Position numbers and translations under genes: made by a program
IMG/VR virus record: IMGVR_UViG_3300044713_000232
Location: 1 to 64,000 of that record
Length of the DNA stretch: 64,000 nt
DNA from: a virus
Strand: one strand, 5' to 3'
The notes under the pieces: model-generated
The model's database searches: none
What the model was told of the DNA's origin: nothing
What the model saw: the letters and a program-made list of their open reading frames with translations, nothing else
In this document: one piece after another, positions 1 through 64,000 of the stretch
Layout: every line of letters begins with the position of its first letter
Numbering within the stretch: the stretch's first letter is position 1

Positions 1-897
1 GCTCTCGATGACATAGGCATCGCCGTTGGTAGGGGTCGCTTCGGTGGGCGGATTCGTCGGGACTACGAGCTGCGAGACGCGCGCGACGCCGGCGCTGATG
101 TTCTTCGCGACCCACATCTCGTCGCCGGCGCGTGCGCCCGCGGTGATGCGGAGTCGCTGACCGATGAACGGCGTCCAACTAGCCCCGCCGATAGCAGCGT
201 CGGTCACCTGCCATGCCTGGTTCGTAGCGCGGTTCAGCGCAGTCGTCGCTGCCGTGAAGCTACCTGTGTGCAGCGTAGTAGCCGCGGTGCCCTGTACCGT
301 CAAGGAGCCGTCGGGCGGTAGCACGACGAGTAGATTCAACGGATCGCTTGAGGGAATGTTGGAGTCGAGGTTGATGGTGACGCTCGCCGCGGTGATGTTG
401 CCATAGTGGCCAAGGCGGTTCTCGAGCTCCGCGCACGTCTTCAGCGCGGTGCCGGCAGTGAGGCCGTTGTTGGCGTCGTTACCTGTCGAGGCGTTGATGT
501 GCCATGTGGCTTGCGCGAGGGCAGCCGGCAAACCGCTGCCGGAGGGGCCGCCGGGGAGCGTGACAACCCCGCCCTTGACGAACAGGGAGATCAACCCCGT
601 CACAGGGTCCACGTTGATGTCGCCGGCCTGCGCTGGCGCCGACGATTGGAGGAACCTGAGAAGCCCGAGACCGGCAGGGAACCTGAATCGGTTGACGCCG
701 TTGGTACGTACGTTGAGGTCGTTGTTATCGTTGGTGCCTAGCACCCCCGAAGCGCCGAAGGCGTTGCCCCCCTGGACGAACGCGTTGACGGCTGAGCCGG
801 CGGCTTTTTTCGCCGCTTCAAAGGCTAGCTCTACCTTCGATTCGAGGTACGCGAGAAAGGTGTTACGCGCCTGGCCCGAGGATCTATTCGCGCCCAC
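1..897 (-). CDS. Fibre/spike protein with beta-helix-like region (3' end outside window)
   Basis: The reading frame is open from a GTG at 897 to the left edge, so the C-terminus is missing. Near the N-terminus it has FVQGGNAFGASGVLGTNDNN followed by VRTNGVNRF. The S74 fibre at 1269-2822 has the closely similar FLQGGNSFGVPAVLGTNDAN and IRTNGVTR, so both probably share a virion attachment module. Further in, INASTGNDANNGLTAGTALK resembles the start of right-handed beta-helix domains of phage tailspikes. A GATACT hexamer lies 7 nt before the GTG. Likely role: host-surface recognition. Exact function is inferred. Confidence 0.75.
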   Translation of the reverse strand, partial: MGANRSSGQARNTFLAYLESKVELAFEAAKKAAGSAVNAFVQGGNAFGASGVLGTNDNNDLNVRTNGVNRFRFPAGLGLLRFLQSSAPAQAGDINVDPVTGLISLFVKGGVVTLPGGPSGSGLPAALAQATWHINASTGNDANNGLTAGTALKTCAELENRLGHYGNITAASVTINLDSNIPSSDPLNLLVVLPPDGSLTVQGTAATTLHTGSFTAATTALNRATNQAWQVTDAAIGGASWTPFIGQRLRITAGARAGDEMWVAKNISAGVARVSQLVVPTNPPTEATPTNGDAYVIES

Positions 898-919
898 GCT
901 CCGGAGTATCGCACAGTAG
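898..919 (-). promoter_or_regulatory. Leaderless-type promoter of the left fibre gene
   Basis: Read on the minus strand, CTACTGTGCGATACT (919-905) contains an extended -10 (TGC-GATACT) that ends 7 nt before the GTG. The same 15 bases occur at the same distance before the other fibre gene (2844-2830), so both fibres are probably transcribed together in time. No -35 box is recognisable. Confidence 0.6.
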
Positions 920-930
920 GAGAGTGGCGG

Positions 931-1242
931 CTACTGCGCCGGCTTGATCGTGCCCTTACTCCAGTCGATGGCGTAGTTCTTACTCTCATCGAGCTTGTGA
1001 GCCTTGAGAATCTCCGCGGAGCGCTTCTGAAGCGCGGCGGCGGAGCGCTCGATGTCGTCGAGCAACGTGGCGCGTTTCTTTTCATATTCGCGCCGTTGGT
1101 ATTCAAAGCTCAGCGAGACGTGTAGCCACGCTGTCTGGTGCTGTTGACTATCCTCATTGAGGCGCCGGAGCTCAGCTTTTTCCACGTCAGTCATCACGGC
1201 TTCCGTCGGCTTCGCGCCGGGTGCCTGCTTGTTGCGAGTCAT
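931..1242 (-). CDS. Small charged helical protein, unknown function
   Basis: A 103-residue protein rich in Glu, Lys, Arg and Gln, with a heptad-like stretch from about residue 20 to 85, so probably a coiled coil. It lies between the two fibre genes and has a purine-rich ribosome site (AGGTGGAG) before the ATG. A fibre assembly or chaperone role is possible from position only. I recognise no domain. Confidence 0.65.
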   Translation of the reverse strand: MTRNKQAPGAKPTEAVMTDVEKAELRRLNEDSQQHQTAWLHVSLSFEYQRREYEKKRATLLDDIERSAAALQKRSAEILKAHKLDESKNYAIDWSKGTIKPAQ

Positions 1243-1268
1243 GCTCCACCTGCTGTGCAGGCGCGGCT

Positions 1269-2822
1269 TTAGGCAGCCCTAGATTCCAGCTGCGCGATAC
1301 GCGCGTGCAGCTCTTGGATAGCTCGGACGCAGTAGGGCGTCAACTTGGAGTAGTCGACCTGCATCAAGCCACGCCTGTCAGCCTCGACAGTCACGGCGCT
1401 CGGTACGACTTCGATTAGCTCCTGAGCGATAAAGCCGGTGCGCTTAGCGACGCCAGGTTCGTCCACCTTGAAGCCGAAGTCACGCACGCGCATCTTGAGG
1501 ATGTCGGTGAGGCCATGGCTGGTGTCCTCGATGTCTTTCTTGAGGCGCCTGTCGGAGCTCGTGTTGAACGCCGTGGCGCTCGTCGTGATGGCGATGGAGC
1601 CTACGACGGTACCGCTAGCAGCTGCCTCGCGGAAGTCGATGATGATGCGGCTTGTCGCGCTATCGTCGCCGCCCCAGAAGGTCGCGCACCCGGCCGTGGA
1701 GTTGTTGGCGGTGTTCTGGAATATGGCGATGAAGTTCTGCCCCGTACCGCCAAGCTGTACACCCGCGGTACCGTCGACATCGAGCGTGGTGCGCGGTGTG
1801 ACCGAACCGCCGCTTGCGATGCTGAAACGCGCGTTCGTGCTATCGAAGATGGCGAACTCGTTCGTGAGCGCCGCGTTGGCGACCACGAAAGCGGCCGTAC
1901 TGTCGGTGCCAGGCGACGCGAAGATGGTCCCCGTACCTTTCGTGGAGATCTTGAGATTGACGGCCGCGTCCGAGCCCGAGGAGGTGAATAGCGGTGTGCC
2001 TGCCGTAGCTGCGTTGTCGATGGTGATGAAGTTGACAGCGCTCGCGATGGCCACCGTCTTGAGAAGCGCGTTGCCGTTGCCATCGATGAGGAAGACACCG
2101 GCCGTGCCCTTGCCCTTGAGGCTCAGAGCGATCGTTGCGTCTGTACCGACTGCCTGGATCGTCGGGCTCCCACCGGTCGCGGCGTTCGCGATCGTGACGA
2201 AGTTGACCGCGCTACCGACAGCAGTGTTCGTAAGCCAGGTGTTGTTGTTCGCGTCGTTGAAGGTCGTGGTTCCGCGCAGTGTCACGCTGGTCGTACCGGT
2301 GATCTGCATCGCGGTGCCGAGCAGTGTGACAGTGTTGCCTCCGGCCGAGCCTATGTTGATGGGAACCGTGCTCGAGGCTCCGAAGTTCAAATTGCCGGCG
2401 CTGGTGTTGATGTTGACGTTGCCGGCGAAGCCGAGTGTACCGGCGCCGTTGCTCGTCAACGTGACGGCGCCGACGGTCATCGTCAGGCTGGGGTTGGCGG
2501 CACCGCCGATGGTTACGGCGTTGGCGTTCGTGCCGCCGATGACGAGCCCCGTGACCGTCAGCGTGTCGAACGAGTTGGCTAGAAAGTTGCCCGAGGTATC
2601 CGCCTCAGCGCGCGTGACGCCGTTGGTTCTGATGAGAAGTGGGTTGGCGTCGTTGGTCCCTAGGACCGCAGGCACGCCGAAGGAGTTGCCGCCCTGCAAG
2701 AACGCCCCGGCGGCGATCGACCTCTCGGCGGCCTGCGCTCGTGCTAGCGCCAGGATCTCGATACTGGAGATGTAGGCCATCTCCGTATTGCGAATTGCGC
2801 CCGAGCTGCGTAGTGCTCCCAT
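1269..2822 (-). CDS. Receptor-binding fibre with C-terminal peptidase S74 chaperone
   Basis: A 517-residue fibre. The N-terminus carries the FLQGGNSFGVPAVLGTNDAN motif shared with the left-hand fibre. The middle is a low-complexity Gly/Ala/Thr/Asn beta region with repeats of the type SAVNFITIDNAATAGTP ... KGTGT. The last ~100 residues are an intramolecular chaperone of the S74/endosialidase type, with the catalytic Ser-Asp and Lys of SSDRRLKKDI and the conserved TGFIAQEL. In this family the domain trimerises the fibre and then cuts itself off. The ATG at 2822 is preceded by a promoter hexamer at 7 nt; an internal Met (AYISS) is a less likely start. Confidence 0.9.
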   Translation of the reverse strand: MGALRSSGAIRNTEMAYISSIEILALARAQAAERSIAAGAFLQGGNSFGVPAVLGTNDANPLLIRTNGVTRAEADTSGNFLANSFDTLTVTGLVIGGTNANAVTIGGAANPSLTMTVGAVTLTSNGAGTLGFAGNVNINTSAGNLNFGASSTVPINIGSAGGNTVTLLGTAMQITGTTSVTLRGTTTFNDANNNTWLTNTAVGSAVNFVTIANAATGGSPTIQAVGTDATIALSLKGKGTAGVFLIDGNGNALLKTVAIASAVNFITIDNAATAGTPLFTSSGSDAAVNLKISTKGTGTIFASPGTDSTAAFVVANAALTNEFAIFDSTNARFSIASGGSVTPRTTLDVDGTAGVQLGGTGQNFIAIFQNTANNSTAGCATFWGGDDSATSRIIIDFREAAASGTVVGSIAITTSATAFNTSSDRRLKKDIEDTSHGLTDILKMRVRDFGFKVDEPGVAKRTGFIAQELIEVVPSAVTVEADRRGLMQVDYSKLTPYCVRAIQELHARIAQLESRAA

Positions 2823-2844
2823 GGAGAGCAGTATCGCACAGTAG
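2823..2844 (-). promoter_or_regulatory. Leaderless-type promoter of the S74 fibre gene
   Basis: GATACT (2835-2830) preceded by TGC, 7 nt from the ATG. The 15-base block is identical to that of the left fibre gene (919-905). Confidence 0.6.
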
Positions 2845-2855
2845 AGGAGGGGGTG

Positions 2856-3410
2856 CTACGCGCGCTTCGCAGCTATCAGCTGAGCTACTGCCGCCTCACG
2901 GTCGCGCACATCTCGCAGGTAACGCCATGAGAGCTCTTCGCCGAGCACGACGTTGGGCCCGGTGCCTCGGAAGTGCCAGCCGTCGATGCGGTATTGGCCG
3001 ACGCCGGTGCCGTCGATGCGGCATGTACCTTCGCGGCGAACCCAGATGCCGGCGGCGGCCGCCGCTTCGTAGATGAGGAGGATGAACTCCTCTCTCGTAG
3101 CCGGAGGCCAGGCGGAAAGCAGCACATCAATCCAGTAGTGGAACATCAGCCTGAAACCTTTCTCGGCGAACGTGATGTCTTCCCAGACGTCGCCCCGCGG
3201 CTCTTCGACGTGCGGTACGGGTAGACACGCGAAGATGCGGCAGCCCCGAGGCAGTGGTCTGTCACGCCAGTCGGTGAGGAAGGCGGCGTCGGCCGCCATC
3301 GCGAATTGAATGCAGGTAACGCAGACGGCGACAGGTGGGTGCTCCTCATCGTTGTCGGCGTAGTCTGGGAGCTCACACCAGCCTTCGCATTGGAAGCACT
3401 GTACCCTCAT
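2856..3410 (-). CDS. Zinc-binding protein, unknown function
   Basis: A 184-residue protein. The N-terminus holds two CxxC pairs (CFQCEGWC and CVTC) that probably form one zinc ribbon. The rest is a Trp-rich globular region. Its ATG overlaps the stop of the 3407-3901 gene (ATGA), so the two are translationally coupled. No family recognised. Confidence 0.7.
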   Translation of the reverse strand: MRVQCFQCEGWCELPDYADNDEEHPPVAVCVTCIQFAMAADAAFLTDWRDRPLPRGCRIFACLPVPHVEEPRGDVWEDITFAEKGFRLMFHYWIDVLLSAWPPATREEFILLIYEAAAAAGIWVRREGTCRIDGTGVGQYRIDGWHFRGTGPNVVLGEELSWRYLRDVRDREAAVAQLIAAKRA

Positions 3411-3901
3411 TCCCGTGGATCCGTGGCGCTGTACATGTGCTCCACGACGCCGCCTTTCTGAATCTCGATGATGACGCGCTCCTGCTTCAGCGCTATGCGA
3501 AGCGACTCGCCGAGCTTCAACATGTTTTGCACGAAGTCAGCTTCGCCTGTGAGATTCAAGAGAATCACCTGCGCAGCGTCTTCGTCGATGCGTTCTCCCC
3601 CGGCGGCTTCGTAGATACCGCGCTGCAAGAGGAAGCTTGCATCGCCTGATGCACCCTGCTTCTTGCGAATCGCGTAGACAGCGTCGGCGACTTGCTGAAG
3701 TGTCCACGCCGGGCGCCCCCCGACGTTGAAGCCGACGAACAGCCGTGCCCCCTCTGCCCCGAAGTCTTCGATGTCACGCGCCTCGGCGCCGTCGGCGCCT
3801 GAGGGCTGGTAGCGGTATACGGCGCCGTCGGGGCGCCACCTGAAGGTACCGCACTTCGCGTGATGCACGGCTTCGCCGAGGTAGAGGGGGATGATTGCCA
3901 T
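3407..3901 (-). CDS. Conserved-looking protein, unknown function
   Basis: A 164-residue protein with no domain I recognise. It is the first gene of a small operon with the zinc protein at 2856-3410. A TAGACT hexamer ends 6 nt before its ATG, which points to a leaderless transcript. Confidence 0.7.
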   Translation of the reverse strand: MAIIPLYLGEAVHHAKCGTFRWRPDGAVYRYQPSGADGAEARDIEDFGAEGARLFVGFNVGGRPAWTLQQVADAVYAIRKKQGASGDASFLLQRGIYEAAGGERIDEDAAQVILLNLTGEADFVQNMLKLGESLRIALKQERVIIEIQKGGVVEHMYSATDPRE

Positions 3902-3916
3902 GCGGCTAGTCTAGCG
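3902..3916 (-). promoter_or_regulatory. Leaderless-type promoter
   Basis: On the minus strand CGC-TAGACT (TAGACT at 3913-3908) is followed by 6 nt and the ATG at 3901. CTAGCCGC also precedes the start codon of the gene at 30989. Confidence 0.6.
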
Positions 3917-3925
3917 CTTGTGGCG

Positions 3926-4180
3926 CTATTCGGCAGCCGGCGCTGGCGCGTCCTGCGCCTGTCGCCGCTTGAAGTTCTCGATGCGCTTGGCTGCCCCGAG
4001 CTTCCCGATGCGGCTCATGTGCTCGCGGTCCTGCGCAACCTTCTCCCCGCCCTTGGCGCCGGCCTCGACGGCCTGCTCGGGGGTGAAGCGATGCGCGCGG
4101 CCTTGCGCGTGCGCTGACTTGCCCCCCTTGCTGGCGATGGCGCGCTGCTTCTCGGGGCTCATTCCTGCGAATCCTCTCAT
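3926..4180 (-). CDS. KGG-repeat protein (YciG/GsiB-like)
   Basis: An 84-residue protein opening MRGFAGMSPEKQRAIASKGG, with further AGAKGG and IGKLG repeats. This matches the short KGG motif of bacterial stress proteins such as YciG; the molecular role is unknown. A second KGG protein lies at 22001-22267. Coupled by ATGA overlap to the gene before it. Confidence 0.75.
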   Translation of the reverse strand: MRGFAGMSPEKQRAIASKGGKSAHAQGRAHRFTPEQAVEAGAKGGEKVAQDREHMSRIGKLGAAKRIENFKRRQAQDAPAPAAE

Positions 4181-4443
4181 GACGGTTCTCCTTTTCTGTC
4201 GGTGTCGGGTGGCTTTGCGCCGTCGGCGCGGCCGAAGAGCTCGTTGATCTCTTCGATAGTGACGTCGGCCGGGAGTAGCTTCAGCACTTCGGCTGTCTCC
4301 GCGCAGACGAGGTGGCTCTCGGTGAAGGCGTCGATGAAGTCGTCGCGCGTCGTCGCTACCTCGAGTAGCAAGTCAGCTGCCGCCATGCGCGTCTCGAGAC
4401 GCTTGACGCGCACGAGGAGCTCGGGGGGAATGGTGAAGCGCAT
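4177..4443 (-). CDS. Small helical protein, unknown function
   Basis: 88 residues, mostly predicted helix, with an acidic C-terminal half. The start ATG overlaps the upstream stop (TGATG) and its own stop overlaps the KGG gene's start. No domain recognised. Confidence 0.65.
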   Translation of the reverse strand: MRFTIPPELLVRVKRLETRMAAADLLLEVATTRDDFIDAFTESHLVCAETAEVLKLLPADVTIEEINELFGRADGAKPPDTDRKGEPS

Positions 4444-4835
4444 CAGTAACCGTCGCTTTCGTTGCGCAGCTGTCGCGCTGCCGCGCGCGCCCCGAGGGCG
4501 TCGATGCGCAGAGTGGCCGGCACCTTCCACACCCCGACGACGCCGGTGAAGCGCTTGCGGGGCTTGCCGTCGGCGCCGGTAGGCGCTCCGGGGATGTCTT
4601 CGTAGCATCGCTGTCGGAGGTACTCGCCCTCCTTCAGATAGCGGCCTACGGCTGCTGCCTCGCGCCGGGGGCCGGGGCGAATGACGCCGATGGCGATGAG
4701 GCACCTTCTAATCGCGGGGCCGTCGAGGCACTCGAAGATATCTTGCAGCGGTTCGCCTTGGCGAAGACGCATCAAGTGCGCGGTGACGTCGATGACGCTG
4801 GGCGCCAGCGGCGCCTGCGGGGTGTTAGCGGGCAT
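4443..4835 (-). CDS. Unknown protein of the helicase operon
   Basis: 130 residues starting MPANTPQAPLAPS, with a helical middle and a Lys/Arg-rich C-terminal half. A CAGGAG ribosome site precedes the ATG. No recognisable domain. Confidence 0.65.
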   Translation of the reverse strand: MPANTPQAPLAPSVIDVTAHLMRLRQGEPLQDIFECLDGPAIRRCLIAIGVIRPGPRREAAAVGRYLKEGEYLRQRCYEDIPGAPTGADGKPRKRFTGVVGVWKVPATLRIDALGARAAARQLRNESDGY

Positions 4836-4914
4836 TGACTTTCTCCTGTAGCTTGACGGCTTTGTCGAAGGCGGCGAGCACTTGCTTCCGTTTGGTGTCA
4901 TTGAATGCGATCAC
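4825..4914 (-). CDS. 29-residue microprotein
   Basis: A small frame beginning VIAFNDTKRKQVLAAFDKAV. The GTG overlaps the stop of the helicase C-terminal relic (GTGA), and its own stop overlaps the ATG of the 4443-4835 gene. The conserved overlap on both sides is the main evidence that it is translated. Function unknown. Confidence 0.5.
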   Translation of the reverse strand: MIAFNDTKRKQVLAAFDKAVKLQEKVNAR

Positions 4915-4991
4915 GCGTAGAGCGACTTTAGTTGCGCCTGGTTTGTCTTTTCTCTAGTAGAGGCGAGTGTCTCGCCGAGCTTTTCGTCGAC
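4911..4991 (-). pseudogene. Relic of the helicase C-terminus left behind an HNH insertion
   Basis: Starting one base after the HNH stop codon, the frame reads VDEKLGETLASTREKTNQAQ, then LKSLYA and a stop. The intact helicase at 5734-5657 reads LDERLGESLSSIRAKTSQEQ, then LRLLYE; 15 of 26 positions are identical. The relic's stop still overlaps the start of the next gene (GTGA), as a live operon gene would. Reading: this was the original helicase 3' end before the HNH cassette at 4993-5661 arrived with a replacement end. Confidence 0.8.
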
Positions 4992-4992
4992 G

Positions 4993-5661
4993 CTAGCGCC
5001 ACTTGCGCTTCGAGTATTCTACGAACGGTTCGGTGAGCGCCCGCGCGTACGTCCAGCCGTACCTTCTAACGCGCGCCCACACGCGGTGGTACTTGAGGCC
5101 CAGAGCTCGGCACCACTCTTTCAACGTCTTTGTCTCTCCGCGGAAGCGAACGTACACGTTAGCTGCTGTATTATTGGCCTGCTGCCGCAAAGTGGCCCAA
5201 CGGCAATTGCCTGGGGCGTAGTTTCCACGCCTGTCGGGGAACCTATCGACAGAGTGCGCCTTGGACGGACGTTTGCCCATGTCCTTGAAGAAGGCGCTGA
5301 AGTCGTGCCATGCGGCGGCTACGTGAATACCCTTGGCCCCATATCGTGGGTAGTCCTTGTGGTTACGGTTGTAGCATCGCGCCATGATCCCTGACCACAC
5401 ACGAAACTCCGGCGTGTTCGTCATGCCGTGGGTCTTGATCGCGTCGCTTATGTGCTTACCCCTCAGGCAGCCACAAGACCGAGTGCCATTGTACACGAGG
5501 TTAGCGTGTTGTACCGTCTTGACGGTTCCGCAATCGCAACGGACTATCCACGTCCACGTACTCCACTTAGTAGCCGGCCCTTCAGCTATGATCGTCAGCG
5601 CACCGAAGCGCGCCCCCACCTTAGCTATCGGCGTCCGCCGCTTGTTTTTTGAGGCGCTCAT
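4993..5661 (-). CDS. HNH homing endonuclease inserted at the 3' end of the helicase gene
   Basis: 222 residues. Residues ~20-70 carry a CDCG...CGC zinc motif. The middle has WSGIMARCYNRNHKDYPRYG, DMGKRPSKAHSVDRF and NYAPGNCRWAT, typical of phage HNH endonucleases. The C-terminal ~50 residues look like a DNA-binding NUMOD/helix-turn-helix end. The ATG lies inside the last codons of the helicase, out of frame, and the stop is one base from the helicase relic. Role: DNA cleavage that spreads its own gene. Confidence 0.85.
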   Translation of the reverse strand: MSASKNKRRTPIAKVGARFGALTIIAEGPATKWSTWTWIVRCDCGTVKTVQHANLVYNGTRSCGCLRGKHISDAIKTHGMTNTPEFRVWSGIMARCYNRNHKDYPRYGAKGIHVAAAWHDFSAFFKDMGKRPSKAHSVDRFPDRRGNYAPGNCRWATLRQQANNTAANVYVRFRGETKTLKEWCRALGLKYHRVWARVRRYGWTYARALTEPFVEYSKRKWR

Positions 5662-8188
5662 AGAGAAGGCGTAATTGCTCCTGAGAGGTTTTGGCGCGGA
5701 TAGACGACAAGCTTTCCCCCAACCGCTCGTCCAGAGGGCCGATCGCGCGCTCGAACGTGTCTAGCTTCGTCAATATAGCCTTCGCCACCAATTCGTCAAC
5801 CGACGAACGTGCGAGAGGGAACTGAAACAGCGTCGGCATCTCCTGCCCGGGGCGGTGCAATCGCGCCATCGTCTGGAGAATCTCGTGCGGCTCCCAGGTG
5901 AGCTCCGCGTAGACACCGACGCTCGCCTGCGTGAGGCTGATACCTCCGGCAGTGACGTCGATGTTGGCACACAGGATGCGCCAATCGCTATTGATACGCC
6001 GTTGGCGCTCGCGCTGCAAGACGCCCCCGTGAATGAAAGCGGCGCCTTCGCCGAAGGCGGCTGCGAGCGCTTCGCAGACGGTGCGGCGCCAGCAGAAGAC
6101 AACGACGCGGTTGCCGGAGGCGACGTGACTCTTCACCAACTCGACGACGTGCGGCAACTTACCGTCAGCAGCAAGATCCAATGCACGCCTCAGTGCTTTC
6201 TCTGACACGCGCTTGTCGCCGATGATGCTCTTCGGGGGCGCGATGTTGGCGCGCTTGACATCGACGAGAAACGTCTGCATCGTGCGCGGTGGTAGTTGCA
6301 ACGCGACGTCTTTCTTGGTGCGCCGTAGCATGAAAAAGCGCAAGCGCTTATTCAGCTCCTCGAGATTGCTGGCGCCCTCGAATCGCCACACTGCCTTCGG
6401 CAGCTTGCTTCCGCGCTGAGGCACCTCCTCTTGATGCCCATCGCAGTTCTTACTCGCGTAGCCGTACACGACGTAGTTACCAGTATCGGTTGTTAGGGAT
6501 ACGACCTCACCCTCACCGTGCGGCTCTACGCTTACGATAGTATCCTGAGTCCTGAACCGCCCGTTCAGAATCAGCTCCTCTATGCGTTTACGTCGAACCG
6601 GCGCGCACCACGTCAAAAACTCTAGATTCCGTTGGCGCCCACCGGCTATACGGAAACGGTCACACTCGTACTTTCGGTGTGGCCCCATACCGTCAATAGT
6701 GTACGGTACGCCCAACGTAGCTAACGCGCTCTCGATAGCTGCGCAGACATCGGGGTTATGCTTACGGGATTGAGATATATTGATAGCGGTGTAAGTACAG
6801 TTACCCTCTCCGTCGTAGATGCCGCCGAGCCAACGAGCTATGCCGACATACTCCGGAGCCAACGGTCTAGGCGTGTCTATGACGTGGGCCAGATGGTTGC
6901 CCTTACGCGTACGACACCAGATGTACTTACCGTTCGACTTGTGCATGCTCGCCCACATGTGATCCGACGTACATACCAGCGTTCTGCCGGAGGCCATAGT
7001 AACTTTGACTAGCGGGGCCACACGCCTACCCACGGCTAGTACTTTAGCTGTACACAATCTGTTCTGGCCGCCGAAACCTTTACGGGGCCTGTCCGGTCTA
7101 TCGTTGGATCGCTTCCACCCTACAACGCTGTCTCCGGGCCGGATATCGCCGATAGGTTTGAACGTAAGGTCCCCCATCCACACAGGAGCGTCCGGTGGGC
7201 AGCAGTAACGTATACCGTGCGCGACGAACTTCCCGAACCTTCCGGGGCTGATGGTGTCCACGAGATTCCACAAGTCACGCGGTCTGTTTGTCAAAGGCGT
7301 GCCTGTCAGAGCTATGCGCTGTGTGCACCCCGCGGCAATCGATGCGAGCGCTTGGCTTCTGCCGCTCTTGGCATTGCTAATGTAGTGCGCCTCGTCACAC
7401 ACGAGCGTCTTCACGGCGCCGACGAGGTGCGGCGTCCACGCGTGGAGGATGGAGTAGTTGCAGACGGTCAGCGGCGCTTCTGGCAACGCGGCGGGCGCGA
7501 AGCTGACGCCGAGGCGCTTGCGCTCCTCGGGCGGGAAGCGCTTGTCGGCGAAGTCTTCGGCGTCGTCTAACGTCGGGAAGGTGTCTGCATCGTAGAACGA
7601 TGTCGTCCAGCCGATGGGCGCTTGGCCTCGCCAGTACCACGAGCGCCCCTTGTTGTCTTCTCGCGAGACTACCCAAGGGCCCGCCTTCACGCCCTCCAGC
7701 ACCTGCGGGGGCCAGGCGTCGCGCCACCACTTCTTCACCTCGGAGAAGTCGTCGTCGCCCCAGATGCCCGTGACGAAGGCGGGGCACACCACGAGAGCCG
7801 GTTGTTTGAAAGCGCGCGCGGCGCGTAGCGCCACTGCTGTCTTGCCGAGACCCATGTCGTCTGCAAGCAACACCCCCTCATCGGCGTGCGTGACGACGAA
7901 GCTGATAGCTGTGCACTGGTGATCGCGCATGTCTTCGTAGCTAGGCTGAAACCTCGTCGGCGCCTGTGACGAGATTGCTTCCACAGTGCCGTTGACGCGG
8001 ATGCCTTTTGCGGCAAGCGCCTCGACGGCGAGCGACGCGGCATCGCGATAGCCTTCCCAGACGCGCGCCTCTTTATTCCACGCCATCCCCGGCGTTTCGC
8101 GCGCCGCCTTATACAGCGCGGGGCTGTACGTGGAGCTGCGGAGGCGCCAGAGAGGGCCGTGGGGGAGCTTCTCGACGCTGATTGCCAC
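5621..8188 (-). CDS. SNF2/SMARCAL1-type SF2 helicase interrupted by an intein
   Basis: The GTG at 8188 gives VAISVEKLPHGPLWRLR, a HARP-like N-terminus; it overlaps the upstream stop (TAGTG) and has an AAAGG site. Motifs in order: Walker A ADDMGLGKTAVA, DEAH box VCDEAHYISN, motif III IALTGTPLTN, then LRRTKKDV, VVVFCWRR and motif VI MARLHRPGQ. The frame is interrupted by a 253-residue intein (6446-7204); splicing would restore GIRYCDGHQEE. Host-type homologues anneal or remodel DNA at forks. Its last 26+ residues appear to be a replacement brought by the HNH insertion. Without the intein it is about 600 residues, normal for the family. Confidence 0.9.
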   Translation of the reverse strand: MAISVEKLPHGPLWRLRSSTYSPALYKAARETPGMAWNKEARVWEGYRDAASLAVEALAAKGIRVNGTVEAISSQAPTRFQPSYEDMRDHQCTAISFVVTHADEGVLLADDMGLGKTAVALRAARAFKQPALVVCPAFVTGIWGDDDFSEVKKWWRDAWPPQVLEGVKAGPWVVSREDNKGRSWYWRGQAPIGWTTSFYDADTFPTLDDAEDFADKRFPPEERKRLGVSFAPAALPEAPLTVCNYSILHAWTPHLVGAVKTLVCDEAHYISNAKSGRSQALASIAAGCTQRIALTGTPLTNRPRDLWNLVDTISPGRFGKFVAHGIRYCCPPDAPVWMGDLTFKPIGDIRPGDSVVGWKRSNDRPDRPRKGFGGQNRLCTAKVLAVGRRVAPLVKVTMASGRTLVCTSDHMWASMHKSNGKYIWCRTRKGNHLAHVIDTPRPLAPEYVGIARWLGGIYDGEGNCTYTAINISQSRKHNPDVCAAIESALATLGVPYTIDGMGPHRKYECDRFRIAGGRQRNLEFLTWCAPVRRKRIEELILNGRFRTQDTIVSVEPHGEGEVVSLTTDTGNYVVYGYASKNCDGHQEEVPQRGSKLPKAVWRFEGASNLEELNKRLRFFMLRRTKKDVALQLPPRTMQTFLVDVKRANIAPPKSIIGDKRVSEKALRRALDLAADGKLPHVVELVKSHVASGNRVVVFCWRRTVCEALAAAFGEGAAFIHGGVLQRERQRRINSDWRILCANIDVTAGGISLTQASVGVYAELTWEPHEILQTMARLHRPGQEMPTLFQFPLARSSVDELVAKAILTKLDTFERAIGPLDERLGESLSSIRAKTSQEQLRLLYERLKKQAADADS
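6446..7204 (-). mobile_element. Intein with LAGLIDADG-type endonuclease motif
   Basis: 253 codons in frame inside the helicase. Block A: Cys1 of CCPPDAPVWMGD followed by KPIGDIRPGDSVVG. Block B: GRTLVCTSDHMW (TxxH). A single LAGLIDADG-like motif: WLGGIYDGEGN. The C-terminal splice region reads EVVSLTTDTGNYVVYGYASK, then N|C. The penultimate residue is Lys, not the usual His. Cys+1 is present. Taking the first Cys of the pair as residue 1 gives RYC-DGHQ, matching SNF2 helicases. Confidence 0.85.
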
Positions 8189-8463
8189 TATAGCCGCGCC
8201 TTTCTGAGAGCAGTGCGCGCCACGTCGGCGATAAGGCTCCACTCGTCTGTGGCGTGGAGCATGCGCGCGTCGGCGATGAGAGCTATTGCCTCGAGCGCCG
8301 TATTCATGCGTTGGATAGTCTCCTTGGCCGTCTGCATGATGCGTACCGCTTCGCCAAGCTCGCCGCGCAGCTCGCGGTTGTCTTGACGCAGCTTCAAGAG
8401 CGCCTCCTGAAGCTGGAGGCGCGTTAGCTTGCGAAGCTCCTGCGGCACTTGCGCCGGTTTCAC
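8188..8463 (-). CDS. Coiled-coil protein coupled to the helicase
   Basis: 91 residues from a GTG (VKPAQVPQELRKLTRLQLQE) with a clear heptad pattern over the first 60 residues. Start and stop overlap the neighbours (GTGA, TAGTG). No family recognised; co-translation with the helicase suggests a partner or a replication-region role. Confidence 0.7.
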   Translation of the reverse strand: MKPAQVPQELRKLTRLQLQEALLKLRQDNRELRGELGEAVRIMQTAKETIQRMNTALEAIALIADARMLHATDEWSLIADVARTALRKARL

Positions 8464-8861
8464 TTCTGCACCGCCTCTTCCTTCTTCGCCTTCGGCGCCA
8501 TGTCGAAGTTGCGCCGACCGTAAGCGTCGACGCTGAAGACGCGCTGCTCCGTGGGCGTAGCGGCCCCACCGTGCTTGATGGCGAGCACGCGCCACTGGAA
8601 GACGCCGTCGACTTCGACCCACTCACGCCTGAAGATCGCGAACGGCCTATCGCGCTCGGCAACACCGTATCCGGCGTCGCGGTTGTGGGTGACGGTGCGC
8701 CCGTCGTAGCTCCTGTCGACGCAGGCGCCAGCGGTGTGGTTGGTGAAGAAGGTGCGTGCGGGGTTGCGCCCGCGGTTGTGTACCTTCCCCTTCTTCGAGC
8801 GCGAGGGCGCGACGGGGTCCTTCTTCTTGCCTTCGGGCTTGTTGGTCTGACGCTGAGGCAT
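8460..8861 (-). CDS. Basic unknown protein
   Basis: 133 residues, Lys/Arg-rich at the N-terminus (first 35 residues) and Lys/Glu-rich at the end, so probably nucleic-acid binding. Followed directly by the coiled-coil gene in GTGA overlap. No domain recognised. Confidence 0.65.
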   Translation of the reverse strand: MPQRQTNKPEGKKKDPVAPSRSKKGKVHNRGRNPARTFFTNHTAGACVDRSYDGRTVTHNRDAGYGVAERDRPFAIFRREWVEVDGVFQWRVLAIKHGGAATPTEQRVFSVDAYGRRNFDMAPKAKKEEAVQK

Positions 8862-8868
8862 TGGGTGT

Positions 8869-9417
8869 CTATCCTTTCAAGATCGTACCGGTCGCATCAC
8901 AGTGAACGCAGCGCTGCCACCGCGCATCGGCGCGTTCGAGCGGAGTCGAATCACGCCACTCGCGGAGTTTAGCTTCGAGAGCTTGCCAAAAGGCCTCCCC
9001 CTGCTCCCGGTTCACGCGATCATGGTGTGCCCGCGCGAGCGCGTCTGCTTGTGACACGCTCGTGAACTCGCTGCTCCCGCCGTAGCACCGACCGCCGGCA
9101 ACATATGCGCACGCCCGGCCGCGATAGTCAGACATCACCTGCTCGCGGTCGTAGCGGAAGCCGACGTGCATCGTGAGGTCCGAGGCGATGAGCCCGTCGC
9201 GCTCTTTGGCCCGCTGAACGACGTCCTCAGGCACCGTTGCCGGATAGATACGGGAGTACACCGACAGTACGAGCGCGAAGTCCCCTTCGGAGACGATGTA
9301 GACCCACTCGTCGTTGTGGATGCCGTGGTTCGAGCCGGGATGTACACCGCACCCGTTTCGGCCACACGGCGCTCGGATGCAGTCCCACCCCGGCACCGTT
9401 TCGATGCTTCGCTTCAC
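8869..9417 (-). CDS. Unknown protein with Cys pairs
   Basis: 182 residues. The N-terminus has CIRAPCGRNGCGVHPGSNHG and the C-terminus CVHCDATG, so metal binding is possible. ATGA-type overlap with the gene before it. Family not recognised. Confidence 0.7.
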   Translation of the reverse strand: MKRSIETVPGWDCIRAPCGRNGCGVHPGSNHGIHNDEWVYIVSEGDFALVLSVYSRIYPATVPEDVVQRAKERDGLIASDLTMHVGFRYDREQVMSDYRGRACAYVAGGRCYGGSSEFTSVSQADALARAHHDRVNREQGEAFWQALEAKLREWRDSTPLERADARWQRCVHCDATGTILKG

Positions 9418-9953
9418 GCGTGCCTCATCGCCGGCACCACGCGCACCGGCGTCGGTCTGTCGTAGAAGCCATCGTCATCGGCGTCACCGTCGAGCTCTTC
9501 GAGCTCGAGAGCGATGGTACCGCTGCTGAGGCGCAGCCATGCGCTCCAGAGTCGATGCACAGCGGCTTCGAGCTTCGTCTCGTCGGCGCCGTCGATGGCG
9601 ACGATGAGGTTATGTTGCTTCGCGTCTTCCGCGTCGCGCACCTGCACCATCACGTACAGCCCCGCCTCGCTCTCGACGCGCGCCGCCGCGAAGGTACACC
9701 AAGCGAGGAAGTCGCTCTCGTCGGCGCCACCGAAGACGTCACCGCGCCCGAGCATGATAAGCGCCACATGGCGCTGTCGAAGATGCTGCTTCGCAAGATA
9801 GCCGTTGGTAGTCATGTTTATGTCGTCGCTTTCTGGCGCTTCTCGCGCCGATGTTTTGAGATTGATGGTGATGAGGCGCGTCAACGCTGACAGCGCCGGC
9901 GCCTTCGCACGCGCGAGCGTGGCCTCGAGTACATCGAGAGTCGGGGGCTTCAT
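9414..9953 (-). CDS. Unknown protein
   Basis: 179 residues starting MKPPTLDVLEATLARAK; alternating helix and strand, acidic C-terminus. Coupled by overlaps on both sides. No recognisable motif. Confidence 0.65.
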   Translation of the reverse strand: MKPPTLDVLEATLARAKAPALSALTRLITINLKTSAREAPESDDINMTTNGYLAKQHLRQRHVALIMLGRGDVFGGADESDFLAWCTFAAARVESEAGLYVMVQVRDAEDAKQHNLIVAIDGADETKLEAAVHRLWSAWLRLSSGTIALELEELDGDADDDGFYDRPTPVRVVPAMRHA

Positions 9954-10162
9954 GATTGCTCTCGATGGCGCAGTGCCTTCAACTTGCACTGCGCGTGCGC
10001 GAAGAGCACCGTACCGCCGCCGTCGATGCCGTAGGTCTCTCTCGTTTTGATGGAGACCGCGCGTCCGCATAGTTGGCACGGCTCGGCGCAACACAGCGCC
10101 GCGTTATGCGCCGTAGTGAAGGTGTCGCCGCAGACGCCGCACACCCACCTGTCGCCTTTCAT
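9950..10162 (-). CDS. Small double zinc-finger protein
   Basis: 70 residues with CGVCGDTF and CCAEPCQLCGRA, i.e. several CxxC pairs forming one or two zinc ribbons, then a His/Cys near the C-terminus. Probably nucleic-acid or protein binding. Embedded in an operon of tightly overlapping small genes. Confidence 0.7.
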   Translation of the reverse strand: MKGDRWVCGVCGDTFTTAHNAALCCAEPCQLCGRAVSIKTRETYGIDGGGTVLFAHAQCKLKALRHREQS

Positions 10163-10356
10163 GTCTTCAGTGTCTTTCTGACGCCGCTCTTCTGCTGCAA
10201 GAGCCCCGTGCCCCCGCACACCGGGCACCTGACGGCCCGGTGGTCGGCAAGCTTGGTGGGGGGCAGCTCGATGATCTTGGCGCCCTTGCAGTTCATGCAC
10301 ATGGGCGCCTCCGGCTTGGTGTCCGGGAGATCATCGTAGTCGGGCGTCGGCGTCAT
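10159..10356 (-). CDS. DnaJ-like zinc-finger microprotein
   Basis: 65 residues with CMNCKGAK and CPVCGGTGLL, the CxxCxG spacing of DnaJ-type zinc fingers. Start and stop overlap the neighbours. Confidence 0.7.
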   Translation of the reverse strand: MTPTPDYDDLPDTKPEAPMCMNCKGAKIIELPPTKLADHRAVRCPVCGGTGLLQQKSGVRKTLKT

Positions 10357-10601
10357 CTGGGTACCTTGCAGGCAACATCGACCAGTTTCGAGGCTTTACT
10401 CGTGCGGTGCAGCAGCTCACGCTCCGCGCGCTCTACGAGCTTGCAGAGCAGCCCGTTCACGGCATCGTTGACTATCGGAGCGATACACTCCTCGGCCCCA
10501 TCGTAGACGTAGGCGGTGAAGCCTATCTGGGGCTCGTAACGAATACGGATCGTCGTGCCGGCCAACGAGGCGGCCAGCTGTACCTTCTCTTCGAGGGTCA
10601 T
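10353..10601 (-). CDS. Small unknown protein
   Basis: 82 residues starting MTLEEKVQLAASLAGTT. Helix-strand-helix look, no motif. Overlaps its neighbours by stop-start coupling. Confidence 0.6.
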   Translation of the reverse strand: MTLEEKVQLAASLAGTTIRIRYEPQIGFTAYVYDGAEECIAPIVNDAVNGLLCKLVERAERELLHRTSKASKLVDVACKVPR

Positions 10602-10966
10602 CGCGCCGTAGCTCCCTTCTTGCGGTACACGCCGACGTAGCACTGAAACTGCCCGACCTCCGTCAGGGCGTAGCTGAAGGCGTTGCCCGCCGCCATGTCG
10701 GCGTGCAGCCGCTTGAAGAAAGCGCGCTTCGTCATCGCCGGTTCGGATTCGCTGCCGAACCCCGAGCTGTCGACGAAGAGCTCCTCGACTTTCTCGTACC
10801 CTGGCGGCGTGTAGCTGCCCAGGAACGGGAACGGCAACGGCTTCGTGCCCGCTTCGAGGCGGCGCAGCTCCGCGACGTCGAAGATGGCGTAGGGCTTCTT
10901 ACGCTTTTGCGAGGCTTCGCGGGCGGCGTCATCGGAAAGACTGCGGATGTACTCGGGGCTCATCAT
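10598..10966 (-). CDS. Unknown protein
   Basis: 122 residues starting MMSPEYIRSLSDDA, chosen because AAGGAG lies 7 nt before the first ATG and the upstream stop overlaps it. No domain recognised. Confidence 0.65.
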   Translation of the reverse strand: MMSPEYIRSLSDDAAREASQKRKKPYAIFDVAELRRLEAGTKPLPFPFLGSYTPPGYEKVEELFVDSSGFGSESEPAMTKRAFFKRLHADMAAGNAFSYALTEVGQFQCYVGVYRKKGATAR

Positions 10967-11220
10967 GGCGTCGACTCCTTGGATGCAGTTGCGTTGCTGG
11001 CGGTTGCGCCCGGCGGCGTCAGCGCCGTCAGTGCGAAGCCGTGGTTGCACCCCCCGATGCTCGGGTGGCATACATGTGTGGTGTCGTCGGGCTGAAGCCC
11101 CTGTAGCGCCTCAGGTAGGCGCACGACAGCGAAGTGCTTACATAGCGGGCACTTGTGTGAGACGACACTCTCGTGGATGGCGCCCTTGGCGCGCCAGAAG
11201 AAGGTGTATCCGAGGCGCAT
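10963..11220 (-). CDS. Small Cys/His-rich protein
   Basis: 85 residues starting MRLGYTFFWRAKGAIH. It has CPLCKHF and a later HVCHPSIGGCNHGF, a probable zinc site. TGATG overlap with the 34-residue gene upstream. Confidence 0.65.
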   Translation of the reverse strand: MRLGYTFFWRAKGAIHESVVSHKCPLCKHFAVVRLPEALQGLQPDDTTHVCHPSIGGCNHGFALTALTPPGATASNATASKESTP

Positions 11221-11324
11221 CACGCCTCCGTGTCGACTGCGCTTGCGACGAAGTCGGCGTCGAGCTCGGGGTCGGCAGCGAGCATGCGCATCGCCGTTTG
11301 GTGCATCCATTCGTTGCGTGTCAT
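11220..11324 (-). CDS. 34-residue microprotein
   Basis: Reads MTRNEWMHQTAMRMLAADPE and continues to ...DTEA. ATG and stop overlap the neighbouring genes (ATGA, TGATG), exactly as in the rest of this operon, which supports translation. Function unknown. Confidence 0.6.
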   Translation of the reverse strand: MTRNEWMHQTAMRMLAADPELDADFVASAVDTEA

Positions 11325-11518
11325 GGCTTGTCTTTCTGCTCGAGTCTCTCGAGCTGTTTGCATGCGTGCCTGAGGAGGTCGGAGAGGAAGCTCGCTTCGA
11401 TGCGCGTGAGGTACACCGAATCGTTGCCTCCGACATCGAGCTCCACGAGGGGATCTGCGTCGATGGTGTGCTCCAACGCGATGCCGATCTCCCCGACCTT
11501 ACCGAGATGTTTCATCAT
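11321..11518 (-). CDS. Small unknown protein after the RecD-like helicase
   Basis: 65 residues, MMKHLGKVGEIGIALEHTID, ending in a charged helix. The ATG overlaps the helicase stop (ATGA). No domain recognised. Confidence 0.65.
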   Translation of the reverse strand: MMKHLGKVGEIGIALEHTIDADPLVELDVGGNDSVYLTRIEASFLSDLLRHACKQLERLEQKDKP

Positions 11519-12870
11519 CGAAGCACCGTCAACCTTTCCGCGCTGCGCGTTACTGCTGTGTACTTCCAGCGCATACTCGCCTCGCGATCCATCCCAAACG
11601 TTTCTGAAACCACGAGCACGTCGGGCCACCCGGACCCCTGGCTCTTGTGGCACGTCATCGCGTAGCCGAAGTCAAACAACGAGCCGAGCATGTCCCAGCT
11701 GTAGGCCTCGATGCCGCTCTCGTCGCGCGCCTCGTCGGGGTCCTTGAACGTCTTATCGCGATTGAACTGCAAACCGCACATCCTGAAGTCCTGCGCGGCG
11801 AGCCCCTCCTCGGGGAACTCGATAGAGGCTCTGTAGAGCCACGGCGTCGGGTCGGCATTGGGATCCTTAGGAACCACTTGCGCGCTATCAGCGAGTAGAT
11901 ACCCACGCATGCCGTTGAAGACACCGAAGCTTTTCTGGTTCCGCAGGCATACGACAAGCTCCGACGCTGCCGGCGGGCCCCTCAGGGCCCGGGCCTTGCG
12001 TGCCAGTCCGTTCAGCCCCACGCGACGCTTGTTCGTATAGCAGATGAGCGCGCTGTCAAAGAGAGCGTCGCGCGTCATGCCTCGCTTGAAGCGCGCCTCG
12101 ACTTCACGGGGGATGTCTCTCAAGCTGCCGAATCTGACACGCGCGCCGTCGGCGAAGCGCGTATCGTAGTCGCCGGTCTCGCGAATCGCTTTGCTCAAAG
12201 CGATGATGGGGTTGCCCTCGGCTTGGCGGTGGATGCGCTCCAGCCGAATGTCGGGGCGCTGCATCAGACTGCCGGTGCCTGACACGGGCGGCAGCTGGCC
12301 GTGGTCGCCGACGGCGAGAATCGGCAGGTCGAAGCGCCTGATGTCGGCAAGCATGTCATCTGACACCATTGACGCCTCGTCGACGACGATGAGGTCGTAG
12401 GCTCTATCGAGTTCCGTGCGCAGCGAGAAGCGTTTCTCGTGGCAGATCTCACACGGCCTCTTGACGGGCGCTTCCCCCTTCTTCCGCGGCTCCGTGCATG
12501 GGCACGGGCGGTAGATGAGGCTGTGGATGGTACCGCAGAAGTGCCTTCCCCCGAAGTCGGCGCCGTCGCGCTTCTCTTTCGCAGTGAGAATCTTGTTCGT
12601 CGTGGCGATGCCCGCGGCTTGCAGCTTGCGAGACAGCACGCTCGATGCTTTGCCGGTGAAGGCGACGAAGGCGATGAGACAGTCGGCCTCGGTGGCGAAG
12701 ACGGAGAGGAGCGTCGTCTTCCCGGTACCGGCGTAGCCCCCCATCGTCAGCGTGCCTCGCCCGCCGCGCCCACCGTCGCCGCTGATGGGCACGTCGCCGA
12801 CCCAGTCGGCGATGGTTTCGTAGGCTTCGAGCTGGTCGGGGGAGAGATCACTACGCGTTAGAGGCATCAC
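11515..12870 (-). CDS. RecD2/Dda-like SF1B DNA helicase
   Basis: 451 residues. Walker A GGYAGTGKTTLLS near residue 45, Walker B IVVDEASMVSDD, motif III LAVGDHGQLPPV, and C-terminal MTCHKSQGSGWPDV plus YTAVTRSAERL, the UvrD_C_2 hallmark of RecD/Dda helicases. Between motifs Ia and II there is a Cys-rich insert (CPCTEP...CEICHEK) that may bind zinc. Role: 5'-3' unwinding in replication or recombination. Length fits the Dda class. Confidence 0.88.
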   Translation of the reverse strand: MMPLTRSDLSPDQLEAYETIADWVGDVPISGDGGRGGRGTLTMGGYAGTGKTTLLSVFATEADCLIAFVAFTGKASSVLSRKLQAAGIATTNKILTAKEKRDGADFGGRHFCGTIHSLIYRPCPCTEPRKKGEAPVKRPCEICHEKRFSLRTELDRAYDLIVVDEASMVSDDMLADIRRFDLPILAVGDHGQLPPVSGTGSLMQRPDIRLERIHRQAEGNPIIALSKAIRETGDYDTRFADGARVRFGSLRDIPREVEARFKRGMTRDALFDSALICYTNKRRVGLNGLARKARALRGPPAASELVVCLRNQKSFGVFNGMRGYLLADSAQVVPKDPNADPTPWLYRASIEFPEEGLAAQDFRMCGLQFNRDKTFKDPDEARDESGIEAYSWDMLGSLFDFGYAMTCHKSQGSGWPDVLVVSETFGMDREASMRWKYTAVTRSAERLTVLR

Positions 12871-13184
12871 GCCCCTCCTTTCAATTGCCTGGCGCCGCCA
12901 CCGGCAAGCGCACCCTTGTTGTGCAGCGCCGCGCCTGCGCGCCGCCCCGCCTCGCGCGCCGCGCCGTTGACGTTGCTTTGAATCCGACGGGACCCCTTCT
13001 GTTTACCGTCGTCTTTGAACTTACCGGGGCGAAGCTTGCGGTGCAGCTCCGTCGCCGTGTCGAGGCGCGATGCGAGCACCATCGCGGCGCTGGAGCCGCT
13101 AGTCGCCGTGTGCGCCTGCACGGCGCCTTTGCGCGTTTGATACATCGCATCGATGACACCGTCGACAGCGCCCTTACGGTGCAC
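12867..13184 (-). CDS. Basic unknown protein
   Basis: 105 residues from a GTG that overlaps the end of the DUF6011-like gene; rich in Arg, Lys, Ala and Gly, possibly DNA binding. Its stop overlaps the helicase ATG, so it is probably co-expressed with it. Confidence 0.6.
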   Translation of the reverse strand: MHRKGAVDGVIDAMYQTRKGAVQAHTATSGSSAAMVLASRLDTATELHRKLRPGKFKDDGKQKGSRRIQSNVNGAAREAGRRAGAALHNKGALAGGGARQLKGGA

Positions 13185-13617
13185 TACGCCGCGCGCATTC
13201 GGGCCCCATTCCCTTCGCGATGCTTTCCGGCGTCGTCAGGCGTCTGCCGCACCTTCCGCAGGTGCCTTCGTGCCACACCTCAAGATCTTCTGGCAGCTTG
13301 CCGTCGCGCAGGTGAAACCAGCTCCACGCGAAAGCCATGGCGCTCGGCGCGGCGGCATCGATAGTACTCTTGCGCCCCCGCATGTAGTAGCGGTCCCGCG
13401 TGTAGATCTGGCCGAGGTAGACGTAGTCGGCGCCGTTGTCGGGCCCCATCAGCACCGCGACGAAGCGGATGTTGTCGCCTTCGGCTGGCGCCTTGATGCG
13501 ATACGTGAAGCGCGCGCCAGTCTTGCGGCTCACGAGAGTCACGATAGCGTGCCCGCCGAGTATGTAGGCGCAAGCGTCGGATGCTCGCGTGAAGCGCGCG
13601 CCGCCGCCGTCAGTCAT
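13174..13617 (-). CDS. DUF6011-type phage protein
   Basis: 147 residues starting MTDGGGARFTRASDACAYIL. The C-terminus has CGRCGRRLTTPESIAKGMGP then EC, the four-Cys signature of DUF6011, common in phage early regions and of unknown function. Coupled to both neighbours by overlaps. Confidence 0.75.
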   Translation of the reverse strand: MTDGGGARFTRASDACAYILGGHAIVTLVSRKTGARFTYRIKAPAEGDNIRFVAVLMGPDNGADYVYLGQIYTRDRYYMRGRKSTIDAAAPSAMAFAWSWFHLRDGKLPEDLEVWHEGTCGRCGRRLTTPESIAKGMGPECARRSAP

Positions 13618-14248
13618 GGTAGTCACACGGGCGCGGCGCGCCACACTTGCAACATAGGTCGGGGTGCGCGGGCGTTCTGAAGAACGCCATCAGCGCCGAC
13701 GGCGCTTCAGGCTGCGCAGCCGCATGCTCCGGGGCGCCACCGTCGACGTCTTTGACGAGCGGGTATCGCTCGACGTTCCATTCCGCGCGTCCCTCCTCGT
13801 CGAGGTATCCGAACCGTTCCTCCTCGCCGCCTTGAGATCCGTACGCAAGGCCCGGTTCGGCGCGTAGGCGCGCCGCATAGCTATCGGCGCTGAACGACTC
13901 CAAAGGCTGCGCGCACCCGTATGAGACGCACGCCTCGACTAGAACAAGCTCGCATCGTGGCCCTTCGGCAACCAAGTCGCCGCTATGCGGACAGATGATC
14001 CCTTCCGGGGAGGCCGCTAGGCCTACCCAGTCGAGCGCGCTTTTTAGCGACAAGTCGCCCAAGTCGACGCGTTTGACCTCGCACACGTATTGCGCCTGCC
14101 CGTCGCGCTTGCACTCTTCCTCCCCGCAAGCGTCGTACATGTTCATGAAGTCGATCACGTAGTAGCTCCCGTCGAGAGCGCGTCGCGCCCACTTGCCCCC
14201 GTACTCGGGCCAGTTGACGTCGGAACCTATGTCGATCCAGCCCTTCAT
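13610..14248 (-). CDS. Unknown protein with shared C-terminal CGAPRPC module
   Basis: 212 residues. The body is acidic with scattered Cys. The last 28 residues (ALMAFFRTPAHPDLCCKCGA then PRPCDYHD) closely match the end of the unrelated protein at 62611-63099. The module has three Cys and a His, probably a zinc knuckle. Function unknown. Confidence 0.7.
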   Translation of the reverse strand: MKGWIDIGSDVNWPEYGGKWARRALDGSYYVIDFMNMYDACGEEECKRDGQAQYVCEVKRVDLGDLSLKSALDWVGLAASPEGIICPHSGDLVAEGPRCELVLVEACVSYGCAQPLESFSADSYAARLRAEPGLAYGSQGGEEERFGYLDEEGRAEWNVERYPLVKDVDGGAPEHAAAQPEAPSALMAFFRTPAHPDLCCKCGAPRPCDYHD

Positions 14249-14250
14249 AG

Positions 14251-14334
14251 CTACACCTGCATTCCGTCTTCAAAGCGCCGCACACGGTGCGGCTCCGGGC
14301 CCGTGAGATACCACTCACGCTTTGCTTGGTGCAC
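14251..14334 (-). CDS. 27-residue microprotein
   Basis: From a GTG: VHQAKREWYLTGPEPHRVRR then FEDGMQV. The frame stays open upstream (VPFNPRPSPARIAKRS...) without a usual start codon, so the true start is uncertain. It sits just before the 13610-14248 gene. Confidence 0.4.
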   Translation of the reverse strand: MHQAKREWYLTGPEPHRVRRFEDGMQV

Positions 14335-14341
14335 GCCGACG

Positions 14342-14428
14342 TTAGGTACGCCCGGCGAGGTACGCGAGCGCTTCGCTATACGCGCTGGCGACGGTCGTGG
14401 GTTGAAAGGTACGCGGATTCGAGCTCAT
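14342..14428 (-). CDS. 28-residue microprotein
   Basis: MSSNPRTFQPTTVASAYSEA then LAYLAGRT. AAGGA precedes the ATG at good spacing. A second strong site (AAGGAGGG, near 14475) precedes an even shorter 10-codon frame, so this may be an operon leader. Function unknown. Confidence 0.45.
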   Translation of the reverse strand: MSSNPRTFQPTTVASAYSEALAYLAGRT

Positions 14429-14494
14429 GTCAGTCCTTCGTTAGTAGCCCTGTTTCCTGCCTTCAAAGAGCATGACAGCCCTCCTTTGCATCGG

Positions 14495-14716
14495 TCAACG
14501 CTCGCGTGCAGGCGAATGCTGACCGATACACCGGACGCGCGCGATGCGAACGTGAGCTCCGACGTGCCAATCGTCGTAGCTTGTCGCACCGGAGAGGCAA
14601 CTAGCGCCGTTACGCTTGCCGCCTCTTGCCCTAACGCGCTTGCGCGCGTCCGATATCCTCGGGCTTTGCATCATTCCTTGGGTCGCGTGGTTCCGCCACG
14701 CCGTTCGGGCTTTCAT
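14495..14716 (-). CDS. Doubtful small basic ORF
   Basis: Up to 73 residues, very Arg-rich, with a possible ATGATG start inside. Composition is compatible with chance in GC-rich DNA. Listed because it fills the space before the first clear gene of the leftward operon. Confidence 0.25.
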   Translation of the reverse strand: MKARTAWRNHATQGMMQSPRISDARKRVRARGGKRNGASCLSGATSYDDWHVGAHVRIARVRCIGQHSPARER

Positions 14717-15247
14717 TCTTAGTGCCCCGGGCTTCCGGGCGTTTGGGTAGCCGATCGACTAACGGAGTCAGTCAACTAGCCCCTTCGCGCCAGCCCCACC
14801 CTTTGCGACGCTACGCACGCCGCACGCGGGATGTGGATGCTATGGCCGTCGCGCCGCCCCTTCGCGTGGGGCGTATCGCCGAAGCATACCCTGCACTGCC
14901 GAGCACCGAAGGCTTTCCCTTCGATCGGACCCCGTGCTGAGCGGGCGGGGAGTCGCGCTCCCCATTCGGGACTGGTTACCCTGCCTCGGCGCCTACTGCG
15001 CGCCGTCGTGTCTCTCGTGAGTACGCGGGGAAGCGAGACGCCCTTCCCACGCGCGCCCCGTTTTCGCGGGGCCCCTCGGGCGCCTTTTCCGTCGCGCCGT
15101 CACAAGGGGATGATGCACCCCCCGTGCCACGGCTAAGTGCACGAAAAGCCGAGCGCGACTTTGCCCTAGGCGCGAAGCGTACGCACCTCCCCGCGTAGCC
15201 GCGTACGCACCTACGCGCCTCGGCGCGTCGGCAAAAGGGCGTGCCAG

Positions 15248-15421
15248 GCTCGTGCGGGTTTTCATGCGACAAGGTGGGTGCGACTCCTACCTCAGCCGTA
15301 GCGCGCCAGCCGCGCCAGAAAACGCGCACGAGCGCCGAAGCCTCCCCCCTGCCCCCGCGCCCGCCGACGTCGCCACGAGACTAGAGCGCCTCCCCGCGCG
15401 CCAGAAACCCGCACGAGCGCC
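15248..15421. repeat. Direct and inverted repeats, possible integrase arm sites
   Basis: GCGCCAGAAAACGCGCACGA (15312 onward) and GCGCGCCAGAAACCCGCACG (15396 onward), each continuing to GAGCGCC, are direct repeats. GCTCGTGCGGGTTT at 15248-15261 is an exact 14-base inverted copy of 15405-15418. Such arrays can be arm-type sites of a lambda-type integrase or iterons. Confidence 0.5.
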
Positions 15422-15479
15422 CCTGACCCCCCTGGCCCCCGGGGGCCCCGGGGAGCCTTTATCCGCCTTTCCCACACAC

Positions 15480-15529
15480 GAGAATACCGGCAAAACCCTT
15501 GCCAACGGCCTTCGCGCGAGGGTATTCTC
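15480..15529. repeat. Inverted repeat just upstream of the integrase
   Basis: GAGAATACC (15480-15488) and GGTATTCTC (15521-15529) are a perfect 9-base inverted pair, with a nested GGCAA-aaccc-TTGCC at 15489-15503. It ends 41 bases before the integrase start, so it could be an operator or a recombination core. Confidence 0.5.
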
Positions 15530-15570
15530 AGCTAACAGCTATTAGCCTGACGTTACAATCGGAGGCCGTT

Positions 15571-16530
15571 TTGGACGAAAAAAGCAGTAAAATCATACAC
15601 TTAGATGATACTTCGCACGGGGCGGAGCTCGTATCACGTAGGAATCCGGAGGATAACTACGTCGGGAGGCTCCACACCCTCGCCGCGAAGCGCACCGGTA
15701 GGCAGGCGATAGCCCGCTTTAGGACTGTTTACGGGCTTCCTCCCTCCTTTAGTGACTGGGGAAGGCTAGATTCGGCCGCCGCGGGGGCTATTCGCGATGC
15801 TTTACTGAGCTCCCCAAAGAGGTACAGCCCCAAAACGGTCGCCGTCACGCTCGCTGCACTGCGCGGGGTGATGGGGGAGAGCTTCGATCTGGGGTTGATT
15901 ACGGCCGAAGAGTACGCGAAGGCCATGCGTAAGCTCAAAGCGCCACGCGGAAAGCGCATGCTTACGGCTCGGGAGATACCTGCGGAGGAGTTGAGGCGCC
16001 TCCGAACGTGGCTTGAGGGTCTCCCCGGGGCCTACGGGGCCGCCCTGCGGGCCATATTCACCGTCCTGATTGATGGCGGGCTGCGCGCCAGAGAGCTCTG
16101 CGAGCTCCCCGTGGCAGCGTATACGGGTGCCGGGCTGCGCTTCATCCGTAAGGGTGACAAGGAATCTACGGTCCCGCTCAACAAGCGGGCTCGCGGCGAT
16201 GTGGAAGCATGGCTCGAGGCGCGCGCGGAGGAGGGGATCACGACACCGCACCTGTTCGCGCGTGTACAACGAGGGTTCATCATCGACCGACCGCTCAACG
16301 TGAGCGCTGTGGAGTACCTCTGCGACTGCGCCGCCGAGGAAGCCGGGGTACCGCGCATCAAACCGCACGACTGCCGACGCACACTGGCGACCGCGTTACT
16401 GCGCAAGGGAGTGGATGTCTTCATCGTGCAGGACATCCTAGGGCACGCGAGCTCCAAAACGACGGAGCTGTACGATATGCGCGGCGCGGATGATGTCGCT
16501 AAGGCGCGCGACGCCGTCGAGATCTGGTAG
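15571..16530 (+). CDS. int: Tyrosine recombinase/integrase
   Basis: 319 residues from a TTG chosen because GGAGG lies 5 nt upstream; an ATG further up lacks such a site. The N-terminal third is a SAM-like core-binding domain (YSPKTVAVTLAALRGVMGES). The catalytic domain has Arg in GGLRARELCEL, Lys in FIRKGDKEST, HDCRRT, LGHASSKTT and Tyr in TELYDM, so all of R-K-H-R-H-Y is present. Role: site-specific integration or resolution, implying a temperate life style. It converges with and overlaps the end of the minus-strand gene at 16499. Confidence 0.92.
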   Translation: MDEKSSKIIHLDDTSHGAELVSRRNPEDNYVGRLHTLAAKRTGRQAIARFRTVYGLPPSFSDWGRLDSAAAGAIRDALLSSPKRYSPKTVAVTLAALRGVMGESFDLGLITAEEYAKAMRKLKAPRGKRMLTAREIPAEELRRLRTWLEGLPGAYGAALRAIFTVLIDGGLRARELCELPVAAYTGAGLRFIRKGDKESTVPLNKRARGDVEAWLEARAEEGITTPHLFARVQRGFIIDRPLNVSAVEYLCDCAAEEAGVPRIKPHDCRRTLATALLRKGVDVFIVQDILGHASSKTTELYDMRGADDVAKARDAVEIW

Positions 16531-17146
16531 GCGTCAACAGAAAACCTAGCGTCACGCGACTCAACGCTATGAACTCGTTCACTCTGAGCCCCAAAGCAGA
16601 ACGCGAGTACTCCTCGCGCCTTTTTGGGGAGAAGAGGTCCAACGGATCGAGCAGTGCCGCAGTAGCAGCATCGATCCGACCGCCGGTGAGGTATGGGATG
16701 ATGAGCAGCGCGTCTCCGGCCTCTGCGGCGCGCAGCGGTTTCGCCGGATTCAACGTGCCGCATTCGACGAATAACGAACCGTCTTCCGCGCACACGTCTG
16801 CCCAGCCGCCGGAGTACGCGCACCCCGACGCGCCGTCCACCCGCGCCTTCTTGTTGAGTGCATACGCGATGTATAGGCATAACTCTCGGTGCTTCCGTGT
16901 CCTACCAGAGAAGTTGGCTAGGAATCTATCGTCATCTAGTAGCTCCAACTCTTCTTGCGGTACTACATGCGGCATCGACAGGACACGGAGGACTACATCG
17001 CCGTTGTCGATCGTGTCGGCGAGTGGTGCAGCGTAGTAGTCTGGCGCAGGATCGTAACCGGGGCCGTCGTTCAACACCTCGGCAACGACAACGTCGATGG
17101 TCGCGCGCTCGCCGAACGGTTCGATGCAGCGGCGGAACGTTTTCAC
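16499..17146 (-). CDS. Unknown protein after the glycosyltransferase
   Basis: 215 residues starting from a GTG (VKTFRRCIEPFGERATIDVV) that overlaps the stop of the glycosyltransferase-XRE gene (GTGA). Mixed fold, no motif recognised. Its 3' end overlaps the integrase 3' end by about 30 bases. Confidence 0.65.
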   Translation of the reverse strand: MKTFRRCIEPFGERATIDVVVAEVLNDGPGYDPAPDYYAAPLADTIDNGDVVLRVLSMPHVVPQEELELLDDDRFLANFSGRTRKHRELCLYIAYALNKKARVDGASGCAYSGGWADVCAEDGSLFVECGTLNPAKPLRAAEAGDALLIIPYLTGGRIDAATAALLDPLDLFSPKRREEYSRSALGLRVNEFIALSRVTLGFLLTPTRSRRRRAP

Positions 17147-18177
17147 AGCACCGGCGCCGGGCACAACGCGAGCCACTGTTGCAGCTGCCCTGCTGTGAGC
17201 TCGATCTCGTCTGTCTCCACACGCGCAATGTAGCTCGGAGGCACCGACATCGCATCAGCGAGTGCTTCTTGCGTCAGTCCTGCGTGCTCGCGGCGGTAGC
17301 GCAGCTTGATGCCGACGTTGCGCGCGTTGCGAAGCGCATCGATGTGCACGCGGGTATCGAGCTGCGTCTCGCGCGGCTCTTGGTTGTCAACGGTGAAGCC
17401 GAGCTCCGCGAGGTGTCTGTCGAGGGCGCTCCTGTAACCGAAGCTGCCCCAGTGCACAAGGCGCGTGCTGATGTCGAGATACGACTGCCCCCCGATGGCT
17501 TTGAAGCGCTGCCCTATGACGATGTCGTCGCTTTGCCAGATGCCGTCCTTGTTGACGGCGTTGTCGAAGAGCATCATGCCGGGGTACGCTGACATCAGCG
17601 CTTCGATAGCGGCGCGGCTCATGGCGAAGAAGCCACCACCGACCCAATCGGCTTCGATGAACTGGTGCCCGAGGCACTTGAAGCCCCGCAGCTGCTTGCC
17701 GACGAAGTCGTGGTTCACGGGGATGTTGCCGCAGTAGTGCGGGGCAGCATCCTCGATACACTCTTCGTAGCTTTTGCCTGCGTCGGCGCATGCTGCGCGA
17801 AACGCTAGGGGATTCAGAGAGCGCTCGGCGTAGCTGCCACCGCTGAAGTGACTGCGCCCCGACAGGATGCTGCCGACGACTGCCTTCGCATCCTCGAGAC
17901 GGAACTCGGTGTCGTCGTCGAAGCTGAAGTAGACATCGTCGTCGCGCCCGCCGCCGGTGCGAGAGTGGCTCCACTTGAGGAATTCGTCGGCAAGTACGCT
18001 GCGCGCGAGATACAACGGGCACCGGCGGCTTCGCGTCGGCAGCGGCGCATCTGTGGCGTTGGCGAGCAGTAAGTCGCGGAACTCGTAGCAGCGCTTCTCG
18101 ATGTTCTCGGGGAGGCCTCTCAGCGAGGGGCAACAGATGAAGACGCCGGGGACGGCGTCGGGGGGCATGAGCGACAT
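17143..18177 (-). CDS. Glycosyltransferase-like domain fused to an XRE helix-turn-helix
   Basis: 344 residues in one uninterrupted frame. Residues ~1-255 look like a GT-A fold sugar transferase: GVFICCPSLRG, a DDDVYFSFDDDTEF segment with a DxD metal motif, and VGGGFFAMSRAAIEALM. Residues ~285-340 are an XRE-type DNA-binding domain: LRYRREHAGLTQEALADAMS then VPPSYIARVETDEIEL. I know of no standard protein with this pairing. It may couple modification of host surface or viral glycans to transcription control, or the XRE part may be made from an internal start. Coupled by ATGA to the 18177 gene. Confidence 0.78.
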   Translation of the reverse strand: MSLMPPDAVPGVFICCPSLRGLPENIEKRCYEFRDLLLANATDAPLPTRSRRCPLYLARSVLADEFLKWSHSRTGGGRDDDVYFSFDDDTEFRLEDAKAVVGSILSGRSHFSGGSYAERSLNPLAFRAACADAGKSYEECIEDAAPHYCGNIPVNHDFVGKQLRGFKCLGHQFIEADWVGGGFFAMSRAAIEALMSAYPGMMLFDNAVNKDGIWQSDDIVIGQRFKAIGGQSYLDISTRLVHWGSFGYRSALDRHLAELGFTVDNQEPRETQLDTRVHIDALRNARNVGIKLRYRREHAGLTQEALADAMSVPPSYIARVETDEIELTAGQLQQWLALCPAPVL

Positions 18178-18488
18178 CAGCTCCTCACTTTGATGGGGTT
18201 CTCAGGGTCGATGGTGATGCCGTTCTCGGTACACCACTTCACGTAGTCGGGGTCGGGCTTCATCAGGATGTAGACGCTGCCGCTGGCGGTAGTGACGCGG
18301 CGCCCTCTTGCGGAGACGACTTCGCTCGTCAGCACCTTGTAGTCAGCTAGCCGCGAATCTGGCTCGGGATCCCTGTAGCCCCTGAGACAGAGCCCCCCGC
18401 ATTCCGGCGCGAGGTACGGATCGCGGTAGGTGCTCCACTTGTGGAGTTTGTAGACACGCTCGAGGGTCTGTTTTGCTTCCTCACGCAT
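18177..18488 (-). CDS. Small unknown protein
   Basis: 103 residues beginning MREEAKQTLERVYKLHKWST, with a helical N-terminus and a strand-rich end. Translationally coupled to the glycosyltransferase-XRE gene. No domain recognised. Confidence 0.65.
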   Translation of the reverse strand: MREEAKQTLERVYKLHKWSTYRDPYLAPECGGLCLRGYRDPEPDSRLADYKVLTSEVVSARGRRVTTASGSVYILMKPDPDYVKWCTENGITIDPENPIKVRS

Positions 18489-18859
18489 TAGCGCTCCCAG
18501 GTAGTGAGAATCACCGGCAAGTGCGAAACGCTGCTACTGTACTCACGCGTGCGCCAGCCGCTTGATGGCGGTACGCCCTCTTCGATGGCGGTACCTTCGG
18601 GGTAGTTGCCGGTGTCTGGTAGATCCCACGGCGGCGCGCCGTCGTCGTCGAGCGCCGCGAGCTGCATCGACGTCGCCTCCGTCGTCGGGGGCGCCTCTGG
18701 CGCCGCAGGCGGTGCGAAGATGTCTTCGGGCGCTACCACACCACACTCGTAGCAGTGCGACACTACGGGGCCGCGTACACGCCTGGAGTGCGTACACTCC
18801 ATAACAAGTAGCAGCGTCTTCTTCGCCGCGGGCGGCTTCTTGCGCTTCTTGCGAGACAT
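18488..18859 (-). CDS. Unknown protein with basic N-terminus
   Basis: 123 residues starting MSRKKRKKPPAAKKT, with CTHSRRV and CYECG that could hold a zinc, then an acidic Pro/Ala-rich part. GGGAG precedes the ATG. No family recognised. Confidence 0.6.
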   Translation of the reverse strand: MSRKKRKKPPAAKKTLLLVMECTHSRRVRGPVVSHCYECGVVAPEDIFAPPAAPEAPPTTEATSMQLAALDDDGAPPWDLPDTGNYPEGTAIEEGVPPSSGWRTREYSSSVSHLPVILTTWER

Positions 18860-18912
18860 GTCGACTCCCTTTCGAGTCGATGCTAAGTCGCGCCGAGCCG
18901 TTGCGCTAGTAG

Positions 18913-19218
18913 CTAAGGCGTTTCTGTTTCGTCGCCAGCAGGCGCTTCCGGCGCGCCTTCGGGGGCGTCTTCGCCCTCGAGCTCGCTGATGATGTCGTCG
19001 CCGATGTAGAGGTCGCCTTCCGACATGTAGGCGAAGACAGCGTCGCACTCGGCTTCGTAGGCATCCTCGACGATGGTGTGCGCGGTGGTGTGCGCGACAC
19101 GCACCCAGAGCCCCTCACCGTTGCCGTAGGGCACCCAGAGAAAGCAGTCGTTCGCTCGCCGGATCATCCCGGCGAGCTCGCGCGGCGTCACGACATCCGA
19201 AGCTTCTTCGTCGGGCAT
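18913..19218 (-). CDS. Small acidic protein
   Basis: 101 residues, MPDEEASDVVTPRELAGMIR, strongly acidic C-terminus. GGAGG lies upstream of the ATG. Second gene of a short operon led by 19223-19438. Acidic phage proteins of this size are sometimes DNA mimics, but nothing here shows that. Confidence 0.6.
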   Translation of the reverse strand: MPDEEASDVVTPRELAGMIRRANDCFLWVPYGNGEGLWVRVAHTTAHTIVEDAYEAECDAVFAYMSEGDLYIGDDIISELEGEDAPEGAPEAPAGDETETP

Positions 19219-19222
19219 AGCG

Positions 19223-19438
19223 TCAGTCCTCCTCCGTGGCGTCATCGTCGTAGGCGTCGCGCAGTTTCTCCGCGCGCGTCTCGATGTCTTTGATCTTGCT
19301 GCGTGCGCGCTTGGTGCGCGAAGAGACCTCGCGCGCGCCAGCGTCGACGTCCTCAAAGACGGCGTCGAGCGCGCGCCCCACGGCCTTGACGCCGGTGGCG
19401 TAGAAGCTACGCAGGAGGTGCTTTGCGGCGGGGTGCAT
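19223..19438 (-). CDS. Small helical protein
   Basis: 71 residues, MHPAAKHLLRSFYATGVKAV, followed by a charged coiled-coil-like helix. First gene after a TAGGCT promoter hexamer 6 nt upstream. Function unknown. Confidence 0.65.
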   Translation of the reverse strand: MHPAAKHLLRSFYATGVKAVGRALDAVFEDVDAGAREVSSRTKRARSKIKDIETRAEKLRDAYDDDATEED

Positions 19439-19453
19439 GGGGTTAGCCTAGCA
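19439..19453 (-). promoter_or_regulatory. Leaderless-type promoter
   Basis: TGC-TAGGCT (TAGGCT at 19450-19445) ends 6 nt before the ATG at 19438; it lies just after the stop of the upstream membrane protein gene. Confidence 0.6.
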
Positions 19454-19455
19454 TG

Positions 19456-19626
19456 TCAACGGAACAGCCACGAGGCGCACTCCTTCACTACGTGCGGGTA
19501 GCCACACGAGGCGCCAGCGGTGTAGCTAATCGCTACCACCGTCAGCAGAAAGAGCAGGAAGTTGCGGCACCCGCGGGGTTCGTCGTGGGTATCAGTCTCG
19601 TAGTCGCTCTGCAACGGGTACCTCAT
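19456..19626 (-). CDS. 56-residue single-span membrane protein
   Basis: Begins MRYPLQSDYETDTHDEPRGC; the hydrophobic segment FLLFLLTVVAISYTAGA is a membrane helix, and the tail has two Cys. It starts just after the stop of the peptidase-like gene at 19629. Another member of this genome's large set of small membrane proteins. Confidence 0.6.
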   Translation of the reverse strand: MRYPLQSDYETDTHDEPRGCRNFLLFLLTVVAISYTAGASCGYPHVVKECASWLFR

Positions 19627-19628
19627 TC

Positions 19629-20375
19629 TCATGCAGCGTAGCGACAGCCGCGCCGGCTAGCACGGCTCGAGTGGTGCTTCTTGTTCTCGAATGCGCGTCC
19701 TGTCAGACTGCCGACCAGTCTCACGCCGCTTGTCGGCACAGCGACGATAGCGGCGTCGATGTACGCGCCTGGCTGCCTGAGGATGACGTAGCCACCAGGG
19801 GTACAGCCAGTTACCGACGTCAACGCACCTTGCTTGTCGTAGGGGCCGCTGGCGCCTGGGTCGAAAGCGGCAGTATAGAGGAAGTTCGGCACCATGACGC
19901 TATCAGCGTCGGCGTAGTCAGTGCCCTGCACGCGGTCGCACGTCTCGAAGGCCTCTTCGGTGCCATCGGCTCTGTCGGCCCAGCGGTTGGCGCCCGGGTC
20001 TCCGGCTGTTTCCGCTAGCTCGTGCCCCACGCCGACGCTGACAGGCATCTTGCTGCTGCTGTCGCCGAGCCAGCTGTCGAACTCGTCGAGCATCGCGTAG
20101 ATGATGGGGGTGCCATCGGCTTGCCGGTCGTGGTACGCGGCCGCATTCGGAACCGCGGTGTTGTCGTCGACGAGGTAGACGGGCGCTTCGCCTGATTGCG
20201 CGATGCCGTCGGCGGCGTAGCGCGCTTCGTAGTCGCCACCCCACACCGGCGCGAAGTCTTGGTTCAGCCAGTTAGCCAGCGACGTGGCCATCTGCTCCAG
20301 CACTGGGGCCGTGACGGGGCCGTACCCCGGATCCTTCGTCGATTGATTGATGAGGCAGAAACACATCGAGGGCAT
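19629..20375 (-). CDS. HExxE-type putative metallopeptidase, virion or secreted
   Basis: 248 residues. The centre reads SVGVGHELAETAGDPGANRW and then ETCDRVQGTDYADADSVMVP, the pattern of a family seen in phages and bacteria with HE-[VL]-x-E..DP, E-x-CDxVE and a final GGYVI motif (here GGYVILR). It resembles a zinc-peptidase fold but no activity is established to my knowledge. The C-terminus is basic. It borders the virion block. Confidence 0.6.
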   Translation of the reverse strand: MPSMCFCLINQSTKDPGYGPVTAPVLEQMATSLANWLNQDFAPVWGGDYEARYAADGIAQSGEAPVYLVDDNTAVPNAAAYHDRQADGTPIIYAMLDEFDSWLGDSSSKMPVSVGVGHELAETAGDPGANRWADRADGTEEAFETCDRVQGTDYADADSVMVPNFLYTAAFDPGASGPYDKQGALTSVTGCTPGGYVILRQPGAYIDAAIVAVPTSGVRLVGSLTGRAFENKKHHSSRASRRGCRYAA

Positions 20376-20629
20376 CAGTTACTCTCCTCTACGGCCTGTT
20401 CCGCGCGTCGTTCGCGCGCCATGCGGGCGAAGTCGAGCGCGTCTTCGCTTGCTAGAAACTCATCGCAGAAGGGAAGCGTGTGCAACGCAGCGGCAGTTGA
20501 CTCGAAGACACCAGGCTCCACCTCAAAGGGGAACTCGCTGTCGAGGGTGTACTCCCCGTCGCAGAAGGGGCACGGCGCCGTTACACACGTCGGAACCGCG
20601 CCTTTACGCTGCCACTTGACGTTAGCCAT
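20375..20629 (-). CDS. Small zinc-ribbon-like protein
   Basis: 84 residues starting MANVKWQRKGAVPTCVTAPC, with CVTAPCPFC as a possible metal site and an acidic helical C-terminus. Its stop overlaps the start of the peptidase-like gene and its start overlaps the gene before it. Confidence 0.6.
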   Translation of the reverse strand: MANVKWQRKGAVPTCVTAPCPFCDGEYTLDSEFPFEVEPGVFESTAAALHTLPFCDEFLASEDALDFARMARERRAEQAVEESN

Positions 20630-20813
20630 CTTTCTGCTCCAGCAGCTTCGCGTACTCCAGCGCAACCTTATCAGCTCGGCGTTTGGCTGCCATGTAAGCT
20701 CTGTTGAAGCCAATGCCGGGGCCGGGTTGCTGCCACAAGAGCTGCATGTCTTCCAGCAGCTCTCGCAGCTCCTTGCGCACTTCCGCGAGAGACCGTGGCG
20801 CCGAAGCTGTCAC
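20622..20813 (-). CDS. Small helical protein
   Basis: 63 residues from a GTG, mostly one long amphipathic helix. First gene of an operon whose TACGCT promoter hexamer ends 7 nt before the GTG. No domain recognised. Confidence 0.6.
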   Translation of the reverse strand: MTASAPRSLAEVRKELRELLEDMQLLWQQPGPGIGFNRAYMAAKRRADKVALEYAKLLEQKDG

Positions 20814-20826
20814 TGAGTACAGCGTA
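20814..20826 (-). promoter_or_regulatory. Leaderless-type promoter
   Basis: TACGCT (20826-20821) ends 7 nt before the GTG at 20813. The same hexamer and spacing occur at 22267 and 38602. Confidence 0.55.
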
Positions 20827-20846
20827 CGGCGCCTCGGGGCGGATAG

Positions 20847-21167
20847 CTAGTGGCTTTCCTTGGCGGGGTGGTTCACCGTCGGAGCGCCACCGTCAGTGAC
20901 GGCCTTGATGGCGAACGGCGGGGCGCCCTGCGCTGCGAGCAGGCTCGCGATGATGTCTTCGACGACCGAGAGCTCCGCGCCACCGCAGTGCATGGCGATG
21001 TCGGCGACGTTCGTATCGCCACTCTGGAGCTGGCCCTCGACGCAGGAGACGAGGTTGCCGACGTCGACGGGCGTCGAAGCGGGCGGCGTGTTGCACGCCA
21101 CATCGCTCGCTACGAGCGCGGCGATGATGGCGACTGCGCCGATTATGAGTCTATCGTTCTGGTGCAT
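20847..21167 (-). CDS. Small secreted or lipoprotein-like protein
   Basis: 106 residues starting MHQNDRLIIGAVAIIAALVA; the hydrophobic segment ends in SDVAC, a weak lipobox. The mature part has two more Cys and helices. AAAGGA precedes the ATG. Its start overlaps the end of the broken HNH gene. Could be a virion membrane protein or an envelope lipoprotein. Confidence 0.6.
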   Translation of the reverse strand: MHQNDRLIIGAVAIIAALVASDVACNTPPASTPVDVGNLVSCVEGQLQSGDTNVADIAMHCGGAELSVVEDIIASLLAAQGAPPFAIKAVTDGGAPTVNHPAKESH

Positions 21168-21634
21168 GGGGTCCTTTCTGAGGAACGTGTTTACCGTTCC
21201 GTGACACACGTCTGTACGTACGAAGAGGCGGAGAAGAGATCGCTTCTGAGGGGTTCCAGTCGTCTCTGGCAATGCGCTGGCGAATCAACGCCGCAGGTAC
21301 ACCTGTTAGCTTAGACCACTGCGAGATTGTTCTAGTGACACCGTCGACGGTCACGTAGTGATTGGAGCTCTTATTGTTCTGCTGCACTTCGGGGAGAGCC
21401 CACCGCACGTTGCCTGGCTCCGATGCGGTCGATCTGGTGCCGCGGTGATGGGCGAGGCCCTACAGCAGCAAAGAAGGCCTCGAATGATTCTGCGAAAGAT
21501 GGGTGCACACTGATATTGACGTAGCGCTCGTTACCGCGCTCATTCGAGCCCTTCCCGCACCGCCACTTCAACTGCTCCCACGCAGAGTATTCCGGAGACG
21601 TGGACATTCCGTGACGAGTATTACCGTGACCCAT
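21151..21634 (-). pseudogene. Broken HNH homing endonuclease
   Basis: The first part (GHGNTRHGMSTSPEYSAWEQ ... PSPRHQIDRI) and second part (EPGNVRWALPEVQQN ... VTRTISQWSKLTGV) are in different frames. Intact relatives here have DRI-DNxGxY-xPxN-RWA. At about 21419-21422 the DNxGxY stretch is missing and the frame shifts, consistent with a 17-base deletion in the catalytic core. It overlaps the 3' end of the GroES-like gene. Confidence 0.8.
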
Positions 21635-22004
21635 CACCGTTACGCACGGCGCGCCTCGCGGGGGAATCATCGTCCACAGCTATGCAAGCATAATGCCAGC
21701 TCAAAAACACGTCTTTGCCGTCAGGGTCTTTGAACCACTCACGAGGCGCAGCGTCGTTCACCAGCACGCGGTCGCCGGGTATGACTTCCACAGGCCAGAA
21801 GCGGCCTTGGTTATCCGTGTTGCCGGGACCGACGGCGATGACTGTACCCCAGTGCGCCTTCTTCTTCTCGCCCTTCGATACGTCGCGGGCGGTAGCGGGG
21901 ATGATGATACCGCCCTTCGTGGTCTCTTGGGGCTCGTCGGGGCGAATGAGGATGTGGTCCTTGATAGGACGCAGCCTATCGAGGGTGGGTAGCGTCATCG
22001 TCAC
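21621..22004 (-). CDS. GroES-like co-chaperonin
   Basis: 127 residues with LRPIKDHILIRPDEPQETTK, GGIIIP, GTVIAVGPGN and PGDRVLVNDAA, the Cpn10 signature with its mobile loop. Known phage GroES analogues (T4 gp31) help fold the major capsid protein, which fits its place beside the virion block. The last ~17 residues (SPARRAVRNGDGSR) extend beyond the usual end and overlap the HNH remnant, so the terminus may have been altered by that insertion. Confidence 0.85.
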   Translation of the reverse strand: MTMTLPTLDRLRPIKDHILIRPDEPQETTKGGIIIPATARDVSKGEKKKAHWGTVIAVGPGNTDNQGRFWPVEVIPGDRVLVNDAAPREWFKDPDGKDVFLSWHYACIAVDDDSPARRAVRNGDGSR

Positions 22005-22267
22005 GGCGTCGACTCTCCGTCGCCACCGCCGCTGGTGCCGCGCTTGCGATGAGTAGCCTTGCCACCCTTGCGACCGGCTTCGCGCGCCTCTTCGTGTGTA
22101 AACTCATGCGCAGTCCCCGCGACGTGTGCCGCCTTGCCGCCTCTGCGGCTGATCTCGCGGACGAGCGCGGGGTCCATCGCCGCGAATCCGCGGCGCTTCT
22201 TCGGGGGAGTGTTGGTGTCGTTGGAGGTGGCGTCGCCGTTGGCGCCGCCAGAGTTGGTGTCTTGCAT
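22001..22267 (-). CDS. KGG-repeat protein, second copy
   Basis: 88 residues starting MQDTNSGGANGDATSNDTNT, then RRGFAAMDPALVREISRRGG and EAGRKGGKATHRKRG. Same repeat type as the protein at 3926-4180. Start chosen because TACGCT ends 7 nt before it. Its stop overlaps the GroES start. Confidence 0.75.
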   Translation of the reverse strand: MQDTNSGGANGDATSNDTNTPPKKRRGFAAMDPALVREISRRGGKAAHVAGTAHEFTHEEAREAGRKGGKATHRKRGTSGGGDGESTP

Positions 22268-22280
22268 GGGGGAAAGCGTA
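22268..22280 (-). promoter_or_regulatory. Leaderless-type promoter of the KGG-GroES operon
   Basis: TACGCT (22280-22275), then 7 nt (TTCCCCC), then ATG. The 38602 gene has TACGCT-CTTCCCC-ATG, nearly the same layout. Confidence 0.6.
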
Positions 22281-22314
22281 AGCTCACCCCCACGCGAGTG
22301 CAAGTAGCGTCGAG

Positions 22315-22566
22315 CTACTTTTTCTTGAAGCCGAGCACGGCAGGCTTCGCAGTTGACTTGGCGGCGAGCGCGGCGGTGACGGCGGCGCTGCCCGGCGTCT
22401 TCAGCACGGCGAGGGACATGAAGAAGATGGGCATCACCATGATCAGCACCGTGACGACGTCGAGCTTCTGCCCACTCGCGAGAGCGGCTTGCAGCGCCTT
22501 GATGAGCGCCGGCAGGAAGCTACTGAGGAAGAGCAGGATGTCTTTCCAGTCCAACTTCGCGAGCAT
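22315..22566 (-). CDS. Two-span membrane protein (holin-like or virion)
   Basis: 83 residues. Hydrophobic segments at ~10-30 (ILLFLSSFLPALIKALQAAL) and ~38-56 (VVTVLIMVMPIFFMSLAVL), ending in KKK. Size and topology suit a holin, but the position inside the virion block equally suits a viral membrane protein. Confidence 0.65.
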   Translation of the reverse strand: MLAKLDWKDILLFLSSFLPALIKALQAALASGQKLDVVTVLIMVMPIFFMSLAVLKTPGSAAVTAALAAKSTAKPAVLGFKKK

Positions 22567-22568
22567 GA

Positions 22569-22931
22569 CTACACCTTCTTGCTGGTTCGGCGCCGAGCGC
22601 CGTCGTTGCTAAGCAACTCGTCGATCTTACCTTCGATGCGCGTGACGCGTTCGTCGATACTGCTAGCGAGGCGCTCTACGACTTGGGTGATACTTTTGTG
22701 CTCGGCGCGAGCAACTTCCACCTGCCCCTCGAGCCCCTTGCTCACCAACTCCGCGGCGTGGATACGCTCCTCATGGCGCACTAGCTGCGCCGTCTGCGCC
22801 TTTATGGTCTCAGCCTCGGCGGCTCTCACTTGATCGCGGAGCTTCTCGCGTGAGTGCGCGAGCCCCTGCACCGCCGCTGTGATGAGCGTGAGGAGTAGGG
22901 CGGTGAGCCCGATAAAGGCTTCGAGCGTCAT
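22569..22931 (-). CDS. Membrane-anchored coiled-coil protein
   Basis: 120 residues. N-terminal membrane helix (EAFIGLTALLLTLITAAVQG), then ~80 residues of coiled coil, ending in a basic RRRTSKK tail. Next to the two-span protein, so the pair could be a lysis unit or structural membrane proteins. Confidence 0.65.
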   Translation of the reverse strand: MTLEAFIGLTALLLTLITAAVQGLAHSREKLRDQVRAAEAETIKAQTAQLVRHEERIHAAELVSKGLEGQVEVARAEHKSITQVVERLASSIDERVTRIEGKIDELLSNDGARRRTSKKV

Positions 22932-22938
22932 GCGGTCC

Positions 22939-23802
22939 TTACCGCCGGCGGCGACGCAGACCTCGGTGGTGCACGACGACGCGCTTACCCTTGTGTTTCT
23001 TCAGCCACCACGCGCCGCCCACGATGGCGACGGCTGCGGCAGCAGCGCCGCCGAGGATGAGGAGGTTGATCGACGCGGCCGGCGTGCTGGGGGAGGGCCC
23101 GGGGCCAGGGCCGGGTGAGGGGCCGGGGCCATGCCCGCCGGAACAGCCGGGGGGCGCTCCCGCGCTCAGACTGTTCAACGCCGCCGCCACTGACGGCTCG
23201 TAGTTGCCGGTGTTGATAGGGACCTGATTGCCCGGGTTGGCTGCGTTCCAGGCTGCCTTGAAGGCGTGCACCGCTGAGTTGACGGCGCTGCCGGGTACCG
23301 CGACGTCGGCGCAGTAGTTGTTGATGTCGGCGTTGAGCGCCGAGATGGCGTTGGACGCGAGAGTCGCGAGGCCCGCACCGCCGCCCCCACCGCCGCCGCT
23401 CGCTTCCTGCTGGCACGCGCCGACAGCGTCGGACACGCTGCCCGCGGTGATGACGGCGCCGTCGGGGCAGGTATAGGTGCCGTCACCGTTGTCGACGGGG
23501 AGAGAGCTCTGCCCCGCGCCCACGTGCGGATGTCGCAACGAGACAGGCGCGCCGCTGTGTACTCGCATGCGTCGGTTGACGGCGGCGAGCCCGATGGCCT
23601 CGCTGCGCGCGGCACCCACGCCAGCGCCTACGGCGCCTCCGGCGGTGTAGCTGAAGACGCGGCCGTCCTTTTGGCGGAACCAGTAGCGGCCGTGCGCTAC
23701 GACAGGGCTCGCACCCATGCCGATGACGAGGGGCTTGCCAGCCTCGGTCTTCGTCGGCACGCTTCCGACGCCGACGTGTTCTTGCCATTTCTGCTGAGTC
23801 AT
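22939..23802 (-). CDS. Tail-anchored virion protein with basic tail
   Basis: 287 residues from the ATG giving MTQQKWQEHVGVGS, which overlaps the upstream stop (ATGA) and follows AGAGGAG. The ectodomain is Gly/Ala-rich with a poly-Gly run; a PGPGPSPGPG-like stalk follows, then one membrane helix (INLLILGGAAAAAVAIVGGA) and a positively charged end (KKHKGKR ... RRRRR). This architecture recurs in the block and suits a protein spanning an internal virion membrane with its tail facing DNA. Confidence 0.7.
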   Translation of the reverse strand: MTQQKWQEHVGVGSVPTKTEAGKPLVIGMGASPVVAHGRYWFRQKDGRVFSYTAGGAVGAGVGAARSEAIGLAAVNRRMRVHSGAPVSLRHPHVGAGQSSLPVDNGDGTYTCPDGAVITAGSVSDAVGACQQEASGGGGGGGAGLATLASNAISALNADINNYCADVAVPGSAVNSAVHAFKAAWNAANPGNQVPINTGNYEPSVAAALNSLSAGAPPGCSGGHGPGPSPGPGPGPSPSTPAASINLLILGGAAAAAVAIVGGAWWLKKHKGKRVVVHHRGLRRRRR

Positions 23803-24041
23803 TCGCGAGCCGCTCCTCTCATGAGCCATCCTAGCACGCCCCCAACGAGGAGGCTGCCGATGACGGCACCGCCGGACACGTACGTCGACGATGGCGTCGA
23901 GGGCGCCAAGGGCGCGGATGGCACAGTAGCCGGTGGCGCCGCCGGGGGCGCAGAGGACACCGTCTGCGGCGGGGCCCCGGGCGGCTGCCCTAGAGTCTCG
24001 CCCGGGGCACCGGTACCGGTGTGTAGCGCCAGATTAGCCAC
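23799..24041 (-). CDS. Small tail-anchored protein with Pro/Ala stalk
   Basis: 80 residues from a GTG (VANLALHTGTGAPG), overlapping the end of the upstream structural gene by 8 bases. Pro/Ala-rich stalk, then the membrane helix GGAVIGSLLVGGVLGWLM and RGAARE. Confidence 0.65.
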   Translation of the reverse strand: MANLALHTGTGAPGETLGQPPGAPPQTVSSAPPAAPPATVPSAPLAPSTPSSTYVSGGAVIGSLLVGGVLGWLMRGAARE

Positions 24042-24948
24042 AGGGGCCTCCCGAGGCTCCGAAGAAGCCGCCGTCACTGTCGCACTCGTCGGACTCGTAC
24101 TCGACGATGAGACTTCCGCCGACGGCCCCGATGTAGGCGTTGGGGAAGTTGAGGAGGAACTGCTCCTCAGCGCTGAGACCGTTCGGGAAGAACGTGGAGG
24201 GGGGGCTCAGCGCGATACGGGTCGAGGTGTTCGTCTGGCGCACGCTCGCGAAGAGCGCGTAGATACCGGGGCTGGAGCAGGGGATGTCCAGCGAATCCCA
24301 GGCGTGTGAGTCGTCCCAGGGGGTGCTCACACCGTAGAAGGTACCGAGGTTCGCGAGAGGCTCGCCCGGGGGACGTCCTTGGGCCGGCGGCACGTAGTCG
24401 AGCAAGTCGATGTAGCCGGGGTCGCCCGCGGCGACGAGCATGGTCTCGTAGAGGAGAGACGACGTATCCGTCCAGCGGTACGCCGTGCCGTCGAGGTTCA
24501 CGACGGTGCCGTCGTTCTGGTTCACCGGCTTCGCGACGCCGGCACCTTGGCGCAGCGACTCTTCGGCCGTTGTGGGGATGTACCGAAGGTGCCAGCTCCA
24601 GTTGGCGTCAGACAGCGTAAAGGAGGGGTCGTAGACGGTCTGCCGCACGAAGCGGTTCCCGGTGTCGCTAGTCTGCTCGGCCCAGAGCTGTACGAGGAGC
24701 CGGTAGCCCTTGATGCGCGCACAGCCGCCCGAAGCGCCGACCTTGAAGCTCGCCAGCGCGAAGAGGTATCTGCTTTGCGCGCCGGTGTTCTTCGGCGTCG
24801 CACTCGGCAACGACACGGTTGCCAGCGTCGGCACCTTGAGGCCTAGCGACGCGCCGCCGTTATAGGGATCCGTGCCGATGAACTGCGCCGTCGGATCGAA
24901 GCCGTTGCTCTGAATCTCGACGCGACTCTTAGGGGGCGCCACCTTCAT
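24034..24948 (-). CDS. Candidate capsid/structural protein (304 aa)
   Basis: Starts MKVAPPKSRVEIQSNGFDPT with an excellent AGGAGGTG ribosome site. Beta-rich, few charged clusters, Cys-containing C-terminus (ESDECDSDGGFFGASGGPCG). It is one of three adjacent genes with strong C/G-ending codon use, as expected for abundant virion proteins. A 304/205-residue pair beside a larger one recalls viruses with two capsid proteins, but no homology is claimed. Confidence 0.6.
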   Translation of the reverse strand: MKVAPPKSRVEIQSNGFDPTAQFIGTDPYNGGASLGLKVPTLATVSLPSATPKNTGAQSRYLFALASFKVGASGGCARIKGYRLLVQLWAEQTSDTGNRFVRQTVYDPSFTLSDANWSWHLRYIPTTAEESLRQGAGVAKPVNQNDGTVVNLDGTAYRWTDTSSLLYETMLVAAGDPGYIDLLDYVPPAQGRPPGEPLANLGTFYGVSTPWDDSHAWDSLDIPCSSPGIYALFASVRQTNTSTRIALSPPSTFFPNGLSAEEQFLLNFPNAYIGAVGGSLIVEYESDECDSDGGFFGASGGPCG

Positions 24949-24958
24949 GGGGCACCTC

Positions 24959-25576
24959 CTAGCAGTAGATCTCGGTGTAGACTCCCGTGTCGCAACCGAG
25001 CGCCTGGAGCGCGTTGAGCGCATCGCCTGAGGACATCTCGACGAGCTTGGCCCAGTGGGTCGTGCGGCCCTCGAAGACGAACGTGATCTTCACGGGGAAG
25101 AACGGTAGCGTCACGTTGGACTGGAAGTCCATCCGGATGCCTTGGGTGTTACTGAGTACCCACCCGCACGTCGGGCGCCGAATCTGCGCGATGGGCGTGT
25201 AGTTCGGGTAGATGTCGAACCGCGGGGCGCCGGTGACCTTCAGAGTCGCCTCGAAGTTCGACTGAAGCGAGAAGAAGTAGTCATTCAGGTAGTCGAAGTC
25301 GCCCGAGCCGGTATTCTGGTTGTCGACCTGGTACCGGATGTCGTCGATGATGACGTCCTGAATGAGCTTGACATCCTGCCCCTGGTCCAGCGCGGCGGCC
25401 TGACTGGCCGTGCTGAACGTCGCCGCCACGCGGATGGCGTAGGGTGCCATCGGCACGCCGAGGGCCTTCGCCAGGGCAAGCCGGGGGCTGCCCATCGCGA
25501 GCATCTGGCGGATGTCCTCCGTCGAGCAGCAACAGCCCGCGGCACCGACCTTGAGACAGTAATCCTTCAGACTCAT
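24959..25576 (-). CDS. Candidate capsid/structural protein (205 aa)
   Basis: Starts MSLKDYCLKVGAAGCCCSTE and is beta-rich (IRRPTCGWVLSNTQG, VTLPFFPVKITFVFEG). Eight or more Cys, several near the ends. Encoded between the 304- and 431-residue proteins. Function inferred only from composition and position. Confidence 0.6.
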   Translation of the reverse strand: MSLKDYCLKVGAAGCCCSTEDIRQMLAMGSPRLALAKALGVPMAPYAIRVAATFSTASQAAALDQGQDVKLIQDVIIDDIRYQVDNQNTGSGDFDYLNDYFFSLQSNFEATLKVTGAPRFDIYPNYTPIAQIRRPTCGWVLSNTQGIRMDFQSNVTLPFFPVKITFVFEGRTTHWAKLVEMSSGDALNALQALGCDTGVYTEIYC

Positions 25577-25599
25577 GCTTTGCCTTCGGCTTTTCCGCC

Positions 25600-25657
25600 G
25601 TCGACAGCAGCGTCAACTACCCGCCGCTGTCGACGACGGGCGACACGGATGTCGCCC
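25600..25657 (-). promoter_or_regulatory. Two tandem hairpins after the putative major capsid gene
   Basis: Hairpin 1: 13-base arms at 25600-25612 and 25622-25634 with one mismatch. Hairpin 2: GGGCGACA (25638-25645) and TGTCGCCC (25650-25657), perfect. They lie in the 96-base space after the 431-residue gene stop. No T-run follows, so mRNA protection, processing or partial attenuation is likelier than termination. Confidence 0.5.
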
Positions 25658-25672
25658 GCCGGAGATGCTGGC

Positions 25673-26968
25673 TTACGAAGCCCAGCCGACCGCGCAACCG
25701 CACTCGGAGCAGATCTGAGCCTGGAGGACGGCGTCCCCCTTGATCTGGTCCGCGAGAGGCTCCGTGATCTCGTACCCTTTGATCTCGACGCTCATGAGGC
25801 CCGTTCCGCCCTTGAACACGTAGTGCTCCGTGTTCTGGGTCTGGAGCACGTCGACGTTGTCCGCCGAGAGCTCGTCGAACGTCGCGCCCGCGCCCTGCGC
25901 GATGAGCGCCTGGCTCGGCGTGATGGCGTAGGGCGGGGTGCCGCCGAAGCCGCCGGTCGCGTCGAACTGCTGACGGAAGAGCGCCACTTCCGCGTTGTTG
26001 TTGTTGGCCTCGAAGATGAGACCCGGCGGAACGCCCGGCTTCAGGATGTACGGCTGCTCGAGGGTACGGAACTCCGAGTTGCCCTTGAGCATGCTGCGGA
26101 GGTCCATGCCGCCGTACGTCGCGTCGACGATGACGTCGTCGAAGGGGCGGAACTTGCCCTGGGTCTCCGTCGAGGTCGTCTGCGCACCGAGGGTGCCGAC
26201 GCGCACGAGGTTCTGCCAGAGGAAGATCTTGTTGCCGCCGATCTTCGTCGGGTCCGTGTAGCGGGCGTTGACCCGGTTCACGAAGTCGACGATCGACACC
26301 TGGCTCGAGGACGCGCTGCCTTCCTGCGCCGCGGGCGGGGTGTAGGCGGTGTCACGGAGCTGCTCGTCCATGATGTTGATGAGCGAACCGTAGGTCCACC
26401 GCAGGTTGTAGCCTCGGGCGAGGTGCCAGAAGCCGTAGTTGACCCACCAGCCCCACTGGAGGAGGGCTCGCCGCATGTTGGCCTGGACCTGCGGCGCGGA
26501 CTGGGTAGCGCCGCCGTAGACGAGGTTCGTCTGGTCGTTGACGCTGTAGTTGTCCGGGCTGTTCGGCATCGCGATGGACGACCCGGGGGTCGGGATCGCG
26601 TTGCCCTGCGCCGTCCAGCACATGGGCTCCGGCTCGAGGTGGACGCCGATGGCGCACGCGAGGACGTACGTCTGGAACTCGCCGTTGATGAGACCATCGG
26701 TCGAGTAGACGTTGTCGACGCCGTTGGGCGAGGTCCCGGAACCCAGAAGCGAGATCTGGTTGCCGAGGGTCTGCGTCACGGCGGCGTTGGTGATGGGTCC
26801 CTCGAACTCCCACTGCACCTTGGCCACCGTCGGCAAGGCGTAGATGGGACAGCTCGTCGCGCTCTTCATGAGAGCGACGATGTCAGCGTTGGGGGTGCCC
26901 TGCCCCAGCCCGGCCCCGAGGGTGAGGCGCGGGTTCTTCTGATTGGGCCTACGAATCATCTGCGGCAT
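25673..26968 (-). CDS. Putative major capsid protein (431 aa)
   Basis: Starts MPQMIRRPNQKNPRLTLGAG. Beta-strand and aromatic-rich (WGWWVNYGFWHLARGYNLRW), low Lys, balanced charge, no membrane helix or enzyme motif, and very regular C/G-ending codons. Followed by two hairpins that could set high expression relative to downstream genes. Best candidate in the window for the main shell protein, but no known capsid fold can be proved by eye. Confidence 0.55.
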   Translation of the reverse strand: MPQMIRRPNQKNPRLTLGAGLGQGTPNADIVALMKSATSCPIYALPTVAKVQWEFEGPITNAAVTQTLGNQISLLGSGTSPNGVDNVYSTDGLINGEFQTYVLACAIGVHLEPEPMCWTAQGNAIPTPGSSIAMPNSPDNYSVNDQTNLVYGGATQSAPQVQANMRRALLQWGWWVNYGFWHLARGYNLRWTYGSLINIMDEQLRDTAYTPPAAQEGSASSSQVSIVDFVNRVNARYTDPTKIGGNKIFLWQNLVRVGTLGAQTTSTETQGKFRPFDDVIVDATYGGMDLRSMLKGNSEFRTLEQPYILKPGVPPGLIFEANNNNAEVALFRQQFDATGGFGGTPPYAITPSQALIAQGAGATFDELSADNVDVLQTQNTEHYVFKGGTGLMSVEIKGYEITEPLADQIKGDAVLQAQICSECGCAVGWAS

Positions 26969-27019
26969 GTTTCTTTTCTCTTTGCTTCAGGCGCCACTAC
27001 GCGCGCTTTGCCTGTTGCG

Positions 27020-28699
27020 TTATTCGCCGACCACTCGGCGGATGTTGGGATTGTAAAGAGGCCGGATGACGCCGGACGAACCGGCTCCCGAGCCAAGAGG
27101 GGCGCCACGGAGGGAGCCCGGAGGAGGTGCCGCCGTTGCGGGCGGATTGCCCGGGGGCGTGAAGACGTTCGGGGGCTTCATGACGCCAGGGCTAGGAGGT
27201 GAAGGCGGAGACTCGCCGGGCGGAACGAACGGGTTGGGGGCCGGAGCCGTCTGAGGCACGCCACCCGCGCGCTGCGCCGTACCCTGCTGCACCTGAGCCA
27301 GAGTGGTTCCGGCGCAGCAAGCGCCGACGCCCGTCTGGCAGTTGGTGCACTGGCACCCGGAGCCCATGAGGCCGACCGAGACGCCGCCCGCCGACGGAGC
27401 GGCGAGCTGTGCGGGCGCGCTCGAAGGCGTGAGCACCGACTGCGCACTGACCTCGGGCATGAAGAGTCGCTGCCCGAAGGGTGCGTTGTTGCGGAGCAGG
27501 TATGCGACGCCGTCTGAGAGCACCTTTCCGCCCGTGCGCATCAGCGCGCCGAAGCCGAAGAACTGGACGCAAGAGCGCAAAGACGAGCTCTCGATCATCC
27601 CGCCCGCGGCGAGCGGCACGACACCGAGGCCGAGGCCCGCGGCGAGGCGCATCCACTGTCCCGCACCCCACATGGGGCCGATGACGTAGGTGGGGTTGAG
27701 GTGGCCGTTGGCGCCCGGGTCGACGTAGATCTCGTTGCCCGAGCTATCCTTGGCGCCGGTGTCCTTGAGCGCGTGCGTCGCGAGCAGACGATCGACGACT
27801 TCGGCAGCGCCGAACCCGACGAGACCGCACACGCCGCCGAGCACGCCATCCATCAAGCTGATGGGGTTCTCCATCGCGCCTCGGCGAGAGTGCCGGTGGC
27901 GACGGTGGCGACGGGGTGCCTCGTGGCTGCGGTGGCCGCGCACGTAGACGCGCTTACGGCTGCCACGGCTCTTCTTGCGGTAATAACCGCGCACGGAGTG
28001 CTTGTGGTGACCGGGCCGGCGGCGCTTGCTGCTACGGCGCCGCTTGACGGAGCCACGGCGCCTGCGACGACGCGGGGCCTCAACCGCATGAGCGGCGTGC
28101 TTACGGCGGCGCTTGCCACCCTTGCGGCGACGCTTGCGCGGGGCTTCCCACGCCGACGTCATGCCGTGGCTCTGCGAACCCCGACCGAGGCGGCGCTTGC
28201 GGGTGCGGGCAGCCTTACGGCCAGCCGCCACGCGTTTGGCGCTCTTGCGGTGATGAACCGCGTGCTTGCGCGGCTTCCGACAGCGCCTCCGGCCCCGCGG
28301 GCTCTTCAGCTTCCCGTTCTTACAGCTACGCTTACGCTTTCGCGCCATGGTCGAGGACTCCCTTGAGCGGTGCTTCTTGCTCCGGTTTCTCCGACGAGGC
28401 TTCTCCCCTGCACGGTGAGAAGTGTGCACTGTCTTACGCGCCCGTGTCAAGCGACGCGTACGTTTTTTCTCAGAAGCGCCTCGGCGCTTAGCGCGCCTCT
28501 TCTTCGCAGCGTTGCAAACGGCCCAAGGATTGGCTTTCTTGCCGCGACGCTTGTTGGAGCGCTTTACACCCTTGACACAGCGCTCGAACTTCTTGCGACT
28601 CCACGGCTTTTTGCCTTTGGAGCGCTTGGCGCGTCGACGCTTACTTGCTGCGGACACTTCGTCCTCCTCGCGCTGCATGTAATCAATATAGTCAGGCAT
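27020..28699 (-). CDS. Protamine-like basic protein with membrane segment
   Basis: 559 residues. Residues 1-~75 hold a KFERCVKGVKR ... NPWAVCNAAK unit of a type I associate with phage structural proteins. Residues ~60-290 are extremely Arg/Lys/His-rich (RRRRKGGKRRRKHAAHAVEA and similar repeats). A hydrophobic stretch follows (GVLGGVCGLVGFGAAEVVDR, and a second near 350). The end is Pro-rich with CQCTNCQTGVGACC. It looks like a membrane-bound DNA-condensing protein that ties the genome to a virion membrane. Confidence 0.7.
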   Translation of the reverse strand: MPDYIDYMQREEDEVSAASKRRRAKRSKGKKPWSRKKFERCVKGVKRSNKRRGKKANPWAVCNAAKKRRAKRRGASEKKRTRRLTRARKTVHTSHRAGEKPRRRNRSKKHRSRESSTMARKRKRSCKNGKLKSPRGRRRCRKPRKHAVHHRKSAKRVAAGRKAARTRKRRLGRGSQSHGMTSAWEAPRKRRRKGGKRRRKHAAHAVEAPRRRRRRGSVKRRRSSKRRRPGHHKHSVRGYYRKKSRGSRKRVYVRGHRSHEAPRRHRRHRHSRRGAMENPISLMDGVLGGVCGLVGFGAAEVVDRLLATHALKDTGAKDSSGNEIYVDPGANGHLNPTYVIGPMWGAGQWMRLAAGLGLGVVPLAAGGMIESSSLRSCVQFFGFGALMRTGGKVLSDGVAYLLRNNAPFGQRLFMPEVSAQSVLTPSSAPAQLAAPSAGGVSVGLMGSGCQCTNCQTGVGACCAGTTLAQVQQGTAQRAGGVPQTAPAPNPFVPPGESPPSPPSPGVMKPPNVFTPPGNPPATAAPPPGSLRGAPLGSGAGSSGVIRPLYNPNIRRVVGE

Positions 28700-28763
28700 T
28701 AGGCTCAGCTCGCACCTTGTGTCTGCAAGGCGCAGCGTAGCGCGTTACACGCCTGGCGTCGAC

Positions 28764-29240
28764 TTACGGAGCGACGAGACCGCGGTCGTCGAGGTGACAC
28801 CAATCGGGCAGCTCGAGGCGATACGCCTTCTCTGCGCCGGTGCCACGGCTGTATAGAACTGCATCGCCGGAGCGAAACAGCGACGCGAGACTGCGCTTGC
28901 CGAAGGTGTGCTTGAAGTCGCCGGGGTAGCGCGTGCCGTCACGGTAGTACCAGATACGGCGCACGAAGCCGACGCGATGCCACTGACAGAGATCCGACGG
29001 CGGTGTGTCGACTGCGCCGCGATGCAGCTTGTGCCCCTTGCCGAAGTAGTCGACTGCTTCACTATCAGCTGTCTCATAAGGCGCGTCAGAGTGCGTGAAG
29101 CGCATCACGAGAAGGCTGCAACGGGGCCACAAGGCGCCTTCGGGGTCGTGGAGCATTGCCGCGTCGGGGTGCGGCAAGACGTCGCGCCCGTCGTGCATCT
29201 CAAACAAGATGTCGAAGCCTTTAGCGATGAGGCGCGCCAC
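28764..29240 (-). CDS. Unknown protein in virion block
   Basis: 158 residues from a GTG with an AAGAGGT site (ARLIAKGFDILFEMHDGRDV). Trp- and His-rich globular protein without membrane helix. No family recognised. Confidence 0.65.
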   Translation of the reverse strand: MARLIAKGFDILFEMHDGRDVLPHPDAAMLHDPEGALWPRCSLLVMRFTHSDAPYETADSEAVDYFGKGHKLHRGAVDTPPSDLCQWHRVGFVRRIWYYRDGTRYPGDFKHTFGKRSLASLFRSGDAVLYSRGTGAEKAYRLELPDWCHLDDRGLVAP

Positions 29241-29252
29241 GACGGTTACCTC

Positions 29253-30989
29253 TTACTGCGCTTGCCCATACCTTCGACAGCGGCTCGTCACGATGCTCAA
29301 GCCGTAGATGGCGGCGGCGGCGACGGCGACGACAGCGACGCCTTTCACGATGGAGGTCACCGCATCTGCCGTGGTAGGCGGGGGCACGTAGTTGGGGTTG
29401 CGCTGGTCATCGCTGCGCAGCGGGGGCAAGTCGGGGGCCTGATTGCCGCCGGTGCTCTTGCAGTGTTGATCCACCAGAGCGCGCCACTTCTTGTAGATGT
29501 TCTCGAAGTCGTAGCCGCGCTGAATCTCGGCGTCGGCATCGCAGAGCGGTATGTCGGCGTTGTACCAGTTCATGAACGCGATGCGGTCTGCGATGTAGTC
29601 GTACTTCTGCGTCAGCGTGAAGCCGTCGGGGGCACCGTTCGGGAACGCCGCCGTCGCCGCACAGACGCTCCTGCCATCCTTGCAGAGCGCGCAGTTGTCG
29701 ACGTCGTCGGTGAGCTGGTCCCAGCCCACCAGGAGGCGGGTCTTCTGACCGACGAGCACATCGATGTTGCAGCTGATGCCGGGGATGTGCACAGCACCGG
29801 CGCCTGTAGCGCCGACGCCGGCAGGCAAGGCGCACGCGAGCTGCACCTTCAGATCCCACAGCTGTCGGGCGCGCGCGTAGTCTTTCAAGCGGCTGTAATC
29901 CGCGGGCGTAAGCGCCTGTGCGCTGAAGGCTTGCCAGTCAGCCATCGCGCTGGCGAAACCGGCGGCGTCGCTGGCGGATAGATTGGTGCACGCCTGCACC
30001 GCCGCCGCACTCTGCTTCCACGCGCTGTCGACCTGGGCTTTCAGCCCATCGACAGAAGCCTGGTCAGGCGTCTGCCCGATGCCAGCGCGGCACCAGCCGG
30101 TGCCGGTGTTGTACTCGATGCCGTGCATGCCGGAGCGGAACCACGTGCCGCTACGGAAGATGGTGCTGCCTGCCTGCGGGCGCCCGGTGTCGACGGCGGT
30201 GTCGTCGCCTGGCGCGGGGCGCGACATCGAGCCGCCACTGTTGTCGCCAGGCGCCGGGCGCGAGACGTAACCGCTGCCGCCTTGCTTGAAGCCGCCGCTC
30301 GGTGAAGCTCCCATCGTAATCAACTGCGCTCCTGAAATGCCGACGGGGCCCACGGGGGCCGTGTCGAGCGGGTTGTAGAAGGTCTGCCCCGGGACGTTCG
30401 GGGGACACCCCATGCTCCCCAGAGGCCCGACGCGGTAGGTATTGTTGGCGCCGTCGACGCCCAGCTTGTTGCCGCCTTCGTCGATGGCGATCAGCAGCAC
30501 ATGTGCCTGCTCCTTGAAGGGCTGCACACAGATCATCACCGGAATCGCGAAGGATAGGATCATCGCGCCGAGTGCCGCGGTGGCATCATCGCAATCGCCA
30601 CGTCGAAGGCACAGACCCGCTTTGCCGCGGAGGCACATCGTCGCGGATGCCGACTGTACCTGCTCCGTCTTAGCGGGGTCGGAGGCGTACATGACGAGGC
30701 GTCTGTATTCGTCGAGGCACGCCTGGCACGTCTGCGCGACGGAGGGGCGTCTTGCTCGACCGTCGAAGCCGGCGGCGCGCAACGCCTCCGCGGCGATGCC
30801 CTGCACGTCGGGGTCGTTCTGCCCTTCGCGAATCTTCTGCGCGACGGCGTCCACGCTCGCCCCGGCACCGACTGAGCCGTCGGCGTAGGGGACGACGTTG
30901 ATACGCGCACCTTCGGCTTGAGCCCTCGGGATGCCGGGGGTGAAAGACTGACTGAGCCCTAGGCCGATGCCGCGAATGCCGTTACGCAC
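29253..30989 (-). CDS. Tail-anchored virion protein with transglutaminase-like domain
   Basis: 578 residues. Around residues 95-180, LRRGDCDDATAALGAMILSF, then QAHVLLIAIDEGG and LGVDGA match the Cys-His-Asp triad layout of transglutaminase-like (papain-fold) domains. Later parts carry many Cys. The end has a Pro linker, one membrane helix (GVAVVAVAAAAIYGLSIV) and RCRRYGQAQ. GTG start, with TACACT 6 nt upstream. It may crosslink or cut virion or host-envelope proteins. Confidence 0.65.
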   Translation of the reverse strand: MRNGIRGIGLGLSQSFTPGIPRAQAEGARINVVPYADGSVGAGASVDAVAQKIREGQNDPDVQGIAAEALRAAGFDGRARRPSVAQTCQACLDEYRRLVMYASDPAKTEQVQSASATMCLRGKAGLCLRRGDCDDATAALGAMILSFAIPVMICVQPFKEQAHVLLIAIDEGGNKLGVDGANNTYRVGPLGSMGCPPNVPGQTFYNPLDTAPVGPVGISGAQLITMGASPSGGFKQGGSGYVSRPAPGDNSGGSMSRPAPGDDTAVDTGRPQAGSTIFRSGTWFRSGMHGIEYNTGTGWCRAGIGQTPDQASVDGLKAQVDSAWKQSAAAVQACTNLSASDAAGFASAMADWQAFSAQALTPADYSRLKDYARARQLWDLKVQLACALPAGVGATGAGAVHIPGISCNIDVLVGQKTRLLVGWDQLTDDVDNCALCKDGRSVCAATAAFPNGAPDGFTLTQKYDYIADRIAFMNWYNADIPLCDADAEIQRGYDFENIYKKWRALVDQHCKSTGGNQAPDLPPLRSDDQRNPNYVPPPTTADAVTSIVKGVAVVAVAAAAIYGLSIVTSRCRRYGQAQ

Positions 30990-31004
30990 GCGGCTAGTGT
31001 AGCA
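30990..31004 (-). promoter_or_regulatory. Leaderless-type promoter
   Basis: TGC-TACACT (TACACT at 31001-30996) followed by 6 nt and the GTG at 30989. Very similar to the promoter at 3902-3916. Confidence 0.6.
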
Positions 31005-31005
31005 C

Positions 31006-31425
31006 CTAGCGCTTGCCCTTCAGCCTTCGCTCCAACAGAGCGCGCTGTACGGCTGCTTGAGCTTCGGCCCGCGCATCACCGCCGGCAGCGAGGCCGGTGC
31101 CCGGCACCCGGGGGAGCTCGCGTGCGAAAGTGACTTCGTCGACCTGCCAGCCGATATCGCGAAGCGTTTTCGCGGAGATGCCGACAAAGCCCACCTGGCC
31201 GTTGGGCAGCGCTTGCTGGAGGCAGAGAGCAGCCTGACCGCTGTGCCAGAACCAGATGGGGCTCACTTGTAGCGCCAGAAAGGCTTTCTCTTCCTCGGCT
31301 GTCAGCTCCTCGGGCAAGATAGGCTCCACGAGGCCCTCTGTCTTCACCATGTAGCCGAGCACGGTGTATCCGCGCATCCGCTTCTCGAGAGGCATCGCAA
31401 CGGGAGTCAGCCACATGCTACGCAT
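31006..31425 (-). CDS. Unknown protein in virion block
   Basis: 139 residues, MRSMWLTPVAMPLEKRMRGY, globular then a basic helical end (ALLERRLKGKR). Preceded by TATAGT 6 nt before the ATG. No domain recognised. Confidence 0.65.
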   Translation of the reverse strand: MRSMWLTPVAMPLEKRMRGYTVLGYMVKTEGLVEPILPEELTAEEEKAFLALQVSPIWFWHSGQAALCLQQALPNGQVGFVGISAKTLRDIGWQVDEVTFARELPRVPGTGLAAGGDARAEAQAAVQRALLERRLKGKR

Positions 31426-31437
31426 ACGGAGACTATA
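31426..31437 (-). promoter_or_regulatory. Leaderless-type promoter
   Basis: TATAGT (31437-31432), close to the sigma-70 consensus, then 6 nt and the ATG at 31425. Confidence 0.6.
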
Positions 31438-31472
31438 AGACAGCGCGGCGCAAGGCGCCAGTGCGTAAGACT

Positions 31473-32003
31473 CTACACGCCTGCGGTGAAAGCGGCGCGC
31501 GTCACGCCGAGAGCTGCGGCGGCGACAGCGGCGACAAGCATCTTCGTTGATGCCGGCACCAGCACAGAGACGCCAGCAGCGGCGGCGTCGTTGAACAGCT
31601 TCGAGGCGTCGGTGTCGAGCTGCGACAGCGCGGCTTGCGAAGCCGGGGGCTTCGTCGGCGTACCGTTGGGGGTCTCCACCATGTTGGCCGCATCGTTAGC
31701 GACGTCGTACGCGTCGTTGTAGACGCTCCACGCGGATGGAACGTTGACGCCGACGTCGGCGCGCAGGTTGTTCGCGGCGAGATTCAAGAGCTGCGTCTGC
31801 GTCTTGAGATCGGCCCAAGGGTCGACCTTGGGTTTCAAGTTGTTACCGCCGCCAGAGCCGCCACTAGAGCCGCCTGACGGCGAGCCGCCGCCACTTGCCG
31901 GAGGTGTCGAGGCGCTGACGGCGTGGGCTACCAGCGCGACGGCTCCCAGAGCCAGCGCCGCCATACCGCCGACAGCAATCAAGTCGCGCGTCGATTCGCG
32001 CAT
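31473..32003 (-). CDS. Virion membrane protein with two membrane helices
   Basis: 176 residues. N-terminal helix LIAVGGMAALALGAVALVAH, a Gly/Ser linker, a helical middle, and a C-terminal hydrophobic segment (MLVAAVAAAALGVTRAAFTA). Probably anchored at one or both ends in the virion or host membrane. Confidence 0.65.
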   Translation of the reverse strand: MRESTRDLIAVGGMAALALGAVALVAHAVSASTPPASGGGSPSGGSSGGSGGGNNLKPKVDPWADLKTQTQLLNLAANNLRADVGVNVPSAWSVYNDAYDVANDAANMVETPNGTPTKPPASQAALSQLDTDASKLFNDAAAAGVSVLVPASTKMLVAAVAAAALGVTRAAFTAGV

Positions 32004-32010
32004 GCTGTCG

Positions 32011-32577
32011 CTATCGAACGTGGCGCTTCAGCGCCTTGTGCACCGGCGACTTCTTGTGGAAAAGGAGCCACCCGAGACCGCCGACAGCGACGACGCCACC
32101 GCCGACGGCAGTAGCCTTCTGCCATGTGGCCGCGGTGTCCCACCACAACTTGAGGCCCGTCTCCGGAGGGCACCCGTTGGCGGGACGGCTGCCGTCGGTG
32201 CAGATGGGCGTGCACTGCCCAGTGACGAGATCCACCAGCGATCCCTGCGGACAGTTGCCATCGCTCAGGCCCGTGACGTTGGAGACACAGGGGCTCGTGA
32301 CGTCATTGGGGTTCTGAAGGCTGAAACCCTGCGGGCATCCGCCATTCGCCTGGCCGACGCCGATGGGCAACCCGACGGTGCGCACATGATGCCCGCCGGA
32401 GAGTACGGCGAGGTTGGTGCGCGCCGTCATCGCGGCCTGAAGGGGCGTCGTGACGCGCCTGTTGCGCGCCGTCTGCCCGACGCCCGTCGGCGCCCCAGCG
32501 TTGCCCGTCATGGCGATGGCCTTGGGGCCGTCTCCAGAGCACGGAAGACCTTTGTCGCAATCTGAACAACATCCCAT
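32011..32577 (-). CDS. Cys-rich tail-anchored virion protein
   Basis: 188 residues starting MGCCSDCDKGLPCSGDG. Two GxCPQG-type Cys modules (GGCPQGFSLQNPN, GNCPQGSLVDLVTGQCTPIC) suggest disulphide-stabilised outer repeats. Then a membrane helix (AVGGGVVAVGGLGWLLF) and a basic end HKKSPVHKALKRHVR. Same layout as the other tail-anchored proteins of the block. Confidence 0.7.
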   Translation of the reverse strand: MGCCSDCDKGLPCSGDGPKAIAMTGNAGAPTGVGQTARNRRVTTPLQAAMTARTNLAVLSGGHHVRTVGLPIGVGQANGGCPQGFSLQNPNDVTSPCVSNVTGLSDGNCPQGSLVDLVTGQCTPICTDGSRPANGCPPETGLKLWWDTAATWQKATAVGGGVVAVGGLGWLLFHKKSPVHKALKRHVR

Positions 32578-32598
32578 GGTGTTGCAGTGAGAATACTC

Positions 32599-32769
32599 TT
32601 ACGCACCTGGCGGCGCAACCGGCGGCTTAGGAGGGCGCCGGCGGTTGTGGTACCTGAAGCGCGCGACGCCTATCTCTGTGAGCCCCGCCAGCAGTAGCAG
32701 CAAGCCGAAGGCGCAGAGCGCAATGACGCTCTTCCAGTCAGCGGGGATGTTGTCGAAAACGTCTGCCAT
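32599..32769 (-). CDS. 56-residue single-span membrane protein
   Basis: MADVFDNIPADWKSVIALCA, then FGLLLLLAGLTEI as the membrane helix, then RFRYHNRRRPPKPPVAPPGA, a basic Pro-rich tail. A TAGACT promoter hexamer ends 6 nt before the ATG, strong support for this start. Confidence 0.7.
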   Translation of the reverse strand: MADVFDNIPADWKSVIALCAFGLLLLLAGLTEIGVARFRYHNRRRPPKPPVAPPGA

Positions 32770-32781
32770 GTCGCGAGTCTA
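32770..32781 (-). promoter_or_regulatory. Leaderless-type promoter
   Basis: TAGACT (32781-32776), 6 nt, ATG at 32769. The hexamer overlaps the stop codon of the upstream gene (32779). Confidence 0.6.
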
Positions 32782-33105
32782 CAGCAAGTAGGCACGCGTG
32801 TCGTTCCAGGCGCGAATCTGCCTGGTGCGCATCTCGGAAACGTCACGAGATTCGTCGTCTTTGGGCGGTCCGATGATGGTGTGGCCGATGAGATGGGCGC
32901 CCCACCACGGCCCGGCGATGGGAAAGGGCTTCAGGCACGAGACGCGCTGCTCGCTGAGAGCCTCGCCGCATGCTCCGGCCCAGGCCGCTTCGGTGCTTTT
33001 CGTGTCGGTGGCGTCGAACAGGAACAGCTTGTTGCTGCCGAACGCCTTGAAGTAGTTATTAGCGCGGCGCTTTTTGTTGGTAGAGGAGATGACGTGGAGG
33101 ATCAT
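32779..33105 (-). CDS. Unknown small protein in virion block
   Basis: 108 residues, MILHVISSTNKKRRANNYFK. AGAGGT precedes the ATG. Compact mixed fold without membrane helix; the start reminds me of nucleotide-binding or glycosyl-enzyme folds but no motif is clear. Confidence 0.6.
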   Translation of the reverse strand: MILHVISSTNKKRRANNYFKAFGSNKLFLFDATDTKSTEAAWAGACGEALSEQRVSCLKPFPIAGPWWGAHLIGHTIIGPPKDDESRDVSEMRTRQIRAWNDTRAYLL

Positions 33106-33109
33106 ACCT

Positions 33110-34444
33110 CTATCGATGCAGCTTACGCATCTCGCGTTTCACGGCGCCGACGACTTTTCCGCCGGTCTTACCCCACGCCCACTCGACCGTCTTGCCGAAA
33201 GCCCAGCCTTTGGCGAGCGCGACAAGTCCGATACCACCGAGAACAGCGACACCGGTACCAGCTGCAACTTTCACCGCCGTGGCGCCGACTGTCGACTTCG
33301 CCGGGGCCCCGGGCAGCGTGACGTTGCTCGCCTGAGGCGGCGGGATCAACGGCCCCGTATTGACGACGAGGTTGCCGTTCTGGATCGGTACGAGACTGTC
33401 GCCTTTGATGTTGTTGACGACATCGGTGACGAGCATGTGCTCGTAGCCGACGGTGAAGTCGGAGCAGGCCGGGTCCACTGCGAGAGCCAGCGGCGACGGC
33501 GCCATCAGGAACGGGGTGCCCGGGGCGTGCGCCATGTTCCACAGTCGAATCGCGTGCGCGAGCACCTGCCAATCTGGTTGCGCCTTGAGCCCGTTGAGGG
33601 CGTACTCCTGATTCGCTTTCCACGCGCTGAAGAAGTGCCTGAGGAAGTCGCCGGCAAACGTGCCCGCAGGCGTCTGTAGCGAACACGAGATCGTATTGTA
33701 CGCAGGGAACGCGACGTCGATGAGGCGGTAACCGAAGCCGGGGATGCCGCCCGACCATTGGCCGTATCCGGGAATACCGCTCCATCCGTAGAGAGAGCTG
33801 TCGAACCAGTGTGCGTCGTTGGGGTTGTTCACCGAAGGGAACGACTTCCAATTCGCCGTACCCGGCCCCGCTGTTACGGGGTCCAGCCCGAACACAGCGA
33901 CGCAACCCACGGAGTAGTTCGGCGCCTGTGAGAAGGTGGTGCCGGGGCACCCGGGGATGCTGAACCCCGGGCTTCCGCCGCCGAGCAGCAGATCGCTGAT
34001 GATGCCGATGGCTCCGACGATGGCGGCACCAGCGCCAGCGCTGACGGCACCCGCCAACACTGCGACGCCGATCATCGTGCCGGTGAAGAGCTGCACCGCT
34101 TGTGGTGCCGAGACGCCGTTGTTGGCAGCTTGGATGAGTTGTGTCACCGTGCTGAACGCGCCCTGGATCGTGTGTCCGGCGATGGTGTACTGCTGCGCGG
34201 CGTTGAGGATGTCCGCTCCCTGCGCTTCGGGGGCCTGCGCCAGCTGCCCCACGGCGTTGGCGAAGTCGTTCTGCGCCAGCTGGTACGCGAAAGAGCCCGG
34301 AGCGTTGCCCTCGGCCTGTAGCTGTGCCCCGACCGGGCCCCAGCTCGCCAGAAAGGCTGCGTTGTTCGTGAAGTTGCCGAAGGAGCCTCCCTGACCGACG
34401 CCGCGACGCAGGTGGGGCATAAGGTACAGCTCTCTCGCGTGCAT
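33110..34444 (-). CDS. Large virion membrane protein
   Basis: 444 residues. A hydrophobic double segment near 130-165 (GTMIGVAVLAGAVSAGAGAA, IVGAIGIISDLLL), a globular Trp/Tyr-rich domain, then a C-terminal membrane helix (VAAGTGVAVLGGIGLVALAK) and a basic tail (KREMRKLHR). TAAGCT lies 7 nt before the ATG, in a divergent promoter shared with the plus-strand gene at 34489. Confidence 0.7.
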   Translation of the reverse strand: MHARELYLMPHLRRGVGQGGSFGNFTNNAAFLASWGPVGAQLQAEGNAPGSFAYQLAQNDFANAVGQLAQAPEAQGADILNAAQQYTIAGHTIQGAFSTVTQLIQAANNGVSAPQAVQLFTGTMIGVAVLAGAVSAGAGAAIVGAIGIISDLLLGGGSPGFSIPGCPGTTFSQAPNYSVGCVAVFGLDPVTAGPGTANWKSFPSVNNPNDAHWFDSSLYGWSGIPGYGQWSGGIPGFGYRLIDVAFPAYNTISCSLQTPAGTFAGDFLRHFFSAWKANQEYALNGLKAQPDWQVLAHAIRLWNMAHAPGTPFLMAPSPLALAVDPACSDFTVGYEHMLVTDVVNNIKGDSLVPIQNGNLVVNTGPLIPPPQASNVTLPGAPAKSTVGATAVKVAAGTGVAVLGGIGLVALAKGWAFGKTVEWAWGKTGGKVVGAVKREMRKLHR

Positions 34445-34488
34445 CCCGTGTAGCTTACGCTCAGGTGTCGATGTAAGCTAACGCCAGG
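34445..34488. promoter_or_regulatory. Divergent promoter pair
   Basis: Two TAAGCT hexamers face apart: 34457-34452 on the minus strand (7 nt to the ATG at 34444) and 34474-34479 on the plus strand (9 nt to the ATG at 34489). Together GTAGCTTACG and GATGTAAGCTAAC form an inverted repeat that a regulator could bind. Confidence 0.6.
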
Positions 34489-35460
34489 ATGAAAGCCTCT
34501 ACTAAGGTGCTCCTGGGTGTCGGCGTCGCCGCCGCGCTAGGGCTCGGATTCGTCTTGATGAGCGGCAAAGCCACCGGCGGCGGTTCGCCGGGCAGCGGCG
34601 GTAACGCGGGGCTGCCCGCCAACATCCCGCTCATCGTGGGGCAGCACTACAAGCTCGTCCTCCCCGATATGCCCTCGCAGGGGCAGTCGTGGGTCATGAC
34701 GACTTCGGCACCCGGAATCGTCAGCGTCGTCGACGTCGGCTATGCCGGCGGCGCACCGACGTCAGGGCCGGGGCTACACGCGTTCACGCTGACCGGTATC
34801 TCGGCGGGCACCGCGACCATCACGGCGACGTTGATGAACAGCTCCAACGGCAAGCCTGTCTCGGGCGTATCGCCACTGACCGCTTCGGTGTCTGTCGTCG
34901 CCGGCATCGGCACCGGCACGCCGCCAGGCGGTGGCGGCAAGGGGGGTGTTGCTACCATCGGCGGTGTGACTGCACCCGCGCAGAAGGGCGGCATGACTGC
35001 CACCGGCGGCTTGAAGACGAAGGGCGGGGTCAACACTGGCGGCATCATCAACCAGCCTCCGCCTCCTCCACCGCCACCTCCCCCGCCGCCTCCGGCGAAG
35101 ACGATCACGCTCACGTGGCCCGCCTCGTTGAATCAGGCGCTCTCCAACGGACCGCAGCTCTCGAGCAGCCCTGTGTATCTCAACGCCGGTGATACACTCG
35201 TCGTCGACATCACCGGGGATACGACGTCGCTACCGACGTGCAACCAGTGGGCTGGCTGCGGCGTGTGGGGTGTCACGGGTACACCCCCGACGCTCGTATG
35301 GGTTCCCCAGGGGCTCGCGACGTCGTCAGCCTACGCGCTGACGTACATCGGGGCCGTCGTCTTCAACGCGGTGCAGACTGGTACCGGTACGCTGGTACTC
35401 ACGAAGACGTTCCAGAACGGCGCCGTCGTGACGTGGAGCATTCCGGTTTCTGTCTCTTAG
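34489..35460 (+). CDS. Membrane-anchored Ig-like protein, chagasin/I42-like first domain
   Basis: 323 residues. N-terminal membrane helix (VLLGVGVAAALGLGFVLM), then an Ig-like domain with GQHYKLVLPDMPSQGQSWVM and GPGLHAFTLTGISAGTATIT, resembling chagasin-type cysteine-peptidase inhibitors (I42). A Gly-rich linker and a run of 13 Pro lead to a second beta domain. The only plus-strand gene in the virion block; its 3' end overlaps the gene on the other strand. Could be a host-protease inhibitor, a virion spike or a superinfection factor. Confidence 0.65.
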   Translation: MKASTKVLLGVGVAAALGLGFVLMSGKATGGGSPGSGGNAGLPANIPLIVGQHYKLVLPDMPSQGQSWVMTTSAPGIVSVVDVGYAGGAPTSGPGLHAFTLTGISAGTATITATLMNSSNGKPVSGVSPLTASVSVVAGIGTGTPPGGGGKGGVATIGGVTAPAQKGGMTATGGLKTKGGVNTGGIINQPPPPPPPPPPPPPAKTITLTWPASLNQALSNGPQLSSSPVYLNAGDTLVVDITGDTTSLPTCNQWAGCGVWGVTGTPPTLVWVPQGLATSSAYALTYIGAVVFNAVQTGTGTLVLTKTFQNGAVVTWSIPVSVS

Positions 35461-35734
35461 ACGCGCCATTGGTGACGGCAGCGGCAGCCATGCCGGCAGC
35501 GATGCCGTCGGCGATATCATTGTTCTGCACTTCCTCGAGCTTGTCGGCGAGTGCGCGTAGCGCCACGGGGATGTCGTGGGGATTGATGTCGACCTTCGGC
35601 AGCGGGCCGCAGTATGAGAGCGCGACGTTGCCGCCGGCTCCCGAGCTGAAACCGAGCTTGAAGTCGACGATGACAGGCGGTGTGTTCATAATGCCGTAAC
35701 GTTTGCCGCGCTTGATTCGCTTCTTCGTCATCAC
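35399..35734 (-). CDS. Small unknown virion-block protein
   Basis: 111 residues starting MMTKKRIKRGKRYGIMNTPP with a basic head, beta middle, and helical ALRALADKLEEVQ. GGAGG lies before the ATG. The C-terminal part overlaps the end of the convergent plus-strand gene. Confidence 0.6.
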   Translation of the reverse strand: MMTKKRIKRGKRYGIMNTPPVIVDFKLGFSSGAGGNVALSYCGPLPKVDINPHDIPVALRALADKLEEVQNNDIADGIAAGMAAAAVTNGASKRQKPECSTSRRRRSGTSS

Positions 35735-37188
35735 AGACCTCCACCTTCGTTGTTGCCTTCCGGTTCCTGAGGCGGCGCACTAGCGCCGACGCCAGCGTCG
35801 ACTGCACCGCGGGGAATCTCTCGCACCACCTGCGCCGGCTGTTGCGGCGCTTCGCCCAGACCGGCCTTCTGATTCCCTAAACGCCCGAGTATCTCCAGAG
35901 CGCGGCTTCCAAGCTCGATAGCCTTCTCGGCAAGCCCGGGGTTTGCCATGAGGAAGCCCTCGCGCGAGAAGCCGCCGGTCTCCTTGTCGACGGCGTACTT
36001 TGCAGGGTGCCCGAGGAAGTTGGTCTCAGGAATCGGAATCACCTCGAAGGGCAACGAGTCCTCGGGCTTCGGGGGCGTCACGACAGGCTCCGCCACGAGA
36101 GTTTCGGGTGGAGGCTCCCGAGGGCCGACATCACCATCGTCGTAGACGTCGTTGAGCTCCTTGGCGAGACTGCGCAGCTCTCTTCCGAGGCCGACGACGG
36201 TTTTGAAAGCGCTAACGCCAGCGTGCAGCTCCGAGGCTACGTTCGTCGACGTCTGGGGCGGCGTGGCTCCGACGCCGACCTTCACGACGCCGAGGCGCTG
36301 AAGTAGCGCCACCATGCGCTCCTCGAAGTCTTGCGGCGGCGCCGCAGGCACCGCGCCGAAGCCAGGCGCCACAGGAGGTGCAGCCGTCGGCATGGGGCCG
36401 CCCTTCGTCAACGCGGCAACGAGCTGCTGGAGCTGTCCGGAGAGGTAACCCACCTGGCCGCGCAGGTAGCCGACTTCGTCATTCGGAGCAGGCGTCGAAG
36501 GCGGCTGCGCGCCGAAGCCGTAGCTGGGCGCCGGGTACACGGGCGCCTGCTGTGCCTGACGCCGCGGGGGCGGCGGGGGCGGTTCCTCCGCAGCGAAGTC
36601 GTCTTCGTAGGGGCTCGGCACAGAGACGCCGCCGTAGGGCTTTTTGTTGCGCATCTGCTCGGCGGCGCGCCTAAGCCCGACGACTTCCTCGCTGGAGGGC
36701 ATATTGAGCCTTCCTCTGCCGATGATGCGCCCCGTGGTCTTCCACACGAAGCGCACCTCGTACTCTTCGGGGCCGCGCCCGGAAGGCACGTGGTAGTAGT
36801 CCTCGATGGCGCGGCGCAAAGCGTCGCCAGGCGATACGCCTTTGCCTCCGCAGATCATGGTGCCCTCGATAGCGCCAGGCAGCGTCGTCGCCTGCGGCGA
36901 GAAGCGAACTACCTGCACGTTGATGTCGTAGGGCGTCTTCGCCGGTTGCATGCGGGGGATGCGCTGGAGAATCTCCGGCCACATGAGCTCCGCCTCGCGG
37001 CTGTTCCAGCCCTCGCCCGGGGGCTTGTGCGTGCCGCCCTTATCGTTGCGGGACTTACGCTTCTTGCCGTTCGGCTTCGCCGCAGGTGCAGCGGCTTCCT
37101 GCTGCTGCGCCTCTTCCTCTGTCTCTTCCTCGCCTTCGGCGAGAGTTTCCTCGTCGAAGTTCTCGAGGCCGTCGTCTTCGGCCGGCAT
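35731..37188 (-). CDS. Large virion-block protein with acidic N-terminus
   Basis: 485 residues. First ~35 residues strongly acidic, then a Lys/Arg patch, a globular domain (residues ~55-170), a long Pro-rich region including PPPPPPRR, a coiled-coil-like GYLRGQVGYLSGQLQQLVAA, and a disordered acidic end. Architecture suits a scaffold or tegument-like structural protein. No family recognised. Confidence 0.65.
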   Translation of the reverse strand: MPAEDDGLENFDEETLAEGEEETEEEAQQQEAAAPAAKPNGKKRKSRNDKGGTHKPPGEGWNSREAELMWPEILQRIPRMQPAKTPYDINVQVVRFSPQATTLPGAIEGTMICGGKGVSPGDALRRAIEDYYHVPSGRGPEEYEVRFVWKTTGRIIGRGRLNMPSSEEVVGLRRAAEQMRNKKPYGGVSVPSPYEDDFAAEEPPPPPPRRQAQQAPVYPAPSYGFGAQPPSTPAPNDEVGYLRGQVGYLSGQLQQLVAALTKGGPMPTAAPPVAPGFGAVPAAPPQDFEERMVALLQRLGVVKVGVGATPPQTSTNVASELHAGVSAFKTVVGLGRELRSLAKELNDVYDDGDVGPREPPPETLVAEPVVTPPKPEDSLPFEVIPIPETNFLGHPAKYAVDKETGGFSREGFLMANPGLAEKAIELGSRALEILGRLGNQKAGLGEAPQQPAQVVREIPRGAVDAGVGASAPPQEPEGNNEGGGL

Positions 37189-37199
37189 GTGGATTCCTT

Positions 37200-38003
37200 T
37201 CAGCTAAACGTCGGAGCTGGCGCAAAGACCTTGCAAGACAGCTGCGTCTCGAAGTAGTTGGTCAGCAGGTTGGCAAGGGGGCCTTGGAGATTGTTAGCGG
37301 CGGGATACCTGTAGAGGTACCCGGGCGTCGTCGACACGCTGGGGGCGTTGTCGTATCCAGAGCCGCCGTACAGCAAAGCCAGCGCGTTGATCTCCATGCT
37401 CGGCACAGCGAGAGCGCCGGCACCGCCAGTGGAGCCGACGATGAGGATGAGGGGCTGCGCCGTATATCCAGAGCCCTTCGAGACCACCGGCACCGTGGCG
37501 ATGGAGTTACCGGCGCCCGTGGTGGGCGTACCGAAGACAGCGGCGACTCCGCCGGGGCCGAGGCCGCCAACAGGCACCGCGGTCAGAGTGCCCGTGTACC
37601 CCAAACCGCCGTCGATGATGGTAACGGTATTGACATCCAGCGTACACGTGGCTTGTGCGGGGTGCAGCGGCACCGCATCGCCGGGCTGGGGCGTGAAGGT
37701 GATGGTGGGCGGTTCCGCCAAACCGTTGCCTTTGCTGATGAGCGTCAGACTGCCTACTGGCGCGCCGTGGCTACCGGGCAGCAAAGCTGCGCTGATGCTC
37801 GGCACTCCTGACTCGTAGCTGAAGGTCAGCGTACGCACGACGGGGCTCGTACCGCTCATGCTGTCACCGGTGAGCACGAGACCGATCTTGTTGAAGAGAT
37901 CCACCGGCAGCGGCACCGCAGCGAACGCGGCGCTCAACGTCGTCGACGACGCGGAGCCTGTGGGGATGATGTTGTAGCGCAGAGTTGCCGTCGTGAAAGC
38001 CAT
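37200..38003 (-). CDS. Beta-repeat structural protein
   Basis: 267 residues with repeated GxGYxxxP-type units (GLGYTGTLTAVP, GSGYTAQPLILI, GSGYDNAPSVST) each followed by strands, as in surface or fibre-associated phage proteins. Starts MAFTTATLRYNIIPTGSASS. Its ATG overlaps the upstream stop. Confidence 0.7.
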   Translation of the reverse strand: MAFTTATLRYNIIPTGSASSTTLSAAFAAVPLPVDLFNKIGLVLTGDSMSGTSPVVRTLTFSYESGVPSISAALLPGSHGAPVGSLTLISKGNGLAEPPTITFTPQPGDAVPLHPAQATCTLDVNTVTIIDGGLGYTGTLTAVPVGGLGPGGVAAVFGTPTTGAGNSIATVPVVSKGSGYTAQPLILIVGSTGGAGALAVPSMEINALALLYGGSGYDNAPSVSTTPGYLYRYPAANNLQGPLANLLTNYFETQLSCKVFAPAPTFS

Positions 38004-38602
38004 CAGGAGACTCCCTCTTCATCGCCGCCATCGTCTTCCACGTCGGCTTCGTCGTCGAGCTTCTGTGCGATCTGCTCGAGAGTCAGCGCGGCGCCGGTGG
38101 CGGCGTCGATGCCGCCATTCTTGGCGAGATTGCGCAGGTACTCCACGCACTCCTCGCGGCCCTCGGCGCGGCCGATGTCACGGGGGCTCATCTCCGACTC
38201 GAGCGCGTTGAGCTCATCGACGACACTTTCGCGGAACGTCGCGAGGCTCATCGTCTCGACGCCGTAGCTAGGGGCGTCCTTGCGGAGGATGTAGCAAACG
38301 TAGGGGCCCGGCTTCGCGGGGGCCCCGTAGGCGCGAACCTCCTCACTGGATTCAGAGTGGAACATCGCCATGATCGTGTACGCGGCGTTGACCGGGGCGG
38401 GCTTGCCCCACTCCCACGCCGTGTCGCCCCACTGAAAGCGCATCAGCTTCCTGAGATCGGCCATCTGCACATCGGCCTCTTGTTTGATCTCGTCGGCGAG
38501 CTCCTTGGGGGTGAGCGGCTTCGTAGGCACCGCCTGCGGTTGGTGGACGGAGGTATCTTGTGCGGCGGTGTCGAGCACCGCTGCCTCTGCGGGCTGCGTC
38601 AT
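38003..38602 (-). CDS. Acidic virion-block protein
   Basis: 199 residues, MTQPAEAAVLDTAAQDTSVH, with a helical middle (ELADEIKQEADVQMADLRKL) and a very acidic C-terminus. First gene after a TACGCT promoter with an operator-like palindrome. A scaffold-type role is possible but unproven. Confidence 0.65.
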   Translation of the reverse strand: MTQPAEAAVLDTAAQDTSVHQPQAVPTKPLTPKELADEIKQEADVQMADLRKLMRFQWGDTAWEWGKPAPVNAAYTIMAMFHSESSEEVRAYGAPAKPGPYVCYILRKDAPSYGVETMSLATFRESVVDELNALESEMSPRDIGRAEGREECVEYLRNLAKNGGIDAATGAALTLEQIAQKLDDEADVEDDGGDEEGVS

Positions 38603-38632
38603 GGGGAAGAGCGTAAAGCGCTATGCGCTTTA
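38603..38632 (-). promoter_or_regulatory. Leaderless-type promoter with overlapping palindrome
   Basis: TACGCT (38615-38610) ends 7 nt before the ATG at 38602. The perfect palindrome TAAAGCGC-TAT-GCGCTTTA (38614-38632) overlaps the upstream edge of the hexamer, a good place for a repressor. Confidence 0.6.
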
Positions 38633-38668
38633 GCGCAAGTAGCGGCGCACTTTATTACGCGCGAAAGT

Positions 38669-39958
38669 CTATCGCTTTGCGCGAAAAAGTTTACGCAGGC
38701 GAATGCTGGTGAACTGGTCGAGCCCGACGACGATGTGGTCAACGAGCTTGAGATTGTTGCCGAAAGGCTTGCGCGCCTTCTCGATCGCCTTCGTGAGGTC
38801 TTTGTCGGCCTGGCTCGGCGTCGCCTTTCCAGAAGGGTGGCAATGCGCAATGACGAATCCCTTCGCCTGACGCGCCAACGCCGCACCCAACGCGGCGCGC
38901 ATGACGTCGTCGATTCCGACGTTGACGCGGTCGATCTGGCCCCGGGCGACCTCGTCGATACCGCGCAGGTGCCCGTGCAAGTCGAGGCTGATGACGAGGA
39001 AGACCTCCTGCGGCTGCGAGACGCAGTACTGTCGAATGAGCTTGTAGATGGCCGTGGGGGTCGTGAGGGGGCCGATCTGGTCAGCGAGCGCGACGCAGGC
39101 GCGGAACTTCTCTTCGTCTATGCGCACCTCGGTGAAGGGGGCGCACATGGGCGCGACGGGTACCGACGTCTGCGGCGCCAGCGGCGTCGACGGAAGTAGC
39201 GCACCCGTCTTGTTGTGCTTCTCGGCGAAGCGCTTCGCCTGTGCGACAGTCTCGAAGCTGCGCAGCTCGCTGGCATCGAGCGTCAATACCCACGGGAAGC
39301 GCTTCAAGCGGCGTGACACCCGCTGGTGCTGCGGTGAGATGCGGTAGCTCGACGTCTTGTTGACGGCACGTGCGTAGAGACCGTGCTTGTCGCGGTGCCA
39401 CTTGAGAGGCTTGACAGCGCCGCGAGGCGTCTCGCCTGACATAGCGAAGCGCATGCGCGTATCAGGCGCGTCGACGAACTTCACGTACCCACCGCGGCTG
39501 TCGGCGAGAGCCTTCGCTTCGGCGTAGTCCTTGGTGACGACGCCGAGACGCTTTCCGTTTGCATCCACGGCGACGTAGTCACGCGCCTCAGTCGCAGCGC
39601 TGATAGCGATAGCGTCGACGGGGCGCGCCTGTACGAAGTCGTGGCGCGCAGCGATGTGCCACTTACCCGCCTCGAAGAACAGCACCTTGCGCTTGTGCCC
39701 CTCGTTGGAAGGGGGCGAATAGAGGTAGAACGGCCCGTCCGGCGAGGCATTGGGCCTGATGGGGTAGTAGTAGACGTAACCGTCAGCTTTGGCCTTCGCT
39801 AGAGCGCTACTGAGCTCGGGGAAGTCGGCCGCCTTCTGCTCGAGAGCGCACTCGCCCATCGGGCACGGCACCTGCGGCGCGTGGGGGCACCCGCCTCCCG
39901 CCGGACACTCACCGACCGGCCCGGCACCTGCTTCATAGACAACGGGGACTCGCGGCAT
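38669..39958 (-). CDS. RadC/JAMM-domain protein heading the virion block
   Basis: 429 residues. The N-terminus has Cys pairs (ECPAGGGCPHAPQVPCPMGE), then a repeat-like YVYYYPIRP ... WHRDKHGLYARA region. Residues ~290-425 form a RadC-like MPN/JAMM domain with AHCHPSGKATPSQADKDLT, i.e. the H-x-H...S...D metal motif. RadC proteins have unclear function; JAMM domains can cut isopeptide bonds. Context hints at a virion maturation or structural-operon enzyme. Promoter: TAGAAT 6 nt before the ATG. Confidence 0.75.
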   Translation of the reverse strand: MPRVPVVYEAGAGPVGECPAGGGCPHAPQVPCPMGECALEQKAADFPELSSALAKAKADGYVYYYPIRPNASPDGPFYLYSPPSNEGHKRKVLFFEAGKWHIAARHDFVQARPVDAIAISAATEARDYVAVDANGKRLGVVTKDYAEAKALADSRGGYVKFVDAPDTRMRFAMSGETPRGAVKPLKWHRDKHGLYARAVNKTSSYRISPQHQRVSRRLKRFPWVLTLDASELRSFETVAQAKRFAEKHNKTGALLPSTPLAPQTSVPVAPMCAPFTEVRIDEEKFRACVALADQIGPLTTPTAIYKLIRQYCVSQPQEVFLVISLDLHGHLRGIDEVARGQIDRVNVGIDDVMRAALGAALARQAKGFVIAHCHPSGKATPSQADKDLTKAIEKARKPFGNNLKLVDHIVVGLDQFTSIRLRKLFRAKR

Positions 39959-39973
39959 GCAGAGATTCTAGCA
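39959..39973 (-). promoter_or_regulatory. Leaderless-type promoter
   Basis: TGC-TAGAAT (TAGAAT at 39970-39965), 6 nt, ATG at 39958. Just upstream an AGCACC-aac-GGTGCC inverted repeat overlaps the TGC element. Confidence 0.6.
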
Positions 39974-39991
39974 CCAACGGTGCCGCTAGAG

Positions 39992-40702
39992 CTAGCGCTT
40001 GCGGGCCACCACGACATGCTGAAACGCTAGCGCTTCGGGCCAGAGCGATACCAACTGCTCCTCGAGATGCCTCACGTGGCGCTTGTAGAAGCCGTAGATG
40101 CGCGCGTCGAGGCGCCGTGTATCGGCGTCGATATCGAGCCAGCGACGCATCCTCGCGAGACCTTCGCGCGCGATACCCGGCGTCTGGTCGACGGCGTCGA
40201 CGACGAGACCGGCGTCGAGCACCAGCTGTATCGCGCTCGCGCGCGTGAAGAAGCGCAGGTGCGTGATGTCGCGGATACCTTTGTCGCTGTACTCGAAGTT
40301 GCCTTTCAGCAAGTGAAGCCGCATGCCCCAGTTGGCGACATTGGGCAACGAGACGATGACGCTGCCGTTGTGCACCAAGAGCGGTAGGAAGCGCCTCAGC
40401 GTCGTCAGAGGCGCCTTCACGTGCTCCAGCACATCACCGAAGACGAGACACTCGACGCGCTTGTCGAGGATGCGATTCATACTCCACTCTTGCTCGATGT
40501 CGATGTCGTAGACATCATCGAGACGCATCGAGGCGATGTGCGTTGATGCTCTGAAGTTGTCGATGCCGATGACATAGGCGCCGTCGTTGTGCGCCGCGAG
40601 AGTGTTCTGACCGGCGCCACAGCCGATGTCGAGGATGCTCTTAGGGCGTAGGCGCCGCAGCTGTCGTGCGATGGCGGTGTTGACTTCCTCGCCGTATGTC
40701 AT
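39992..40702 (-). CDS. Class I SAM-dependent methyltransferase
   Basis: 236 residues. Motif I SILDIGCGAGQNTLAAHNDG, acidic post-I VIGIDNFRAS, and CLVFGDVLEHVKAPLTTLRR as motif IV. Resembles small-molecule or glycan methyltransferases of the Methyltransf_11/23 type rather than a DNA enzyme. Coupled by ATGA to the preceding gene. Confidence 0.8.
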   Translation of the reverse strand: MTYGEEVNTAIARQLRRLRPKSILDIGCGAGQNTLAAHNDGAYVIGIDNFRASTHIASMRLDDVYDIDIEQEWSMNRILDKRVECLVFGDVLEHVKAPLTTLRRFLPLLVHNGSVIVSLPNVANWGMRLHLLKGNFEYSDKGIRDITHLRFFTRASAIQLVLDAGLVVDAVDQTPGIAREGLARMRRWLDIDADTRRLDARIYGFYKRHVRHLEEQLVSLWPEALAFQHVVVARKR

Positions 40703-40956
40703 CGTGGCGGTAGCCTCATCGAATGCGCCACCTGCACCGGCGATGCGCCGTTGTCGTCGAGCGACTCGACGAGAGCCACCATCTTCTCGAGGGCAGCAAC
40801 CAGTGCTTGGCGTTGCTTAGGCGTCATCGCCATCGCGACTTGGATGAAGCTGGTGCCGCCGACGGCAGCCATAACGACAGCGTCATCGCTGACGCGCAGC
40901 TGGTCGCCTAGCGACGCCGCCGCCTCGTGCGCCTTACTTCGCTTCGTCTTCGCCAT
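40699..40956 (-). CDS. Small helical protein
   Basis: 85 residues, MAKTKRSKAHEAAASLGDQL. Helical, with TPKQRQALVAALEKMVALVE. Stop overlaps the methyltransferase start; start lies inside the 3' end of the DUF5664-like gene. No domain recognised. Confidence 0.6.
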   Translation of the reverse strand: MAKTKRSKAHEAAASLGDQLRVSDDAVVMAAVGGTSFIQVAMAMTPKQRQALVAALEKMVALVESLDDNGASPVQVAHSMRLPPR

Positions 40957-41347
40957 CGACGGCTCCCATCTTGAACTTGGGCGCTGGTGCACTCAACGTG
41001 TACACATCATCGCCGATCTTCGGCGCTACCCTTAGCGGGTGTGTTACGTGACCGAACTTCTCGAGGTAGTACATCTCCATCATTGCGTTGTACGCGATAG
41101 CAGCCAGGTGCATCTTCAAGTCGCCGAACTTGTCGTGCGCTTCACCGAGCTGGTACTGCCGGAGGTGCTCGTAGATGTGGTTGATACAGCTCTTGTCGCC
41201 TTCGAGGCGCGCGGCGGTGTACTGGCTCCAGCTGCCGTACTTCTCCTCGGCATACTTCGCGATGCGCGCCAGCGCCTTGAGGAAGTCGGGATTCAACGCG
41301 GTGTAGATGTAGTCCACCGGCACGCGCTTCACTTTGTCGTCAGCCAT
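40934..41347 (-). CDS. dATP/dGTP diphosphohydrolase-like protein (DUF5664)
   Basis: 137 residues with YTALNPDFLKALARIAKYAE, EKYGSWSQYTAARLEGDKSC and a helical HLAAIAYNAMMEMYYLE. The EKYG...N/W...H pattern matches the phage family once called DUF5664, annotated as dATP/dGTP diphosphohydrolase N-terminal domain. Likely trims the nucleotide pool, together with the dCTP deaminase and ThyX genes upstream. Confidence 0.65.
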   Translation of the reverse strand: MADDKVKRVPVDYIYTALNPDFLKALARIAKYAEEKYGSWSQYTAARLEGDKSCINHIYEHLRQYQLGEAHDKFGDLKMHLAAIAYNAMMEMYYLEKFGHVTHPLRVAPKIGDDVYTLSAPAPKFKMGAVDGEDEAK

Positions 41348-41356
41348 TCTGAAACC

Positions 41357-41896
41357 TCACTTGAATTGTTTGAAAGCCCTGCTCGCCACCGGCCCAATGG
41401 CGGAGATACCGGTGTAGTTGCCTCTGTACGGCTCCACCAAGCGGTCGATGCTGTGGAAGCGCACCTGTGCGATGCGCATGCCGGGGTACAATCGCGTCCT
41501 GTACTTACACGTGACTTCGAGTGTGTACTGACCGTCGAAGCCCGGGTCGCCGAAGCCGGCTGTCTGATGCACCTGCACGAACAGCCTGCCGATGCTTGAC
41601 TTGCCGTCGATGACGGGTACGTACAGGTCACTCCAGACGACTTCGTTGGTGTGCATCAAGTAACCGGTATCGGGAGTCAGGATGAATCCTTCGGGGCCCA
41701 TCGCGGTGTACACCGTCGCGTTGTCCACCTGCGCGTCGAGAAAGACGCCTCGTGGTCCATGACAACAGTACTCGACAACGCCAGCGCCTAGCGTCAGGTC
41801 GTAGCTGACGGGGTTCAACTGGTCTGCGTTGAATGGCGAGATGCGGATGTTACGGTTGCGCACGGCGCCTTCGATGGCTTTGCCGGAGAGAATCAC
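41357..41896 (-). CDS. dcd: dCTP deaminase (dUTPase fold)
   Basis: 179 residues. Family motifs: MILSGKAI start, PVSYDLTLG, VIDGKSSIGRLFVQVHQTAG then FGDPGFDGQYTLEVT with the catalytic Glu, and YPGMRIAQVRF. Role: makes dUMP/dUTP for thymidylate synthesis by the adjacent ThyX gene, with which it overlaps. Confidence 0.88.
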   Translation of the reverse strand: MILSGKAIEGAVRNRNIRISPFNADQLNPVSYDLTLGAGVVEYCCHGPRGVFLDAQVDNATVYTAMGPEGFILTPDTGYLMHTNEVVWSDLYVPVIDGKSSIGRLFVQVHQTAGFGDPGFDGQYTLEVTCKYRTRLYPGMRIAQVRFHSIDRLVEPYRGNYTGISAIGPVASRAFKQFK

Positions 41897-42684
41897 TTCG
41901 CCCTCTTAGTTTTCTTCCATGCCTTGAACTCCTGCCACTCGGCGCGCTGCAACTCGAAGAGGTCCCACGTGCGTGGATGGAGCTCTTTGATGAAGTCGCC
42001 GACAGCGTTGGCGTAGGCGCGAATCTCGTACTGCGCGTTGGGATCCATACGAAGCGTGAGAAACGCGAGCCAATTGCGCAGACACGTCGCGGCGCGCATG
42101 CGGCTGTAGCGCCCGACTGGCAGCACGACGCGCGCGAGCTCCTTCGGCACACCGTTCTTCAAGGCGCTCTGGTACACGCTCTCGGCTTGGAAGTACATGT
42201 CGCCGAGTATGCCGCGAAACGTCTCGGCAGCTTCCTCCGTCAGCGCATCGGCACCGGCGACGGCGCCGGCCTGCTTGTTCGCCTTCGACGTCATCATGAG
42301 ACGCTCGACGGTGGGGACGTAATTGAGATCTGGTAGCGGCGCGTACCTAGCGCTCATCTCGTTGTAGCTCTGGGTCCTGTGACGGTGCCACTCTCTGAAG
42401 ACGAAGATGGGCGCTTGCACCTCGATGACGAGCCCGGCGAACTCGAAGGGGGTCGCGTGCGCGTTCTCGTAGAGGTAGGCTAGAAGCCGCTCGTCGCCCG
42501 GTGCTGCGTTGTGCACGGAGCACGTCATCCCGTCGTCGTGGCACATCGTGCACTTCGTGCCCCAGCCCTCGAAGCCCTTCTGCGTCGACATGCGTGCCGC
42601 TTCGATGATGCGCTCGTCTGAACCCCACGAATCCACTAACTCGACGTACCCGAAGTCGAGCACCTTCACCCTGCGCGCAACCAT
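41893..42684 (-). CDS. thyX: Flavin-dependent thymidylate synthase
   Basis: 263 residues from MVARRVKVLDFGYVELVDSW. The ThyX motif appears as WHRHRTQSYNEMSARYAPL, preceded by HATPFEFAGLVIEVQAPIFV. A four-Cys insert (CTMCHDDGMTCSVHN) is unusual. The end YEIRAYANAVGDFIKELHP is also typical. TGATG coupling to the lipoprotein gene before it. Confidence 0.9.
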   Translation of the reverse strand: MVARRVKVLDFGYVELVDSWGSDERIIEAARMSTQKGFEGWGTKCTMCHDDGMTCSVHNAAPGDERLLAYLYENAHATPFEFAGLVIEVQAPIFVFREWHRHRTQSYNEMSARYAPLPDLNYVPTVERLMMTSKANKQAGAVAGADALTEEAAETFRGILGDMYFQAESVYQSALKNGVPKELARVVLPVGRYSRMRAATCLRNWLAFLTLRMDPNAQYEIRAYANAVGDFIKELHPRTWDLFELQRAEWQEFKAWKKTKRAK

Positions 42685-43022
42685 CAGTTCCCCCGAATCC
42701 TCTCGTGTACCGGCGGTGGCGGCGGTCTCGGCGAGCAGCTCGCCGTACCGCACGTAGCGCCTAGATGAGGCGGTGCCGTATCGCTACCGGGCCCTACGTA
42801 GCAGCACATCTTCACGGGGCAGGTATTCGTCGGGTCGTCGACGGTATCGTGCCCGCAGATCTCCTGCTCATCGCAGCACCCATCGCCGCTCTGGAGACTA
42901 CAGTGATGAGCGCGATAGCGCCCGCACGGATAGCCGACCTTAGGCGGCAGCAACACCGACGGCGTCGCGCAGGCGACGACGGTGACAGCCGCCACCAGCG
43001 CTGTCGCTAAAAGCCGCTTCAT
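42684..43022 (-). CDS. Cys-rich lipoprotein
   Basis: 112 residues. Signal peptide with lipobox (MKRLLATALVAAVTVVACAT), mature part with about fourteen Cys (CSLQSGDGCCDEQEICGHD and others). Probably exported to the host envelope. It sits oddly inside the nucleotide-metabolism operon, so may be an acquired host-type gene. Confidence 0.7.
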   Translation of the reverse strand: MKRLLATALVAAVTVVACATPSVLLPPKVGYPCGRYRAHHCSLQSGDGCCDEQEICGHDTVDDPTNTCPVKMCCYVGPGSDTAPPHLGATCGTASCSPRPPPPPVHERIRGN

Positions 43023-43204
43023 GCTGCCTTGCCTCGGGCGCTCGGGGGCAACGCCTCAATCATGTCGCGCCCCACAGAAACCTTGCTGTACTCACCAGCG
43101 CTGACGGTGAATCTCGCCACCGTACCGTCGTCGCGCCAGCGCACCTCCAGCACGCATCCGGGGAGCTTCTGTAACACGTCACCCTTGCGCATCTTCTGAC
43201 ACAT
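43019..43204 (-). CDS. Small beta-rich protein
   Basis: 61 residues, MCQKMRKGDVLQKLPGCVLE; small barrel-like pattern. Overlaps both neighbours. Unknown function. Confidence 0.6.
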   Translation of the reverse strand: MCQKMRKGDVLQKLPGCVLEVRWRDDGTVARFTVSAGEYSKVSVGRDMIEALPPSARGKAA

Positions 43205-43584
43205 TACTTCCTCCTCGAGTACATCACGAGCCACATGAAGCTATCCCAAACGCCGAGCCAGAAAGGAATGCGCTCGACGCGCCAGTCACCGGTGTTCACG
43301 AGCGACGGCTTGCCGAAGTGCTCTGCGGCCTCCATCGACGTCCAGCGGTACAGACCGCCGGTGGAGAGCGTGAACCACCTGTCAGGCACAGTATCCCCAG
43401 GCATAGCGGTGTAGCTCGTGGGTACGACCTCGCCGCACGACAGCACCTTCACGTAGAGCCTTAGGCCCCACATCCGCTTGCGTCGGGGCATCGTGGTGAG
43501 CGCCAGCGTCTTCTCGGTGGCAGTACGCGCCGCCATGACATCGTTGTTCAGAATCACTCGCGGTCTCTGTTCGTGGCTATTCAT
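43204..43584 (-). CDS. Unknown protein
   Basis: 126 residues from MNSHEQRPRVILNNDVMAAR with AAAGGAG upstream. A hydrophobic C-terminal stretch (FWLGVWDSFMWLVMYSRRK) may touch the membrane. No family recognised. Confidence 0.6.
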   Translation of the reverse strand: MNSHEQRPRVILNNDVMAARTATEKTLALTTMPRRKRMWGLRLYVKVLSCGEVVPTSYTAMPGDTVPDRWFTLSTGGLYRWTSMEAAEHFGKPSLVNTGDWRVERIPFWLGVWDSFMWLVMYSRRK

Positions 43585-43756
43585 CCGCCGAGCTCCTTTC
43601 ACGCAAGCCGCGCGCTACGCTAACGGCGCGGGTGAGTAACATCGCCAGCCTCACGGCCTCGATGGGCGACAGCGTAAAGCGGTGCGCCTCGATGGTGCGC
43701 TCGACTTCGATACCGCCGCTAGAGGCGCTGACGTAGATACTTCCCCGCCCCGGCAC
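43577..43756 (-). CDS. Small unknown protein, start uncertain
   Basis: 59 residues from a GTG: VPGRGSIYVSASSGGIEVER, then FTLSPIEAVRLAMLL. The frame is open further up (DEHIGIVAV...) and looks coding, but lacks a standard start there. Its stop overlaps the ATG of the 43204 gene. A shadow frame with an ATG overlapping the methylase stop also exists but has poorer composition. Confidence 0.5.
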   Translation of the reverse strand: MPGRGSIYVSASSGGIEVERTIEAHRFTLSPIEAVRLAMLLTRAVSVARGLRERSSADE

Positions 43757-43775
43757 CGCGACGATTCCGATGTGC

Positions 43776-44354
43776 TCATCGCCAACACCACCTCTCCAGC
43801 CCCATGGCTCCCGGGGCGTACTTGCACAGCATCAAGTCCTTGGGGTACGGGTCCACCTTGCCTGTCTTGGGATTGACAGGCGTACCGTCGAAGGTAAGCC
43901 GGGGATGCAGCGCGTACACCTTCGCAAAGCTCCAGACATACTCCCAGAACCAGTTGGCGCCGATGCTCGCCGGCACGAGAAGGTACACAGCGCGCCCCGG
44001 CAGACGCGTGGCGCCTGCGCACTTCGAGGCCCATAGCGAGATACGCTCGTAGGGCGGATTGAGCCAGAGATTGCCTTGGAGCTTGCCCCAATCTTGCGCC
44101 AACGAGTTGACTCCGATACACCCCTCGTTGTCCATGTTATGCGCCAGCGGCGTGCCGAGAGGCCCGTAGAAGCGGGGCGCCTTCGCGTTGCTGTAGTCGG
44201 CAGCGAGGTCGTAGTCCATCTTGCCGAAGCGCTTCTCGACGGCGTCCATAAAGTCGCGGGGAGTGCCGTAGTCTTGCTTCGACTCGCCTGGCTTCTGTCG
44301 CGGCATCTTGCGACGCACCGCCAAGCGGGGCGCCAACTGCACTAGCTTACCCAT
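43776..44354 (-). CDS. Phage DNA N6-adenine methyltransferase
   Basis: 192 residues from MGKLVQLAPRLAVRRK with AAGGAG upstream. Motifs of the Dam-like phage family (PF05869): YGTPRDFMDAVEKRFG, DLAADYSNAKAPRFYG and the catalytic LWLNPPYERISLWASKC. Probably protects viral DNA from host restriction. Confidence 0.87.
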   Translation of the reverse strand: MGKLVQLAPRLAVRRKMPRQKPGESKQDYGTPRDFMDAVEKRFGKMDYDLAADYSNAKAPRFYGPLGTPLAHNMDNEGCIGVNSLAQDWGKLQGNLWLNPPYERISLWASKCAGATRLPGRAVYLLVPASIGANWFWEYVWSFAKVYALHPRLTFDGTPVNPKTGKVDPYPKDLMLCKYAPGAMGLERWCWR

Positions 44355-44737
44355 CACTGCTCCTTCACCCATCCTGCCGTGGCCAACCGACACCCCACCT
44401 TCACACCCACGCGCTTCACCCACCCTGCTGGGGCTTCGACTACCCACCTGCCGGGCTCGTCGATACTCCACAATACGAACGGGGGCCCGACGGGCACCCA
44501 CTCGAGAGCGTCCAGTAACATAGCCTCCTGTGAGAAGAACAGCAAGTCGAGCGGGAAGCTCACACCTTTCATCCAGAATCGTTGCGTTTTCACTTCTGGC
44601 ATGATGAAGAGCATGCCTTCAGCGGGGCCCAGCCCCAACCGCCCGCCGAGGCCGAGAGAGATCTGCGCGGGCGTTTCGGCGATGTCGCAGACGAGGCGCG
44701 CGCCGGGCGGATTGAAGGCGAGGATGACGCGCCTCAC
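44354..44737 (-). CDS. DUF192 family protein
   Basis: 127 residues from a GTG that overlaps the upstream stop (GTGA). ISLGLGGRLGLGPAEGMLFI, FWMKGVSFPLDLLFF and VVEAPAGWVKRVGVKVG match DUF192, a small beta-barrel family of unknown function in bacteria, archaea and some phages. Confidence 0.78.
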   Translation of the reverse strand: MRRVILAFNPPGARLVCDIAETPAQISLGLGGRLGLGPAEGMLFIMPEVKTQRFWMKGVSFPLDLLFFSQEAMLLDALEWVPVGPPFVLWSIDEPGRWVVEAPAGWVKRVGVKVGCRLATAGWVKEQ

Positions 44738-45360
44738 TTGTGCACCGCATCGTAGGCTTCCGCCAGCACGTCGTGGCATTCGGAAGGCATGTCTTGCCAC
44801 GTCATCTTGTGGCGCACGACGCCGCCCATACCGCCCAACACCCGCGCCGGTTTGTCGTCGAAGTTGCATCTGTAGACGACAGTGACAGTAAGCGCTTCGA
44901 CGCGCGACGTGTGCCAATCGCGATGCGCGATGCTGTAGTGTTGCCCGGCCTCGTAGCGCCGAGGCACTTGCGGCTTCGCCCACGCGGGCCCAATCAGCTG
45001 CCCTTCGGTACCTTCGCCAGCCTGAATCTTGGCGTGCTTGATGGCGAAGGCTTCCGTCTCGATGAAGCCGGTGGCGAACCGAGGCGCGAACGGCTGCGCG
45101 CCGACAAGCACGGTGTAGGGTGTGTCGATGATGGTGCCGTAGACGATGGCGCTGTGGATATCGAAGCGGTGGTCGTGCACAGCGCGCATGCCGTCAGCGG
45201 GGATGTGGCGTAGGCTCTCGTGCCACACATGAATCCTGATGCTGTCGTCGAGCTCCGCTTGCAACATGCCGAGCCCGTGCCAGCGCCAAGTCAGGTTTCT
45301 GAAAGCGACCAGCTTGACGATGCGTGTCGCCAGCGCGACGAACTGCGGGTTAGTCACCAC
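44734..45360 (-). CDS. Cupin-like protein
   Basis: 208 residues from a GTG (VVTNPQFVALATRIVKLVAF). Two beta blocks contain HDHRFDIHSAIVYG and HYSIAHRDWHTSRVEALTVT, a layout like two cupin motifs with metal-binding His. Substrate unknown. Start and stop overlap the neighbours. Confidence 0.6.
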   Translation of the reverse strand: MVTNPQFVALATRIVKLVAFRNLTWRWHGLGMLQAELDDSIRIHVWHESLRHIPADGMRAVHDHRFDIHSAIVYGTIIDTPYTVLVGAQPFAPRFATGFIETEAFAIKHAKIQAGEGTEGQLIGPAWAKPQVPRRYEAGQHYSIAHRDWHTSRVEALTVTVVYRCNFDDKPARVLGGMGGVVRHKMTWQDMPSECHDVLAEAYDAVHK

Positions 45361-45595
45361 TGGTGTCCTCTTGGGGCTCTGCGCGGATGTCGATGACAGC
45401 ATCGCGGAGCGTCGCGATGACGTTGTCGAGCTTCTCTTTCGCGTCGGCGTCGTCCTTCGCGTACATGTCGATATACTGCGCCAGCGTGACGATGAGCCCC
45501 GCCACGACAGACTTCGGCGACGTCGCCGCAGCGAGCATGGCACACAGCAGCCGCATCTGGCCGAGAATCAGGTCCGCATCGCGCTCAGTCGTCAT
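45350..45595 (-). CDS. Small helical protein
   Basis: 81 residues, MTTERDADLILGQMRLLCAM, all-helical. Between the cupin-like and zinc-ribbon genes; no domain recognised. Confidence 0.6.
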   Translation of the reverse strand: MTTERDADLILGQMRLLCAMLAAATSPKSVVAGLIVTLAQYIDMYAKDDADAKEKLDNVIATLRDAVIDIRAEPQEDTSGD

Positions 45596-45767
45596 CTGCT
45601 ACCTCTTTCAGAACCTCGCACGTCTTCGCGCCCCCGTGCGTCGGGCAGAACCCATGACTGTAGTTGCAGCCGCACTCCTTGCAGTAGTAGATGCCGTACG
45701 TCTTGTGCCAATCGGCATCCACCTCGGAAGGCGTCACAGGCTTCGTCTTCTTCTTACGATGCAGCAT
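45585..45767 (-). CDS. Zinc-ribbon microprotein
   Basis: 60 residues, basic head, then YYCKECGCNYSHGFCPTHGG with Cys/His spacing suited to one zinc. Directly after the DNA polymerase gene, so possibly an accessory factor. Confidence 0.65.
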   Translation of the reverse strand: MLHRKKKTKPVTPSEVDADWHKTYGIYYCKECGCNYSHGFCPTHGGAKTCEVLKEVADDD

Positions 45768-45782
45768 CGGACATTCCGTTGC

Positions 45783-48326
45783 TCAGAAGTCGCTCCAGCG
45801 CTCGCCACACTTTGCGTCAATCGGCATGACGAACTCCTTACCACTCGTCGGTACGAAGATCTTACGGCTCCACACTTCCTTCACGATGTCGCTGATGTCT
45901 TGCGCATCTTGTGTCGGCACCTCGATGATAGCGGCGTCGTGAATCTGTGCGATGATGTGCGCACATCGAGGAAGCTGTGCGTCGATAGCGAGAAGGCGCT
46001 CATTCATCAAGTCGGCGATGCAGCTCTGTACGACGAAGTTCGCCGTCTCGGTCGGCTTCGGGAAGTACGACATGCGGCGAATGCGCCCTGAGAGCGCTGT
46101 GCGCAAGAACCCCTGACGGCGGCAGGATTCAAGATTCTCGTCGCAATACGCGTTGTAGCGCGCATACGTCTGCTTCACAGCGTCGAACATAGCTTCGACG
46201 TCGCCGAGTGATACATCGAAGCCTTGACTCAACAAGTAGGCGAGCACGGTGCTCACATCGGCGCGGTATAGAATCGCGAAGAGAGCGTTCTTAGCAACGT
46301 CGCGGTAGATCTTCCCCTTGCCTTTGGGGTCGGTGCGCAGCAGTTCGGCGGCGTCGGGGAATAGAATCGCCGCATTACCAGCGTGCACGTCGCCATTCTC
46401 ACAAACTTGAATGAACGCGTCGTCGCCAGACAGATATGCCGCCGCGCGCGCTTCGCTTTGCGCAAGGTCGAAGTAGATCCATAGGTGCCCTGGCGCCGCG
46501 ATGTACATCTCGCGCACGCGCGACTCTAGCTCGTAGGCTTCGTCACCCAACTCCTTGATACGCTCCTTTGAGGCCTTCTTCAAGTCTGCGCGCAGCACAC
46601 GCCTTACGAGGTTCTGCAAGTTGGGGTCGCGGCAAGAGAGCCGCGCGGTCACCGTGCCGAAGGCGCGCCACGAGGCGTGTACTCGCCCATCGCGTGCGAT
46701 ATCGATACCCTCAAGGAACGTCGATACAGTCTTCAGCGCGGAACGCCAGCGAATGAGCAAGTCGGCCAGCTGTCCAGCGCGTGACTCCGTCTTCTGTAAC
46801 GCCTCGAGAGTGCCTGCCGCTGTCGACGGAAGCCCTGTGGGCGTTAGCTGTATCAACGGCGCCCTGAAGCGCTCGAAGAGCGCAGCGCGAATATCAGCTG
46901 TCTTGCTTGGCTGGAAGGAAGGCTTACGTAGTAACTTCCGCATCTCGCCTTTGAGCCCCGCGGCTCGAGAGCGGAGCTTCCTCGCGAGGTAGTCACGCTT
47001 TGTGATATCGACGCGAATGCCAACGCGCTGCATCTTGCAGCACAACTCCGCTAGATTTTTGTCGGCCTCGTAGACAGCACGCTCCGGGGCGAGGTCGTTT
47101 TGCATCCGGCACCAAGAGAGCGCAGTTAGCCCCACGTCGCTGGCGTTGTAGCGCGCGAGCTCTTTGACGGCGAAGCCTTGCCCCTTCTCATCGGCACCGC
47201 GAGACTTGTGAATCACCTTCCAAGGGGCGCTGTCGCAGTAAACGCTCGCCACATGGTCGAGCCCCTGCCTGACGTGTGAGGCGAAAGCATGATGCGCCAG
47301 CAACGTGTCTTCTTTGCCGCCGGTGAAGTGCACCCCATAGCGGCGGCAGACAGTCTCGTCGAAGCTAAGAAGGTTGTGCCCCACGACGACGCGCGTCTTT
47401 AGCGCATTGTTCAGCATGGGGCCGAAGTGACGGCGCCACGGATTCATCACCAGCGCAGGACCCGTCAAGACGCCTCTCTTGACGTCGACGCCGACGACGC
47501 CGATGCAATCGAGCTTGGAGTGCAGCGGGTCGGGGCCATCAGTCTCAACGTCAAGAGAGACAACCTTAGGCAGTCGCTCGAGATGCTTGCGAATCACCGC
47601 GATGCTGTCTGTCTCGACGAAGGGCACGTTGTCTTCGAGCTTCAACGGCGCTTGCGCATAGCGTACCGCCCGCCGCACGTCGACGCGCAACAGAGGTGCC
47701 CAGGCGTCGGCACCGCGAAGCAGAAACGCCGGATGTAGCGATGGGATGACGATGCGCCCCTCGAGCTTCGCGCGTGCCTGTAGTAGCCAAAGGCTACTCT
47801 CGGCTTTTGCCAGGCGCTCGTCGTTATAGGCTGTCTTACGAGTCGCGCGGCGCTTAGCCACGGCGCGCGCTGCGCCTTTCAGCGCCGCTGGCTTGACGGC
47901 ATCGATCTTCCAGATGAAGCCGCGCGCTTTGAGGATGCCGCCTTTGCCGATAGTCGACTTCGCTGCACTGGCGCCAAGGGCTAGCGTCGGCACCTGCGGC
48001 TCCAGAGCCGCTAGTTCGTTCGCCAGGCGCATGCTGCAACACGCCGCTGCGCGCGGGAGGTCTCTGTCGTCGTCGAGGCGGCAAAGCACGGCGTTGCTTA
48101 TCAACGCCTCGCGTCTGTCGAAGCCGGCTTCCTCGAGCATCGAGTCGAGCAAACGGCCCGACGGGCCCACGAAAGGCGCCTTCTCGCGCACCTCAATCTT
48201 GCCGGGGCCCTCGCCGACGATGGCTAGCTTGATTCTGCCCTTGGGCACCGTCGGGGGCACCACCGGCTGGCCGTTGAGGGGACAGTCAGAGCAGCGCGCG
48301 CCGTGGTCCTGCGGGCTGTACGGCAT
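45783..48326 (-). CDS. Uracil-DNA glycosylase fused to family A DNA polymerase
   Basis: 847 residues. Residues 1-~215: family 4 UDG, with CSDCPL and later LC...CC as the 4Fe-4S cysteines, GEGPGKIE (catalytic Glu), PFVGPSGRLLD and SLHPAFLLRG. Residues ~245-430: 3'-5' exonuclease (LDVETDGPDP, VGHNLLSFDET, YNASDVGL). Then Pol I: motif A DLAQSEARAAAYLSG, O-helix RDVAKNALFAILYRAD (R-x3-K-x3-F-x3-Y), motif C IAQIHDAAIIE. Motif C has HDA, not the usual HDE. Replicative enzyme, with a domain that can find uracil ahead of synthesis. Confidence 0.92.
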   Translation of the reverse strand: MPYSPQDHGARCSDCPLNGQPVVPPTVPKGRIKLAIVGEGPGKIEVREKAPFVGPSGRLLDSMLEEAGFDRREALISNAVLCRLDDDRDLPRAAACCSMRLANELAALEPQVPTLALGASAAKSTIGKGGILKARGFIWKIDAVKPAALKGAARAVAKRRATRKTAYNDERLAKAESSLWLLQARAKLEGRIVIPSLHPAFLLRGADAWAPLLRVDVRRAVRYAQAPLKLEDNVPFVETDSIAVIRKHLERLPKVVSLDVETDGPDPLHSKLDCIGVVGVDVKRGVLTGPALVMNPWRRHFGPMLNNALKTRVVVGHNLLSFDETVCRRYGVHFTGGKEDTLLAHHAFASHVRQGLDHVASVYCDSAPWKVIHKSRGADEKGQGFAVKELARYNASDVGLTALSWCRMQNDLAPERAVYEADKNLAELCCKMQRVGIRVDITKRDYLARKLRSRAAGLKGEMRKLLRKPSFQPSKTADIRAALFERFRAPLIQLTPTGLPSTAAGTLEALQKTESRAGQLADLLIRWRSALKTVSTFLEGIDIARDGRVHASWRAFGTVTARLSCRDPNLQNLVRRVLRADLKKASKERIKELGDEAYELESRVREMYIAAPGHLWIYFDLAQSEARAAAYLSGDDAFIQVCENGDVHAGNAAILFPDAAELLRTDPKGKGKIYRDVAKNALFAILYRADVSTVLAYLLSQGFDVSLGDVEAMFDAVKQTYARYNAYCDENLESCRRQGFLRTALSGRIRRMSYFPKPTETANFVVQSCIADLMNERLLAIDAQLPRCAHIIAQIHDAAIIEVPTQDAQDISDIVKEVWSRKIFVPTSGKEFVMPIDAKCGERWSDF

Positions 48327-48332
48327 CGGCAG

Positions 48333-48623
48333 CTAGGCTGCCTTCGCAGCGCGCCTCGCGCGCCGTCGCGCGTTGATAGCGTCCTTGCGCCTAGCGTAGT
48401 ACGCCGCACGCCACTGCTTGTACGCAGTCGTGCGCGAGAACTTGCGGAACGCGGCGCGGCGTGTCTCCATGGCTTTCTCGGGATTGAGGCGCTCCCACTC
48501 TCTGAGCCTAGCGATGCCTGCCGCGGTGCTGCGCCAGTTGAGCCCCGATGTGAGAATCTCGACAGAGGCCTTGCCAGAGGCCTCGGCGAAGAGCTCCGCG
48601 ACGCCCTCGTGCAAGTCAATCAC
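48333..48623 (-). CDS. Basic helical protein
   Basis: 96 residues, MIDLHEGVAELFAEASGKAS; the second half is a run of Arg/Lys/Ala (YARRKDAINARRRARRAAKA), likely DNA binding. Overlaps the SLOG-protein stop. Family not recognised. Confidence 0.6.
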   Translation of the reverse strand: MIDLHEGVAELFAEASGKASVEILTSGLNWRSTAAGIARLREWERLNPEKAMETRRAAFRKFSRTTAYKQWRAAYYARRKDAINARRRARRAAKAA

Positions 48624-48964
48624 GACACGCGCCTCACAGCGACGCCAAACTTTGTAGCTTGGCGCGTCATGTCGCGTGTGCCGGGGCCTCCGGGAAAGGC
48701 CACGACGAGCTCCGGGCGCCCTTCGACGAGCATGCGCTGGTTACGCAGAGGGCCCGCCAGAGAGCCGTTGCGCGCCCAGTTGGCGGTGAAGACGCGCACC
48801 GGGATGTCTCTCTCGTGCGCCCACACGCGCGCCAGCTTATCGGCGCCACGAGCCCCGCCGTTGACGAGGAGGCTAAAAGCGTAACGCTTGTGTAGCTCAT
48901 CGAGCAGCTCGAAGAGGCGCTCGCGGTCGGCGTAGTTACGACCGCCACAGACCAAGAGGCGCAT
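48620..48964 (-). CDS. SLOG/DUF2493 (YspA-like) nucleotide-binding protein
   Basis: 114 residues: MRLLVCGGRNYADRERLFEL, LLVNGGARGADKLARVWAHE and VVAFPGGPGTRDMTRQA, the conserved pattern of YspA-type SLOG domains. Such proteins bind nucleotides; in phages the role is unknown, with nucleotide or NAD sensing suggested. Near the deoxyribosyltransferase-like gene. Confidence 0.82.
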   Translation of the reverse strand: MRLLVCGGRNYADRERLFELLDELHKRYAFSLLVNGGARGADKLARVWAHERDIPVRVFTANWARNGSLAGPLRNQRMLVEGRPELVVAFPGGPGTRDMTRQATKFGVAVRRVS

Positions 48965-49236
48965 CACACGGCCTTTCGTTTGACTACACGGTACTCCCAT
49001 AGCCCGGCGCGTCCGTGGCCACGACGACGCTTGTCGACGATGAACGCTCCGAAACGCGGTTTGCGCAGATGGCGCAGCTGCGCAGAGATAGAGGCTTGGG
49101 GGTACCCGAGCAAGTCCTCGATCTCTCCAAGTGTACGCCAACGGCCATCGAGCATCAGATGGCGTATACGAAAGTGTTGGTCGGTAAGACGCTCCTTATC
49201 GAGGGACGGACTGTAGTCGGGGCCGTTGAACCGCAT
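48964..49236 (-). CDS. Winged-helix protein
   Basis: 90 residues with HFRIRHLMLDGRWRTLGEIE, DLLGYPQASISAQLRHLRKP and GLWEYRVVKRKAV, a helix-turn-helix plus wing. Probable small DNA-binding regulator. Its stop is next to the SLOG start. Confidence 0.7.
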   Translation of the reverse strand: MRFNGPDYSPSLDKERLTDQHFRIRHLMLDGRWRTLGEIEDLLGYPQASISAQLRHLRKPRFGAFIVDKRRRGHGRAGLWEYRVVKRKAV

Positions 49237-49239
49237 CTA

Positions 49240-49491
49240 TCAACCCTGCCCGCAGCGATCGTTGAGGCGCACGAAGCCGAGAGCGTGAAGCGCGGTGTGG
49301 AGCTCGCAGCCGTTGACGCGCATGAAGCGCTTCTCGCCAAGGTTCAAGACGAGCTCCCCGTCATCGGCGGCCATCGCGATACGAACTTCGCTGTTGTTGA
49401 CCGTAGTCGGCACGACGATGGTGAGCGTGCTCTCCTTCGGTTTGTCGTGGTGATGACATCCGAGCATTCCGCGCCGCTTCGCCTTCGCCAT
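49240..49491 (-). CDS. Small beta-rich protein
   Basis: 83 residues, MAKAKRRGMLGCHHHDKPKE then strand-rich LTIVVPTTVNNSEVRIAMA. TGATG overlap with the deoxyribosyltransferase-like gene. No domain recognised. Confidence 0.6.
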   Translation of the reverse strand: MAKAKRRGMLGCHHHDKPKESTLTIVVPTTVNNSEVRIAMAADDGELVLNLGEKRFMRVNGCELHTALHALGFVRLNDRCGQG

Positions 49492-49904
49492 CAGTCCTTC
49501 CTCACTTCCTTGAGCCACGTGAGCGCCTCCTCGTGCGTTGCGAATTGCTTGTCGACGAGCTGTAAGAAGATGCTGCCCTTGACGTCGCCGCTGGCGATGA
49601 TCTGACAACGCGGAGATGCGAGAGCGATACCTAACTCCACCCAAGCGCCCCTGCCTTTGCCGTCGGGCGGCACAATCAGCCAGACGATGTCCGACGACTG
49701 TACCGCGTTGACGTCTTCGTCGGCGTAGCGGCGCGCGTCTTGCGCCGTTAGCTGCCTATCAGTGACTCCGGCGGCTTCGTGTTCCTCGATGCTGAGAGTC
49801 CAGTCGAGCGTGAGGTGGTACCCGAGCTCACTCACAGCGCGCATCATCCGGCGCGCTTGCTGCCACTCGACTGCTGCGCCAGCAATGTAGATGCGCCGTC
49901 TCAC
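49491..49904 (-). CDS. Nucleoside 2-deoxyribosyltransferase-like protein
   Basis: 137 residues from a GTG (VRRRIYIAGAAVEWQQARRM). VQSSDIVWLIVPPDGKGRGA then WVELGIALA carries the acidic residue expected as nucleophile (Glu of WVELG). Such enzymes swap or remove bases of deoxynucleosides; in phages they join nucleotide salvage or defence evasion. Confidence 0.72.
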   Translation of the reverse strand: MRRRIYIAGAAVEWQQARRMMRAVSELGYHLTLDWTLSIEEHEAAGVTDRQLTAQDARRYADEDVNAVQSSDIVWLIVPPDGKGRGAWVELGIALASPRCQIIASGDVKGSIFLQLVDKQFATHEEALTWLKEVRKD

Positions 49905-50080
49905 GGTTTCACAGCCTCGCCCAGTACCTCGTCGCAATAGCGCTCGAACTGCTCCTCGGCGTGCTCGCGTGAGGCGTAGGGCCCGATCTCACCATCGTCT
50001 TCGGTGCGAAAGAACCACTCGCCGTTACGCTCGTACACTTCGGGATTGTCGTAGCGCGGCACTTCGCTGAAGCCGTCCAT
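49901..50080 (-). CDS. Small protein with SPOR/GYF-like pattern
   Basis: 59 residues, MDGFSEVPRYDNPEVYERNG then EWFFRTEDDGEIGPYASREH. The W-F...GPY...A pattern is common in small phage proteins of unknown role. Coupled to both neighbours. Confidence 0.6.
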   Translation of the reverse strand: MDGFSEVPRYDNPEVYERNGEWFFRTEDDGEIGPYASREHAEEQFERYCDEVLGEAVKP

Positions 50081-50301
50081 CACACCCAGCTCTTCTTCTG
50101 CGCGAACCAGTAGTGAATCACGAGCTCGCCGTCGGTGCCTTCGGTGTAGACCTCGCTGTCGTCGTGTACGACAGACTTCGGAATCCACACCTCGGGATCA
50201 TCCGAGACGTCCTCGAAGAACGGGGCCTCGACGCGAATCGCGGCGCCTGTCTCGCCGACGCATACGGCGTCTGCGATGGTGAAAGTCTCGTCTGAAGGCA
50301 T
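50080..50301 (-). CDS. Small acidic protein
   Basis: 73 residues, MPSDETFTIADAVCVGETGA, strand-rich and acidic. AGAGGA lies before the ATG. Unknown function. Confidence 0.6.
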   Translation of the reverse strand: MPSDETFTIADAVCVGETGAAIRVEAPFFEDVSDDPEVWIPKSVVHDDSEVYTEGTDGELVIHYWFAQKKSWV

Positions 50302-50315
50302 CTCTCGAATTCCTC

Positions 50316-50726
50316 TTACAGACCGTAATCGTGGTGTATCTTCTTCAGGCGCCGTACCTCTTTAGAGATACTCGCGAACACATCACGTTGCGCTTGCGTA
50401 TATCCTTTACCGCCGCGAACGTTCAACCGTCGTTTGATAACGTGAAGCTTCAACGCCAAACGTGCCTGATCACGTCGCTCGACAAGGTACGGCAGCACGT
50501 CTGTCAAGAACGCGGCGGCTTTCTGCCCGGTAATCTCCCACCTGACACCTGGCCTGCTACGGCTAGCGTCAGACCACCGAGCTAGTACGACGCGGCCTCC
50601 CCACCGCGCGGCAAACTTATCCAACAGCCCGGGTTTGAAGCACCCACTAATCACAACACGGACGTTGCGTGCGATATGGACACACCCTTCACCGTCGAAA
50701 AAGCCTGCCGCGTAGTGGAGATTCAC
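50316..50726 (-). CDS. LAGLIDADG homing endonuclease
   Basis: 136 residues with one motif, YAAGFFDGEGCVHIARN, so a homodimer-type enzyme. Ends in a basic helical segment. Free-standing, directly after the SSB-like gene, a typical site for homing genes that target replication genes. Confidence 0.82.
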   Translation of the reverse strand: MNLHYAAGFFDGEGCVHIARNVRVVISGCFKPGLLDKFAARWGGRVVLARWSDASRSRPGVRWEITGQKAAAFLTDVLPYLVERRDQARLALKLHVIKRRLNVRGGKGYTQAQRDVFASISKEVRRLKKIHHDYGL

Positions 50727-50735
50727 TCGCCTAAC

Positions 50736-51332
50736 CTAGCGGCGCGCCGTCTTACCCTTCGCGCCCGCCTTGCCAGCGGGCTTCCTGTTGTGGCGCTCCT
50801 CCGGCTCTTCCTCCGTCGTCTCCGCCGCCAGCGTCACCGCGCCACGGGGCGCCGTGTAGTTGACGTTGGTGCGCATCTCACCGCTGCTCTTGTCCTCGCG
50901 CTGAGACACCCACACCGTCGCGCCCTGGCCCTTCGCCTCCTTGATGAAGTCGAGGAAGTCGGCCTTGCTCTCGAGGCGCGCCGGGATGATGTCGGGGTCG
51001 ATCTGGAGAAGCTCGCAGAGCTGAGCGTACTTGACCTTCCCCATCCGCCCGCGCCGGTCACCGGCGGGGAAGAAGACGAGGAAGTCGGTGACGCTAGCGC
51101 CGACGCTCTTCTCCTGCGCGTCGCCGCCGTCGAGGGCTTCGGTCAGCTGCCACTCGAGGACGAGCATCGGCATCTCGTCCTTGCTTGTCTTGCTGACCTT
51201 CACCTCTTCGAGGGTGGCGTTGTACTGCCCGACGGCCGCGTCGGGCTCGATGTTCCGATCGAAGTCGATCGGCTTGAAGTCGTAGGCCCCCTTGCCGTTG
51301 GGGCGCGACTCTTCTCGCTGAGTCTGAGCCAT
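50736..51332 (-). CDS. DUF669-like single-strand DNA-binding protein
   Basis: 198 residues. GAYDFKPIDFDRNIEPDAAV, VGQYNATLEEVKVSKTSKDE and DFLVFFPAGDRRGRMGKVKY resemble phage DUF669 proteins, thought to be ssDNA-binding OB-fold proteins. The C-terminus is charged and disordered (TTEEEPEERHNRKPAGKAG). Paired with the Sak4-like ATPase upstream. Confidence 0.72.
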   Translation of the reverse strand: MAQTQREESRPNGKGAYDFKPIDFDRNIEPDAAVGQYNATLEEVKVSKTSKDEMPMLVLEWQLTEALDGGDAQEKSVGASVTDFLVFFPAGDRRGRMGKVKYAQLCELLQIDPDIIPARLESKADFLDFIKEAKGQGATVWVSQREDKSSGEMRTNVNYTAPRGAVTLAAETTEEEPEERHNRKPAGKAGAKGKTARR

Positions 51333-51356
51333 GATGTGCTTCCCTTTCCTTTTGCT

Positions 51357-52166
51357 TTACCGGTTTGAAACGAATCGTCGCCCCGGCGCCGGTGCGGCGA
51401 CGGTTCTCTTGGGCGCAGGGCTGCCGTTAGCAACGGCTGTACTGTCGCCAGGAGTCTTGAGGTCTTTGCCTCGATTCTTGAACGCCTTCAAGAGCTGATT
51501 GATGTCGGCGGGGAGAATCTTCGTACCGTCGATGTTGCGACAGCCGGGGCCCCACCTGCCCTCGGGGCCAGTGACGATGATGCGCTCCTTTTGACGCATC
51601 TCCATCCACACGACGTCGTTGAACTTCGCCGCCACGAGCGCGCGCGCTTTGCCTGCAAGCAACGGCACGATGCCTTCGCCGGTCTTCGCCGTCTGCCCGT
51701 CGATCTCGCCGCCGGTCTCGATGTAGTGGCTGATGACAACGACGTGGCACGGAAGCATGAAGAGCTTCTCGACGAAGTGCCGAAGGCGCTTGTTGTACTC
51801 GGGGTACGCGCGCCTGCCGTCTTCGCCGTTGCCGTTGTTGGTGGCGGCGAGACACTCCTCTTCGAGGTGTGCGGCGAAGTCGCTCATCGGGTCCACGACG
51901 AGCGTCTTGATCTTGCCGTCAGCCGCGAGCTTCTTAGCGTCGAGCAACGCCTGCGACATAGAGTTCCACCCCTTGATACGGTCGAACTCGAAGTCGGGGT
52001 ACACCTCACGCGCATAGAGCAGCGCGTCGTCGCCTTCGCAGTTGAGCACGTACACGGGGCGCGGAGACGTCGTCACCGCGCACGCGGTCTTGCCGCACTT
52101 CGGGGCCCCCATGACCAGGAGACGCAGATAGTTCGTTTTGTCCAGCGCACTAGCCGGAATCGGCAT
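51357..52166 (-). CDS. RecA-fold ATPase of the Sak4 type
   Basis: 269 residues from MPIPASALDKTNYLRLLVMG. Walker A LLVMGAPKCGKTACAV, Walker B IKTLVVDPMSDFAAHLEEEC, and VVVISHYIETGGEID as sensor strand. This is the phage AAA_24/Sak4 single-strand annealing ATPase layout, and pairing with a DUF669-like SSB is usual. The C-terminal Pro/Ala/Arg tail may contact the SSB. I do not read it as the packaging ATPase. Confidence 0.8.
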   Translation of the reverse strand: MPIPASALDKTNYLRLLVMGAPKCGKTACAVTTSPRPVYVLNCEGDDALLYAREVYPDFEFDRIKGWNSMSQALLDAKKLAADGKIKTLVVDPMSDFAAHLEEECLAATNNGNGEDGRRAYPEYNKRLRHFVEKLFMLPCHVVVISHYIETGGEIDGQTAKTGEGIVPLLAGKARALVAAKFNDVVWMEMRQKERIIVTGPEGRWGPGCRNIDGTKILPADINQLLKAFKNRGKDLKTPGDSTAVANGSPAPKRTVAAPAPGRRFVSNR

Positions 52167-52303
52167 TGAGTTCCCTCTTCCTTCCCTACGATGCACAAGG
52201 ACGCTTCGGCGTTTCAGGGCGGAAGCATCGCCGTCGCGCGCCACTCGGCGCCGCCGGTTCAGACTACGTAAGCCCCGGGGCGCGTTGGCGCAAGTGCCTA
52301 CCC

Positions 52304-52342
52304 TGAAAAAACTACGGCCCCCGGGGTGAAGTGCCGGGGGCC
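52304..52342 (-). terminator. Rho-independent terminator after the endolysin gene
   Basis: Perfect 9-base stem GGCCCCCGG (52342-52334) and CCGGGGGCC (52324-52316), 9-base loop, then GTAG and a run of six T on the minus strand (52311-52306). It lies in the otherwise gene-free 52167-52442 interval, about 100 bases after the endolysin stop. Confidence 0.7.
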
Positions 52343-52442
52343 GGAGCCTTGTGCAGGTTGGGAAGCTCGGGGGGAACCGTGCTTACGAGAGACACTGTAG
52401 CAGCTGACGCGGGGGGCGCCAGCAAGGCGTCGGGAGCGCCTT

Positions 52443-53087
52443 TCAGGTGGCGCATACCCAACGGGGCAAGCCCCCCAGATAATCAGCTCCGATGACGTCG
52501 AAGTCAATGCTCACGCCCGCCACCGTCTCACTCGGTAGAAGCTGCGTCATACAGTACCCCCTTCTCTCGACGTTAGGCACGTCTGATTGGCTCTTCCAGT
52601 AACGGCTCAGATTCAGCTTCTCGAACAGAGCCGTGCCGTCGAGCCCGCAAGCGGCGCCTACATAGATGCCGGTGTCGTACCCGGCGGCGCGCACGCTTTG
52701 GTTCCAGGCGTTGCAATAGGCGATGACTGTCTCCGCGGGCGCCGCACTGGACACCCCTTCGAGATCCAACCAGACCGTCGTGCCGGCCCCCAGGCCCGCG
52801 CCCACGGCGTGCGTAGCGGCGACGCCACCATCGGCGGTGCCCTGCGCCATCGACGGCAGCCAGCCGGGGTAGCGCACGTGCTGGACCGCCATCAGGGCGA
52901 GCCCGGCGTTGAGGATTGCCTGCGTCTCGGCGAGGTCGAGGTCGCCTGGTGACTCAGTGGCGCCGAGGCTGAGATAGCGAATCACGAACTTCAGCTCGGC
53001 GGCTTTCAGAGCGGCGGCGCTGGCGCTTGACAACTTCGTGTCACAATCACACCCTAACGCTCCAACGTATGCCTGGCGGACGATCAT
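52443..53087 (-). CDS. DUF1906 glycoside-hydrolase-like endolysin
   Basis: 214 residues. KFVIRYLSLGATESPGDLDL, VQHVRYPGWLPSMAQGTADG, GTTVWLDLEGVSSAAPAETV and VSIDFDVIGADYLGGLPRW follow the TIM-barrel DUF1906 (Rv2525c-like) family found in phage lysins. Likely peptidoglycan hydrolase, without an obvious signal peptide, so a holin or virion entry is needed. Its 5' end overlaps the divergent HNH gene by ~20 bases. Confidence 0.8.
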   Translation of the reverse strand: MIVRQAYVGALGCDCDTKLSSASAAALKAAELKFVIRYLSLGATESPGDLDLAETQAILNAGLALMAVQHVRYPGWLPSMAQGTADGGVAATHAVGAGLGAGTTVWLDLEGVSSAAPAETVIAYCNAWNQSVRAAGYDTGIYVGAACGLDGTALFEKLNLSRYWKSQSDVPNVERRGYCMTQLLPSETVAGVSIDFDVIGADYLGGLPRWVCAT

Positions 53088-53578
53088 ATGACGCCAACCC
53101 TTCTTTCAAGCACGGTCATGCGTGCCGTGGAGGGCACACACCTACGTACGAAACTTGGTCCGGTATGATTGCTAGATGCACTCGGCCTACACACTCTAGG
53201 TTCGCCGACTACGGAGGTCGCGGCATCAAAGTTTGCAGTAGATGGCTCTCTTTCGAGAACTTCCTCACCGACATGGGCGAGCGCCCTGACGGCCGCACGC
53301 TCGATCGTATCGACAACGACGGTGATTACCGTAAAGAGAATTGCCGTTGGGCAACGCCTCAAGAGCAGCAGGAGCATAGACGCCGCCGCGAAGACGCCCG
53401 TACACTTACGGTCAACGGTGTAACGCGTACGCTCGCTGAATGGGCACGCCTGACCGGCATAGGGCAAGAGACACTCGCCTACCGGCTCAAAAACGGATGG
53501 CCGTCGGAATACGCTCTCGACACTACGAAGTACCACAAGAACAGACCCCCACCTTGGAAGAACCATACCATGTGCTAA
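53069..53578 (+). CDS. HNH homing endonuclease
   Basis: 169 residues from MPGGRSYDANPSFKHGHACR. ETWSGMIARCTRPTHSRFAD, YGGRGIKVCSRW, DMGERPDGRTLDRIDNDGDY and ENCRWATPQEQQEHRR form a complete HNH core, then a helix-turn-helix-like end (TLAEWARLTGIGQETLAYRL). Inserted between two lysis genes, oriented against the endolysin and into the transglycosylase. Confidence 0.87.
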   Translation: MPGGRSYDANPSFKHGHACRGGHTPTYETWSGMIARCTRPTHSRFADYGGRGIKVCSRWLSFENFLTDMGERPDGRTLDRIDNDGDYRKENCRWATPQEQQEHRRRREDARTLTVNGVTRTLAEWARLTGIGQETLAYRLKNGWPSEYALDTTKYHKNRPPPWKNHTMC

Positions 53579-53590
53579 AACTACGCCAAG

Positions 53591-54055
53591 GTGACCTTCA
53601 GCGTAGCTCAACTACAGGGTCTCGCGGCCAGCGTCGGGTTCCCGGCGTCGGCGGTACCGACGGCAGCCGCTGTTGCGATGGCGGAGTCGGGGGGCAATCC
53701 GAGCGCCGTGGGAGATCTCAACATCACCCCCGGGGGCAGCGAAGGCCTCTGGCAGGTAAACCTCCACGCGCACCCCTCGTACGACCCGACGAAGCTGTTC
53801 GACCCCGTCTACAACGCGAAAGCGGCACTCGCCATCAGCTCCGGGGGCTCGAATTGGCACCCGTGGAGCACGTTCAACTCGGGGGCGTACCAGAAGTACC
53901 TCCAGCCCTACGGCCCGTCGCCGTTCCCGTCACCGTCAGCGGTGCAACAGGCACCGTGGCTTCTCGCGACGGTGCTCGTAGCCGGCGCCATCGGTGCGGC
54001 GTGGTTGATTCACAACCCGCAGGCAATGAGGCGGCTCGTGAGGCGCTTCGCGTGA
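53591..54055 (+). CDS. Membrane-anchored lytic transglycosylase
   Basis: 154 residues from a GTG (VTFSVAQLQGLAASVGFPAS). Lysozyme-like SLT domain: AAAVAMAESGGNPSAVGD with the catalytic Glu, GSEGLWQVNLHAHP, and NAKAALAISSGGSNWHPW. A C-terminal membrane helix (LLATVLVAGAIGAAWLIHN) and a basic tail RRLVRRFA follow. Such a tail is unusual for tailed-phage lysins and recalls virion-membrane muralytic enzymes such as PRD1 P7. Confidence 0.82.
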   Translation: MTFSVAQLQGLAASVGFPASAVPTAAAVAMAESGGNPSAVGDLNITPGGSEGLWQVNLHAHPSYDPTKLFDPVYNAKAALAISSGGSNWHPWSTFNSGAYQKYLQPYGPSPFPSPSAVQQAPWLLATVLVAGAIGAAWLIHNPQAMRRLVRRFA

Positions 54056-54138
54056 GACACCCTCTGGCGTGGCTAGTGACTGGCGCGTTGGCGCTGTACG
54101 CTATCGGGATGGCGGCGGCGTGCTTGGCGCAGCCTTAG
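54052..54138 (+). CDS. 28-residue membrane peptide overlapping the transglycosylase
   Basis: GTG overlaps the upstream stop (GTGA) and gives VRHPLAWLVTGALALYAIGM then AAACLAQP, one membrane helix. Too small for family recognition; possibly a lysis regulator or mini-holin. Confidence 0.5.
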   Translation: MRHPLAWLVTGALALYAIGMAAACLAQP

Positions 54139-54295
54139 CGCGGGTAGCCGGGCTCACTTCCCACCCCGTCGTCGATGCGTGCGATGGCGGCGCGGGCCCG
54201 ACACGCGGCGCAGACATCGCACGGCTGTTCGCGGTGTCCATGAGGCCGACACGTCGACCTAGCTCCTCGATGCGCTCTCGCAGGCTGAGTTTCAT
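54101..54295 (-). CDS. Small unknown protein
   Basis: 64 residues, MKLSLRERIEELGRRVGLMD, helical head and a Pro/Ser/Ala-rich tail. Its ATG overlaps the stop of the coiled-coil microprotein upstream. Converges with the plus-strand membrane peptide. Confidence 0.5.
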   Translation of the reverse strand: MKLSLRERIEELGRRVGLMDTANSRAMSAPRVGPAPPSHASTTGWEVSPATRAKAAPSTPPPSR

Positions 54296-54423
54296 GTCAA
54301 TCCTCCACGGGCTTTGCATACTCGAGCCGGCGTTTTGGCGGCGCGCCACTCCTCGGCCAGCTTCGCGCGGAGGGCAGCGATCTCTCTGGTGGCCTCGTGC
54401 AGATCGGCGCGTACGTCATTCAG
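54292..54423 (-). CDS. Coiled-coil microprotein with probable CTG start
   Basis: 43 codons: LNDVRADLHEATREIAALRA then KLAEEWRAAKTPARV. No ATG, GTG or TTG is available, but a CTG overlaps the upstream stop as CTGA, the same overlap pattern used by ATGA/GTGA genes here, and the stop overlaps the next ATG. Resembles a small lysis-cassette coiled-coil protein. Confidence 0.45.
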   Translation of the reverse strand: MNDVRADLHEATREIAALRAKLAEEWRAAKTPARVCKARGGLT

Positions 54424-54641
54424 CAGTCCCGTTGCCTCGTCTCTTTGCCTATGAGCCCTACGGACCTCCTGCCTTCATACGTAAGGCACCAGTCCCGCAA
54501 TCGCCACCACCCCAGCGCTTCCGCCGGCAAGCCGATGGCTATCTTCCACCACGGCACCAACAACCCGACCTCTTCGTACGTGATGCGGTGCGCTAGCGTA
54601 CCCTCGACGAGCCCGTCTGTTCCGGATCGCATTCGACGCAT
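54420..54641 (-). CDS. Small Trp-rich protein
   Basis: 73 residues from MRRMRSGTDGLVEGTLAHRI, chosen because AGAGGTG precedes it. The segment VGLLVPWWKIAIGLPAEALG may be membrane-associated. Unknown function. Confidence 0.55.
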   Translation of the reverse strand: MRRMRSGTDGLVEGTLAHRITYEEVGLLVPWWKIAIGLPAEALGWWRLRDWCLTYEGRRSVGLIGKETRQRDC

Positions 54642-54790
54642 GTGCACACCTCTTTAGGTACCAACCCGTGGTTCACACCTCGCGGCGAGTTGCAAGGACA
54701 ACCATCGGCGATGCGCATGTTGTCGCCCCAAAGCGGAGCACCGCAACCACGACATCGGAATGACGGCGTGGACGAGGTAGAGAAGCACGC
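54593..54790 (-). CDS. Zinc-ribbon phage protein lacking a normal start codon
   Basis: The open frame reads FRCRGCGAPLWGDNMRIADG, CPCNSPRGVNHGLVPKEVCT, CVECDPEQTGSSRVR. This Cys pattern (CxxCG, DGCPC, RGVNHGLVP, CTCVxCDPxQTGS) matches a small zinc protein I have often seen in phage genomes. No ATG/GTG/TTG/CTG precedes the first CxxC after the upstream in-frame stop. It may be expressed by frameshift or be decaying. Confidence 0.55.
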   Translation of the reverse strand, partial: ACFSTSSTPSFRCRGCGAPLWGDNMRIADGCPCNSPRGVNHGLVPKEVCTCVECDPEQTGSSRVR

Positions 54791-54812
54791 CTACGACGAT
54801 GAGGACGAGGTT

Positions 54813-54998
54813 CTAGGTCCACGAGTGATCGAGCACGCGGACGTCCTTCAGCTTTCGGCGTGTGACGATCTCCTCCGCCTCGAATCGAGACGCAAAACGC
54901 CACGCCATTGGATCGTTGAACGTTACCCACCGTATGCAAGCCCCGTCATGGGCGAGGCAGAGCAGCACGTCCGTACGCTCGATGAGCCATGCCTGCAT
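54813..54998 (-). CDS. Small protein, frame continues past TAG into a membrane helix
   Basis: 61 residues, MQAWLIERTDVLLCLAHDGA then ... RVLDHSWT and TAG. After the TAG the same frame reads NLVLIVVGVLLYLVHAVIP, a clear membrane helix, and stays open to 54654. Either the stop is read through, or a longer gene was broken by one base change. Confidence 0.55.
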   Translation of the reverse strand: MQAWLIERTDVLLCLAHDGACIRWVTFNDPMAWRFASRFEAEEIVTRRKLKDVRVLDHSWT

Positions 54999-55230
54999 GC
55001 TCGCCTCCTCGCCTTGGATTCTGTTGACTCAAAAGCACATCCGGACCCGAGCAACACCATGTCGGTGCACACGGCGTGAGCGGGGGCTCCCGCGGGGCCC
55101 CATCCGGAAGCGTCTCCACCACGATGAACGCCACGCACTGAGAGGGGTCCGCATCCGTGGAATACGCGCTTGGGGCGCTTGGGGGCACCGCCGCGGGTGA
55201 CCGGCGCACCAGCTCCGTTCGTGGCGTCAT
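54946..55230 (-). CDS. Small unknown protein
   Basis: 94 residues starting MTPRTELVRRSPAAVPPSAP; ATGA overlap with the upstream gene supports the start. Pro/Ala-rich; the 3' end overlaps the next gene. Its composition makes the C-terminal half doubtful. Confidence 0.45.
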   Translation of the reverse strand: MTPRTELVRRSPAAVPPSAPSAYSTDADPSQCVAFIVVETLPDGAPREPPLTPCAPTWCCSGPDVLLSQQNPRRGGEHAGMAHRAYGRAALPRP

Positions 55231-55418
55231 GACGGCTTATTCAACGCCTCTTGGCGCCGCGTTTGGAGATACGCCTTCGCGCGCTTGATGGCGCTCTCGA
55301 ACTGCGCCTTGTGGCAGTCTTCGTCAGCAGCGACGCAACAGAAGCGGCAGCCCTCGACGGCGGTCAGCGCCGCGAGCAGCTGCTTCAACACTTCGACGGC
55401 GCGCGTGTCTTCAGCCAT
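55227..55418 (-). CDS. Small helical Cys-containing protein
   Basis: 63 residues, MAEDTRAVEVLKQLLAALTA then VEGCRFCCVAADEDCHKAQF; helical with four Cys. Overlaps both neighbours. Unknown function. Confidence 0.6.
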   Translation of the reverse strand: MAEDTRAVEVLKQLLAALTAVEGCRFCCVAADEDCHKAQFESAIKRAKAYLQTRRQEALNKPS

Positions 55419-55599
55419 TGCGCCTCCTGCGAATCTCTTCCTCGAGCGCCTTGAAACTGGTGCATGGACCGAACTGCTGACCGGTACCCTCAGCGCAGCT
55501 GGCGTAGTAGTGCCAATAGCCTCCGGCGTCGTAGGCAAAGGCTGTGAAGCTGTGGCCTCCGAGCGTGAAGTGGCGCTTGAAGTCGAGCGGTGTCAGCAT
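55411..55599 (-). CDS. Small unknown protein
   Basis: 62 residues, MLTPLDFKRHFTLGGHSFTA, aromatic-rich beta part and a basic helical end (LEEEIRRRRNG). Overlaps neighbours at both ends. Confidence 0.6.
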   Translation of the reverse strand: MLTPLDFKRHFTLGGHSFTAFAYDAGGYWHYYASCAEGTGQQFGPCTSFKALEEEIRRRRNG

Positions 55600-55859
55600 C
55601 CGGGTCCTTTCAAGAGGGCATCAGCCAACGCGTCGAGCTCCGCCACCGTCTCGGCGGAAGCGCCATCGGGGCTTAGCGCCAGCGGTGTGCGCAGTCCACC
55701 GGGACAGTGCAAAGCGTCTACTTCCTTACCGCACTCGTGGCATATGCCCCCGCGGGGCTTGCCCGCCACGATATCCCATCCGTGCGAGCAAGACTTTTCC
55801 TCGCCGTGGTAGAAGCGCTTCAAGCAATCAGTGCAAACCATGAAGCGCTTAGCTAACAT
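55593..55859 (-). CDS. Small zinc-binding protein
   Basis: 88 residues from MLAKRFMVCTDCLKRFYHGE; CTDC and CHECGKEV pairs suit a zinc ribbon, then an acidic helical end. The ATG overlaps the matrixin gene stop. Confidence 0.6.
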   Translation of the reverse strand: MLAKRFMVCTDCLKRFYHGEEKSCSHGWDIVAGKPRGGICHECGKEVDALHCPGGLRTPLALSPDGASAETVAELDALADALLKGPGC

Positions 55860-56398
55860 CCCAGCACCCTGCAAGCCGGCTTGTAGTCCACCGACTTGAT
55901 GTCGCCGTCGGGTAGAACAACCGTGCCGATGTCCTCGCGCATAAAGCTTTCCACGTCCTCGTTGTGCTTCAAGCCCCACATGTGCCCCAACTCGTGAATC
56001 GCAGTCGCGCGCAGACGCTTCGTAGATACGATGTCGATGACGCCCGTTTCGGTGTGACAGAGCCCCACGAGCACGTTGCCGTTGGGGGCGAAGCCGAGCT
56101 CCCCCATCGTGTACTTACGGAAGTGAATGAGGCTCCAGCGAGGCTCCTCTTCAATCATCACGAGGTGCCCGTTGGCGGCCTTCTCCCACGCGGCGACGCC
56201 GTCGCGAATGTCGTGGCGCTCCTCGGCGGTGAAGCTCGCGTCGATGCTGTAGCCCGCCTTGTGGTTGGCGCGGAAGCCGATGTCGCCCGCCGGGTGGAAA
56301 CAGGAGATGCACGAAAGCAACGTCACACTCGTTACCAGCATCGCCAACGCTCCTCCTGCCTTCGCCATCTGCTCCAACTTACTGCTTGTGCTGCCCAT
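55853..56398 (-). CDS. Secreted matrixin-like zinc metalloprotease (lipoprotein)
   Basis: 181 residues. Signal/lipobox ALAMLVTSVTLLSC, then DIRDGVAAWEKAANGHLVMI and ATAIHELGHMWGLKHNED, the complete HExxHxxGxxH zinc motif of metzincins (M10A-like). Preceded by a TACTCT hexamer 5 nt before the ATG. Probably exported and lipid-anchored; substrate unknown. Not a standard phage gene, so a likely acquired or lysogenic-conversion gene. Confidence 0.82.
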   Translation of the reverse strand: MGSTSSKLEQMAKAGGALAMLVTSVTLLSCISCFHPAGDIGFRANHKAGYSIDASFTAEERHDIRDGVAAWEKAANGHLVMIEEEPRWSLIHFRKYTMGELGFAPNGNVLVGLCHTETGVIDIVSTKRLRATAIHELGHMWGLKHNEDVESFMREDIGTVVLPDGDIKSVDYKPACRVLGC

Positions 56399-56409
56399 CC
56401 ACTAGAGTA
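56399..56409 (-). promoter_or_regulatory. Possible leaderless-type promoter
   Basis: CGC-TACTCT (TACTCT at 56409-56404), 5 nt before the ATG at 56398, one base shorter than the usual 6-7 in this genome. Confidence 0.45.
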
Positions 56410-56412
56410 GCG

Positions 56413-57513
56413 CTATGGCGCTAAGACGCACTCACCCCCGTTGGGGCCCAGGATGTCGCTGCGCCAGTTCTGCTGAATCAGCCACCAATCCCCGGGCGCG
56501 AGCTCCACGTTGCCGTAGGAGCCCCCGTAAGGACCGGGGAGGTACACCACCGGGTCGAAGCGCCACTCACACTTATCAGCGGATTCCACATAGCCGTTGA
56601 TGACGTCTTGCCAGGCGGGGTTGATGGTAGGGTCGGGGTCGTCGATGGCTTCCGCCAACTCGTGGGCGAGAGCGTTCGCCATACCGTCACCGGCCCAATC
56701 GACGCTGTGCGGGGCCGCCATCGCGCCGTAGCCGGCGGCCGTGGATTGGACGGTGCAGCCTACCAGACAGCTGTAGTCGACGACGCCGCCGTCAAACGGA
56801 TCAGGCAATGGTTCGTAGTCGGGCACATACGCATACCTCACCGGCGCCGCGCCAACGGCGGGGACGAAGCTGTCGTGGTATGCACAGAAGTAGTTGCACG
56901 CGTTGATGCTGTCGTACTTCACCTCGTTAGAGGTGAGCACCACGTAGACGGCGTTGTTGTCTTGTGGTACCGCCCCGGCGTCGATGGCGTCAGTGACGAT
57001 CTGCATCACGCGGTCGCTGGAGACATTATAGTCAACGCCGCTGTCGTCTGGCTCCAACGCCGAGACGTTGACGCTAGCAGCCAGCAGCATCCGTGTTGCC
57101 GGCACCGTGCGGGGACCGCCGTCCCAGGGGTCCGTCTCCATGTTGCTCTCGATGGCGAGCCACGGGGAAGCCGACAGCTCTTGAATCAGACGTGTGATGA
57201 GAGACTGCCTCTCGGCGGCGTCGTGCCAGGCGCCGTACCAGAGGAGGTACACATCGACGGGGTCTTGCAGCACGGGTCCGCCGAGGTACTGCATCGGACC
57301 TAGCGTCGGTGGCTCGAGGTCGAAGGGGGGTGCATCGTACGCACCGGCGTCGGGGAAGAGAGGCGCGTCGTTGGAGATGCCACCGTCGGATGCTTCTACG
57401 CCAGCGTCAGTGGCGCTGCCCCAACCTGCCTTCGAGGCGCCACAGGCGGTCAGTAGCAGCACCGCCGCTACGACAGCGGCGCCGAGCGCTAGACATGCTT
57501 CTCGTCGAGACAT
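56413..57513 (-). CDS. EXORDIUM/phosphate-induced-1-like lipoprotein
   Basis: 366 residues. Lipobox LLLTACGAS, an Asp/Ala/Gly-rich linker, then MQYLGGPVLQDPVDVYLLWY then GAWHDAAERQSLITRLIQEL, which matches the start of the Phi_1/EXORDIUM family. Later ALAHELAEAIDDPDPTINPA gives the HExxE...DP motif of the same family, and WWLIQQNWRSD the end. Function in bacteria is unknown (peptidase-like fold proposed). AAGGAG precedes the ATG. Not a gene I would expect in a phage. Confidence 0.75.
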   Translation of the reverse strand: MSRREACLALGAAVVAAVLLLTACGASKAGWGSATDAGVEASDGGISNDAPLFPDAGAYDAPPFDLEPPTLGPMQYLGGPVLQDPVDVYLLWYGAWHDAAERQSLITRLIQELSASPWLAIESNMETDPWDGGPRTVPATRMLLAASVNVSALEPDDSGVDYNVSSDRVMQIVTDAIDAGAVPQDNNAVYVVLTSNEVKYDSINACNYFCAYHDSFVPAVGAAPVRYAYVPDYEPLPDPFDGGVVDYSCLVGCTVQSTAAGYGAMAAPHSVDWAGDGMANALAHELAEAIDDPDPTINPAWQDVINGYVESADKCEWRFDPVVYLPGPYGGSYGNVELAPGDWWLIQQNWRSDILGPNGGECVLAP

Positions 57514-57517
57514 CACT

Positions 57518-57739
57518 TCACTCCTTACCGAGCCAACGTGACAGATGCGCGTGAAGCGCACCGGCTTGCGCCTCGTCGAGTTGCAGTTCGCCGATGCGGA
57601 ACGTCTTGAAAGCTTCGGGGACTCCGGTGTCGGGGCAATATACGTAGGCGTCGCTGGGCCCCAGCGCGAGGCGCTTATCGTCAACGGTGTAGATAGCGCC
57701 CCAGGTGGCGCGGTATCCAGATTCGTTGAATGTGCTCAC
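57518..57739 (-). CDS. Small unknown protein
   Basis: 73 residues, MSTFNESGYRATWGAIYTVD; mixed fold ending in a helix (DEAQAGALHAHLSRWLGKE). ATGA overlap with the membrane protein gene upstream. Confidence 0.6.
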   Translation of the reverse strand: MSTFNESGYRATWGAIYTVDDKRLALGPSDAYVYCPDTGVPEAFKTFRIGELQLDEAQAGALHAHLSRWLGKE

Positions 57740-57936
57740 GGCCGCGCCTCGTCATCATCGCTTGGCGGGGCGAATGCCCAGAGTAGACATCCGAACACCC
57801 CTACCGCCAGAAAGAAACCGTCGAAGAACGCGAACCACGGGTGCCCGGCGGCGGTGTCCCTGCGCGCTTCGATGAGACACACCAGCGCGCTGAAGACACC
57901 CGGCACGATCCACAACGGACGCTTCACGGCTTTCAT
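57736..57936 (-). CDS. Two-span membrane protein
   Basis: 66 residues: LWIVPGVFSALVCLIEA and WFAFFDGFFLAVGVFGCLLW are hydrophobic, and the end is acidic (PPSDDDEARP). Adjacent to the nuclease gene. Unknown role. Confidence 0.6.
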   Translation of the reverse strand: MKAVKRPLWIVPGVFSALVCLIEARRDTAAGHPWFAFFDGFFLAVGVFGCLLWAFAPPSDDDEARP

Positions 57937-59073
57937 CTAGCGCCCCTTATCGTTTTCCGCGCGAAGCTCCTCGCGCTCGTCCTTCTTCAGACAGCCACGC
58001 TTACGAAGCTTAGCCAGCTCTTTTTCGCCTTCGACGGCGCCTAGCGCCGTCATGAGACTCGTCTTCGACAGCGTCTCGTACTCGCGCTTCACGATGTCGA
58101 GTACTTTGCCGTCGGGCCTGACAGCCGGCCCGTTGGTGCGCACCCACGCCTTCAACTGGCTGCGCAGTTGCTCTGCAAGCGAATCGTACTGCTGAAGCGC
58201 CACGTGAATCGCGCCGACTCTCTCGCTAGTCAGCGCGAGATTCCCTGCGGAGCCTTTCTTCAGCTCCACGAGCATGCTCGATTGCGTCGGGCACGATGTC
58301 AGTAGCGGGCAGTACTGACACACAGTGCCCGGGCTCATCGACAAGCCCCGCTGCTGCCACGCAAAGCACAGCGCATCGCGGTGGTATGCGATGTCCTTGG
58401 CGCTGAGGGTGTCGACGTAGACAGTCGGCACGCCGGTGCGCCGGGGCGCGTGGAGCAACCCTACGATGACTTGCTTAGCCTCGGGGTAGATGTCCACGAG
58501 CGCCACCGCGAGGCTCTTCAGCTGCCCCGACTGCGAAGGTTCGGGGACATCCTCCCCCGTCTTGTAGTCGAGGATGCACAGGTACTCTTTGCGGCGGTAG
58601 AAGACGACGTCGGCGGTGCCTGGCAACTCAGTCTCGTAGTCGCAATCGCCGTAGACGTGCGTGGCTTCGTTAGGTGACTCGCACTCGCGCGCGGTCGTCT
58701 CCGTGACGTTGTAGGCGACGCTGTACTCGTACTTGGCGAGCCCCTTGTCGTGGAAGTTGATGCGGAAAGGGTTCGCACCCTTCATCCACTGGCTGAAGAC
58801 AGGCCAGCTCTGCACCACCAGTGACTCGACTTCTTTGGCGTCGACCTTGAAGCTATCGCCGACGGCGACGCACGCGGCGCGTAGCGCCTTTGTATCCTTG
58901 AGAGACAAGTCTTCGGCGCCGAGCTTCGCGTAGATGTCGTGGCAGGCGACGCCGAAGCGCGAGGCATCACTGCCGGTATCACGGGGCGCCTGGCGACCCC
59001 AACGCCAAGCACAGGCGAGCAAGTCGTCAGTCTTGCTCATCGTTGCGTGAATCGTGGCTAGTTCTTCAGTCAT
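57937..59073 (-). CDS. PD-(D/E)XK exonuclease, RecB/Cas4-like
   Basis: 378 residues from MTEELATIHATMSKTDDLLA. Core: TELPGTADVVFYRRKEYLCI then LDYKTGEDVPEPS (D...D-x-K), QLKSLAVALVDIYPEAKQVI, then CQYCPLLTSCP for a Cas4/AddB-type Fe-S cluster. C-terminal coiled-coil part. Role: processing of DNA ends in recombination, consistent with Sak4-like and SSB-like genes. Confidence 0.82.
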   Translation of the reverse strand: MTEELATIHATMSKTDDLLACAWRWGRQAPRDTGSDASRFGVACHDIYAKLGAEDLSLKDTKALRAACVAVGDSFKVDAKEVESLVVQSWPVFSQWMKGANPFRINFHDKGLAKYEYSVAYNVTETTARECESPNEATHVYGDCDYETELPGTADVVFYRRKEYLCILDYKTGEDVPEPSQSGQLKSLAVALVDIYPEAKQVIVGLLHAPRRTGVPTVYVDTLSAKDIAYHRDALCFAWQQRGLSMSPGTVCQYCPLLTSCPTQSSMLVELKKGSAGNLALTSERVGAIHVALQQYDSLAEQLRSQLKAWVRTNGPAVRPDGKVLDIVKREYETLSKTSLMTALGAVEGEKELAKLRKRGCLKKDEREELRAENDKGR

Positions 59074-59203
59074 CGCCGCCACTCCTCTTATCGAGCCACT
59101 CGAAGCAGAAGGCGGCCACCACGAGTAGCGTCAGAAACACCCCCGTCGGTAGCAGCACCCACCAGATTAGGAACCTCCACATCTCCGCGAGGAAGCTACT
59201 CAC
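59066..59203 (-). CDS. 45-residue membrane protein
   Basis: From a GTG: VSSFLAEMWRFLIWWVLLPT then GVFLTLLVVAAFCFEW, one or two membrane helices, charged end. Its stop overlaps the nuclease start, and its GTG overlaps the end of the gene before. Confidence 0.55.
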   Translation of the reverse strand: MSSFLAEMWRFLIWWVLLPTGVFLTLLVVAAFCFEWLDKRSGGDD

Positions 59204-59453
59204 GTGACGCCTGCAACGCTGCGGTGCTCCTGGCTGTCATCCCGCGGCTCCAGGTTGTGAATGTGTCGGCCAGACGCCCGAAGCCGACGCCTAGCTTCAG
59301 ATACCGCTTTGGGTAGCGTCGTGGCTTCCAGTACAGCTTGTCGCCGCGATTCAACGACGCGTTGGCGAGCTTCAAGAAGCCACCGGCAATCCACAGCGCC
59401 GCAGCACTTGTCTCGAGCGCCACGAGAGCCCAGATGAAGAGTAGCGTCTTCAC
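59196..59453 (-). CDS. Small membrane protein
   Basis: 85 residues, MKTLLFIWALVALETSAAAL, a signal-anchor-like helix followed by a basic stretch (YWKPRRYPKRYLK). Overlaps neighbours. Unknown function. Confidence 0.6.
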   Translation of the reverse strand: MKTLLFIWALVALETSAAALWIAGGFLKLANASLNRGDKLYWKPRRYPKRYLKLGVGFGRLADTFTTWSRGMTARSTAALQASRE

Positions 59454-59674
59454 GCGCGCGCCTTTCTTTCCACGAGCGCTTGCTCGTTGATAACCCGCGC
59501 GATGGCATTGCGCATGCGCAGCCTCTCGCCGTAGCCGGCTTCGATGTCGATGTAGCGCCGCTTGGCGACGGGTGTGTTGTAGGGAGCGTTGTCGACGATG
59601 TCGTCGATGCGTACGCGGATGGTGCGGCGCGCGACGCGCTCGAAACGCGGTTCGTGGTTACCCTCGAAACTCAT
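59450..59674 (-). CDS. Small basic protein
   Basis: 74 residues, MSFEGNHEPRFERVARRTIR; basic, possibly nucleic-acid binding. ATGA overlaps on both sides. Confidence 0.6.
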   Translation of the reverse strand: MSFEGNHEPRFERVARRTIRVRIDDIVDNAPYNTPVAKRRYIDIEAGYGERLRMRNAIARVINEQALVERKARA

Positions 59675-59907
59675 CGCGTCGGCTCCACTCCGCGCCTAAC
59701 GCGCACGTGCGTTGCGCGGCGCGCTTCTTCCTGCGCGGTGTTCCACGGCGCCTTCGTGCGAATCTTACGCCCTCGTGCGTCGATACCCACTACGCGGTAA
59801 GGTCGGGGCGTCATGAAAGTCGTGTGACTGACCCGCGCGCCTTTGCCCCAAGGCGCCCCTTCGACTTCGACGCTAGGGTCTTCCTGTTCGTAATCGTTCT
59901 CGTGCAT
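59671..59907 (-). CDS. Small unknown protein at head of leftward operon
   Basis: 78 residues from MHENDYEQEDPSVEVEGAPW, acidic head and basic tail. GGAGG lies a little far upstream; a GTG at 59919 is an alternative start. Confidence 0.55.
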   Translation of the reverse strand: MHENDYEQEDPSVEVEGAPWGKGARVSHTTFMTPRPYRVVGIDARGRKIRTKAPWNTAQEEARRATHVRVRRGVEPTR

Positions 59908-60016
59908 CGCCGTCTTCACCTCCGGCTTCGAGCCTCTTGCTGTTGGGCTCTATGAGAGCTATACATTCAGTCCGCGGTGAGCGCAAGCTCGCGGGTGAAG
60001 GAAACGGGGAACCGAC
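59908..60016. promoter_or_regulatory. Divergent control region before the VirE-type helicase
   Basis: About 110 bases between divergent operons. On the plus strand GCTATACATTC gives a TATACA-like -10, and GAAGGAAACGGGG is the ribosome site of the helicase. On the minus strand TGTATAGCT could serve the leftward genes. GCTCTATGAGAGC is a short inverted repeat near 59948. Confidence 0.45.
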
Positions 60017-61465
60017 ATGTCGACGAAAACCAAGGCGCCTTCCAGCGCCAAGAAACCTACATCTACCGATAAGTGGCAGAACCTCCTCGTCACAGGGCAT
60101 ACGAAAAGCGGTTCCTACGTAAAGAGCTGCGGAGCGAACGTGAGCATCATCCTCTGCCACGACCCGAGGTGGAAGGACACGCTCGCCTACGACGAGCTGG
60201 GGGGCAACATCGTCTTCCGTAAGGAGCCGCCGTGGCTCGCCGAGGACCGTATCGGGAAGCAGAGCGGCGCTACGTGGCAAGATGACGATGCGGTACGGCT
60301 TTCGCACTGGCTCGCACGAAGCACGTGGGAGATCAACGTACACTCTGCGACGGTACAGGAGATCGTCAGCGTCGTCGCGAAGCGCAACGGCTTCCACCCC
60401 ATCAAGGAGTGGTTCGACACATTGAAGCACGACGGCAAGAAGCGTATCGACGATTGGGCTATCAGGCTTGCCGGCGCCGAGGACAACGAAGTCAACCGCG
60501 CCATCTGCGCCAAGTTCCTCATCGGCGCCGTCGCGCGCGTCTACGAACCGGGGTGCAAGGTCGATACGGTCCCCATCTTCGAGGGGGAGCAGGGGGCCGG
60601 CAAGTCGACGATGCTGCGCGAATTGTGCCCGTCGACGGAATGGTTCCTCGAGACCTCCATCGAGCTCGGTAACAAGGACAGCTTCCAGCTACTTCGGGGC
60701 AAGTGGATCATCGAGCTCGCCGAACTCGACTCCCTGAACCGCAGCGAGCTCTCTCGCGTCAAGGCGTACATCACGAGCCAGAACGATACCTACCGAAAGA
60801 GCTACGGCCGCATCGCGCAGACGTTCCAGCGCATGTGCGTTTTCGCTGGCACCACGAACGCCGATGAGTACCTGAAGGACGACACCGGCGCACGCCGCTT
60901 CTGGCCTATGCGCATTACACGCGTCGACATCGCGGCGCTGCACGCAGAGCGCGATCAGCTCTGGGCCGAGGCCGTTGCGCGGTATCGCAAACGAGAGCGG
61001 TGGCACCTCACCGATATGCGCCTGATGAAAGAATTCGAGAAGGTGCAAGAGACGCGTCGCCAGTTGGACCCCTGGGAGCCCATCATCAAGCGCTACTTCG
61101 ATCTCGGATACGACGTTGTCATCGACAAGTACAACGACGAGCGACGGCACTACTCGCCCCCGGGCAAGAGCGTCAGCATGGCGACCATCCTCACCGGGCC
61201 CCTGGGCATAGAGCCCGCGCGCATCACGCGCTCGGAGCAGATGAGAGTGAGCGCCATCCTCAAGAAACTGGGGTGGGAACGTCGGCGAACGTACATCGGC
61301 AGTGCGCACGCGGGCTATGAGTACGTCAGACCCGATAAGAGCCCCGAAGCTCTACAGGAGGGCGGAAAGAGAGCTCAAGTGATAAAACTAGCGGAAAAGA
61401 AGGCTGGTAGCCGACCATCCCTAAACTCACCGGCACACCTCAAACCCCAGGGGAATAATTCGTAG
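60017..61465 (+). CDS. VirE-family (SF3-like) replicative helicase
   Basis: 482 residues. NGFHPIKEWFDTLKHDGKKR, DTVPIFEGEQGAGKSTMLRE (Walker A), LLRGKWIIELAELDSLNRSE (Walker B), VKAYITSQNDTYRKSYGRIA and GARRFWPMRI are the conserved blocks of PF05272 phage helicases. The N-terminal ~110 residues contain no Toprim or AEP primase motif that I can see. Probably initiates or drives genome replication with the UDG-Pol fusion. Confidence 0.85.
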   Translation: MSTKTKAPSSAKKPTSTDKWQNLLVTGHTKSGSYVKSCGANVSIILCHDPRWKDTLAYDELGGNIVFRKEPPWLAEDRIGKQSGATWQDDDAVRLSHWLARSTWEINVHSATVQEIVSVVAKRNGFHPIKEWFDTLKHDGKKRIDDWAIRLAGAEDNEVNRAICAKFLIGAVARVYEPGCKVDTVPIFEGEQGAGKSTMLRELCPSTEWFLETSIELGNKDSFQLLRGKWIIELAELDSLNRSELSRVKAYITSQNDTYRKSYGRIAQTFQRMCVFAGTTNADEYLKDDTGARRFWPMRITRVDIAALHAERDQLWAEAVARYRKRERWHLTDMRLMKEFEKVQETRRQLDPWEPIIKRYFDLGYDVVIDKYNDERRHYSPPGKSVSMATILTGPLGIEPARITRSEQMRVSAILKKLGWERRRTYIGSAHAGYEYVRPDKSPEALQEGGKRAQVIKLAEKKAGSRPSLNSPAHLKPQGNNS

Positions 61466-61539
61466 GGGGTACAGAGTATTCTGTATGGATCTTTCTGTTC
61501 CACTCAGCTTAGGGTTGGTAGGTTACTAAAGGGGAAAAG

Positions 61540-61968
61540 ATGCGTAGATATTACCTCTGGGGCAGCATCGTTCCGGGCAGTACTCTCGAAGGGCTCGAGG
61601 GCTTCATCTACCTCGCCCAACTCGTGGACGCCGACGGGCCGGGGCTCCTCAAGATCGGCTGGTCCACGAGTCCCCCGAAACGGGTGGCGTTCATCTTGGC
61701 GCAGATGAGGCGCTACGCGGCCCCCGCCAAGCCCGATCTTAGACTGCTCAAAGTCTTCGTCGGCTCGCGTAAGGATGAGACCGCTCTCCACCGCGCTCTA
61801 CGTAAGAAGTACCAGGACTACAACGGGTACATAGGCACCGGCGACAGTTGGCGGGAGTGGTACAGCCCCGCGCAGGAGGTACAGGAGACCTTCGACAGCC
61901 TGGCCTCCGAACGTGGAGGGTTACTGGAGTGGAAGAGCATGAAGTTTCCGGTAGAGGTATCCAAGTGA
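61540..61968 (+). CDS. GIY-YIG-like protein (MUG113/T5orf172 type)
   Basis: 142 residues. GFIYLAQLVDADGPGLLKIG then WSTSPPKRVAFILAQMRRY is the IYxx...KIGxSxxPxxR pattern of the MUG113/T5orf172 branch of the GIY-YIG superfamily. AAAGGGG lies before the ATG. May be a nuclease of mobile or DNA-modifying type. Confidence 0.7.
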   Translation: MRRYYLWGSIVPGSTLEGLEGFIYLAQLVDADGPGLLKIGWSTSPPKRVAFILAQMRRYAAPAKPDLRLLKVFVGSRKDETALHRALRKKYQDYNGYIGTGDSWREWYSPAQEVQETFDSLASERGGLLEWKSMKFPVEVSK

Positions 61969-62234
61969 GCCGCTGGGTCTTCTTCGGCATTGGGGGTACC
62001 CCGTGGCTCATCGTCGAGGCCCCGTGGTGGTTCCTGGCGCGCGCTGTAGCGCTTCGTGAGACAGGCCTACAGCCTGACCAGATGTACGACTACGAGACGC
62101 TCGTACACGCAGCGGATATAACCGTCTCGTGGGCGGGCTCAGCAGCCGGTACGCCAAACGACTTACGCGTTGTCGAGACGCGCAACCCCGACTACAAGCG
62201 ACGCATCGTAGGGGATACAGGAGGTACTACGTGA
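61965..62234 (+). CDS. Small unknown protein
   Basis: 89 residues from a GTG (VSRWVFFGIGGTPWLIVEAP) overlapping the upstream stop (GTGA). Trp-rich, helical middle. No domain recognised. Confidence 0.6.
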   Translation: MSRWVFFGIGGTPWLIVEAPWWFLARAVALRETGLQPDQMYDYETLVHAADITVSWAGSAAGTPNDLRVVETRNPDYKRRIVGDTGGTT

Positions 62235-62611
62235 GTGACGACGGCAAGAAGGTGATCACCGAGAGCGACAAGCAGACGGTGTACTGCCTCGACGCGTTGC
62301 TCGACACCGTCAACCTCTTGGCTGCCAAGGGCTACCCCGGCAAGGCCGTCGGGCAGGCACTTCTGACAACGCTGGCGCGCTTCATCGGCCAGCAGTCGGA
62401 GCCTTTAGCAACACTCGTCGTGTGCATCCGTGCTGTCGGTATCTGCGTCGTCGGCGAGATGCGCCAACGGGGCCATATCGTGGATAATGCCGCCGTCGAG
62501 CGCGCTTACGCCGCTGCGGCAGATTCCACTGTAGAGATCGTGAGGCTCGACGAGGAGACGTTGAAGCAAACAGCTGGCGGCGGTGGTGCCGACGGCGGTA
62601 AGAGCAACTAA
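62231..62611 (+). CDS. Unknown helical protein
   Basis: 126 residues from a GTG (VSDDGKKVITESDKQTVYCL). Helix-rich, hydrophobic LATLVVCIRAVGICVVGEM, Gly-rich tail. Start and stop overlap the neighbours (GTGA, TAATG). Confidence 0.6.
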   Translation: MSDDGKKVITESDKQTVYCLDALLDTVNLLAAKGYPGKAVGQALLTTLARFIGQQSEPLATLVVCIRAVGICVVGEMRQRGHIVDNAAVERAYAAAADSTVEIVRLDEETLKQTAGGGGADGGKSN

Positions 62612-63099
62612 TGCTGGTGAAGGTTCGTAAGGGGCGCGGCGTCGATGTCGCTATGCCCGACGGTACCATCTGCGCTGTGATGTGCATCGACCCTAGCTAT
62701 CGATTCTTTAGACTCGTCGGCGAAGAGTACGAAGGGAGATTGTACCCCCGTCGATACTTCCACGAGGGCAACCCCGACAAGCTATGGCTAGACTGCATCG
62801 ATAGCGGTAGCGGTACAGATGCCCTGCGAGCGTTGCACGTGGGCGCTATCTATCCGTGCGCGGACCCAGCCAAGTGGGCTGACGGGCACGGCGTCGTGGA
62901 ATTGCCTTGCCGTCCGGGGTACTTCTACAGCCCCTCGCGCTTCAAAGTCGTACCGTTCCCAGCGCCGCCCGATGGCGCCGCAGGCGATGATATCGAGCCA
63001 GAACACAAGATGGCGTTGATGGCGTTCTTCAAAAAGCCGCAGCACGATGACTTGTGCCGGAGCTGTGGCGCCCCGAGGCCCTGCGCATACCATGGCTAA
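62611..63099 (+). CDS. Unknown protein with shared C-terminal CGAPRPC module
   Basis: 162 residues. The body is strand-rich (LVKVRKGRGVDVAMPDGTIC) and unlike the 13610-14248 protein, but the end ALMAFFKKPQHDDLCRSCGA then PRPCAYHG matches that protein's end, 48 kb away on the other strand. Probable zinc knuckle. Confidence 0.68.
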   Translation: MLVKVRKGRGVDVAMPDGTICAVMCIDPSYRFFRLVGEEYEGRLYPRRYFHEGNPDKLWLDCIDSGSGTDALRALHVGAIYPCADPAKWADGHGVVELPCRPGYFYSPSRFKVVPFPAPPDGAAGDDIEPEHKMALMAFFKKPQHDDLCRSCGAPRPCAYHG

Positions 63100-63646
63100 C
63101 ACACTCCTCATCCCGATTGTGCCCCAGCAACACCGCGGATACCTCATCGAGTACTCCGGATGCTACGGAGCCGTCGTAGCGACTGTGCGCTCGCCGGGAG
63201 TAGCTGACGCGCTACACGAGGTCTCCCCGCGGGGCTCCGTGGAGTACGCCGAGCGCGCCGCGCGCGAGTGGATTGACGCGCGAGTCAACTACGACGGGCT
63301 ACGTACTCGTCTCGAACGAGAAGCCGCCGACGCCCAGCGCGCTAAAGAGGCAAGCTACCGAGAATCGGCGAAGCCGCCTACTCCGCCGGAGCGCTACGGA
63401 TTCATCAGCTGCCCACACAACCGCGTCAAGCCGCACATGTGCGCGACGCCCGGTTTCTTCGCTAGGCTCTTCACCGACGTGCGGGAGGGCGATATGTGGC
63501 GATGCGCAACGTGCGGCAAGGCCTGTGTCTGGAAGAGATACGGAGATTGCGCGGGGTGGGTGGAAGCGTCGCTTGCCGAGTGGCGCGAGGCGTGCGCCAA
63601 AGCCGCCGACGGCGCCGACGATGATGGCGATAGCGTCGTAGGCTAA
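63092..63646 (+). CDS. Unknown zinc-binding protein
   Basis: 184 residues from MANTLLIPIVPQQHRGYLIE. A coiled-coil-like middle, then CPHNRVKPHMC and CATCGKAC for metal binding and an acidic end. Its ATG lies inside the end of the previous gene. Confidence 0.6.
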   Translation: MANTLLIPIVPQQHRGYLIEYSGCYGAVVATVRSPGVADALHEVSPRGSVEYAERAAREWIDARVNYDGLRTRLEREAADAQRAKEASYRESAKPPTPPERYGFISCPHNRVKPHMCATPGFFARLFTDVREGDMWRCATCGKACVWKRYGDCAGWVEASLAEWREACAKAADGADDDGDSVVG

Positions 63647-63651
63647 GTCAG

Positions 63652-63912
63652 ATGCGTGGCTTGACGAGCGAAGAGTACACGGCGCTGAAGGCGTGCGCCC
63701 CCGGCTTCCCCGATAAGACGCTGGATGACTCCGAGATACCTCTGTACGACGGTCTCGCGACGAGAGGGCTGCTACGCGAAGAAACCTACATATTCCAGAA
63801 AGTGGTAACAGACCCCGACGGCTCCGTGTGGGATGAGGAGTGGGAACGTACCAACTACCATCTCACCGCGCTAGGCGCGCTGATGATACGCGTCTATGAG
63901 ACTACAGTCTGA
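63652..63912 (+). CDS. Small unknown protein
   Basis: 86 residues, MRGLTSEEYTALKACAPGFP; looks like a small winged-helix-type fold (LATRGLLREETYIF, YHLTALGALMIRVY). Converges with the gene at the right edge. Confidence 0.55.
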   Translation: MRGLTSEEYTALKACAPGFPDKTLDDSEIPLYDGLATRGLLREETYIFQKVVTDPDGSVWDEEWERTNYHLTALGALMIRVYETTV

Positions 63913-64000
63913 CGCGCCAACTGGTGGCGACTGCCTCGACGCGCCCCTCGCCGAACACATCGCAGACTGCACGCTTCAAGTGCGGCTGGTCGTAGTCGTG
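63902..64000 (-). CDS. C-terminal end of a minus-strand gene (partial)
   Basis: The minus strand is open from the right edge to a TAG at 63902 and ends VCDVFGEGRVEAVATSWRVR then L, with better protein character than the opposing short plus-strand frame. Its identity cannot be told. Confidence 0.45.
   Translation of the reverse strand, partial: HDYDQPHLKRAVCDVFGEGRVEAVATSWRVRL

Follow-up and report, generated by a model that had tools for sequence, protein, structure and literature searches.

A probable lineage of large tailless viruses with a conserved block of membrane-protein genes

Large-genome dsDNA viruses are generally thought to pump their DNA into preformed shells by means of a terminase or an FtsK/HerA ATPase. 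The stretch of viral DNA analysed here (the window, bases 1-64,000 of the 75,631-base IMG/VR record IMGVR_UViG_3300044713_000232) raises the question of what kind of particle is built, and how the genome comes to be inside it, when neither type of motor can be recognised. The remaining 11.6 kb of the record was also examined. The window is most of the complete, circularly mapping genome (~75.5 kb) of a dsDNA virus from an undescribed group, of which a literature search found no description; its host is probably a bacterium. Since tail genes and a recognisable packaging motor are lacking, and many membrane proteins and a protamine-like protein are encoded, the genome probably belongs to a tailless, membrane-containing virus of unusually large size.

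The genome and its relatives

The ends of the record overlap by 144 bp (Table 1); hence, the genome is complete and its map closes at ~75,487 bp, in line with the genome of more than 64 kb that a sequence-only reading of the window had expected. The coding density is 0.88, and some of the genes look bacterial, namely an integrase, Cpn10 and lipoprotein-like ones. Thirteen related viral contigs were found, and eight of these relatives also close flush, with end overlaps of 90-172 bp, so that there are nine closed genomes including the present one, all of 69-80 kb. One 4.4-kb relative was located in a Chloroflexota MAG; Chloroflexota is a tentative host candidate, 400 genomes of the phylum having given no second match.

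Common to the lineage is one block of fixed gene order, comprising the transglutaminase-like anchored protein, the protamine-like membrane protein, the 431-, 205- and 304-residue proteins and C-tail-anchored proteins. The most distant members of the lineage were joined to it with profile methods, where plain BLAST does not connect them, and the members of the block diverge to ~17% identity while the replication modules have been swapped wholesale. Replication genes are wholly different between branches: near members have SNF2, PolA, a Sak4-like protein and VapE, relatives G416 and G417 an HUH Rep, G412 other helicases, and G415 a HerA-like protein plus other ATPases. A block kept in order while replication differs is what a virion module would be expected to show and, if this is true, the only genes common to the lineage are those of a membrane-protein-rich virion module.

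No sequence relative of the block was found in phage or plasmid records, PHROGs, Pfam or the PDB, and the 431-residue protein had no match among 72,556 plasmids. Judged by sequence similarity to the particle genes of known viruses, the module appears to be new. As neither PHROGs nor phage records nor the PDB contain it, annotation that relies on terminase, portal or known capsids would miss such viruses; the 304-residue protein is a usable marker for finding more of them.

Table 1 Features of the window (positions are those of the window unless the record is named)
Position (strand)	Feature	Remark
1..144 (.)	Left record end	Repeated at record 75488-75631, 143/144 identical
1..897 (-)	Part of gene crossing the closure, ~557 aa, fibre/receptor-binding-like	
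1269..2780 (-)	503 aa, fibre-like, Peptidase_S74 self-cleaving chaperone at end	
22315..22566 (-)	83 aa, two helices, basic end	
22569..22931 (-)	120 aa, coiled-coil-like stretch after an N-terminal helix	
22939..23802 (-)	287 aa, C-tail anchor ending RRRRR	Most virus relatives have the family, often as 2 copies
24034..24948 (-)	304 aa, soluble, capsid candidate	In 14/14 virus contigs; most widely detected virion-module gene
24959..25576 (-)	205 aa, soluble, capsid candidate	Far members joined by hhalign at 97.8%
25673..26968 (-)	431 aa, soluble, candidate major capsid protein	Strong codon bias
27020..28699 (-)	559 aa, protamine-like membrane protein	~280 Arg/Lys-rich residues, hydrophobic middle, Pro-rich end
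28764..29240 (-)	158 aa, conserved virion-module protein	
29253..30989 (-)	578 aa, transglutaminase/cysteine-protease-like domain, C-tail anchor	
31473..32003 (-)	176 aa, two helices	
32011..32511 (-)	166 aa, C-tail anchor, basic tail	
32599..32769 (-)	56 aa, single helix, basic Pro-rich end	
33110..34420 (-)	436 aa, two helices, amphipathic basic end	In 7/7 near genomes
34489..35460 (+)	323 aa, N-terminal anchor, probably chagasin-like (Inhibitor_I42)	Gene assigned by sequence inspection
35731..37188 (-)	485 aa, conserved C-terminal domain after a charged start and a Pro-rich middle	
37200..38003 (-)	267 aa, Gly-rich repeats as in phage virion proteins	phrog_701, E=2.1e-10
38003..38578 (-)	191 aa, conserved	
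38669..39859 (-)	396 aa, RadC-like JAB metalloprotease domain	Adjoins module in 7/7 near genomes
52443..53087 (-)	214 aa, probable peptidoglycan-active Rv2525c-like glycoside hydrolase	Pfam family assigned by inspection
53591..54055 (+)	154 aa, lytic transglycosylase, C-terminal anchor, basic tail	SLT_3, E = 2e-27

Proteins of the block and their proposed roles

Among proteins of 90 aa or more, 9 of 18 in the region 22.3-40 kb have a predicted membrane helix, as against 6 of 49 in the window flanks (Fisher p = 0.002), which agrees with the earlier count of at least nine membrane proteins across 22-40 kb. This excess is confined to the block, as the genome-wide fraction (0.27) is not clearly higher than that of the BcepNazgul control (0.23). 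The helix followed by a short basic C-terminal tail that had been described for several of these proteins was found at 22939, 29253, 32011 and 33110, whereas the protein at 32599 has a central helix and a basic Pro-rich end; the same arrangement occurs at 53591, where the membrane-anchored transglycosylase of the earlier reading was recovered with its SLT_3 domain, and at record position 68508, beyond the window. Two tailed-phage genomes, a small control, contained 0 and 1 such proteins. Membrane topology is kept in orthologues. The C-tail anchors could instead belong to proteins of the host membrane and not of the virion. In the 578-residue protein, Cys133, His163 and Asp179 (the transglutaminase triad) are invariant, and an orthologue gave a weak Transglut_core match.

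The first 280 residues of the protamine-like protein contain 76 Arg, 42 Lys and 14 Asp/Glu and are followed by the hydrophobic middle, as had been described. The three adjacent capsid-sized reading frames also lie where they had been placed, their beta-rich character being a crude propensity estimate. Two of the three show strong codon bias. The 431-residue protein is 80-89% conserved in two close relatives, and its far members were joined by hhalign at 97.7%. AlphaFold2 models of this protein, built from 3 and then 8 sequences, reached a mean pLDDT of 29 and 39, and a Foldseek search of the weak, low-pLDDT model against the PDB and BFVD gave no match. Profile searches of the 431-, 205-, 304-, 485- and 578-residue families in the PDB gave nothing credible. 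The candidates showed no similarity to PRD1 P3 by hhalign and no sequence or profile match in the test for Tectiliviricetes (PRD1/PM2-like); against P23-77 VP16 and VP17 the probabilities were below 1%, in a low-power comparison with single template sequences. Comparison with one HK97-type head protein gave no profile match, and the 304- and 205-residue families are unrelated to each other at profile level.

The 485-residue protein may be scaffold-like. Of the fibre-like proteins, the ~557-residue one that crosses the closure has the N-terminal motif MGANRSS..NT.LAYL in common with a 468-residue protein at record 64805-66211. In the protein set, matches to Peptidase_S74 (E=9.1e-13) and to a PHROG tail fiber (2e-28) were found and assigned to the gene at 1269 from its C-terminal sequence.

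In the particle that we propose, the 431-, 205- and 304-residue proteins would form the shell, and the C-tail-anchored proteins would sit in the virion membrane with their domains outward or bridging to the shell and their basic tails toward the DNA. The protamine-like protein would neutralise and condense the genome on the inner membrane face; shell and membrane would then assemble around condensed DNA, so that no packaging motor would be needed. Fibre, beta-helix and S74 proteins would bind the host, and the anchored transglycosylase, the glycoside hydrolase and the transglutaminase-like enzymes would act on the envelope, opening or modifying it, or would cross-link the particle.

Packaging genes and competing readings

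The sequence-only reading had reported no terminase, portal or tail module in 64 kb and had named beforehand the discovery of one elsewhere in the genome as evidence against itself; none was found in the window, in the remaining 11.6 kb or in the closed relatives. The large terminase (phrog_2) was absent from 13/13 virus records, while the same search was positive in 13/14 control genomes, and PF03237 (terminase) was not found either. Portal, tape-measure and sheath proteins had no PHROG or Pfam matches among the uncharacterised proteins, there is no baseplate module, and the 'portal' matches in relatives (phrog_15528) proved to be Nudix domains. An FtsK/HerA-type ATPase had been suggested as the alternative to a terminase. 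This expectation failed for the present genome, which lacks PF01580, and such ATPases are absent from the relatives too, except for one HerA-like gene in the distant G415. A HerA-like ATPase as universal motor was accordingly rejected; given the gene in G415, there may still be a motor that other members have lost, replaced or taken over from the host. In near members, the Dda-like helicase and the Sak4-like protein, joined in most of them by VapE, are the only proteins with a conserved Walker A motif; the Walker-A proteins of the present genome are all of replication type, and the closed relative G417 has no credible P-loop ATPase. An AAA_24 protein was rejected as motor, its best match being a Sak4-like annealing protein.

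These results bear on the idea of a tailed phage so divergent that its HK97 capsid, portal and terminase escape detection. A size of ~70-80 kb is ordinary for tailed phages, fibre, S74 and beta-helix proteins and phage-type replication genes are present, and the Gly-rich protein at 37200 resembles tailed-phage parts; nevertheless, with complete genomes, positive controls, no Walker-A candidate left for TerL, no tail module and much of the virion-type module membrane-anchored, this origin is very improbable. A member of Varidnaviria (double or single jelly-roll, PRD1/P23-77 style) whose genome is hugely enlarged and whose packaging ATPase is either unrecognised or taken from the host is rather unlikely. 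It would account for the virion-associated transglycosylase, the membrane proteins, the adjacent capsid-sized genes as in P23-77, the estimated strand propensity of the candidates and the HerA-like ATPase of one distant relative, but profile similarity to P3, VP16 and VP17, a PDB match and a packaging ATPase in the present genome were all lacking, and described prokaryotic double-jelly-roll viruses have genomes of roughly 7-18 kb (PMC5894146).

The many C-tail-anchored proteins, the condensing membrane protein and the missing motor would also suit an enveloped particle of pleomorphic or spindle shape that lacks a regular shell; the three soluble proteins would then be matrix or spike, and the DNA would be membrane-wrapped via the protamine-like protein. 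We hold such a particle to be quite improbable, as three soluble proteins of capsid size are conserved, two of them with strong codon bias, and the narrow 69-80 kb range suggests a fixed internal volume. That the sequence is a plasmid-like or chimeric non-viral element, as the bacterial-looking integrase, Cpn10 and lipoprotein-like genes might imply, or an assembly artefact has a negligible probability given the independent contigs, nine flush closures at similar size, the coding density, the conserved syntenic block with lysis-type enzymes and fibres, and the missing plasmid matches of the 431-residue protein.

The reading that we favour, and consider fairly probable, is a lineage of large (69-80 kb) tailless, lipid-containing viruses whose DNA is condensed during assembly and not pumped into a shell. 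Its tailless part is well supported. Of the new membrane-containing type proposed earlier, the size, the missing tail, terminase and portal genes and the membrane-anchored virion-type block stand; lipid in the particle and motor-free packaging are what we infer from them. A realm-level new lineage, with a shell fold unrelated to HK97 or known jelly-rolls and a genome that protamine-like condensation, linked to the assembly of membrane and shell, encloses without a virus-encoded motor, is a tentative extension that we regard as possible, if doubtful. To our knowledge, the described motor-less prokaryotic icosahedral viruses are small. If the favoured reading is true, complete genomes of 69-80 kb, nearly all without either motor type, contradict this rule, and condensation by an anchored protamine-like protein becomes a concrete, testable mechanism.

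Comparison with known viruses

Caudoviricetes such as PMBT14 have PolA, a Sak4-like protein, a Cas4-like exonuclease and S74 fibres, as found here, but differ in having terminase, portal, HK97 head and tail genes, none of which was detected in the present genome. Cyanophage PA-SR01 was reported to be chloroform-sensitive and possibly lipid-containing (PMC10286775); it was rejected as a relative, since it has a terminase (PMC10286775). Pleolipoviridae and Plasmaviridae form capsid-less membrane vesicles with spikes; the three conserved soluble module proteins make such a particle less likely here.

Tectiviridae (PRD1) share the membrane-anchored transglycosylase, single-helix virion proteins and the lack of a tail; PRD1 has a linear genome of 15 kb, and its packaging ATPase P9 and capsid protein P3 have no detected counterpart here. 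P23-77, a tailless Thermus phage with an internal membrane (Matshushitaviridae), likewise has a transglycosylase, several membrane proteins, a circular genome and an adjacent pair of capsid-sized genes, VP16 (173 aa) and VP17 (291 aa) lying side by side as do the 205- and 304-residue proteins, to which they show no sequence or profile similarity. Its genome is 17 kb as against 75 kb, and its packaging ATPase is encoded near the capsid genes, where none is found here. Having no FtsK/HerA ATPase, the virus departs from PRD1, PM2 and P23-77 and is stranger than the sequence-only reading had supposed. At 75.5 kb, with closed relatives of 69-80 kb, it also falls outside the size range of prokaryotic Tectiliviricetes (about 7-18 kb; PMC5894146).

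With the Odin group and Finnlakeviridae (FLiP), the virus has in common that no virus-encoded packaging ATPase was found; those viruses are small, unlike the present one with its 75.5 kb, whose capsid proteins are candidates. We know of no protamine-like protein or C-tail-anchor array in them. Their genomes are among the smallest of DNA viruses, those of the FLiP group reaching up to 17 kb (PMC5894146). They are double-jelly-roll viruses without a packaging ATPase of their own, and their capsid may assemble around the genome (PMC5894146).

The genome and its membrane-protein block

The argument rests on absences, and the completeness of the genome therefore matters. The whole IMG/VR record, G000, comprises 75,631 bases, of which the window covers bases 1-64,000; the other 11.6 kb were also examined. 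The right end repeats bases 1-144 with a single mismatch, and the junction of the ends is crossed by one continuous gene; hence, the genome is complete, at about 75,487 bp, and is circular or terminally redundant. The sequence-only reading had expected more than 64 kb, and this closure bears it out.

The same reading had listed candidate capsid proteins of 304, 205 and 431 aa, a protamine-like membrane protein, C-tail-anchored proteins and an anchored transglycosylase, every one of which was found in the sequence. The block at 22.3-40 kb is richer in helix-bearing proteins than the rest of the window (9/18 versus 6/49, p = 0.002); the genome-wide fraction is unexceptional beside one tailed-phage control, and the claim is therefore limited to the block and to the C-tail/basic-tail pattern. 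Gene 46, the protamine-like protein, joins an Arg/Lys-rich arm of 280 residues to a hydrophobic middle and has a counterpart at the equivalent position in the relative G416 and another, as an N-terminally shortened call, in G414. Gene 48 retains a Cys133-His163-Asp179 triad of the transglutaminase type, an assignment weakly matched by Pfam in one orthologue, and 6/7 orthologues carry a C-terminal anchor. The RadC-like gene adjoins the block in 7/7 near genomes; the product could be a maturation protease rather than a repair protein.

Features of the window and of related contigs
Feature	Position	Strand	Remarks
SNF2-type helicase	window 5621-8188	-	855 aa
Chaperonin-10 homologue	window 21621-22004	-	near the block; in 7/7 near genomes and G415
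Candidate capsid proteins (304, 205, 431 aa)	window 24034-26968	-	
RadC-like JAB metalloprotease	window 38669-39859	-	fused to a variable N-terminal part
Anchored transglycosylase (SLT_3)	window 53591-54055	+	154 aa
Matrixin-like protein	window 55853-56341	-	
Phi_1 (Phosphate-induced-protein-1) protein	window 56413-57513	-	
C-tail-anchored repeat protein	L001:6009-8204	-	731 aa; about 11 EDFAGSLPQEE-like copies
HerA-like ATPase	L082:14057-15838 (G415)		DUF87 E=1.7e-6

A lineage that keeps the block and swaps replication genes

Neither phage nor plasmid collections contained a match to the 431-aa protein. Searching viral contigs with it gave the first two close relatives, a fragment 39% identical to it and binned in a Chloroflexota MAG led to further members, and a 304-aa profile added six more distant contigs. 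The block is present in 14 distinct viral genomes, G000 included (contig 3300050821_016907, which duplicates part of G005, was left out), always in the gene order 42-43-44-45-46-47-48. Nine genomes close flush, with end overlaps of 90-172 bp and sizes of 69-80 kb; of the other five, three are fragments, and closure is ambiguous for G002 (tandem-repeat ends) and G416. In the farthest members, profile-profile comparison confirmed the 431-like genes at 97.7%, the 205-like at 97.8% and the 304-like at 100%; these candidates have no relative in Pfam, in PHROG or among PDB sequences. Other recurring genes encode fibre/beta-helix proteins and a C-tail-anchored protein with EEFSGSLP repeats. The repeat of the L001 protein also occurs in G002 and in G416, which is the farthest member of all.

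Replication genes are wholly different from branch to branch: near members have PolA/SNF2/Sak4/VapE, G416/G417 have an HUH-type Rep and a beta-clamp-like protein, G415 has a HerA-like ATPase among others, and G412 has other helicases. The part of a virus that survives such swaps is normally the particle, and from its persistence we infer that the block is the virion module. The SNF2-type helicase is longer than those of six relatives (525-613 aa); since the extra stretch starts with Cys-Pro-Pro and stops before Cys-Asp-Gly, an intein containing a homing endonuclease domain is probable. PolA of G001 (1203 versus about 850 aa) may carry another.

Two observations touch on the host. The signal-peptide lipoprotein style of the Phi_1 protein resembles that of myxobacteria, a possible hint; L006, a 4.4-kb contig made up solely of the virus module, lies in a Chloroflexota MAG bin, which may point to the host or may be an error of binning.

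Tail and packaging genes

When 111 proteins were compared with Pfam and PHROG, the 25 best families from either scan were ones of replication, nucleotide metabolism, lysis and fibres. When the 72 uncharacterised proteins were rescanned with every family listed, no terminase, portal or tail-tube module was found, and there was one weak 'tail needle' match (E = 0.007). Terminase, portal and tail module, noticed earlier as lacking in the window, were not found elsewhere in G000 either. None of the seven near genomes or the six far records matched PHROG TerL, whereas 13/14 control genomes did in the same search. 'Portal' matches were confined to relatives and covered just a short section of a single PHROG profile; the gene overlapped by that in G416 plainly encodes, by its sequence, a Nudix hydrolase.

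FtsK_SpoIIIE was not found in the five genomes tested. The conserved Walker-A proteins of the seven near genomes are a Dda-like helicase, a Sak4-like AAA_24 protein, VapE (in six) and an SNF2 helicase, and the lineage has one candidate translocase, the HerA-like protein, which is encoded by G415 alone. No called gene of the closed G417 or its sister G416 has a Walker-A motif whose P-loop context is credible; both of these far relatives encode the Rep (motif HVHIH) and the beta-clamp-like protein. A genome of about 75 kb devoid of a credible P-loop ATPase is very unusual.

Proposed particle and comparison with known viruses

In the simplest scheme, the inner face of a membrane would be lined with basic tails, the protamine-like arm on it would condense DNA, and the 431/205/304 proteins would build the shell. 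Fibres would serve adsorption, and anchored wall-active enzymes entry. Assembly would proceed around the condensed DNA, so that a packaging motor would not be needed.

P23-77 and PRD1 resemble the proposed particle, as they are tailless and possess a membrane and a virion transglycosylase; they differ in having an ATPase and, as had been pointed out for internal-membrane phages, much smaller genomes (15-17 kb versus about 75 kb). To our knowledge, and in the literature searched, no described kind of virus has a genome of 70-80 kb, lacks both terminase and packaging ATPase, and encodes a protamine-like protein with an anchor; the lineage is rated as categorically new. Viruses of the Odin group and FLiP share the absence of a packaging ATPase but are small (PMC5894146). 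If a jelly-roll fold proved true, the lineage would be a very deviant member of Varidnaviria.
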